Below are positions 1-30,545 of a DNA stretch of 30,545 bases, piece after piece (position 1 is the first letter of the stretch; the number at the start of each line of letters is the position of its first letter). The stretch is from a virus: IMG/VR virus record IMGVR_UViG_3300046001_002907, positions 1 to 30,545 of that record. One strand, given 5' to 3'. The notes under the pieces were generated by a model. The model made no database searches and was not told the DNA's origin. It was given only the letters and a program-made list of their open reading frames with translations. A program made the position numbers and the translations under genes.

Positions 1-1241
1 GGGCATTAGATCTTACAAATCCTTTAAGCCCACAAGATGGCGGAACTGGATTAAATTCTTTAGGATCTGCAGGATATGTTTTAAAAGTAAATTCTGGAGC
101 AAATGCATTAGAGTGGGGATCCATTGCTGGTGCTGTTTATCAGGAAAATGCTCCAGTATCGCCACAAGTTGGAGATGTTTGGGTAGATTCTAATGCTTCA
201 GCATCTGTAATTAATACTAATGATTTTTTGTTAAAGGCTGACGTACCAACTACTCCTGTTTACAAAATGAATATTGGTACAACTTCTGAACGTCCAACAG
301 GTGCTGCAGGATTGTTTAGATTTAATTCAACTACTGGTTATCCAGAATGGTATGATACAGAAACCTCATTATGGTGGAATTTTTATGAAGAAAAAAATCT
401 TTTAATTGAATACCTTGTAATTGCTGGTGGTGGCGGTGGCGGAGGTACACTAGGCGGCGGCGGCGGTGCTGGAGGATATTTAACTAATACGCAAACATTT
501 CTAAAAAATACTTCATACACATTAACTGTTGGAGCAGGTGGTGCAGCAGGGGCTGTCGATAATCCTGGAGTAAATGGTTCAAATTCTATATTTTCATCAA
601 TAATTTCTATTGGTGGTGGTTATGGTCCTCGTGGAAATACAAGTACAGCATTATCGGGTGGTACTGGTGGTTCTGGTGGTGGATCAGGTGGTGCTTCTAG
701 TACTGCAACTGCTGGTGGGGCTGGAACGTCTGGTCAAGGTTTTGCTGGAGGAGGCTTTGATGCATCAGTTGGCACATATACTCCTGGCAACGGTGGTGGC
801 GGTGCTGGTGCAGTAGGTGGTGGTGCTATAAACGCTGCTAACATCTCTAGTGCTAGGGGTGGCACTGGTGGATCAGGATTATCAAGTTCAATAACTGGTT
901 CTGCTGTAACACGTTCAGGTGGCGGTGGTGGTGGTGGTTGGGCTGTCGCAGGAACTGCTGGAACTGGCGGCGGCGGTGCTGGTGGAGTTGCAACTGGTTC
1001 AATCAATGGTGTTGCAGGAACTGCAAATACTGGTGGCGGTGGTGGTGGTGCTGCTCAACAAAATAGTGGTGCTTACACTGGTGGCGTAGGTGGTGCTGGC
1101 GGTTCAGGAATAGTAATTTTGTCTTACCCATCATCAAGAACAATTACTATTGGAGCAGGACTTACTGCTTCTACATCATTTGTTAATGCAAATAAAGTAA
1201 CAATATTTACCGCAGGAACAGGAACGGTGAGTTTTGTATGA
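1..1241 (+). CDS. Tail-fibre protein with C-terminal glycine-rich adhesin domain (5' end cut off)
   Basis: The frame is open from base 3 through the left edge, so the gene starts outside the window; 412 codons are visible before the TGA at 1239-1241. A TTG at 228 is not a plausible start, because fibre motifs lie upstream of it in the same frame: GGTGLNSLGS (about bases 36-75) and APVSPQVGDVWVDS (about 148-193). Next comes ERPTGAAGLFRFNSTTG, a common fibre module. From about base 405 the protein becomes a glycine-rich domain opening with IEYLVIAGGGG and closing with SGIVILSYP and GTGTVSFV. The family is seen at the ends of phage fibres; receptor binding is inferred. The stop overlaps the next start (ATGA), suggesting translational coupling. 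Confidence 0.85.
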   Translation, partial: ALDLTNPLSPQDGGTGLNSLGSAGYVLKVNSGANALEWGSIAGAVYQENAPVSPQVGDVWVDSNASASVINTNDFLLKADVPTTPVYKMNIGTTSERPTGAAGLFRFNSTTGYPEWYDTETSLWWNFYEEKNLLIEYLVIAGGGGGGGTLGGGGGAGGYLTNTQTFLKNTSYTLTVGAGGAAGAVDNPGVNGSNSIFSSIISIGGGYGPRGNTSTALSGGTGGSGGGSGGASSTATAGGAGTSGQGFAGGGFDASVGTYTPGNGGGGAGAVGGGAINAANISSARGGTGGSGLSSSITGSAVTRSGGGGGGGWAVAGTAGTGGGGAGGVATGSINGVAGTANTGGGGGGAAQQNSGAYTGGVGGAGGSGIVILSYPSSRTITIGAGLTASTSFVNANKVTIFTAGTGTVSFV

Positions 1242-2338
1242 CAACTAGACCAGGATATATATGGAGTGGAACTGAATGGGTTGAAATTGGACAATCTGCA
1301 GTTATAGCACCAATATCATATCAAGCATCAGCTCCATCAACTCCTGCTACAGGTGACATTTGGATTGACAGCGATGATGAAGTCCCTAGTGTTGATTCAA
1401 CTCTTTACTACCGCTGGACTAAAACAATGTCTGGTGGAGAAACATCTTTAAGTGGTACTGACAATAATTCTTTATCTTTACAATATACACCAGGATATGA
1501 AAGTGTATTTATTAATGGAGTATTACAAGTTCGTAATTTAGACTATACCGCCACATCTGGCTCAACTATTTCAGGATTAACAGCACTAGCATCAAATGAC
1601 GTAGTAATGGTTGAGTCCATCATTGCTTACAGTGTTGGTGATACTTACACACAGTCCACTTCTGATATTAAGTTCAATGCTGGCTACAGATACTTAACCA
1701 CTTTGTACTACACATCAACTGGAACATTTACTAAAGCAAGTTACCCAAACATTCGTGCAATAGTAGTTAAATGCCAAGGCGCAGGTGGTGGTGGAGGTGG
1801 AACTACTGCTACGACTTCTGGACAATTTGCTGCTGGTGCTGGCGGTGGTGGTGGTGCGTACTCTGAAAAACTAATAACTGATATTGTTGGACTCGCTTCA
1901 TCTGTAACCGTAACAGTTGGAACTGGAAGTTCTGGAGTTTCTACTGGAACTGCAACACAAGGTGGTTCTTCATCTTTTGGTTCATTAGCATCTGCCGTAG
2001 GTGGGTATGGTGGACAAACTCAAGGAGCTCAAACTTTTTGGATTACAACTGGACCTGGTAACGGTGGAGACTCTGGTGTTGGTGACTTGGTTATACAGGG
2101 TGCTGGTGGCGAGTCAGGAAACCCAGTAAATACCAATGGTGGTTATGGTGGTCGTGGTGGAGACTCTCAACTTGGAACTGGCGCACGTTCCTCACTTGCT
2201 TGGCAAAGTGCTTCAAATGGTTTTAATGGAAATCTTTACGGCGGTGGCGGTGGCGGTGCTGCTGCTACGCAAAATAGTTCTTTAAGAACTGGTGGCAATG
2301 GTGCTAGCGGAATAGTGATAGTGGAGTTGTACGCATAA
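1238..2338 (+). CDS. Glycine-rich tail-fibre protein, divergent type
   Basis: This 366-aa protein starts at the ATG inside an ATGA overlap with the previous gene. Residues 1-20 contain GYIWSGTEWVEIG, and about 30-45 hold the fibre motif APSTPATGDIWIDSDDE. Residues about 60-130 form a beta-rich domain (YTPGYESVFINGVLQV, then GLTALASNDVVMVES) that I know from many phage fibre proteins. The glycine-rich part begins near residue 175 with RAIVVKCQGAGGGGGG and ends SGIVIVELYA. It differs from the other six glycine-rich domains: KCQGAG replaces the usual VIAGGG, and the C-terminal GTGTVSF tail is missing. It may therefore recognise something different. A tail-fibre role is secure; the receptor is unknown. 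Confidence 0.82.
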   Translation: MTTRPGYIWSGTEWVEIGQSAVIAPISYQASAPSTPATGDIWIDSDDEVPSVDSTLYYRWTKTMSGGETSLSGTDNNSLSLQYTPGYESVFINGVLQVRNLDYTATSGSTISGLTALASNDVVMVESIIAYSVGDTYTQSTSDIKFNAGYRYLTTLYYTSTGTFTKASYPNIRAIVVKCQGAGGGGGGTTATTSGQFAAGAGGGGGAYSEKLITDIVGLASSVTVTVGTGSSGVSTGTATQGGSSSFGSLASAVGGYGGQTQGAQTFWITTGPGNGGDSGVGDLVIQGAGGESGNPVNTNGGYGGRGGDSQLGTGARSSLAWQSASNGFNGNLYGGGGGGAAATQNSSLRTGGNGASGIVIVELYA

Positions 2339-2859
2339 TGACAAGAGCGAGAGAAATAGCAACGCAAGGTGGATTGGTGTTAGTTAGTACCAGTACATTT
2401 AGCGCAGTATCAAGTGTGACTCTTAACAACTGCTTTAGTTCTTCTTATGCTAATTATACGATTGAATGTAACTATACAGTTAGTTCTCCTGGAGGATATC
2501 TTAATTTACGTTTAGCGGTAGGTGGAACTCCTTTAGTTACAAATGGCTACACGTCAATTTCTCAACGACTTCGGTCAGATGCTTCAACAATTATTTACAC
2601 TACAGATACATCATCAGTAGTTATTGGTGCTGGTTCAAATACCAATACCGCTGGTGGATTTAACGCAAACATATTTAATCCTTTTGCTACCGAAGTAACT
2701 TTTGCTAACGGATTCCATTCATTTAGGGAAACTCAAACTTTGAATTACACTGGCATTTTTTCAGGTCAAACGCAGAACTCAACATCTTATGATGGTTTAG
2801 TATTTTTGACTTCAGTAGGAAACGTAACAGGCACCATCAAAGTCTATGGATACAAGTAG
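2338..2859 (+). CDS. Beta-rich fibre-tip or fibre-associated protein
   Basis: This 173-aa protein starts in a TAATG overlap with the preceding glycine-rich gene, so it is probably translated by coupling. It has no signal peptide or membrane segment, very few charged residues, and alternating Ser/Thr/Asn and hydrophobic residues typical of a beta-sandwich. The C-terminal GTIKVYGYK and the LNLRLAVGG stretch are features I associate with small globular domains at the ends of marine and actinobacterial phage fibres. It is the last gene before a promoter-containing gap, so it closes the first unit. Function as a tip or accessory receptor-binding domain is inferred from context. Confidence 0.7.
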   Translation: MTRAREIATQGGLVLVSTSTFSAVSSVTLNNCFSSSYANYTIECNYTVSSPGGYLNLRLAVGGTPLVTNGYTSISQRLRSDASTIIYTTDTSSVVIGAGSNTNTAGGFNANIFNPFATEVTFANGFHSFRETQTLNYTGIFSGQTQNSTSYDGLVFLTSVGNVTGTIKVYGYK

Positions 2860-2892
2860 GAATTAACAATGAAAAAAATAAAAATTATAAAC

Positions 2893-2909
2893 TATAATAA
2901 TATAGGAGG
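2893..2909 (+). promoter_or_regulatory. -10 element and Shine-Dalgarno for the 2916 gene
   Basis: TATAAT lies at 2893-2898 and AGGAGG at 2904-2909, six bases before the ATG at 2916. No convincing -35 is seen in this very AT-rich gap. Transcription would start at about 2905, so the Shine-Dalgarno site would sit at the extreme 5' end of the message, or the real promoter lies further upstream. The ribosome site is strong; the promoter call is weaker. Confidence 0.5.
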
Positions 2910-2915
2910 AATAAA

Positions 2916-3134
2916 ATGGAAGAATTAAAAGCATTAATTGTAGATGCAATTACAGGTGAATCATATGAAAGACCATTGACAGCAGAAGAAATTGCTGATC
3001 GTGAAGTTATGCAAGCAGAAGCAGAAGCACGTCAGGCAGAGCAAGATGCTAAAGCTGCTGCTCGTGTATCAGCACTAGAAAAACTATCAGCACTAGGATT
3101 AACTGAAGATGAAGTAGGGGCTTTACTTGGCTAA
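2916..3134 (+). CDS. Small fibre-cluster protein with helical C-terminus (ALGLTEDEV type)
   Basis: A 72-aa acidic protein. Residues 1-25 read as a short beta/turn region (LIVDAITGESYERPLTAEEI). Residues 25-55 are Ala/Glu-rich with coiled-coil character, and the end is KLSALGLTEDEVGALLG. The same ending occurs in the 82-aa protein at 3729. Proteins of this form are common beside tail-fibre genes of diverse phages; no biochemical role is known to me. Candidates are a fibre assembly helper or a minor virion component. The start has a strong AGGAGG site. The last 8 bases overlap the next gene in another frame. Confidence 0.72.
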   Translation: MEELKALIVDAITGESYERPLTAEEIADREVMQAEAEARQAEQDAKAAARVSALEKLSALGLTEDEVGALLG

Positions 3135-3729
3135 GAAATCTAGAGTATGGGACGGTACTGCGTGGCAAGAACTTGCCTCAGCACAGACCGACCTGACTGC
3201 ATACTCAACTACAGCGCAAATAAATAGTCTTTTATCAGGTTCAATAAAACAAGTTCTATCTACAACAAAGACTGATACCTTTAGTACGTCACTTGCTACA
3301 GGTGCGAATACTGCCTTAACTGGTTTATCAGTAACAATCACGCCAAGTAGCGCAACTAGTAAAATTTTAGTCACCTATATGGTTAACGGTTCACTAGACC
3401 TTGGAGGTGGTGCGTCAGGAAGTAACGGGATTTTGACAACATTAAAAAGAGGAGCAACTTCCATTGGAGTTGGAAATGCTGCGGGCTCACGTCAACAAGT
3501 TTCAGCAAATTCAGGTGGCGCTATTGTATCAGCCGCAGTTGCACTCTCATCTGGTACCACATTCTTAGACTCACCAGCAACAACTAGCGCAACTACTTAC
3601 TCTATAAATATTAGTCACACGTCTGGAGCAACTCAAACGGTATATGTAAACCGAAGTGGTACGGATACAGACTCTAATAGTTACTTTCGTGGAATTTCAA
3701 CAATAACAGTAATGGAAGTATTAGCCTGA
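3127..3729 (+). CDS. Tail-fibre tip protein
   Basis: This 200-aa protein most likely starts at TTG 3127, overlapping the previous gene by 8 bases. No other in-frame start lies nearby, and TTG gives an N-terminus (MAKKSRVWDGTAWQELAS) matching those of the fibre proteins at 4046 and 8596. From about residue 40 it carries a complete fibre C-terminal domain well known from cyanophage and other environmental phage fibres: KTDTFSTSLATG, LSVTITPSSATSKILVTY, LDSPATTSATTYSINI, VYVNRSGTDTD and the terminal STITVMEVLA. The role is a short fibre or fibre tip. There is only a weak GGGG ribosome site, so translation probably depends on coupling. Confidence 0.8.
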   Translation: MAKKSRVWDGTAWQELASAQTDLTAYSTTAQINSLLSGSIKQVLSTTKTDTFSTSLATGANTALTGLSVTITPSSATSKILVTYMVNGSLDLGGGASGSNGILTTLKRGATSIGVGNAAGSRQQVSANSGGAIVSAAVALSSGTTFLDSPATTSATTYSINISHTSGATQTVYVNRSGTDTDSNSYFRGISTITVMEVLA

Positions 3730-3977
3730 TGGACATTGCAGCAATCTTAAGTAATAAATTTGTTGGTTCTGAGTGGACACTTAACGGTGACAATTACGAG
3801 GGTCTAACTTGGTTGTCTGAATCTGAAAAGCCAACCCTTGAAGAACTTGAGAACTTATGGGAAGAAGTTAAAGGCGAGTTACAGGCTAAAGCCGATGCGA
3901 AGATAGCAACCCGTTCTAGCGCACTAGCCAAACTCAGCGCACTAGGTTTAACTCCTGAAGAAATAGCGTCACTCTAA
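3729..3977 (+). CDS. Small XkdW-like protein with ALGLTPEEI C-terminus
   Basis: This 82-aa protein starts in a TGATG overlap. Residues about 12-45 (SEWTLNGDNYEGLTWLSE, then KPTLEELENLW) resemble the XkdW-type small proteins encoded beside phage fibres. After a helical stretch it ends SALAKLSALGLTPEEIASL, nearly the same ending as the 72-aa protein at 2916. The two copies bracket the fibre tip gene at 3127, so they may both serve it. The function of this family is not known to me; fibre assembly or attachment is a guess. It is the last gene before the next promoter. Confidence 0.7.
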   Translation: MDIAAILSNKFVGSEWTLNGDNYEGLTWLSESEKPTLEELENLWEEVKGELQAKADAKIATRSSALAKLSALGLTPEEIASL

Positions 3978-3999
3978 TGGCTTGTATAACAGGAAGAAT

Positions 4000-4040
4000 T
4001 TAACAACTTATAGATCTATAATGTATAATATAAAAGGAGG
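4000..4040 (+). promoter_or_regulatory. Promoter and strong Shine-Dalgarno for the 4046 fibre unit
   Basis: A TTAACA-like -35 (4000-4005) is separated by 18 bases from TATAAT (4024-4029), which is preceded directly by TG. AAGGAGG at 4034-4040 lies five bases before the ATG at 4046. The transcript would start near 4036, giving a leader of only about 10 bases that consists essentially of the ribosome site. Confidence 0.6.
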
Positions 4041-4045
4041 GTATA

Positions 4046-5710
4046 ATGGCTAAAAAAGCATATGTAAATGATGGAACAAATTGGGTAGAGCTAGCTTCTT
4101 CTATTACTGAAGTTCCAGATATTTCTATATTTTTAACTAATTCTTCCGCCTCAAATACCTATCTTACAAAGGCTTCTGCTTCTACAACTTATTTAACCCA
4201 GACCTCTGCCTCAACTACCTATGCGACAAAAACAGAGTTAGCAAACATTGATTTAAGTTCAGCCTCAGCAGCAGCAGTTGCAGCAATCGTAGACTCTGCT
4301 CCATCAACCTTAAACACTCTTAACGAACTTGCAGCAGCACTTGGTGATGATGCAAACTATGCATCTACAATAACAACGGCACTTGGAAATAAATTAGACA
4401 TATCTACAGCAAGCTCTACATATCAAACAAAAGTTGCAAATGTATCAGATACTGAAATAGGATATCTTGATGGAGTTACAAGTGGTATTCAAACACAATT
4501 AAATAATAAATTTTCATTAGATTCCCCTTCATTTCTTACAGCAACTATTCCAATCCTAAGATTAACCGCCACAGGAGATGCAAGCACTTCTTCTACTGAC
4601 CATGCTTTTCAGGTAGGACAAGATAATTCAAATAATATAAGAATAGATACTAATGAAATACTATCTTTTAATAATGGTGTAAATGCAACTTTAAATCTTC
4701 AAACAGATGGTGGAAAAATTCTTGTTGCAAATAATGTTGTTGATGGATCTGCCGTTGGACTAGAACTTCACGGACCACTAAGACTTGAATCCTCAAGAAA
4801 TGCAGCAAATAATGCTAGAGGAATAGATTCAATGCAAGCAAAGATTGCAGTTAGTTCTACTAATAATCGTCAAGAACTTCAAATATATTCTGCTGGAGAT
4901 GCGTATTCAACTGGTTCTAGAGGTGCTGGAATACAAATGTATGGAACAGATGATTCACAACACGCAGGTAATATATCTTTTCTAACAGGAACTCCAGATA
5001 ATGGTGATGCAAGAATGATTATCGCTGGTGGAACTGGAACAACTGGTTATGTAAGTGGTGTTACAACATATACTAGAACTAATACTGATACAAGAGTTAC
5101 AATTGGTAATTCCCTATGGGACTGGGTAGATGAAAAAAATGATACAGGTCTTTTAAACTTAAAAGATCCATCAGCTCGTCCAGCAATATATGTAACAAGT
5201 AGTGGGTCAACTGATGGAAGTACTTATGGAACTATTGGACTTGAAACTGGAACAAATTTTGGAATTGGTCATTGGTCTGGAACTGCTTATACAAATAGAT
5301 TATCTATAGATTCTACTGGAATTGTTTCCATACCTGGAATTTTAGATGTTGCAGAAGTTAGAGAAACGGTTGTAAGTAATTCATTTTCTACTAATGTAAT
5401 GACAGCAAATTATAATGATGGAGCAATCCATTATGCTACAGTCGCACCAACGGGTAACTTTACAATAAGTTTAACAAATGTTCCAACAACTACTTCTAAA
5501 TCCATAACTATGTCATTTTTAATTACACAAGGTTCAACTGGATATATTCCAACAACCATAAATCTAAATGGATCATCTCAAACAATTAGATGGGTTGGTG
5601 GATCAGCACCAACACCAACAAGTTCTGCTGGAAAAATTGATATATTTAACTTTACATTAATATTAGCAGCATCAAATGTCGTAATTGCAAGTGCTAACTT
5701 AAATATCTAG
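4046..5710 (+). CDS. Long tail-fibre shaft protein with shared C-terminal beta domain
   Basis: A 554-aa protein. Residues 1-17 are the docking-type N-terminus MAKKAYVNDGTNWVELA. Residues about 30-65 contain the SASTTYLTQ repeat motif. Residues about 85-117 hold STLNTLNELAAALGDD, and about 133-156 hold SDTEIGYLDGVTSGIQ, both classic fibre-shaft modules. The middle (about 170-440) is a long Ser/Thr/Asn/Gly-rich beta region. Residues about 450-554 form a beta domain (SFLITQGSTGY, TINLNGSSQTIRWVGG) related to the C-termini of the fibre proteins at 15739 and 20159. As in those cases, a glycine-rich adhesin gene follows at once, 8 bases downstream. The likely role is a trimeric shaft carrying that adhesin. 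Confidence 0.85.
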   Translation: MAKKAYVNDGTNWVELASSITEVPDISIFLTNSSASNTYLTKASASTTYLTQTSASTTYATKTELANIDLSSASAAAVAAIVDSAPSTLNTLNELAAALGDDANYASTITTALGNKLDISTASSTYQTKVANVSDTEIGYLDGVTSGIQTQLNNKFSLDSPSFLTATIPILRLTATGDASTSSTDHAFQVGQDNSNNIRIDTNEILSFNNGVNATLNLQTDGGKILVANNVVDGSAVGLELHGPLRLESSRNAANNARGIDSMQAKIAVSSTNNRQELQIYSAGDAYSTGSRGAGIQMYGTDDSQHAGNISFLTGTPDNGDARMIIAGGTGTTGYVSGVTTYTRTNTDTRVTIGNSLWDWVDEKNDTGLLNLKDPSARPAIYVTSSGSTDGSTYGTIGLETGTNFGIGHWSGTAYTNRLSIDSTGIVSIPGILDVAEVRETVVSNSFSTNVMTANYNDGAIHYATVAPTGNFTISLTNVPTTTSKSITMSFLITQGSTGYIPTTINLNGSSQTIRWVGGSAPTPTSSAGKIDIFNFTLILAASNVVIASANLNI

Positions 5711-5718
5711 GAGATTAT

Positions 5719-6582
5719 ATGCCATTTTTAAATAGTGTTAGCGGTACTCTTGGAGTTTTAGGTACAAGAAAAAAAAGTGGTCCACCACCACTTAGTGTTG
5801 AATATCTTGTTATTGCTGGTGGTGCTGGCGGCGGAGGTAATACTTCATTTAGTGGCGGTGGCGGTGGCGGTGCTGGTGGCTACTTAACTGGAACGCAAAT
5901 ACCAACGCTTGCAACTTCTTATACAGTAACTGTTGGTGCTGGTGGGGCTGCTAGAACAGGCGGATCAAGTTCAGTTTTTTCATCTATCTCAGCTTCTGGT
6001 GGTGGTCGTGGTGGTGATGCTTTGGCTGGTGCTGGAACTAGCGGTGGCTCAGGCGGTGGCGGTGCAGGAACAACTGGTTCACCCACTGCTGGTGGATCTG
6101 GAACTGCTGGTCAAGGTAATAATGGTGGTTTAGGTGGTTCATCAGGAACAAATCCTGCTGGCGGTGGAGGTGGCGGTGCTGGAGCAGTTGGTGCTAATGC
6201 TATTGGTAGTGGAACTGGAGACTTTAACGTTGGAGGTAATGGTGGAACTGGTATTTCATCATCTATAACTGGTTCATCTGTAACACGAGCAGGAGGCGGT
6301 GGTGGCAGTAGATGGAACCTTGTAGGAACTAGTGGCTCTGGTGGCTCTGGTGGTGGTGGTGCTGGTGGCGATGTAAATGGTACAAGTGGAACTACTAATA
6401 CTGGAAGCGGTGGTGGTGGTGGTAGAACTCCAGGATCAGGTGGATCTGGAATTGTAATTTTAAAATATCCAGATGCCTATACAATAAGTATTACTGGAGC
6501 AACTGGCACAACTCCTGCAGCTTCAGGTGGATTTAAAGTTACCACTATTACTTCTGGCACAGGAACAATAACATTCTCATAA
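5719..6582 (+). CDS. Glycine-rich tail-fibre adhesin, stand-alone type
   Basis: This 287-aa protein starts at ATG 5719 with a good GGAG site formed partly by the previous stop codon (TAGGAGATTAT). Residues 1-25 (MPFLNSVSGTLGVLGTRKK) are a short basic N-terminus resembling those of the adhesins at 17916 and 20866. From about residue 28 the glycine-rich domain runs VEYLVIAGGAGGGG, GGAGGYLTGTQ, TVTVGAGGAA, then repeated GGSGGGG blocks, SGIVILKYP, and the end GTGTITFS. Because it is nearly all adhesin and follows a shaft, it resembles the separate distal adhesins (gp38 class) that cap long tail fibres of some T4-like phages. That analogy is structural inference, not sequence homology. Confidence 0.83.
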   Translation: MPFLNSVSGTLGVLGTRKKSGPPPLSVEYLVIAGGAGGGGNTSFSGGGGGGAGGYLTGTQIPTLATSYTVTVGAGGAARTGGSSSVFSSISASGGGRGGDALAGAGTSGGSGGGGAGTTGSPTAGGSGTAGQGNNGGLGGSSGTNPAGGGGGGAGAVGANAIGSGTGDFNVGGNGGTGISSSITGSSVTRAGGGGGSRWNLVGTSGSGGSGGGGAGGDVNGTSGTTNTGSGGGGGRTPGSGGSGIVILKYPDAYTISITGATGTTPAASGGFKVTTITSGTGTITFS

Positions 6583-6608
6583 TAACCTTATTAACACAAT
6601 ACATATAA

Positions 6609-6617
6609 TGATATAAT
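6609..6617 (+). promoter_or_regulatory. Extended -10 promoter, leaderless, for the 6627 gene
   Basis: TGATATAAT at 6609-6617 is a full extended -10. Nine bases separate it from the ATG at 6627, and no Shine-Dalgarno site is present. The predicted start of transcription falls at or within about two bases of the start codon, so a leaderless message is expected. Confidence 0.68.
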
Positions 6618-6626
6618 TAAGATATT

Positions 6627-8183
6627 ATGGCTACACTTTTTCCACTATCCGCTTCTGTTGGACAACAATTTCAAGATTATGCTTTTGATGGAGAGACTTG
6701 GAATATTATTGGTGAGAATTGGAAGCCTTTTACTTATTCAGCAACAGAACCAGACTATCACGAGCCAGGATTTATTTGGGTAGATTCAAACGAGGTAGTT
6801 GAAGAAATAAGCTATGTATCTGCATCTGGATATCAAATACTAACAAATAAAGTAATGGATGGAGATAGTAATTATTTTTCAAATATTCCAGAATCTGCTA
6901 CCCTTCCTTCTCAAGATGGAAATAGTGGAAAATATTTAACTACTTCTGGATCTGTAAGTAGTTGGGGAACTATTGATGCTCTCCCATCTCAATCTGGAAA
7001 TAGTGGAAAGTATTTAACAACCTCTGGATCTGCAGCAAGTTGGGGTACTTTAGATTTAAGTCTTTATCTTACACAGACAAGTGCCTCAACAACTTATTTA
7101 TCAAAAAATGAAGCATCTTCAACATATCTAACATCTGCAAGTATGCAAACAGTTCCAGTATATGTAATGAATTCTGGTTCAAGTGCACAAAGACCAGCAT
7201 CTCCATCAGTTGGAATGTTTAGATTTAATACAACTATTGATAGTGTAGAAGCATATCACAGTGACGGCTGGTATGAGTTATCAAATAAATTTACAGCAAT
7301 CGGTGGAACAGAAGTTTTATATTCAAGTGGCGGTGCAAATTATAAAGCACATGTATTTACAACTTCTGGAAATTTTACAGTAAATTCTGGAACAGCAAAT
7401 GTAGAATTTTTACTTGTTGCTGGTGGTGGCGGTGCAGGTGTTAGACATAGTGGTGGTGGAGGTGCAGGGGGACTTATAGTTTCTACAACAAATGTTACTG
7501 CAAATGTTTATTCAATAGTTATTGGTGCTGGTGGTGCAAGAAGTAGCACATCGGCTGGAGATAGTGGAAATAGTGGGTCTAATAGTTCATGTTTTGGTTC
7601 TACAGCAATAGGTGGAGGAAAAGGTGGAACCTATGCAGACAGTGGAAATATTTCTGCTGCATCTGGTGGATCTGGTGGTGGTGCTCCTTATGGAGCAAGT
7701 CTTGGATCTGGAACAGCTGGACAGGGATTTGCTGGTGGACCTGCAACTAGTGGTGTTCATGGCGGCGGCGGCGGCGGTGCTGCTGCAGCTGGAACAGCTG
7801 GTCTAACTACAAATGGTGGAGATGGAGGATCAGGAGTTTTAAATTCATATGACGGTAATTCATACTACTATGCTGGTGGAGGCGGAGGATCTGCTTGGAA
7901 TAGCTCAGGTCGTGGAGGAAATGGTGGATTAGGAGGCTCAGGTGGTGGAGGAATGGGTTATGATTCAGGTACTGGAACAGCTGGCTTAGCAGGAGCATCT
8001 GGAAGAAATGCTGGACAAAATGGTTCAATTGGAGGCTCAAATGGATCAAATCCACAAGGTGGAAGTGCTGGTGCAAATACTGGATCTGGCGGAGGTGGAT
8101 CTGGACAAGGAGCTTATTTGTCTTGGGCTGGAACTGGCGGTGCTGGTGGATCTGGTATAGTTATTGTTAGGTATCAGGTATAA
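6627..8183 (+). CDS. Tail-fibre shaft fused to glycine-rich adhesin
   Basis: A 518-aa protein. The N-terminus MATLFPL followed by DGETWNIIG pairs it with the fibre at 10760. Residues about 45-56 hold the PGFIWVDSNE module. Residues about 92-145 contain two copies of SQxGNSGKYLTTSGSxxSWGT. Residues about 148-175 carry SASTTYL repeats, and about 190-215 RPASPSVGMFRFNTT. From about residue 255 the adhesin begins: AHVFTTSGNFTVNSG, VEFLLVAGGGGAG, a long glycine-rich body, then SGIVIVRYQV. Shaft and adhesin are encoded separately in three other places but are one polypeptide here. The final GTGTVSF tail of the stand-alone adhesins is absent. Confidence 0.84.
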   Translation: MATLFPLSASVGQQFQDYAFDGETWNIIGENWKPFTYSATEPDYHEPGFIWVDSNEVVEEISYVSASGYQILTNKVMDGDSNYFSNIPESATLPSQDGNSGKYLTTSGSVSSWGTIDALPSQSGNSGKYLTTSGSAASWGTLDLSLYLTQTSASTTYLSKNEASSTYLTSASMQTVPVYVMNSGSSAQRPASPSVGMFRFNTTIDSVEAYHSDGWYELSNKFTAIGGTEVLYSSGGANYKAHVFTTSGNFTVNSGTANVEFLLVAGGGGAGVRHSGGGGAGGLIVSTTNVTANVYSIVIGAGGARSSTSAGDSGNSGSNSSCFGSTAIGGGKGGTYADSGNISAASGGSGGGAPYGASLGSGTAGQGFAGGPATSGVHGGGGGGAAAAGTAGLTTNGGDGGSGVLNSYDGNSYYYAGGGGGSAWNSSGRGGNGGLGGSGGGGMGYDSGTGTAGLAGASGRNAGQNGSIGGSNGSNPQGGSAGANTGSGGGGSGQGAYLSWAGTGGAGGSGIVIVRYQV

Positions 8184-8186
8184 ATT

Positions 8187-8555
8187 ATGGGACATTTTGC
8201 AAAAGTAAATAATGGGATTGTTGAGCAAGTAATTGTTGCTGAACCTGACTTTTTTAATAACTTTATTGACTCATCTCCAGGAGAATGGATTCAAACTTCA
8301 TATAATACTCACGGAGGAATTCATCTTTTGGGAGGAACTCCACTTCGTAAAAACTTTGCAGCTATTGGATATTCTTATAATAAAGAACTTGATGCTTTTA
8401 TATCTCCAAAACCTTTTAATTCTTGGATTTTAGATGAAAGCACTTGTTTTTGGAATCCTCCATTAGAATATCCACAAGATGAAAAACTATATATTTGGAA
8501 TGAAGAAATTTTAAACTGGGAAGAAGTAATTAACCCATTAGTACAATACAACTAA
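8187..8555 (+). CDS. Fibre-cluster protein of unknown function, family A (divergent copy 1 of 3)
   Basis: This 122-aa protein starts three bases after the previous stop, with no strong ribosome site. The N-terminus is MGHFAKVNNGIVEQVIVAE; the middle has WIQTSYNTHGGI and LRKNFAAIGYSY; then come FISPKPFNSWILDE and a C-terminal IWNEEILNWEEV. The pattern IRKNxAGIGxxYDxxxDAFIPxKPFxSW is shared with the proteins at 10367 and 18770. Proteins like this are frequent in cyanophages and other marine phages and lack a known role. No membrane segment or signal peptide is visible. Its place directly behind a glycine-rich adhesin suggests a chaperone, an adaptor, or a minor virion part. Confidence 0.75.
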   Translation: MGHFAKVNNGIVEQVIVAEPDFFNNFIDSSPGEWIQTSYNTHGGIHLLGGTPLRKNFAAIGYSYNKELDAFISPKPFNSWILDESTCFWNPPLEYPQDEKLYIWNEEILNWEEVINPLVQYN

Positions 8556-8557
8556 GA

Positions 8558-8585
8558 TGATATAATTAAATATAAAAAAAGGAGG
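8558..8585 (+). promoter_or_regulatory. Extended -10 promoter with Shine-Dalgarno leader for the 8596 gene
   Basis: TGATATAAT at 8558-8566 begins three bases after the previous gene ends. AGGAGG ends at 8585, ten bases before the ATG at 8596. The leader would be about 23 bases long and includes a run of seven A residues before the ribosome site. Confidence 0.62.
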
Positions 8586-8595
8586 CTGATTAATT

Positions 8596-9108
8596 ATGCC
8601 AGTTGCAAAAAAAGCATATGTAAGTGATGGAATTAATTGGCTACCCCTTGTTTCTGGTCTTCCAGATATGGCTGGATATGCAACTACTGAATATGTAGAT
8701 GAATTTATTCCAAACATTTCAGTATCTTCTAGTCCCCCAGCTGCTCCAGAACAAGGACAATTTTGGTTTGATACAGATACAAATGAATTATTTGTTTATG
8801 ATTCTGTATATTGGATAGAAGTATCTGGAACTGCAATAGACCTTGCTGAATATCTTACAACATCATCTGCTTCCACAATTTATGCAACAAAAACAGAATT
8901 AAACAATATTGATGCATTACCATCTCAGTCTGCAAATGCTGGAAAGTATCTAACAACCTCTGGATCCGTAGCAAGTTGGGGAACTTTAGACCTTTCTTTA
9001 TATCTTACACAGTCTTCAGCATCTACAACTTATGCAACACAGGCAGCTTTAAATGCTATAAATGGAGAATCTGATCAATTTATTTTACCAAGTCAGATTT
9101 TTGGATAA
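8596..9108 (+). CDS. Short tail-fibre shaft protein
   Basis: A 170-aa protein. Residues 1-18 (MPVAKKAYVSDGINWLPL) match the N-termini at 3127 and 4046. Residues about 40-75 carry SSPPAAPEQGQFWFDTDT and YDSVYWIEV. Residues about 90-160 carry two SASTxYAT elements and one copy of the GKYLTTSGSVASWGT module found twice in the 6627 protein. It ends GESDQFILPSQIFG and has no adhesin domain of its own. It may act as a stalk whose tip is supplied by the downstream products at 9123 and 9485. A similar short shaft at 10760 is also followed by a separate tip gene. Confidence 0.78.
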   Translation: MPVAKKAYVSDGINWLPLVSGLPDMAGYATTEYVDEFIPNISVSSSPPAAPEQGQFWFDTDTNELFVYDSVYWIEVSGTAIDLAEYLTTSSASTIYATKTELNNIDALPSQSANAGKYLTTSGSVASWGTLDLSLYLTQSSASTTYATQAALNAINGESDQFILPSQIFG

Positions 9109-9110
9109 GG

Positions 9111-9116
9111 TATAAT
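9111..9116 (+). promoter_or_regulatory. -10 element, leaderless, for the 9123 gene
   Basis: TATAAT at 9111-9116, preceded by AGG, ends exactly six bases before the ATG at 9123. It lies two bases after the previous stop codon. No -35 at proper spacing and no Shine-Dalgarno site are visible. Confidence 0.62.
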
Positions 9117-9122
9117 ATAATC

Positions 9123-9485
9123 ATGGCAACTTACTCAAAAGTACTTCTATCAGGTTCAACACAGGGTAAAGCAATTAAAGTTGCTGCTACTGCCTCTGTT
9201 GGTACAACTATTCATGCAACTGGAACATCAGAAACAATAGAAGATGAAATTTGGCTTTATGCATATAATTCTTCAGCAGCTGCAGTTTTGTTAACAATTC
9301 AATTTGGTGGAACAACAGCAGTTGATAATGATATTAAATTATCTATTCCTGCCACATCTGGTTTAACCTTGGTTGTTCCTGGTTTAATTTTAACTGGCAC
9401 TGGTAGTGCTGCTAATACAGTTGCTGCTTATGCTGCAACTACAAATGTCATTACAATTTCAGGTTATGTAAACAGGATTACCTAA
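9123..9485 (+). CDS. Small beta-sandwich virion-type protein, family B (copy 1 of 2)
   Basis: A 120-aa protein with N-terminus MATYSKVLLSGSTQGKAI, a middle EDEIWLYAYNSSAAAVLL and LTIQFGGTT, and the end VITISGYVNRIT. It is clearly paralogous to the protein at 12017 (MATFSKLPLSGSTNGKFI, EVWLYASNSGSAAVKL, VISISGYVNRVS). It lacks Cys, Trp-rich or membrane segments, and its pattern suggests an all-beta fold. I know similar small proteins from marine phages, where they are unassigned; a virion surface or fibre-accessory protein is the best guess. Transcription probably starts at its own start codon. Its stop overlaps the next start (TAATG). Confidence 0.74.
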   Translation: MATYSKVLLSGSTQGKAIKVAATASVGTTIHATGTSETIEDEIWLYAYNSSAAAVLLTIQFGGTTAVDNDIKLSIPATSGLTLVVPGLILTGTGSAANTVAAYAATTNVITISGYVNRIT

Positions 9486-10312
9486 TGGCTAATCCTTTAC
9501 ACAGAATGGTTTCATCAAGCCAAGTAAGTACTTGGTTTGGTCAGGGTGATGGAAGCTTGTATATTCCATCTCGTAAAGTTCAGTTTTTTGAATACCTAGT
9601 AGTTGCTGGTGGTGGTGGTTCACAAAACGATGTTTCTGGTGGTGGAGGTGCAGGAGGATTCCTAACTGGTTTTGGATCAATTGTAACAAGTGCAAATCCA
9701 TACACAATTAGTGTTGGTGGTGGAGGTAGCGGTAATGCTAACGGAGTAAACTCTTCAATTAGTACATTAGCCACAGCACTTGGTGGAGGTCGTGGAGGAA
9801 ACTTTGACGGTCAGGCTGGAGCCTCTGGTGGTTCAGGTGGCGGTGGCGGTGGCAACCAAGGTGGTGCTAGTTCTGGTGGAGCGGGAACTGCTGGTCAAGG
9901 TAATAACGGCGGGCAAGGTACTAACTTTCCATCATCAGGTGCTGGTGGTGGCGCAGGTGCAGTAGGTGGTAACTATGGCGGTGCTGGTGGTATTGGAAAC
10001 CTTTTTTATGGAGTCTACTATGCTGGCGGTGGTGGCGGTGGTCAAGGTGGTGCAGGTGGTTCAGGTGGCGGTGGCACTGGAGGAATTAGAAATGGTGGAA
10101 ACGGTACTGGTGGTGGAACTAATACTGGTGGCGGTGCTGGTGGTAATGGTGGAAACACTGGTTCAAAATCTGGTGGTTCGGGAATTGTAATTCTTAAATA
10201 CTCAGATATTTTTACAATAACAACTTCGGGACTAACTGTTTCAACAGCATCTTCAGCTGGAATTAAAACTACCACAATTACAGGTGGAACAGGAACGGTA
10301 AGTTGGGCATAA
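9485..10312 (+). CDS. Glycine-rich tail-fibre adhesin
   Basis: A 275-aa protein starting in a TAATG overlap. Residues 7-20 (RMVSSSQVSTWFGQGDG) resemble the N-terminus of the unrelated tip at 11176 (LVSTKASTWVGSDN), suggesting a shared docking peptide. The glycine-rich domain starts near residue 35 (FEYLVVAGGGGSQ). It has GGAGGFLTGF, YTISVGGGGSG and GGSGGGGGG blocks, then SGIVILKYSD, and ends GTGTVSWA. The reverse strand of this gene is proline-coding and open by chance. A role as a receptor-binding tip is inferred from the family and neighbours. Confidence 0.82.
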   Translation: MANPLHRMVSSSQVSTWFGQGDGSLYIPSRKVQFFEYLVVAGGGGSQNDVSGGGGAGGFLTGFGSIVTSANPYTISVGGGGSGNANGVNSSISTLATALGGGRGGNFDGQAGASGGSGGGGGGNQGGASSGGAGTAGQGNNGGQGTNFPSSGAGGGAGAVGGNYGGAGGIGNLFYGVYYAGGGGGGQGGAGGSGGGGTGGIRNGGNGTGGGTNTGGGAGGNGGNTGSKSGGSGIVILKYSDIFTITTSGLTVSTASSAGIKTTTITGGTGTVSWA

Positions 10313-10351
10313 TAAAATATTGTCTTTTAAGTACTAGTTTAGCAAAAAATC

Positions 10352-10360
10352 TGATATAAT
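10352..10360 (+). promoter_or_regulatory. Extended -10 promoter, leaderless, for the 10367 gene
   Basis: TGATATAAT at 10352-10360 ends exactly six bases before the ATG at 10367. The upstream gap of about 40 bases has no hairpin. No Shine-Dalgarno site is present. Confidence 0.68.
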
Positions 10361-10366
10361 ATATTT

Positions 10367-10729
10367 ATGGCACATTATGCATTTTTAGATGAAAACAACA
10401 TTGTAACTGAAGTTATTGTTGGTATTGATGAAACAGAATTGATTGAGGGAGAATCCCCAGAAATCTGGTATGGTAAATTTAGAAATCAAACCTGCATTCG
10501 CACTTCCTATAATGGAAATATTAGAAAGAACTATGCTGGTATTGGGTATTCATATGATTTAGATCTTGATGCTTTTATTCCACCAAAACCATTTAATTCT
10601 TGGCTATTAGATGAAACTGTTTGCCAATGGCAATCTCCAGTTCCTTACCCAAGTGATGTACCAGAGAGTGCATTCTATAGATGGAATGAAGATATTATAA
10701 ACTGGGAATTAGTAGAGCCTTCAGAATAA
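10367..10729 (+). CDS. Fibre-cluster protein of unknown function, family A (copy 2 of 3)
   Basis: A 120-aa protein with N-terminus MAHYAFLDENNIVTEVIVG, a middle SPEIWYGKF, CIRTSYNGNIRKNYAGIGY and FIPPKPFNSWLLDE, and a C-terminus RWNEDIINWELV. It is closest to the copy at 18770, which shares MAHYAFLDENN and the EETELIEGxSPExWYG stretch; the copy at 8187 is more distant. It is rich in Tyr and Trp with no signal peptide or membrane segment. Unlike the other two copies it stands alone behind its own leaderless promoter. The function is unknown; a fibre-linked role follows only from its position. Confidence 0.76.
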   Translation: MAHYAFLDENNIVTEVIVGIDETELIEGESPEIWYGKFRNQTCIRTSYNGNIRKNYAGIGYSYDLDLDAFIPPKPFNSWLLDETVCQWQSPVPYPSDVPESAFYRWNEDIINWELVEPSE

Positions 10730-10741
10730 AGAAAATTAAAA

Positions 10742-10756
10742 TGGTATAATTATAAT
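10742..10756 (+). promoter_or_regulatory. Double -10 promoter, leaderless, for the 10760 gene
   Basis: TGGTATAAT (10742-10750) is followed at once by a second TATAAT (10751-10756), and the ATG is at 10760. The first copy, nine bases from the ATG, has the extended TG motif and gives a start of transcription at the start codon. The second is too close to be useful. Confidence 0.66.
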
Positions 10757-10759
10757 ATT

Positions 10760-11176
10760 ATGGCTACTTTATTTCCTCTAGATCCAGAAATTAATGAATT
10801 ATATCAAGGATATTATTGGGATGGAAATTTTTGGAAGAAATCAGGACAAGATGCAGGATTTGGATATCTTGAAGAATCTGCTTTACAAAATACATATTTA
10901 AGTCAAGTATCTGCTTCTACAATATATGCCACTCAAACAGATTTAGATAATATTGATCTTTCTTTATATTTAACACAATCTTCTGCTTCAACACAATATG
11001 AAAAATTAATTCCATATTCTTCCTCCGCTCCATTAAGTCCAGCAACTGGAGACCTGTGGTTAGATTCTTTAACAAGTCCACCAGCTTTAAAAACATATAA
11101 CGGATCTTCCTGGGTTCAATTAGGTTCTGCAGTAGATGATGCTCAAGCAATATTTTCAAGTAGGATGTTCTCATAA
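10760..11176 (+). CDS. Short tail-fibre shaft protein
   Basis: A 138-aa protein with N-terminus MATLFPLDPEINELYQG and WDGNFWKKSG, the same docking class as the 6627 fibre. Residues about 45-80 hold SASTIYATQTDLDNIDLS and YLTQSSASTQY shaft elements. Residues about 85-125 hold SSAPLSPATGDLWLDS and YNGSSWVQLG, the recurring fibre module. It ends DDAQAIFSSRMFS without a tip domain. The next gene starts in a TAATG overlap and encodes a globular tip, so the two are probably made together and assembled as one fibre. Confidence 0.78.
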   Translation: MATLFPLDPEINELYQGYYWDGNFWKKSGQDAGFGYLEESALQNTYLSQVSASTIYATQTDLDNIDLSLYLTQSSASTQYEKLIPYSSSAPLSPATGDLWLDSLTSPPALKTYNGSSWVQLGSAVDDAQAIFSSRMFS

Positions 11177-11814
11177 TGGATATGAGAAAAATTTTAGTAA
11201 GTACTAAAGCTTCTACCTGGGTTGGATCAGATAATATTTCGGTAAAAGTTTCTACAGTAGGACTTTCTAGTGGCAATCCAGCAACAAGTCCAGACTCCCT
11301 AAGCACTTTAGGTAGAACAGAGGGAACTTATTGGCTTAAGTCTCCGTCAATGTCATCTTCAAGACAAATGTATTATGCTCCAAATATGGCAGATGGCAAG
11401 TCTTGGGTTAAAGTTTTTAGCAGCCCATACAGCAGTACAGCAACTATAAATGAAATTGGAAATAGTATAGATTTTGAAGGATTTTTAGTTCAGAGAAACG
11501 ATGCTGCTTCTAGGGCTTATTCATACTTTGGAGCAAAACAATTATATAATACAAGAAGCAGCACTGATTTAACTTCTGGAGGAACTAAAAGTGGTTTTAG
11601 AGTTTATTTAGGACAAGCTGGTGGTCATGGATTTTATAATACCGTTCAAAGTCCATGTAGTTGGGGAGACTCAAATGGGGCTGTAGGTGCTGGATGGAAT
11701 GGTTCAACTTGTGGATCTTTTCCAAATGGATTAATTTGGGGCACTGGTCAATCTGGTACACCAAACTATACTAATCTTTCAGGAACCTGGGAACATTGGA
11801 TATGGTGGTCTTAA
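11176..11814 (+). CDS. Fibre-tip protein, possibly fibrinogen-C-like fold
   Basis: This 212-aa protein starts at ATG 11176 (an alternative start is M3 at 11182). Residues about 4-18 (ILVSTKASTWVGSDN) resemble the docking peptide of the adhesin at 9485. Residues about 35-75 include GRTEGTYWLKSPSMSSSRQM and SWVKVFSSPY, reminiscent of the opening of fibrinogen-related domains. The end has CSWGDSNGAVGAGWNGSTCG and WEHWIWWS, with two Cys that might pair. It has no glycine-rich adhesin, so this unit seems to offer a different receptor-binding surface. A tip role is likely; the fold assignment is tentative. Confidence 0.68.
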   Translation: MDMRKILVSTKASTWVGSDNISVKVSTVGLSSGNPATSPDSLSTLGRTEGTYWLKSPSMSSSRQMYYAPNMADGKSWVKVFSSPYSSTATINEIGNSIDFEGFLVQRNDAASRAYSYFGAKQLYNTRSSTDLTSGGTKSGFRVYLGQAGGHGFYNTVQSPCSWGDSNGAVGAGWNGSTCGSFPNGLIWGTGQSGTPNYTNLSGTWEHWIWWS

Positions 11815-12005
11815 TGCCAATTAGATGGGATTTGGTAGATAATGTTAATGAATTAGAAATTTTTGTTTTAGAAAGAATATCTATATGTGATAAGTGTGAT
11901 AAGTGTGAAGAAAGTGTTGGAATATGCACAGCCTCAGAGTGCAAATGCTTTGCTATATCTTTAGCTCACGATAAAAATTTTAATTGCCCATTAAATAAGT
12001 GGTAG
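11814..12005 (+). CDS. Small cysteine-rich, probably zinc-binding protein (CPLNKW type)
   Basis: A 63-aa protein. I place the start at ATG 11814, overlapping the upstream stop (TAATG), rather than at the earlier in-frame ATG at 11796, which lies inside the previous gene. Seven cysteines (C25, C28, C31, C38, C43, C45, C58) are followed by the ending NCPLNKW. A cysteine cluster followed by a terminal CPxxKW is a pattern I recognise from small phage proteins encoded beside fibre genes; their function is unknown. Metal binding is inferred from Cys spacing. It closes the 10760-12005 unit, and the -10 of the next gene overlaps its last codons. Confidence 0.68.
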   Translation: MPIRWDLVDNVNELEIFVLERISICDKCDKCEESVGICTASECKCFAISLAHDKNFNCPLNKW

Positions 12006-12008
12006 AAT
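12000..12008 (+). promoter_or_regulatory. Extended -10 promoter, leaderless, for the 12017 gene
   Basis: TGGTAGAAT at 12000-12008 has one mismatch to TATAAT in the hexamer. It ends eight bases before the ATG at 12017 and overlaps the end of the previous gene. No Shine-Dalgarno site is present. Confidence 0.58.
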
Positions 12009-12016
12009 AGATTATT

Positions 12017-12364
12017 ATGGCAACCTTTTCAAAATTACCGCTTTCTGGATCAACTAATGGAAAGTTTATAAATATATCTGCATCAGCAACACCTGGTACA
12101 GCAATACACACTGCTGCTGCTGGTACATCTGGTCTTGATGAAGTATGGCTTTACGCATCAAATTCAGGATCCGCAGCAGTAAAATTAACTGTTGAATATG
12201 GTGGAACAACCTCTGCTGATCAAATAGAAATAACTATATCACCAGAGTCTGGATTAGTTTTAGTCTCTCCAGGTCTTGTATTAAATAATGGACTATCTAT
12301 TTTAGCTTTTGCAGGTACTGCAAATGTTATTTCAATATCTGGATATGTAAATAGAGTTTCTTAA
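12017..12364 (+). CDS. Small beta-sandwich virion-type protein, family B (copy 2 of 2)
   Basis: This 115-aa paralogue of the protein at 9123 has the same order of motifs: SGSTNGKFI, EVWLYASNSGSAAVKL, LTVEYGGTT, LVLVSPGLVL and the terminal ISISGYVNRVS. The five-residue length difference lies mostly in the loop before the last strands. Like its paralogue it stands directly behind a leaderless promoter, but here it is alone, without a downstream adhesin. It converges on the minus-strand gene that ends one base downstream, and I see no terminator hairpin between them. A virion-associated role is a guess. Confidence 0.72.
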   Translation: MATFSKLPLSGSTNGKFINISASATPGTAIHTAAAGTSGLDEVWLYASNSGSAAVKLTVEYGGTTSADQIEITISPESGLVLVSPGLVLNNGLSILAFAGTANVISISGYVNRVS

Positions 12365-12586
12365 TTAAATATTACTACTTGCAGACTTTTCATTAATATT
12401 ATCTAGTTCATTTACAATTTTATAAGCCCATTGAGTAATTGCATATTCATATTTGTGATAATGATGACCACAAAACATTAATTCCCCCGAAACTCCAGTA
12501 GCAAGTACAAATGCTTGAGCACCACATTTATCACAACGATCTGCAATCTTTAATACTTTCTTTACTTCTTCTTTAGTTTCGGGCAT
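12365..12586 (-). CDS. DUF7455-like zinc-binding small protein
   Basis: A 73-aa protein on the minus strand. The start at 12586 is preceded on that strand by a GGAG ribosome site. The central pattern is DRCDKCGAQAFVLAT (C18, C21), then ELMFCGHHYHKYE (C39, H41, H42), which is the signature of the DUF7455 family common in actinobacteria and their phages. The Cys/His set suggests one bound zinc ion. The exact role is not known. It is one of only two minus-strand genes in the window, and it lies back to back with the membrane protein gene at 12659. This is the best single pointer to an actinobacterial host. Confidence 0.78.
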   Translation of the reverse strand: MPETKEEVKKVLKIADRCDKCGAQAFVLATGVSGELMFCGHHYHKYEYAITQWAYKIVNELDNINEKSASSNI

Positions 12587-12620
12587 TTATTAATCTCCTT
12601 ATGTTATTTATATGTTATAA

Positions 12621-12652
12621 TTGTCATTAAGTCTTACTTTGGAGTATACCAT
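12621..12652 (+). promoter_or_regulatory. Probable promoter, leaderless, for the 12659 gene
   Basis: TTGTCA (12621-12626) resembles a -35. Two -10 registers are possible: TATACC (12645-12650, spacer 18) or TACCAT (12647-12652), which ends six bases before the GTG at 12659. The nearest GGAG (12641-12644) is 14 bases from the start and overlaps the promoter, so it is unlikely to be in the message. This 72-base gap must also hold the minus-strand gene's promoter. Confidence 0.5.
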
Positions 12653-12658
12653 AAAATC

Positions 12659-12973
12659 GTGAATAATTCAATATCTATGTTTGTCGAAAACTGGCAAATG
12701 TTCTTATCTCTTACCGCCATTCTAGGCGTTGGTTATGCAACCGTAAGAAAATTTGAAAGAATTCTTGGTAAAGATGAAAAGGGTAGAACTATAGCAGATC
12801 GCCTTGATCGTGTAGAGCATCAAATATTTCCAAATGGTGGATCAAGTATTCCAGACAAGGTAAAATGCTTAGCAGATAATCAGTCAGAAATAAAGCAAGA
12901 TATTAAGCAATTAACTGGAGAAGTAAAAGTAATTCACGATGTTCTAGTAGCTTATATCGCAGATAAGAAATAA
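12659..12973 (+). CDS. Small membrane protein with coiled-coil tail (holin-like candidate)
   Basis: This 104-aa protein is predicted to start at GTG 12659; ATG 12677 (residue 7) is the alternative. Residues about 8-29 (FLSLTAILGVGYATV) form one membrane segment. The rest is charged and helical: DRLDRVEHQIFPNGGSS at about 57-73, then a coiled-coil stretch to the end. A single membrane segment followed by an HQxFPNGGSS element is common in small membrane proteins of actinobacterial phages, some of which are annotated as holin-associated. A lysis role is possible but not shown by the sequence. The neighbours are fibre genes, not an endolysin. Confidence 0.66.
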   Translation: MNNSISMFVENWQMFLSLTAILGVGYATVRKFERILGKDEKGRTIADRLDRVEHQIFPNGGSSIPDKVKCLADNQSEIKQDIKQLTGEVKVIHDVLVAYIADKK

Positions 12974-12980
12974 AATAGTT

Positions 12981-13016
12981 TGGTATAATAAGAAAGTAAG
13001 AAAATTTAAATAGGAG
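12981..13016 (+). promoter_or_regulatory. Extended -10 promoter with Shine-Dalgarno leader for the 13025 unit
   Basis: TGGTATAAT at 12981-12989 is followed by a leader of about 28 bases that includes AGGAG at 13012-13016. The ribosome site overlaps a GTG at 13016 and lies eight bases before ATG 13025. This decides for the ATG as the true start. Confidence 0.66.
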
Positions 13017-13024
13017 TGCCCAAC

Positions 13025-13369
13025 ATGACCCCAGGGCTTGTAAACTTTGTTTGTCCTCAAGGTAGTACCTTTAGAAGGACTCTGACATACACCCTGGATG
13101 AAGTTCCAGTAAATTTAGCTGGTTACTCCTCAAGACTTCAAGTAAGAGAAGCTTATTATTCAACAGATCCAATAGTTTCTCTAGTTTCTGGTAGTGGAAT
13201 TACTATGGGTGGATCTGCTGGAACTATTGATATTCTAATTTCAGCAAGTGTAACTTCTGGATTTCCTACTGGAACACACGTTTATGACCTTGAAATAGTT
13301 AGTCCATCTAATTCTGTTGATAGATTAATCGAAGGTACATTTAATGTAACTCCAGAGGTAACTAGATAA
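13025..13369 (+). CDS. Beta-sandwich fibre or baseplate-associated protein, family C (copy 1 of 2)
   Basis: This 114-aa protein starts at ATG 13025, because AGGAG at 13012-13016 would be consumed by the GTG three codons upstream. The sequence runs LVNFVCPQGSTFRRTLTY, YSSRLQVREAYYSTDP, SASVTSGFPTGTHVYDLEIV, then a terminal EGTFNVTPEVTR. The layout (an early 'xGxTF' strand, a domain swap-like centre, then 'YDLEI' and a 'G.xxVTxxVT' last strand) is also seen in the 128-aa protein at 19173. It resembles the N-terminal beta domain of BppU-type baseplate proteins. Both copies are followed by a GPQG-containing protein, so the two work as a pair. Confidence 0.72.
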   Translation: MTPGLVNFVCPQGSTFRRTLTYTLDEVPVNLAGYSSRLQVREAYYSTDPIVSLVSGSGITMGGSAGTIDILISASVTSGFPTGTHVYDLEIVSPSNSVDRLIEGTFNVTPEVTR

Positions 13370-13842
13370 TGCCTGAAATTAAAGTAGAACTTAATCAAAT
13401 AAATAATAATGTTTCTGTAGATGAAACAAATGTTAATGTTAATTTAACAGAACAAGTAGTAAATGTAGATTTAGGAACTTCTGGTCCTCAAGGTCCAAGA
13501 GGAACTGGTCTTTTAAATGGTGTTGGAGCACCTTCAGCAGGTCTTGGAATAAATGGAGACTTTTATTTAAATACTTCAAATATGAATTTGTATGGTCCAA
13601 AAACGGAATCTGGATGGGGAAGTCCAACAGATTTAGTAGGAAGTCAGGAACTTGGGTATGTTCATATTCAAGAAAATGCTTCTGCATCTTGGAGCATAAC
13701 ACACGGATTGGGCTTTGTGCCTAATATTACAGTAGTTGATACAGCAGGAACAGTTGTTGAGGGGTCATATAACTATCCAAATTCAAATACTGTAGTTTTA
13801 ACCTTTGTCGGAGCATTTTCGGGAAGGGCGTATTTATCGTAA
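13369..13842 (+). CDS. GPQG-containing fibre protein with C-terminal beta domain
   Basis: This 157-aa protein starts in a TAATG overlap. Residues 1-37 are hydrophilic beta strands (VELNQINNNVSVDETNVNVN). Residues about 38-47 are GTSGPQGPRG, a very short collagen-like stretch. Residues about 55-70 (VGAPSAGLGINGDFYLNTS) form the fibre module with a GDFYLN signature. The end (VHIQENASASWSITHGLGF, then GRAYLS) is a known beta domain of phage fibres, found here in a related form at the end of the 604-aa protein. The likely role is a linker or fibre connecting the domain at 13025 to the shaft at 13861. Confidence 0.76.
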   Translation: MPEIKVELNQINNNVSVDETNVNVNLTEQVVNVDLGTSGPQGPRGTGLLNGVGAPSAGLGINGDFYLNTSNMNLYGPKTESGWGSPTDLVGSQELGYVHIQENASASWSITHGLGFVPNITVVDTAGTVVEGSYNYPNSNTVVLTFVGAFSGRAYLS

Positions 13843-13860
13843 TGAAGGGGGTGAAAATAT

Positions 13861-15675
13861 ATGTCTAGAAAATTTTTAACAAATATTGATCTAAATAGTA
13901 ATGAGCTTCGTAATGGAATTATCCATAACTTGGCTACAGATCCAGCAGGAAAAGCTGGTCAGCTATATTACAATACTGTAGATAATGAATTAAAGTATTA
14001 TGATGGTGGAGCTTCTGCCTGGGTATCTTTAACTTCAGTAGATGCAGAAATAATTGAAGATGCTGTTGCAGAACTTCTTGCTGCAGGATCTGGAATCAAC
14101 CTTGATTACAATGATGGTTCTGGAACTCTTACAATTGCAAACACTGGTGTAACTAGTATTTCTGGTACAGCAAATGAAGTATCGGTTAGTGGTTCTGCTG
14201 GTGCAGTAGTAGTAAGTCTTCCAAACTCAATTACAGTAGACGTTACTGGTGCTTTAACTGGTAATGCAAGCACTGCTAGTACTTTACAGACACCAAGGTC
14301 TATCGGTCTTGGTGGATCTCTAAGTGGTAGTGTTAGCTTTGATGGTTCGCAAAATGTTACTATTACAGCGGATATTGTAGCAGATTCAGTTGCTCTTGGT
14401 ACAGATACAACTGGTGACTATGTAGCAGGTGCAAATGCATCTGGTGCAGGTATCAGCGTGTCTGGTTCAGGTGGTGAAGGTTCAACTCTTACAATTTCTA
14501 ACACTGGTGTAACTAGTATATCTGGAACCGCTAGTGAAGTTAATGTTTCAGCATCTGCTGGAGCAGTCACGATTAGCTTACCAGAGACTATAGTTGCAGA
14601 TCTTGATGGTGATATAACTGGTAATGCAGGTACTGCTACAGCTTTGCAAACACCAAGGTCTATTGGTCTTGGTGGATCTCTAAGTGGTAGCGTTAGCTTT
14701 GATGGTTCGCAAAATGTAACCATTACAGCGGATATTGTAGCAGATTCAGTTGCTCTTGGTTCAGATACAACTGGTGATTATGTAGCAGGTGCAAGTGCAT
14801 CTGGTGCAGGTATCAGTGTAACTGGTTCAGGTGGTGAAGGTTCAAGTCTAGTTATTACTAACACTGGTGTAACATCTCTAAGTGGTACAGCAAATGAGGT
14901 AACTGTTTCAGCTTCTGCTGGATCAATTACCATTGGTCTTCCAGATGATGTAACAATCGGAGGAAACCTTGGTGTAACTGGAAATCTAACTATAAGTGGA
15001 AGCGTAACAACTCTAAATACAGAAACTTTGCTAGTTGAGGATAATCAAATTACCCTTAATAGCAACGTAACTGGAGTTCCTGCAGCAAATGCAGGTATTG
15101 AAGTTGAGCGTGGAGATTCTACAAATGCTTCTTTAATTTGGAACGAATCCTCAGATAAGTGGTCAGCTGGATTGATTGGTAGTGAAACTGCTATCTCTCT
15201 TGAAGGTCATCAACACGCAACATCTGATATAACTGGATTACAGGAGTATGTTGAAGATACAGTTGGCACAATGCTAACAGACTCTTCAACAGTTGATTTC
15301 ACATATTCAGATAATGGTGGAAGTGCTGGAACATTTACTGCTGGTATTGTTACAGCTTCAACAAGCTATTTGACAACTGGTAGTGGTCTTGCTGTTGATA
15401 TTTCTTCTGTAGAATCAAAGTTAGTAACTGACGGATTCCCAAAGAAATATGCAGTAGGAAACACATCATTAACATCAACTAGTGGAGTATGCACATGGAC
15501 TGTAACACACAACCTTGGAACCAAGGATGTAACAGTTCAAGTATATGAAGTTGCTGCTGATTATGCACAGGTAGAAGTAGATGTACAACATACATCAACA
15601 TCTGCTATAACTATTAAAATAAATAGTGCAACAACAATCTCTGCTGACACTTATCGTGTTGTAGTAATTGGATAA
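13861..15675 (+). CDS. Long tail-fibre shaft protein with 120-aa tandem repeats
   Basis: A 604-aa protein with a strong AGGGGGTG ribosome site. The N-terminus MSRKFLTNIDLNSNELRNG and LYYNTVDNELKYYDG is a fibre-attachment type shared with the 15739 protein. Residues about 94-333 are two 120-aa repeats plus part of a third (NTGVTSISGTA, TPRSIGLGGSLSGSVSFDG, DSVALGTDTTGDYVAGA). Residues about 370-450 contain VTGNLTISGSVTTLNTETL and QITLNSNVTG, widespread fibre modules. The C-terminus (CTWTVTHNLGTKDVTVQVYE, YRVVVIG) is a known fibre end domain. The protein is followed by the terminator at 15691. It is probably the main shaft of one fibre type. Confidence 0.87.
   Translation: MSRKFLTNIDLNSNELRNGIIHNLATDPAGKAGQLYYNTVDNELKYYDGGASAWVSLTSVDAEIIEDAVAELLAAGSGINLDYNDGSGTLTIANTGVTSISGTANEVSVSGSAGAVVVSLPNSITVDVTGALTGNASTASTLQTPRSIGLGGSLSGSVSFDGSQNVTITADIVADSVALGTDTTGDYVAGANASGAGISVSGSGGEGSTLTISNTGVTSISGTASEVNVSASAGAVTISLPETIVADLDGDITGNAGTATALQTPRSIGLGGSLSGSVSFDGSQNVTITADIVADSVALGSDTTGDYVAGASASGAGISVTGSGGEGSSLVITNTGVTSLSGTANEVTVSASAGSITIGLPDDVTIGGNLGVTGNLTISGSVTTLNTETLLVEDNQITLNSNVTGVPAANAGIEVERGDSTNASLIWNESSDKWSAGLIGSETAISLEGHQHATSDITGLQEYVEDTVGTMLTDSSTVDFTYSDNGGSAGTFTAGIVTASTSYLTTGSGLAVDISSVESKLVTDGFPKKYAVGNTSLTSTSGVCTWTVTHNLGTKDVTVQVYEVAADYAQVEVDVQHTSTSAITIKINSATTISADTYRVVVIG
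14140..14945. repeat. 360-bp in-frame tandem repeat inside the 604-aa fibre gene
   Basis: Copies begin at 14140, 14500 and 14860 (the last one partial), exactly 360 bases or 120 codons apart. By hand count the segment 14291-14400 differs from 14651-14760 at only 4 of 110 positions, while the preceding 60 bases (14221-14280 against 14581-14640) differ at 19 of 60. Confidence 0.88.
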
Positions 15676-15677
15676 AG

Positions 15678-15688
15678 TATAATATAAT
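15678..15688 (+). promoter_or_regulatory. Overlapping -10 elements upstream of a hairpin
   Basis: Two TATAAT hexamers share one base (15678-15683 and 15683-15688). They lie just after the stop codon at 15675 and just before the hairpin at 15691. A transcript starting here would carry that hairpin at its 5' end and lead to the fibre gene at 15739. Confidence 0.5.
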
Positions 15689-15690
15689 GT

Positions 15691-15724
15691 GAGGGGCTGG
15701 ATTAAACCCCAGCCTCTCATTTTT
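15691..15724 (+). terminator. Intrinsic terminator hairpin after the 604-aa fibre gene
   Basis: GAGGGGCTGG (15691-15700) pairs with CCAGCCTCTC (15709-15718), ten base pairs with one G-U, around an eight-base loop. ATTTTT follows at 15719-15724. It is the most GC-rich non-coding element in the window and the only clear terminator I found. Confidence 0.75.
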
Positions 15725-15738
15725 AAAAAGGAAGTTTT

Positions 15739-17904
15739 ATGGCAAAGAAATTTTTAACTAGTTTAAAGCTAGTTAACCTACCTTCAGATCCTACAAGTGG
15801 ATCCGAGGGAGAACTATATTTCAATAGCTCAGCTTCTGTTGCAAAAATTTATAAAGAAGGCACTTGGTCTGAACTTGGTGCAGGTGGAGGAACGGGTATA
15901 ACCGTATCTACCACAGAACCTCCTTCTCCAAATGAAGGAGATGGCTGGTATAAAAATGATACTGGTGAACTTTATATTTATGATGGAACCTATTGGGTAG
16001 AAGTCAATGGAGTTATCTCATTAACTCAAGAAGAAGTTCAAGACTATGTTGCTCCCTTATTTACATCTTCAACTAATTCAAATGTTATATCAACATATGA
16101 TGATGTTAACAATGTTATTAATTTAAATACTAGTGGATCTTTAGTATCTATTGATTCTATTTCATCCCCAGATTTTATTCAATTTGATACAACTGCAAAT
16201 ATTACTCCAGTAACTGGATTACTTGGATGGGACAGTGTTGAAGGTACATTAAATCTTGGACTATCATCCACAAAACATATACACCTTGGAGAAGAGTCAG
16301 TATACAGAGTAAGAAATTCAACTGGTTCTACAATATCAAAAGGAACTGCCCTGTATGCATCTGGAGTTGAACCAAGTGGAAGAATACAAGTAACTCCATA
16401 TGTAGCAGATGGATCTGTAAGAGAAGTAAGATTTATGGGTCTTGCAACAGAAAGTATTAGTAATGGCATTAACGGATTTGTTCAACATTTTGGATATGTT
16501 AGAGACTTAGATACAAGAGGAACTTCTTCAACTGCAATAAGCGTTGGAGATGAAACCTGGGGTGCTGGAGATATCTTGTATGTTCATCCAACTGTTCCAG
16601 GAAAACTAACAAACGTAAAGCCAACACATGCTGTTGTAGTTGCAATTATTATAATTCGTCATCAAACAACTGGCATTTTATTTGTAAGACCATCAAGTGG
16701 AGGTCATTTAGAAGATATTCACGACATTTTAATTTCTGGATCTGTTCAAAATAATGAATTTTTAGCATATGATTTACCTAGTGGATTATGGATTAATCAA
16801 ACTGCAGATGAAGCAGGGGTATCTTTATCTTCTCATAATCATACTTTAGATAGTCTTTCAAATGTTGAGATAAATTCATTAAATAACGGAGAGGCTATAG
16901 TTTGGAATTCAGCATCAGGTGCTTGGATAAATCAATTAATAGTCTCTGGAGAAGGCGGTGGTGGTGCTACAACCACTGTTTCTGAAACCGCTCCAGTATC
17001 TCCAACACTAGGAGATACTTGGTATAGACAGTCTGACGGATCATTCTTTATTTATGACGGTAGTTACTGGGTAGAGGTAAATGGAATTATTGATGGTTTA
17101 ACTGAAGATCAAGTACAAGACTATGCATCTACATTATTTACACATGGTAATCATTCAAATGTTACAGCTACCTATAATGATACAACTGGTCAAATTATTT
17201 TAAATTCAAGTACTCAAGACTTAAGTTCCTATTTAACGCAATCTTCTGCTTCTACAACTTATCTTACTCAAGCGTCTGCTTCTACGAATTACCTTACTCA
17301 GGCATCTGCTTCTACGAATTACCTTACTCAGGCATCTGCTTCTACAAACTACCTTACTCAGGCATCTGCTTCCACAAACTACCTTACACAGGCATCTGCT
17401 TCTACAAACTACCTTACTCAGACATCTGCTTCCACAAACTACCTTACTCAAGCAGCTGGATCTGCAACTTACTTGACTATTTCCAATCCAGTAATTACTG
17501 GAGTTACATCAATTAATGCAATTGAAGAGTCTATAACATTGGCTGCAACTTCTGCAGGTGGAACAATTGTTTACGATGTATTATCCAATAATGCTATAAC
17601 ATACTATACTTCAAACGCTTCTGCAAACTGGACTTTGAATATTCGTGGTAATTCTGGAACTACTGTTAATTCTATGCTTTCTACTGGTCAATCATTAACT
17701 ATTGCATTTGCAGTTACCAATGGTACAACAGCCTATTACCAAACAGGTCTTCAAATAGATGGATCAGCTGTTACCCCAAAATGGCAAGGTGGGTCTTCTC
17801 CAACAAGTGGAAATGCCAGCTCTATTGACATCTATTCAATCACAATTATTAAAACAGGAAATGCAGCTTTCACTGTTTGGGAATCACAAACTAGATTTGC
17901 ATAA
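15739..17904 (+). CDS. Long tail-fibre shaft protein with decapeptide repeats and shared C-terminal domain
   Basis: A 721-aa protein with an AAGGAAG ribosome site. The N-terminus MAKKFLTSLKLVNLPSD pairs it with the 604-aa fibre. Two copies of the SPxxGDxWYxxxxGxxxxYDG.YWVEVNG module lie at about residues 58-93 and 413-453. The part between (about 130-400) includes HLGEESVYRVRNSTG and GTALYASGVEPSG. Residues about 503-572 are seven decapeptides SASTxYLTQA. From about residue 597 comes the beta domain (IVYDVLSNNAITYYTS, VTPKWQGGSSPTSGN, terminal ESQTRFA), closely matched in the 20159 protein. A glycine-rich adhesin gene follows after 11 bases. The role is a fibre shaft that presents that adhesin. 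Confidence 0.87.
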   Translation: MAKKFLTSLKLVNLPSDPTSGSEGELYFNSSASVAKIYKEGTWSELGAGGGTGITVSTTEPPSPNEGDGWYKNDTGELYIYDGTYWVEVNGVISLTQEEVQDYVAPLFTSSTNSNVISTYDDVNNVINLNTSGSLVSIDSISSPDFIQFDTTANITPVTGLLGWDSVEGTLNLGLSSTKHIHLGEESVYRVRNSTGSTISKGTALYASGVEPSGRIQVTPYVADGSVREVRFMGLATESISNGINGFVQHFGYVRDLDTRGTSSTAISVGDETWGAGDILYVHPTVPGKLTNVKPTHAVVVAIIIIRHQTTGILFVRPSSGGHLEDIHDILISGSVQNNEFLAYDLPSGLWINQTADEAGVSLSSHNHTLDSLSNVEINSLNNGEAIVWNSASGAWINQLIVSGEGGGGATTTVSETAPVSPTLGDTWYRQSDGSFFIYDGSYWVEVNGIIDGLTEDQVQDYASTLFTHGNHSNVTATYNDTTGQIILNSSTQDLSSYLTQSSASTTYLTQASASTNYLTQASASTNYLTQASASTNYLTQASASTNYLTQASASTNYLTQTSASTNYLTQAAGSATYLTISNPVITGVTSINAIEESITLAATSAGGTIVYDVLSNNAITYYTSNASANWTLNIRGNSGTTVNSMLSTGQSLTIAFAVTNGTTAYYQTGLQIDGSAVTPKWQGGSSPTSGNASSIDIYSITIIKTGNAAFTVWESQTRFA
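17245..17454. repeat. Seven 30-bp tandem repeats encoding SASTxYLTQA
   Basis: Seven head-to-tail copies of 30 bases lie in the 721-aa fibre gene, differing mostly at silent positions (for example tct/tcc and act/aca). A half-matching unit stands on each side. Copy number changes would stay in frame and lengthen or shorten the shaft. Confidence 0.92.
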
Positions 17905-17915
17905 GGAGAATAGTC

Positions 17916-18770
17916 ATGCCATTAATATCATCTAGAGGTGGAGCTTCTGCAAGAAGTGCTGGACTTTTTGGTATTGTTCCAATTCCAGTAGAGTACCTTG
18001 TTATAGCTGGTGGTGGTGCTGGAGGTCAAGCTCTTTCCAATGTTTACAATGGCGGTGGCGGTGGTGCTGGTGGATATTTGACTGGAACTATAGGAATTAT
18101 TCCACAAGCTACAAATCCAGTTCAAGTTGGTGGTGCTGGTGGAACTGCTAATACAAATGGTGGAACTTCTATATTTTCAATAATAACAGCCACTGGTGGT
18201 GGTAGAGGATTTGGTCAAGCTAGTGCTGCTCAAAATGGTGGATCTGGTGGTGGTGGTAGCTCAACAGGAGGAAGCTATGGAATATCTTCTCCAGTAACAA
18301 CTCCAGCTCAAGGTTTTCGTGGTGGTATAGGTAGTGGTGTTGGACAGCCTGGTGGTGCTGGTGGTGGTGCTGGTGGCGTAGGTGGAGATGCATCCACTTC
18401 AAGCAATAGTGGAGGAAATGGTGGTCCTGGTGCAACATCTTCAATTACTGGATCAGCTGTAATTCGTGCTGGAGGCGGCGGCGGTGGTGGTCAGTTTATT
18501 GGTGCTGGTGGATCTGGAGGTGGAGGAAATGGTGGTACTAACGGAAGTCTTGGATTTCCTGGAACTGTTTATGGAGCTGCTGGTGGCGGTGGAAATGGAA
18601 TAGGTAGCACTGTTGGTGGCGTTGGTTTTCAAGGAGTTGTTTTTCTAAAGTATCCAGACACTAGAACAATAACTATTGGTGCTGGATTAACTGGAACTAC
18701 TGCTGCACCTTCAGGTGGATTTAAAGTAACAACAATTACAAGTGGAACAGGAACGGTGAGTTTTGCATAA
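17916..18770 (+). CDS. Glycine-rich tail-fibre adhesin, stand-alone type
   Basis: This 284-aa protein starts after a TAAGGAGA ribosome site formed at the previous stop. The N-terminus MPLISSRGGASARSAGLFG matches the adhesin at 20866 (MPFLTTRGTASSRGFGLQG) and, more weakly, the one at 5719. The glycine-rich body starts near residue 27 (VEYLVIAGGGAGG), includes GGAGGYLTGT and many GGGGSGG blocks, and ends with GVVFLKYPD and GTGTVSFA. Near the end the usual SGIVILKYP is altered to FQGVVFLKYP. Its stop overlaps the start of the family A gene at 18770, the same adhesin-then-family-A order as at 6627-8555. Confidence 0.83.
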   Translation: MPLISSRGGASARSAGLFGIVPIPVEYLVIAGGGAGGQALSNVYNGGGGGAGGYLTGTIGIIPQATNPVQVGGAGGTANTNGGTSIFSIITATGGGRGFGQASAAQNGGSGGGGSSTGGSYGISSPVTTPAQGFRGGIGSGVGQPGGAGGGAGGVGGDASTSSNSGGNGGPGATSSITGSAVIRAGGGGGGGQFIGAGGSGGGGNGGTNGSLGFPGTVYGAAGGGGNGIGSTVGGVGFQGVVFLKYPDTRTITIGAGLTGTTAAPSGGFKVTTITSGTGTVSFA

Positions 18771-19135
18771 TGGCACATTACGCATTTTTAGATGAAAATA
18801 ATTTAGTGACTAATGTTATTAAGGGTATTGAAGAAACAGAATTAATTGAAGGGTTATCCCCTGAAGAATGGTATGGAAATTTTCAAGGGCAAAGATGTAT
18901 TCGTACTTCAATAAATAATAGAATAAGAAAGAACTTTGCTGGAATAGGAACTTATTATGATGAAGAAAGAGATGCTTTTATTCCAATTAAACCATTTGAT
19001 TCCTGGCTACTAGACGAAGAAACTTGTCTATGGTATGCACCAGTTGCTATGCCAGAAATTGAAGAGCCATATAGTGGAATATACTATGTGTGGAATGAAG
19101 ACTTATTAAATTGGGAATTAGTAAGTTTTGAATAA
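18770..19135 (+). CDS. Fibre-cluster protein of unknown function, family A (copy 3 of 3)
   Basis: A 121-aa protein starting in a TAATG overlap with the adhesin gene. The sequence runs MAHYAFLDENNLVTNVIKG, SPEEWYGNF, CIRTSINNRIRKNFAGIG, YYDEERDAFIPIKPFDSW and a C-terminal VWNEDLLNWELVSFE. It is highly similar to the copy at 10367. Conserved aromatic positions and the R-K-N-x-A-G-I-G core suggest a defined fold rather than a disordered linker. Coupling to an adhesin gene, here and at 8187, makes an adhesin-specific assembly helper or adaptor the most attractive guess. Nothing in the sequence proves this. Confidence 0.76.
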   Translation: MAHYAFLDENNLVTNVIKGIEETELIEGLSPEEWYGNFQGQRCIRTSINNRIRKNFAGIGTYYDEERDAFIPIKPFDSWLLDEETCLWYAPVAMPEIEEPYSGIYYVWNEDLLNWELVSFE

Positions 19136-19145
19136 ATACCAATCG

Positions 19146-19166
19146 TGGTATAATAATTTAAGGTGA
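19146..19166 (+). promoter_or_regulatory. Extended -10 promoter with short Shine-Dalgarno leader for the 19173 unit
   Basis: TGGTATAAT at 19146-19154 is followed by AAGGTG at about 19160-19165, and the ATG is at 19173. Transcription would begin near 19161, so the ribosome site lies at the 5' end of a leader of about 12 bases. Confidence 0.64.
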
Positions 19167-19172
19167 TTAACT

Positions 19173-19559
19173 ATGGCATTTCCAGGAACATATAATTTTA
19201 ACTACTATGCAGGTGATACTTTTGAGTTTTTTGTATACCCTAAAAATTCTACTGGTGGAGTATTTGATGACCTTTCTAATTACACCGCACTTTTTTTAGT
19301 TGCTACATCTAGAGGTGCATCAGCATCGGCTGCTGCAATACACTCTATTAATAATCCTTTAGATGCTGTGGCAAGTGTTCAAGACGGAGACCACGTTACT
19401 TGCACAATTAAACCAGCTGGGGGTAGAAAATTAACAGCTCCAACATATTTTTATGATCTTCAGATTCAAAATACAAGTGCATCATCATCCTCCTTTGGAA
19501 AAGTTTTTACTCTTTTAACTGGAACAATAAGTGTTACACAAGATGTGGCGGTAACTTAA
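19173..19559 (+). CDS. Beta-sandwich fibre or baseplate-associated protein, family C (copy 2 of 2)
   Basis: A 128-aa protein running YNFNYYAGDTFEFFVYPKNS, LSNYTALFLVATSRG, PTYFYDLQIQ, then LLTGTISVTQDVAVT. The order of elements matches the 114-aa protein at 13025: an early G-D/S-T-F strand, a middle 'YxxxLxV', a 'YDLxI' strand, and a last strand G(T)xxVTxxV. Overall identity is low, so the two copies are old paralogues or independent acquisitions. It begins a four-gene unit, with the next gene two bases downstream. The role is probably a virion attachment domain for the following fibre parts. Confidence 0.7.
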   Translation: MAFPGTYNFNYYAGDTFEFFVYPKNSTGGVFDDLSNYTALFLVATSRGASASAAAIHSINNPLDAVASVQDGDHVTCTIKPAGGRKLTAPTYFYDLQIQNTSASSSSFGKVFTLLTGTISVTQDVAVT

Positions 19560-19560
19560 T

Positions 19561-20157
19561 ATGGCAATAGATACTATTATATCTAATGATGAATTAGTTG
19601 TAGTTGGACCACCTGCCTCAGTATCTGTAAGTGTTGACATTGGTCCACAAGGAGAAAGAGGGTCACAGTTTTACTCTGGTATTGGTCTTCCTACAGCAGC
19701 AGAAAATGTAGCAAGTCTTGTAGATGCAAAAGTAAATGATCTTTACATAAATAGACTTCTTGGTGGAAATTATGGAGTAGTGTATAAATTAAATGCAACT
19801 CCTGGAGGAACCTTATGGCAATCTATATTAAATTTTCAACCAATATCTCATAGCATTCAAAAATTAGTTAATTTTACATCTGGTACTGGATCTATCTCAG
19901 TACCGTTGGCAGATTTTTACTCTACTGCACCAGAAAATTTAGATGCAGAAACAATCCTTGTTCAAGCAACATCAGAATTAAACAATCCAGCATTTGTATC
20001 TGTTTCTAATAAAAATATTGTAAATGTTGGAGATCCTGCTGTTAAAACCTTTATTGCAGAATTAAAAGGTGCACAGCTGTCTTCAGGATCTGTATCTTTA
20101 ATTTCATCGTCTGCAGTTCCTGTAAATTTTTATATAACTGCTGGAGTAGGTGCATAA
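19561..20157 (+). CDS. GPQG-containing fibre-associated protein
   Basis: A 198-aa protein. Residues about 16-36 are ASVSVSVDIGPQGERG, the same beta-then-GPQG layout as the protein at 13369. Next comes FYSGIGLPTAAENV and NDLYINRLLGGNYGVVYKLN, the fibre module with GDFYLN replaced by NDLYIN. Residues about 95-198 are a beta-rich C-terminal region (FTSGTGSISVPLADF, ELNNPAFVSVSNKN, ending FYITAGVGA) with no close match elsewhere in the window. It has no strong ribosome site and probably depends on coupling to the gene two bases upstream. A linker or fibre role follows from parallel gene order with 13025-13842. Confidence 0.72.
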   Translation: MAIDTIISNDELVVVGPPASVSVSVDIGPQGERGSQFYSGIGLPTAAENVASLVDAKVNDLYINRLLGGNYGVVYKLNATPGGTLWQSILNFQPISHSIQKLVNFTSGTGSISVPLADFYSTAPENLDAETILVQATSELNNPAFVSVSNKNIVNVGDPAVKTFIAELKGAQLSSGSVSLISSSAVPVNFYITAGVGA

Positions 20158-20158
20158 G

Positions 20159-20854
20159 GTGGCAGAAAAAATTAGCATTACAAAAAATTTTACTAACAAT
20201 ACCTTTGACACATATGTTCCAGAACTAACAGATAATGCAAATATTCAAGATGCATTTGAACTATTCTATTATGGAAATTCAGATACTGGAGATACAGAAG
20301 GCACTGTAAGTCTTCATAAAAATCTTGTAGCTTTTAATAATAGAATTACTAGCACAGAAGGGTCAATATCTGGTGCAACTGGAGGGATCGTTGGTGTTAC
20401 AAAAACTCAAACTTTAACAAATAAAACTTTAACTTCTCCAAATATTACGGGTACTTCATCAATAGAAGAAATGCAAGAATTTGTTACAGTTGCTGCAACA
20501 GCTACATCTGGAAGTATAAACTATAACATTTTAACAAATCATTCAATTTTATTTCATACAGCAAATGCTACTGGAAATTTTTCAATAAACTTTCGTGGAG
20601 ATGCTTCCACTACTTTAAATAGCATTCTTTCAGTTGGAGAATCTATGACAATAGCATTTTTAGTAACAAATGGAGCAACCGCTTTTTATCAAACTGGACT
20701 TTTGATTGATGGAGTTTCTGTAACTCCAAAATGGCAAAATGGATCAACCCCAACTAGCGGAAATATTAATTCTATTGATATATATTCATATACAATTATT
20801 AAAACAGCATCTGCTACATACACTGTTTTAGCATCACAAACAAAATTTTCATAG
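20159..20854 (+). CDS. Tail-fibre shaft protein with shared C-terminal domain
   Basis: I choose GTG 20159 as the start (231 aa): GGAGTAGG at 20143-20150 is well placed for it, while the earlier GTG at 20150 lies within that site. The N-terminus is MAEKISITKNFTNNTFDTY, then NIQDAFELFYYGNSDTGD. KTQTLTNKTLTSPNITG at about residues 81-98 is a classic fibre element. Residues about 104-231 are the beta domain (INYNILTNHSILFHT, SMTIAFLVTNGATAFYQTG, VTPKWQNGSTPTSGN, ASQTKFS), very close to the end of the 721-aa fibre. The protein is a much shorter shaft carrying the same kind of end domain. A glycine-rich adhesin follows 11 bases downstream. Confidence 0.83.
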   Translation: MAEKISITKNFTNNTFDTYVPELTDNANIQDAFELFYYGNSDTGDTEGTVSLHKNLVAFNNRITSTEGSISGATGGIVGVTKTQTLTNKTLTSPNITGTSSIEEMQEFVTVAATATSGSINYNILTNHSILFHTANATGNFSINFRGDASTTLNSILSVGESMTIAFLVTNGATAFYQTGLLIDGVSVTPKWQNGSTPTSGNINSIDIYSYTIIKTASATYTVLASQTKFS

Positions 20855-20865
20855 GAGATTATTAA

Positions 20866-21894
20866 ATGCCATTTTTAACAACTAGAGGAACAGCATCTTC
20901 AAGAGGATTTGGACTTCAAGGATTAGGTAAAATAAAAGTTGAACATTTAATTGTTGCTGGCGGTGGTGGAGGTGCTGGAGGTTTTCGTAACGGTACTAGC
21001 TATCCACAAGGAATTTCTGTAGGTGGCGGTGGAGGTGCTGGAGGATATCGCTCTAGTGTTGTAGGTGAACTCACTGGTCAACAATTAACTGCAGAACAAA
21101 TATTAGAATTTAATTCTAAAGAAGCTACAACTATTCAAGTTGGAGCTGGAGGTCCTGGTGGTTCTGGTCACGCAAATGGAACAGTTGGTGGGTCTTCATA
21201 TTTTTCTTCAAGAACATCCCTTGGAGGAGGTTTTGGCGGTAGTGCTACTGGCGGTGATGGTGGGTCTGGCGGAGGTGCTGGCTTTTTCCCAACCGCTGGA
21301 GGCTCTCGTTCAGGAGGAGTTGGAGCTACTGGTCAAGGGTTTAATGGAAATTCTGCTGGTAATGAGTATGGCGGTGGAGGTGGTGGAGCACATTCAAGTG
21401 CACCAAGTGGAGTTGCATCTTACACAAAAGGTGCTCGTGGGCTACAATCTTCTATAACTGGAACACTATCTGCATATTCTGGTGGAGGGTGTGGAGGCTC
21501 CCCTGACTATGCTGCAAATAACGTATATGATACAGTAAATCCCGCTGGTGGATTTACACCAACGTCTGCAACAAGCATTTTCTTTGGTGGAGGAATTGCT
21601 GGAGTTAATGCTACTGGTGGAACTGGAGTAGCTAGAACTGGTGGCGGTGGTGGTGGTGCTACGACCAGCATCGTAGGACAAACATACAATGGTGGAGCTG
21701 GTGGATCTGGAATTGTCATAATTAGATATCCTGATTATTGGGGAAATTTAACAATAGGATCTGGACTAAGTTATTTAAATAGCTCTGGCTCAACTATTGC
21801 TGGAAATGGAACTACTGTTGCTCCAACTAATACAACAGCAGGATATAAAATTTATACATTTGTAAGTGGACTTGGATCTATAACATTTCCATAA
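20866..21894 (+). CDS. Glycine-rich tail-fibre adhesin, stand-alone type
   Basis: This 342-aa protein is the longest stand-alone adhesin here, starting after TAGGAGATTATTAA. The N-terminus MPFLTTRGTASSRGFGLQG matches that of 17916. The glycine-rich domain starts near residue 25 (VEHLIVAGGGGGAGG) and has two insertions relative to the others. One is helical (about 66-88, LTGQQLTAEQILEFN). The other is near the end (about 305-325), where an extra strand with SGSTIAGNGTTVAPTN precedes the terminal GLGSITFP. It ends the tail-fibre region; the next gene has a new strong promoter. These insertions may change the tip's binding surface. Confidence 0.83.
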   Translation: MPFLTTRGTASSRGFGLQGLGKIKVEHLIVAGGGGGAGGFRNGTSYPQGISVGGGGGAGGYRSSVVGELTGQQLTAEQILEFNSKEATTIQVGAGGPGGSGHANGTVGGSSYFSSRTSLGGGFGGSATGGDGGSGGGAGFFPTAGGSRSGGVGATGQGFNGNSAGNEYGGGGGGAHSSAPSGVASYTKGARGLQSSITGTLSAYSGGGCGGSPDYAANNVYDTVNPAGGFTPTSATSIFFGGGIAGVNATGGTGVARTGGGGGGATTSIVGQTYNGGAGGSGIVIIRYPDYWGNLTIGSGLSYLNSSGSTIAGNGTTVAPTNTTAGYKIYTFVSGLGSITFP

Positions 21895-21903
21895 AAACAT
21901 TAG

Positions 21904-21956
21904 TTGACAACATATTTAAAATAGTATATAATTTTACTAAGTACTATAGACAGGAG
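21904..21956 (+). promoter_or_regulatory. Consensus promoter and Shine-Dalgarno for the holin-like operon
   Basis: TTGACA (21904-21909), a 17-base spacer and TATAAT (21927-21932) form a perfect consensus promoter for a primary sigma factor. AGGAG at 21952-21956 lies seven bases before the ATG at 21964. It is the only full -35/-10 match in the window. Confidence 0.85.
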
Positions 21957-21963
21957 AAATAAA

Positions 21964-22242
21964 ATGGTACTCAAGTTAACAAAATCACAAAAAGAAATGG
22001 TGCAATCCTATGGTCGCTCATTTCTAGGTGCAGCTCTTGCACTATATATGGCAGGTAATACAGATCCATACACATATCTATATGCTTTAGTAGCTGCCTT
22101 TGCTCCAGTTGCAATTCGTTTCTTTAATAAGAATGATATCGCATTTGGAAAAATTTCTGGAAATTCAACTTCCGAAGAAGTTGCTGCAGAAGTTGTTAAA
22201 GCAGTAAAAAAGACTGCTACAAAAAAGACGCAGAGTAAGTAA
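21964..22242 (+). CDS. Probable holin
   Basis: This 92-aa protein has two hydrophobic segments, about residues 17-32 (RSFLGAALALYMAGNT) and 37-54 (YLYALVAAFAPVAIRFF), separated by a short turn with DP. A polar stretch with NDIAFGK follows, then a Lys/Thr-rich tail (KKTATKKTQSK). This hairpin layout and the AGNTDP turn fit small holin-like proteins of actinobacterial and marine phages. Holins form pores that trigger lysis. It is first after the strongest promoter in the window. No active endolysin is found beside it, so the lysis role rests on topology only. Confidence 0.68.
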   Translation: MVLKLTKSQKEMVQSYGRSFLGAALALYMAGNTDPYTYLYALVAAFAPVAIRFFNKNDIAFGKISGNSTSEEVAAEVVKAVKKTATKKTQSK

Positions 22243-22248
22243 AAACCT

Positions 22249-23340
22249 ATGCCAACTCCGACAATTGCTTTTTTAACTTATGACTGGTCATTTGGCGTAA
22301 AGCCACTACAACCAAACGGATGTGGTTGGTATAGAGCATACCTTCCAATGAAGCAATTGAAGGAGCATGGCTGGGAAAGTGGAATTGGTATTCCAGGATT
22401 TAGTGAAGAACATGCTTTTGGTATTTTAATTCCAGATGAAAAAGCAATACACGGATGGGACATAATTGTTTTAAAATTAATTATGCTTAAAAGATTTGTT
22501 GATCATGTTGCAAAAGCCAGAGAACTTGGTCAAAAAATTGTTGTTGATATTGATGATCATATGGAAGGTCTTGAAGAAACAAATCTTGCATATAAAACAA
22601 CTCATCCAGATTCAAATCCAGATAATAATAGAGATCACTATATTGCAATTATTGAACAAGCAGATGCCTTAATAACTTCTACCCCATTTTTAAAAGATTA
22701 CTATCAGAAAAAATATCCAGACAAGCCAATATTTTTAATAAGAAATGGTATTGATATTGAAAGATGGGGAATAAAAAGAAAAGACCATGCTGGTCTTCTT
22801 CCAAAATTTGGATGGGTAGGGGCAACTCCTTGGAGATCTGGAGATCTAGAAACTCTTAATCCTTTCTTTGGAGAGTTTTTAAAAAAGAAACATTTAAAGT
22901 TTCATCACGCAGGAAATGTTATCAATGCTCCAGCAGCATCAGATCAAATTGGTATTGATAAAAAATATTGTACATTTGAACCAATGAAGACAATGCTAAA
23001 CGTTCCAGAACTATATAGAAAAATGGATGTTGGAATTGTTCCATTAAGAGATGTTGAATTTAATCACGCAAAATCATATTTAAAAGGTCTTGAGTACGGG
23101 GCTGCTGGAATTCCTTTTATTGCACAAGCATTACCAGAGTATCAACTACTTGCTGATTCTGGAGTTGGAAGAGTTGCAAATACTCCAGATGAGTGGCTAG
23201 GACATATGGAAGAATTGTTAGATCCAAAAGTTAGACTTCAAGAAAGAGATAAAAACTTTCAACTTATATCCGAAAAGTTTTCAATGAAGCAAAGAGGGTA
23301 TGACTGGGAAGAAGCTTGTAAAAAAATTCTTGCGTTATAA
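22249..23340 (+). CDS. GT-B fold glycosyltransferase (GT4-like)
   Basis: A 363-aa protein that transfers a sugar from an activated donor; the acceptor is unknown. Visible landmarks are GCGWYRAYLP (about 24-33), VDIDDH (99-104), RNGID (165-169), GWVGATPWRSGDLE (188-201) and NHAKSYLKGLEYGAAGIPFI (272-291). The last matches the donor-binding region of GT4 enzymes, with K275 and E282 as likely key residues. There is no signal peptide or membrane segment, so it is cytoplasmic. It follows the holin-like gene by six bases. Glycosyltransferases near structural genes of actinobacterial phages are known to modify virion proteins; the Ser/Thr-rich fibres here would be natural targets. That link is inference. 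Confidence 0.82.
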   Translation: MPTPTIAFLTYDWSFGVKPLQPNGCGWYRAYLPMKQLKEHGWESGIGIPGFSEEHAFGILIPDEKAIHGWDIIVLKLIMLKRFVDHVAKARELGQKIVVDIDDHMEGLEETNLAYKTTHPDSNPDNNRDHYIAIIEQADALITSTPFLKDYYQKKYPDKPIFLIRNGIDIERWGIKRKDHAGLLPKFGWVGATPWRSGDLETLNPFFGEFLKKKHLKFHHAGNVINAPAASDQIGIDKKYCTFEPMKTMLNVPELYRKMDVGIVPLRDVEFNHAKSYLKGLEYGAAGIPFIAQALPEYQLLADSGVGRVANTPDEWLGHMEELLDPKVRLQERDKNFQLISEKFSMKQRGYDWEEACKKILAL

Positions 23341-23341
23341 T
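23336..23341 (+). promoter_or_regulatory. -10 element, leaderless, for the 23348 gene
   Basis: TATAAT at 23336-23341 overlaps the stop codon of the glycosyltransferase gene and ends exactly six bases before the ATG at 23348. There is no Shine-Dalgarno site. Confidence 0.6.
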
Positions 23342-23347
23342 ATATGT

Positions 23348-23878
23348 ATGGCTAAGATATATATTAAAAGTGATGAATATTCAGAACCAGTTAAAACTTT
23401 TTTAAAAAAATATATTAGACAAAGCACTCCCCATAACTTAGCAGTTCACGAACAAAATGCTGACGTATGCATTAGTCTTTTTATTCCAGAATATCCAGCA
23501 GAAGAGTTATTCAATGCTTACTTGTATAATAATGATCAAAATATGCAAGAGCTTGGAGATAGAATTTACTATCAATGTTCAAAGGCTGAAATTAAAACTA
23601 TGCCACTTGTAAAAAGATCTATGCCAAGAGAAGAATATGATATGAATTTTAAGTGTCCTACACTTAATATTAATTTAACAAATGATTCAAAAGAAATAGA
23701 TGAAGAAGTTTATGCCTTGGTAATTGGTCAAGGAATTGTTTCTTACTTTTCCCCTGGAACTGTCTTTAATACGTTTTCAGTAAAAGACAAGATTAAAAAA
23801 CCAGGGGATAAAAGTTTTGTTAATAGAAAATATATTCAAGAGTCAACAAACAACTCTAAAATATTGTTTAAGAAGTAG
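23348..23878 (+). CDS. Protein of unknown function, possibly a degenerate amidase_3-like domain
   Basis: I place the start at ATG 23348 (MAKIYIKSDEYSEP, 176 aa), exactly downstream of the -10; a longer in-frame reading from 23300 would run inside the previous gene. NADVCISLFIPEY (about 37-49), then a 'YxYNNDQNMQELGDRIYYQ' helix, MPLVKRSMPREEY (about 86-99), CPTLNINLTNDSKEIDEE (about 105-122) and VIGQGIVSYF (about 127-136) follow the order of landmarks in N-acetylmuramoyl-L-alanine amidases of the amidase_3 family. The zinc-binding His and catalytic Glu expected there are absent, so it would be inactive. Alternatively it is unrelated. It overlaps the minus-strand gene by 11 bases at its end. 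Confidence 0.55.
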   Translation: MAKIYIKSDEYSEPVKTFLKKYIRQSTPHNLAVHEQNADVCISLFIPEYPAEELFNAYLYNNDQNMQELGDRIYYQCSKAEIKTMPLVKRSMPREEYDMNFKCPTLNINLTNDSKEIDEEVYALVIGQGIVSYFSPGTVFNTFSVKDKIKKPGDKSFVNRKYIQESTNNSKILFKK

Positions 23879-24089
23879 CTAAAGAAATATATCCTTTAAT
23901 TCTTTGTACTAAATTAATTCCTGGATAAAAAGATGATCTGCATCCAAGACAATAAAAGAAAACTTTATCACTACTGTCAACTCTAGAAATAATTGTATCT
24001 TCTTTATCAAATTGACATTCTATTTTTAATGCTTTATTATTTTTTACAAGATTGTTATAGTGATTAACCTCTTGAATTGTTAGATCCAT
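23868..24089 (-). CDS. Small cysteine-containing protein of unknown function
   Basis: A 73-aa protein on the minus strand; its ATG at 24089 is preceded on that strand by AAGGAGA. The sequence has ALKIECQFDKED (C25), then VFFYCLGCRSSFYPG (C47, C50). C47 and C50 form a CxxC pair, with C25 a possible third ligand, so metal binding is possible but a fourth ligand is not evident. I do not recognise the family. Like the other minus-strand gene at 12365, it is short, contains a CxxC, and lies back to back with a plus-strand promoter. It converges with the gene at 23348, overlapping by 11 bases. Confidence 0.68.
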   Translation of the reverse strand: MDLTIQEVNHYNNLVKNNKALKIECQFDKEDTIISRVDSSDKVFFYCLGCRSSFYPGINLVQRIKGYISLATS

Positions 24090-24146
24090 TTGCTTCTCCT
24101 TGAATACTCGTGTAGAATGTATCTATTACATTTTATCAGAAGGACG
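24090..24146 (+). promoter_or_regulatory. Promoter and Shine-Dalgarno for the ribonucleotide reductase gene
   Basis: TTGCTT (24090-24095), a 17-base spacer and TAGAAT (24113-24118), preceded by TG, form a fair promoter. AGAAGGACG (24138-24146) is the ribosome site for ATG 24156. It sits in the short space between divergent genes. Confidence 0.6.
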
Positions 24147-24155
24147 TGTTACAAA

Positions 24156-26096
24156 ATGTCATTTATTGACTCCAACGGATCTATAACAGATCCATACCGC
24201 AACTTTATTCATATCTCAAGGTATGCTCGCTGGATTGAAAGCGAAAACCGCAGAGAAACGTGGCAGGAGACTGTTGACAGATACTGTAACTTTATGAGAG
24301 ATCATCTAGTTCTTAATCACGGCTATAGCCCAAATGCAAAAGTTTTTAATGAAGTTAGAGAAGCAATTTTAAATCATCACATAATGCCTTCTATGAGGGC
24401 ACTGATGACCGCTGGACCTGCTTTAGAAAGAGACCATATCGCAGCCTATAACTGCTCTTTTATCTCTGTAGATAGCCCTAGAGCCTTTGATGAGGCAATG
24501 TACATCCTAATGAATGGAACTGGTGTTGGATTTAGTGTTGAACAAAAATATATCAATCAGCTTCCAGTAATTGCTGAGTCATTCTTTCAAACAGATACAA
24601 CTATTGTTGTTGATGACTCTAAGCTTGGCTGGGCAAAAGCCTTTAAAGAACTAATTGCACTTCTTTATCAAGGTCAGATTCCAAACTGGGATGTTTCTAA
24701 GGTTCGTCCATCAGGAGCAAGACTGAAGGTATTTGGAGGAAGAGCTTCTGGACCAGATCCCCTTGTTGACTTATTTAAATTTACCATTGAAACATTTAGA
24801 CTTGCTGCAGGAAGAAAGCTAAAGTCAATTGAAGCACACGACCTAATGTGTAAAGTTGGAGAAGTTGTTGTAGTTGGTGGAGTTCGTAGAAGTGCTTTAA
24901 TTTCACTTTCTAATCTTGATGACTTTGAAATGGCAAAGGCAAAGAGTGGACAGTGGTGGGAAGGAAATGGACAGAGAGCTTTGGCAAATAATTCTGCTGT
25001 TTACAATTCAAAGCCAAATACTGCACAGTTCCTTCGTGAATGGAGAAACCTGTACGAGTCAAAGTCTGGCGAGCGTGGTATTTATAATATGGACTCTGTT
25101 CGTAAGCATATTGATAAATTTGGTCGTAGAGACTCTAGTCTAGTTGGTGGAACAAATCCTTGTGGAGAAATTCTTCTTCGTCCAAATGAATTTTGTAATC
25201 TAACTGAAGTTGTAATTGATGCAACTGATACAAAAGAAACATTGCTTGAAAAAGTAAGACTAGCTACAATCCTTGGTACATGGCAATCAACTTTGACAAA
25301 CTTTAAGTACATTAGAAAAACTTGGAAAGATAATTGTGAAGAGGAAAGACTTCTTGGAGTATCTCTAACAGGTATCTATGGAAATAAGATTACTGCTACA
25401 AATGGAAAGGCTCTTGAGGCTCTTCTTGATGAAATGAGAGATCTATCTGTTTCAGTAAATGACAAAGAGGCTAAGTCTTTAAACATTAACCCCTCAGTAT
25501 CAATTACTTGCGTAAAGCCTTCAGGAACAGTCTCACAGCTTACAGGAGTATCTTCTGGCATTCATCCGTGGTATTCAGAATACTATGTAAGAAGTGTTAG
25601 AGCAGACAACAAAGATCCTCTTACACAATTCTTGAAAGACTCTGGAATTCCATTTGAACCAGATGTTATGAAGCCTGAAGCGACAACCGTGTTCTACTTC
25701 CCAATCAAGGCTCCAAAGAATGCAGTTCTTACAAAATATCTTACTGCAATTGATCACCTTGAAATGTGGAAAACATACAGAACTCATTGGACAGAACATA
25801 ATCCAAGTGTTACTGTAAATGTTGAAGAAGATGAGTGGATGCGTGTTGGTGCTTGGGTGTTTGATAACTTTGATTCAATTGGTGGAGTATCGTTCTTGCC
25901 ATCAGTAGAGCACTCTTATAAGCAAGCTCCATATCAGGAAATTTCTAAAGAAGAATATGAGTCGTGGTTAAGCAAAATGCCTGACTCAATTCGATGGGAA
26001 ATGCTTTCGCTATATGAAACAACAGACGGAACAACTGGAAGTCAAGAACTTTCTTGCGTTGCTGGAGCCTGTGAAATTGTAGATATTACAAGCTAA
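24156..26096 (+). CDS. nrdJ: Adenosylcobalamin-dependent (class II) ribonucleotide reductase, monomeric type
   Basis: A 646-aa enzyme that reduces ribonucleotides to deoxyribonucleotides using adenosylcobalamin to make a thiyl radical. A reading from 24090 is possible, but ATG 24156 has the ribosome site and fits the family. C100 (AYNCSF) and C347 (EFCNLT) are the active-site disulfide pair. NPCGEI at 334-339 holds N334, the radical C336 and E338. KPSGTVSQLTGVSSGIH (about 451-467) is the phosphate-binding part, and CVAGAC (634-639) is the C-terminal redox pair. The spacing C336-C347 and C634-C639 equals that of the Lactobacillus enzyme, but the C100-C336 interval is about 50 residues shorter. 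It suits an aerobic or micro-oxic, B12-using host. No intein or frameshift is visible. Confidence 0.95.
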   Translation: MSFIDSNGSITDPYRNFIHISRYARWIESENRRETWQETVDRYCNFMRDHLVLNHGYSPNAKVFNEVREAILNHHIMPSMRALMTAGPALERDHIAAYNCSFISVDSPRAFDEAMYILMNGTGVGFSVEQKYINQLPVIAESFFQTDTTIVVDDSKLGWAKAFKELIALLYQGQIPNWDVSKVRPSGARLKVFGGRASGPDPLVDLFKFTIETFRLAAGRKLKSIEAHDLMCKVGEVVVVGGVRRSALISLSNLDDFEMAKAKSGQWWEGNGQRALANNSAVYNSKPNTAQFLREWRNLYESKSGERGIYNMDSVRKHIDKFGRRDSSLVGGTNPCGEILLRPNEFCNLTEVVIDATDTKETLLEKVRLATILGTWQSTLTNFKYIRKTWKDNCEEERLLGVSLTGIYGNKITATNGKALEALLDEMRDLSVSVNDKEAKSLNINPSVSITCVKPSGTVSQLTGVSSGIHPWYSEYYVRSVRADNKDPLTQFLKDSGIPFEPDVMKPEATTVFYFPIKAPKNAVLTKYLTAIDHLEMWKTYRTHWTEHNPSVTVNVEEDEWMRVGAWVFDNFDSIGGVSFLPSVEHSYKQAPYQEISKEEYESWLSKMPDSIRWEMLSLYETTDGTTGSQELSCVAGACEIVDITS

Positions 26097-26102
26097 GCTC
26101 TA

Positions 26103-26122
26103 TGATAAAATAGGGTAGAGGT
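26103..26122 (+). promoter_or_regulatory. Extended -10 promoter and short leader for the 26128 gene
   Basis: TGATAAAAT at 26103-26111 has one mismatch to TATAAT in the hexamer and ends 16 bases before the ATG at 26128. AGAGGT at about 26117-26122 may serve as a ribosome site at the very 5' end of the message. Confidence 0.5.
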
Positions 26123-26127
26123 AATCT

Positions 26128-29100
26128 ATGTCCTACACAAGTTCAAATCTTTATGCTTCAAGAGTCTATGCAGAGCATCCAGTGGCTTTGTGGGCTATGG
26201 ATGAGCCAAACTATTTTGTTTCTTTAATTTCACAAGCAGAAAAGCAGGTAACACAATCTAGTTGGTATTTTGATAATGCTGTTAGTTCTGCTTCCGTTTT
26301 TACACTATCTGGATACCCTTTTGATGACCTAAATGTAAATAAAGATTTAAATGTAAATAAGATATATCTTGCTACAGCTTCAGCAGCAACAGTAAAGTTT
26401 ACACTATCCTTATCATCTTCTGTATCTTATTCAGAGTTTGACCCAAATAAAGGTAGTGTCTGTATATCTACTTATATGTACATCCCTGAGCAAACTTCTA
26501 TTTTATATGCAGACATAGGCTTTGTTGTAGATGGACAAGAATCGTATAGAAGATATTCATTTCTAAAAACAAACATCTGGGAAAAAATTTCTCATACCAG
26601 AAGCACAGACGGAGGAAGTTTTACTCCTTTTATAAGAGTTGTATTTGATCCAGATGTTGATGCACTTGAAGAAGAGTCTTCTATCTATTTTAATGGAGTA
26701 TCTCTTGGACAATGGTCTGAGCCTTATAATTCAATAAGTAATGGAATCCCTAGTGCATCCGTAACTCTATTGCCAAACAACATTAGCTCTCTAATAGATT
26801 ACCCTGGAGAAATAAAAAGTACTATTATAGACCCGTATGGTTTTAATGATGAATCAGATCATGGATATGTTTTATATGTAAATAATTTTCTTTTTGCAAA
26901 TCTAGCATCTATCCCAATGGTTTACGGATCTTCTGGAAATGTTAGATTAAGTAAAAATAATATTAGTGTTGATAATTCAGGAGTTGATGGGTCTTCTCTA
27001 GAAGAATTATTGTTTGATGGAGGCTCTGCTTCATCATCTTATGCAGAGTTTCTTGATGGAGGAGACGCTTCTTTATACTCAAGTTCTGAACAGTATTATG
27101 AAATTCCATCACTGGTATTTCCTGGGAAAGGATTTTTAAATCAGTATGGATTTAATAAAACTCTTACAACAGAATTTTGGCTAAGAATTAGTCCTGAAAC
27201 ACTTACAAGAAAAAGAATATTTGGTCCACTTTCATCAGAAGATGGGGTATATGTTGATAGAGATTTTATAACTGTAAATGTTGGAAATTATTCTAAGTCT
27301 TATTTTATTGGAAAATGGTACAGACCAATGCTTGTTCATTTTTGCCAGAGCCCAAATGAAATTTTCTTAATGATTAATGGAGAAAAGGTTATATCAATTA
27401 CAATTGAATCATTGGAGATTTCAACTTTCCCAATAGAAAGTGAAGACTATTTAGGATTTTACACAAATGAATTTATATATCTTTTTGAAATAGATTCATT
27501 TTCAATATTTCCATACGCTGTTGCAGAGCAAGTTGCAAAGAAAAGATATGTATTTGGGCAGGGTGTTCAAGAACAAGAAAACATTATTGCATCAAAAAAT
27601 GGAACACTATCCTATGTAGACTTTCCATTTTCTGGCTACAGTTCTACAATAAGATATCCAGATAGAAGCAAGTGGAACGATGGATTTTATAACAACCTTA
27701 TAGCTGATGATAAGGGTATTACTTTACCACAATATCAATTGCCAGAAATTATATTTAATAATAATTCAGCATCAACAAGTTTTGAAAAATCTTTAATTAC
27801 TTCAGGCTTTTATGAAGATAATTATGCAATACAAAATGAACAACGTCCATATATTTCAATGGATCCAAATAATTTGTATGCAGCAAGCAACTCCTATGGA
27901 ACAATTTATTTTTCAAAATTAAATCAAACAGGATCTCAAACAAGATCCATACACTCAATACTAAAGTCTTCAAACAATGTCTCAACAAGGCAATCTTTAA
28001 TATACATTTCAAATAATTTTGATGGTAATGTTTTTGAAGTAGCAATAAACTCTGGAAGCATTCAGTATATTTATAACGGAACTATTTTAAACTCAGCATC
28101 TATTGATACAAGCTCATACTTTGCAGTAGGGATTGACTTTGATAAAATTGAGCAAAGCTATTACTCAACTGTTGGATCTTTTTTCTCAAAGCCAGAATCT
28201 CTTTCTTTAAACTTTGCAGGAAATCAAGAAGAAGTCTTTCTTGGAAAAATATTTTCTTTAACAATTAATAATGATTTCTTTACAGATAAAGATGGTTCCC
28301 AGATATTTAATTCATCTGGAATAGCAATTAAAAACTTTAATACAGATCTATATGAGTATATTGGGTCCTACACCCTGTTGCCAAAAACAACAAATACTTC
28401 AATAATTTTAGATGTAGGAGTTTCAGGATATTGGGAAAATTCAATACCTCTATCTTATTTTGGAAAGTACATAACCAAGGCTGACGGTACATTAAAGTAT
28501 GATTTAGATTTGCTTCAATTTAACATTGATACTCCAAGTTCAATATTTTCAAAGTATAACGAAACATCTTCAACTTATCAAGATTCTTTATCAACAAAGG
28601 TTTACATAACATTGCAGAACATTCTTGAAATTGGTCAAGTAGTTTATACTCAGTTTACAAATGAAGAAAATATTGGTATGAATAAAATATTAGATTTGGG
28701 AGAAATTACTTCCTCAGAAGATACTAAATATAGGATTAATGATGGAACTATTATTTACCCACCAAAAGATGTATCTGGTTTTACAAACTACTACATAACT
28801 GTTCATATTGAAGTTTCTTCTAAGGGAGTAAATACAGAGAATGTAAAAATTAAAAATATGGGGTTTGCTTCACTATCTTTTGATGAAGGGCAATTCTATT
28901 CAATCAATACTCCTAGTGGAGGAAAATTTTATCCAATAGTTAAAAATGAAGATCAATATGTTTATAAAAGAAACATTCCAGTGGTTATTAATACTGAATC
29001 ATCTCCATATCTATATTTAGCTGGAGATTCTGGAATAGAAGTTTTGCCAGATGTAGATGAAAATTTGTTAAAAGGAGTTGCTATTCCAATAAACGATTCA

Positions 29101-29793
29101 CTAAAAACTAATCAAGAAGTTGTTGGACTACAAATGTTTTTAATGTACAATGAGTCCAATGTGTTTACCGAAAGAAAGAAAATTGGTAGAATATTTAATT
29201 CTAGTGACTCATATGACATTGTTTTAAATCCTGAAGATGATGGTAAAAGAGCTTTCTTAAATATTTTTAATTCTAGAACTGGTGCAGAGCTTAGTAATAC
29301 TAGATTCTTTTTAAATGGAAACTTAGTTAATAGAATAGTAATTCAGCCATTGGCTTGGAACTATATTGCTATATCTTTTGAAAAAGAGCCTACAGAAGAG
29401 CACTATCCAATTTATTTAGATTCGTCTATTGGAGAAATAGAAATATACTCTGGAGTAAAAGTAGATAATGTTGCAAGTTTTATAGAGCTAAATGCTATTA
29501 AACAAAACTTGTCTGTTTATGATGATTGGTCAGAAATTTCAGACAACCTTGATAACAATAATAATAGTGTTATAAATGAAAGCTGGCAGTATTGGTCCGC
29601 ATCCTCTTCTTGGGCTACAGTTCTAGATGAACAATCACAAGAAGTATCTTTGCTTTCTTTAGATGCAAAAGAAATTTTTAATACCTATTCTGGTCTCTCT
29701 TCTGGAGTAGTTAACGATAATAGTATAGTAAATGTTAGTCACGACTCTGTTGTAGTAATAAATGACGTAACTTGGGATGTATTTTTGATTTAA
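26128..29793 (+). CDS. Large minor tail protein with LamG/concanavalin-like domains
   Basis: A 1221-aa protein. The N-terminus YASRVYAEHPVALWAMDEPN is a typical opening of LamG-containing phage tail proteins. A LamG-like domain is clear at about residues 325-460 (TTEFWLRISPETLTRKRIFG, then FIGKWYRPMLVHFCQSPNEI and VIS.TIES). Similar beta arrangements appear at about 570-720 (IYISNNFDGNVFEVAI, YFAVGIDFDKIEQ) and about 990-1110 (FFLNGNLVNRIVIQPLAWNY). The rest is Ser/Asn/Tyr-rich beta sequence without signal peptide or membrane segments. Such proteins are virion parts that may bind sugars. It lies after the reductase and before the portal gene, far from the main fibre cluster. Confidence 0.8.
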   Translation: MSYTSSNLYASRVYAEHPVALWAMDEPNYFVSLISQAEKQVTQSSWYFDNAVSSASVFTLSGYPFDDLNVNKDLNVNKIYLATASAATVKFTLSLSSSVSYSEFDPNKGSVCISTYMYIPEQTSILYADIGFVVDGQESYRRYSFLKTNIWEKISHTRSTDGGSFTPFIRVVFDPDVDALEEESSIYFNGVSLGQWSEPYNSISNGIPSASVTLLPNNISSLIDYPGEIKSTIIDPYGFNDESDHGYVLYVNNFLFANLASIPMVYGSSGNVRLSKNNISVDNSGVDGSSLEELLFDGGSASSSYAEFLDGGDASLYSSSEQYYEIPSLVFPGKGFLNQYGFNKTLTTEFWLRISPETLTRKRIFGPLSSEDGVYVDRDFITVNVGNYSKSYFIGKWYRPMLVHFCQSPNEIFLMINGEKVISITIESLEISTFPIESEDYLGFYTNEFIYLFEIDSFSIFPYAVAEQVAKKRYVFGQGVQEQENIIASKNGTLSYVDFPFSGYSSTIRYPDRSKWNDGFYNNLIADDKGITLPQYQLPEIIFNNNSASTSFEKSLITSGFYEDNYAIQNEQRPYISMDPNNLYAASNSYGTIYFSKLNQTGSQTRSIHSILKSSNNVSTRQSLIYISNNFDGNVFEVAINSGSIQYIYNGTILNSASIDTSSYFAVGIDFDKIEQSYYSTVGSFFSKPESLSLNFAGNQEEVFLGKIFSLTINNDFFTDKDGSQIFNSSGIAIKNFNTDLYEYIGSYTLLPKTTNTSIILDVGVSGYWENSIPLSYFGKYITKADGTLKYDLDLLQFNIDTPSSIFSKYNETSSTYQDSLSTKVYITLQNILEIGQVVYTQFTNEENIGMNKILDLGEITSSEDTKYRINDGTIIYPPKDVSGFTNYYITVHIEVSSKGVNTENVKIKNMGFASLSFDEGQFYSINTPSGGKFYPIVKNEDQYVYKRNIPVVINTESSPYLYLAGDSGIEVLPDVDENLLKGVAIPINDSLKTNQEVVGLQMFLMYNESNVFTERKKIGRIFNSSDSYDIVLNPEDDGKRAFLNIFNSRTGAELSNTRFFLNGNLVNRIVIQPLAWNYIAISFEKEPTEEHYPIYLDSSIGEIEIYSGVKVDNVASFIELNAIKQNLSVYDDWSEISDNLDNNNNSVINESWQYWSASSSWATVLDEQSQEVSLLSLDAKEIFNTYSGLSSGVVNDNSIVNVSHDSVVVINDVTWDVFLI
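26326..26361. repeat. 18-bp direct duplication in the LamG gene
   Basis: Two adjacent 18-base units encode DLNVNK twice (residues 67-78). They differ at three or four positions, all silent at the protein level. It looks like an old slippage event in a loop. Confidence 0.7.
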
Positions 29794-29804
29794 ACGATAT
29801 TTTA

Positions 29805-29813
29805 TGGTACAAT
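29805..29813 (+). promoter_or_regulatory. Extended -10 promoter, leaderless, for the 29820 gene
   Basis: TGGTACAAT at 29805-29813 has one mismatch to TATAAT and ends exactly six bases before ATG 29820. It is eleven bases after the end of the LamG gene. No Shine-Dalgarno site is present. Confidence 0.62.
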
Positions 29814-29819
29814 GATGTC

Positions 29820-30191
29820 ATGGATTATCTAGAAGGATTACAAAAACTGCCAAACAAGCCAAAAGTAAGCTACGTTGAAAATGATGCTGAATACGGTCTA
29901 TATGTTTGGAAAACAGAAACAGGAAGAGTATTTGGAGACGGTAATGGAAGTTTTATGAACATTCCAGCTAGAAAATATGATCTAACTGCTATTAATAGAA
30001 TTACACAGGCTGCAGCACACTATGGTGCTGGTCCAGGAAAGGCTGTATTTATGCCAGGAGTGACAAGAATTACAGAAGAAGAGCATTCTGTTCAGATTGA
30101 CAGAATGAAGCAAGGCTACATCCCAAGTGAATTTGACACTGGGGCTTTTATGGATGCTGCAAAGGGGCTAAAAAAACATGGAAATGACTAA
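29820..30191 (+). CDS. Phage protein of unknown function upstream of the portal gene
   Basis: A 123-aa protein. ATG 29820 (MDYLEGLQKLPNKPKVSY) is preferred over the upstream in-frame ATG at 29772, because it lies six bases after a -10 element and the longer form would overlap the LamG gene. Sequence features: VSYVENDAEYGLYVWKTETG, FGDGNGSFMNIPARKYD (about 40-56), then NRITQAAAHYGAGPGKAVFM and a helical, charged C-terminus. It has no membrane segment or known motif. Its end overlaps the portal start by 14 bases, so it is probably made with the portal. A head or packaging accessory role is inferred from position only. Confidence 0.74.
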   Translation: MDYLEGLQKLPNKPKVSYVENDAEYGLYVWKTETGRVFGDGNGSFMNIPARKYDLTAINRITQAAAHYGAGPGKAVFMPGVTRITEEEHSVQIDRMKQGYIPSEFDTGAFMDAAKGLKKHGND

Positions 30192-30545
30192 TGAAGTTAT
30201 TGCTAGAATTGATAATCTAGATAAGAATAAGCCATCTGCAAATAAAACAGATGACTTTATGACTGAAGGAGATCTTGTAAAAAGTTTTGACGGAATAGAT
30301 GCAAACTTTAAACGCAGAATTACAAGAATGAACAAGGCTTACACTGGTCAAGATGGTGTAAAATCTAAGCAGTTATTTCCAGAGCAAGACGTAACCACAG
30401 CCTATGGTCTTTTTGATGTTGTATTGCCACCCTATAATCTTGATGAGTTAGCATTCTTTTTTGATAATTCTTTTGCAAACCATGCTGCAATTAATGCAAA
30501 GGTTGCAAATACCGTTGGTCTTGGATACGGTTTTATAATGTCCTT
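30178..30545 (+). CDS. Portal protein (3' end cut off)
   Basis: The frame is open from ATG 30178 to the right edge (122 codons seen). AGGGG at 30163-30167 supports this start; ATG 30184 is the alternative. After a charged N-terminus (MEMTNEVIARIDN) comes LVKSFDGIDANFKRRITRMN (about 36-55). Next is YGLFDVVLPPYNLDELAFFF, then SFANHAAINAKVANTVGLGY (about 98-117). The 'FDVVLPPYNLxxLAxxFxxS..HxAxIxAKVxNxVGLGY' layout is that of phage portal proteins of the long-tailed type, which form the dodecameric ring for DNA packaging at one capsid vertex. It is read together with the gene upstream, which it overlaps. Confidence 0.8.
   Translation, partial: MEMTNEVIARIDNLDKNKPSANKTDDFMTEGDLVKSFDGIDANFKRRITRMNKAYTGQDGVKSKQLFPEQDVTTAYGLFDVVLPPYNLDELAFFFDNSFANHAAINAKVANTVGLGYGFIMS

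Follow-up and report, generated by a model that had tools for sequence, protein, structure and literature searches.

Promoter placement in the tail fibre region

The virus record IMGVR_UViG_3300046001_002907 raises the question of how its genes, and those of the tail fibre region in particular, are started, as a preliminary description had noted -10 promoter motifs lying almost directly against several start codons. The window analysed here is the whole record of 30,545 bases, which has a GC content of ~0.37 and carries nearly all of its genes on the + strand. All nine extended -10 sites that had been listed, either exact TGRTATAAT or one-mismatch forms, are present (Table 1). Exact TGRTATAAT occurs at six of these sites and no others on the + strand, compared to 0.57 expected under a first-order Markov model (maximum of 3 in 60). 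One-mismatch forms are only slightly more numerous than expected over the whole window (44 versus 31), and the signal is therefore one of placement rather than of overall number. A generic -35/-10 scan of positions 1-20000 found no excess (55 versus 65), an Rfam search gave no match, and no tRNA was found in the window.

We define d as the distance from the end of the hexamer to the start codon. Seven of the eight near-start sites that had been proposed are upheld, and none of the seven genes has a Shine-Dalgarno (SD) site, as had been claimed; a distance of exactly six holds for four genes rather than for five. At 8558, 12981, 19146 and 26103 the -10 is followed by a leader, as had been noted for other units. 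The eighth near-start case, at gene 12659, was dropped because the conserved TACCAT before it belongs to the opposite-strand promoter of the divergent DUF7455 gene, being the reverse complement of TGGTATACT / TGGTACAAT. The single 72-bp gap at 12586-12659 holds divergent promoters, TGGTATACT on the - strand and TGTTATAAT on the + strand, and is conserved across contigs.

Table 1. Extended -10 and -10 sites in the window and the starts associated with them.
Sequence	Position	Strand	Form of TGRTATAAT	Associated start
TGATATAAT	6609..6617	+	exact	extended -10, 9 nt 5' of ATG 6627; fibre gene 6627-8183, Gly_rich_2
TGATATAAT	8558..8566	+	exact	leader and SD (AGGAGG 8580-8585), then ATG 8596
AGGTATAAT	9108..9116	+		hexamer 9111-9116, 6 nt 5' of ATG 9123
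TGATATAAT	10352..10360	+	exact	ATG 10367 at 6 nt
TGGTATAAT	10742..10750	+	exact	ATG 10760 at 9 nt
TGGTAGAAT	12000..12008	+	one mismatch	ATG 12017 at 8 nt; gene 12017 is a paralogue of gene 9123
TGTTATAAT	12613..12621	+		start 12659 lies 37 nt downstream; leadered
TGGTATACT	12643..12651	-		extended -10 of divergent DUF7455 gene 12365-12586
TGGTATAAT	12981..12989	+	exact	leader and SD, then ATG 13025
TGGTATAAT	19146..19154	+	exact	leader (AAGGTGA), then ATG 19173
TATAAT	23336..23341	+		ATG 23348 at 6 nt; overlaps stop codon of upstream gene; 7/7 family members
TGATAAAAT	26103..26111	+	one mismatch	leader and SD (GAGG), then ATG 26128
TGGTACAAT	29805..29813	+	one mismatch	ATG 29820 at 6 nt; gene 29820 directly upstream of portal gene

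Two further observations concern the window itself. For the start that our script placed near 13016, the better reading is ATG 13025, with AGGAG 5' of it. Between TATAATATAAT and gene 15739 (15676-15741), a GGCTGG..CCAGCC hairpin is followed by a T run; it is only mildly stable (z -1.9) and may be a terminator or a leader structure.

Position statistics across related contigs

Near placement was measured in ten related low-GC contigs (~0.67 Mb, 300 gene families) with genes called by a simple script; the nine related contigs that were fetched span 49 to 102 kb at a GC content of ~0.35. TGnTATAAT is strongly biased to the coding strand (~120, compared to 13 on the other strand). Of 715 major-strand starts, 22 have exact TATAAT at d=6 and 18 have it at d=9, compared to 0.0 and 0.06 expected from internal ATGs, while few fall at d=10-13 and a second group begins at d=14. 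SD sites accompany 62% of the genes in this second group (d>=14) and 14% of those in the near group.

To lessen the effect of relatedness, one member was drawn per family. A -10 at d=5-9 was found in 23.9 of the 300 families, compared to 2.1 (internal ATG) and 2.5 (Markov) expected, and the reverse-complement control gave near placement in 1 family; TATAAT is thus not equally frequent at random positions, the outcome that the preliminary description had named as counting against it. At the family level, SD sites are at chance frequency in the near group (11%, chance 11.5%) compared to 46% in the others (p=0.002). Near genes have the sequence features by which leaderless genes are recognized, with a -10 that would put +1 on the start codon or <=5 nt from it, no SD site beyond chance and an ATG/GTG start. 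One family, G001:43035 with TATAAT at d=9-10, has AGGA in the spacer and is likely SD-led. At G001:45510-45535 and its relatives (TGATATAATAATATAGATGTATTATG), a conserved -10 is followed by an ATG at d=7 and by a second, out-of-frame ATG at d=14.

Start-site signatures

The bases around the near starts follow the rules of transcription start sites. When near sites were picked by the exact hexamer alone, G stood at -14, two bases 5' of the hexamer, in 21/23 near families compared to 102/378 (27%) of other TATAAT occurrences. The base at -1 was a pyrimidine in 22/22 near families compared to 43/131 SD-led families (p=6e-10). The fibre joints are related to one another, and the cases are therefore not all independent. 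A pyrimidine at -1 is as expected if the ATG is +1, and the start codon of the near genes is ATG in 68/68. The sites have the form of extended -10 promoters, in which TATAAT is accompanied by TGn or by a G at -14. On average they show no -35 signal at 16-18 nt, as for promoters with a weak or dispensable -35; homologues of gene 29820 in several phages do have a TTG-type hexamer 17 nt upstream. Together, these findings strongly support the prediction that the sites are extended -10 promoters with the consensus GRTATAAT, mostly lacking a clear -35. For the group at d=8-9, mostly fibre genes, the usual start point would possibly leave a leader of 1-3 nt.

Conservation of the start of gene 29820

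In 34 related loci, gene 29820 is preceded by TGGTACAAT (TGGTATAAT in three loci), six bases and the ATG, while the flanks vary. In one Rhodococcus phage and ten Streptomyces phages, the homologous proteins are 33-41% identical, and the -10 still lies 6 or 7 nt 5' of the ATG. Before this pre-portal gene we found TATAAT at d=7 in Blueeyedbeauty, Faust and Karp; TACAAT at d=6 in BillNye, Wakanda and Tomas (the last counted to an upstream ATG); TAAGAT at d=6 in Navo and Bmoc; TATGAT at d=6 in Yaboi and Coruscant; and TGTTATAAT at d=6 in the Rhodococcus phage Peregrin. Across the annotated Blueeyedbeauty genome, a one-mismatch -10 lies at d=6-8 for 8/143 starts. In Streptomyces phage Tomas (NC_070781.1), the annotated start of gene 50 is probably 15 bases too far downstream, as an in-frame upstream ATG lies 6 nt past TACAAT, like in its relatives.

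Possible gain and movement of near starts in the fibre region

Near -10 starts are about fivefold richer in the fibre region (15/60 families versus 9/152, p = 2e-4), but they are not confined to the tail region and occur genome-wide, also at genes outside it. A similar joint, AATGRTATAATTA..ATTATGGC, precedes fibre gene 6627 and other fibre genes with different N-termini. Gene 9123 has the same -10 placement in low-GC relatives (L018, L020, L023, L024, L026, L029 and L032), where it reads GGATAAGGTATAATATAATC-ATG or nearly so, while its homologues at GC 0.41-0.68 usually have an SD site such as GGATAAGGAG at this junction instead of the -10. Paralogues of gene 10367, at 18770 and at many other loci, overlap the upstream stop (ATAATG), whereas 10367 lies 54 nt from its upstream stop and has its own promoter.

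Each fibre cassette had been proposed to carry its own promoter and so to be independent and easy to move. In favor of movement, two promoter units recur in other contigs downstream of unrelated genes: L240 retains the 10760 block AAATTAAAATGGTATAATTATAATATT although the gene preceding it is unrelated, and G005 retains the final 20 bases 5' of 10367, there following a gene that shows no detectable similarity. Independence is not borne out, as terminator-like structures are not above chance (6 versus 11.5 expected) and do not separate the cassettes; the near sites are therefore read as extra internal promoters rather than as proven independent units. These comparisons support the view that near promoters can move with fibre genes. 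More tentatively, and with somewhat less confidence than would make it our expectation, we propose that a block of ~20-30 bp fusing the extended -10 to the start codon serves as a portable expression start for tail-fibre genes, and that SD-led junctions turned leaderless, or the reverse, within this lineage. If so, exchanged fibres would be expressed without having to match the ribosome-binding context of the upstream gene. Among other proteins searched, one of 1221 aa has no homologue in the phage collection and the 438-aa protein of G001:82685 has partial matches only.

Host and transcription machinery

The host of this freshwater phage is very likely an actinobacterium, as had been proposed, judging by DUF7455, WhiB and homologues in Streptomyces and Rhodococcus phages. 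WhiB is encoded in four long contigs, and among 14 control genomes the WhiB search matches only Corynebacterium. In candidate host genomes, drawn from the order of a Lake Lanier actinobacterium, TANAATN6ATG is in only 1.9-fold excess over the reversed pattern, an excess present in 79/81 genomes. A search of 15 records gave no sigma-70 region 2; the contigs are fragments, and therefore a phage sigma factor could sit in an unsampled part.

A first DUF7455 scan of genome contigs found no relative, and a second hit actinobacteria as well as a single phage-like contig that had been binned as cyanobacterial. This 110 kb contig (CAINGU010000031.1; GC 0.35), from a cyanobacterial MAG, encodes DUF7455, and one of its proteins is 58% identical to a G001 protein over 555 aa. 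It very likely belongs to a related phage and was binned together with a cyanobacterium. The G001 contig (L311-L312) also encodes a tubulin/FtsZ-family protein with an FtsZ_C domain, IMP dehydrogenase, a DnaE-type polymerase and nucleotide-sugar enzymes.

Proposed mechanism and alternatives

Since the promoter ends 5-9 bases before the start codon and no SD site is present, the messages most likely begin at the start codon or <=~3 bases from it. We propose that the host main sigma factor would read the extended -10 sites, that RNA polymerase would initiate at the ATG or within three bases of it, and that actinobacterial ribosomes would load straight onto the leaderless message. Other genes of this phage have the -10 followed by a leader of 8 nt or more, usually with an SD site. 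New or shuffled fibre-region genes could bring the short start block along, and because it comes with the gene, a fibre gene would be expressed wherever it lands. Leaderless or near-leaderless starts are strongly supported by where the sites lie, by the lack of SD sites, by the G at -14 and the pyrimidine at -1, and by conservation across distant phages, and we consider it highly probable that host-sigma extended -10 promoters produce such mRNAs, sometimes travelling with fibre genes.

The best-surviving alternative, which we regard as unlikely, is that the promoters are real but most of the protein is translated from long read-through messages, through coupling or re-initiation, with leaderless messages minor. 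The terminator count, upstream stops that are often <=60 nt away and the ATAATG-coupled paralogue at 18770 would suit this reading. However, near genes have SD sites at chance level compared to the other families, their -1 base and -14 G obey start-site rules, and the 10367 copy, unlike 18770, is separated from the upstream stop. It is more doubtful still that a phage-encoded or modified transcription apparatus reads the motif at late times only, in the manner of T4 late promoters, even though fibre genes are enriched among the near starts and the sites on average lack a -35 signal; the motif is an ordinary bacterial extended -10, it also occurs at genes outside the fibre region, the 29820 promoter has its TTG-type hexamer in several phages, and sigma-70 region 2 was not found in the 15 records. 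The very similar AATGRTATAATTA..ATTATGGC block 5' of fibre genes with different N-termini could also reflect AT-rich recombination joints between fibre cassettes rather than promoters, but this is very improbable, as non-fibre genes share the placement, which is conserved there across distant phages, and controls matched in base composition yield one tenth as many cases. Chance TATAAT in AT-rich intergenic DNA, despite the weak one-mismatch excess over the window, is refuted by the position statistics and opposed by the family-level, -14 G and -1 pyrimidine statistics, leaving it practically no likelihood.

Gene finders and transcription models for phages usually presuppose a single late operon and leaders that contain ribosome sites, whereas this lineage has dense, conserved promoter-start fusions, many of them in structural genes. 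The promoter-start spacing would provide a sequence rule able to correct start codons, as in phage Tomas, and a simple explanation is offered for the continued expression of fibre genes after exchange. One of these starts is shared by cultured Streptomyces relatives, which makes leaderless translation in actinobacterial phages directly testable.

Comparison with known systems

Moron cassettes of lambdoid phages are genes with their own promoter inside the late region. The genes described here likewise have their own promoter, but terminators are at or below chance and the promoter is joined directly to the start codon. Stanwilliamsviridae, Streptomyces phages such as Blueeyedbeauty, Faust and Coruscant, share the gene order RNR, gene before portal, portal and protease, the -10 located 6-7 nt 5' of the pre-portal gene and a homologous capsid protease (~48% identical). 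They differ in GC content (0.47 versus 0.35 in the environmental contigs), and the proteins searched against them were <60% identical.

More than 20% of genes in Actinobacteria are predicted to be leaderless (PMC3160421), and in mycobacteria an ATG or GTG at +1 suffices, with lower efficiency suggested at +2 to +5 (PMC4633059). Actinobacterial leaderless (TA-led) genes, for example in Mycobacterium, similarly have a -10 just 5' of the ATG and no SD site, while the present cases lie in a phage genome, have the extended -10 G, are dense in the fibre region and are predicted from sequence. In cluster O mycobacteriophages, three leaderless promoters (PL1, PR2 and PL2) have been predicted (PMC4351075). 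These phage promoters likewise resemble those of SigA and have their predicted +1 on the first base of the start codon, but they make up three of 8-9 promoters, compared to ~24 gene families here, many of them fibre genes, for which statistics and conservation were tested. In the open-access library searched, we found no report of phage fibre or structural genes with leaderless starts that are both dense and conserved. Leaderless genes in actinobacteria and predicted cases in cluster O were thus already known, and what appears to be new is the dense and conserved fusion of promoter and start.
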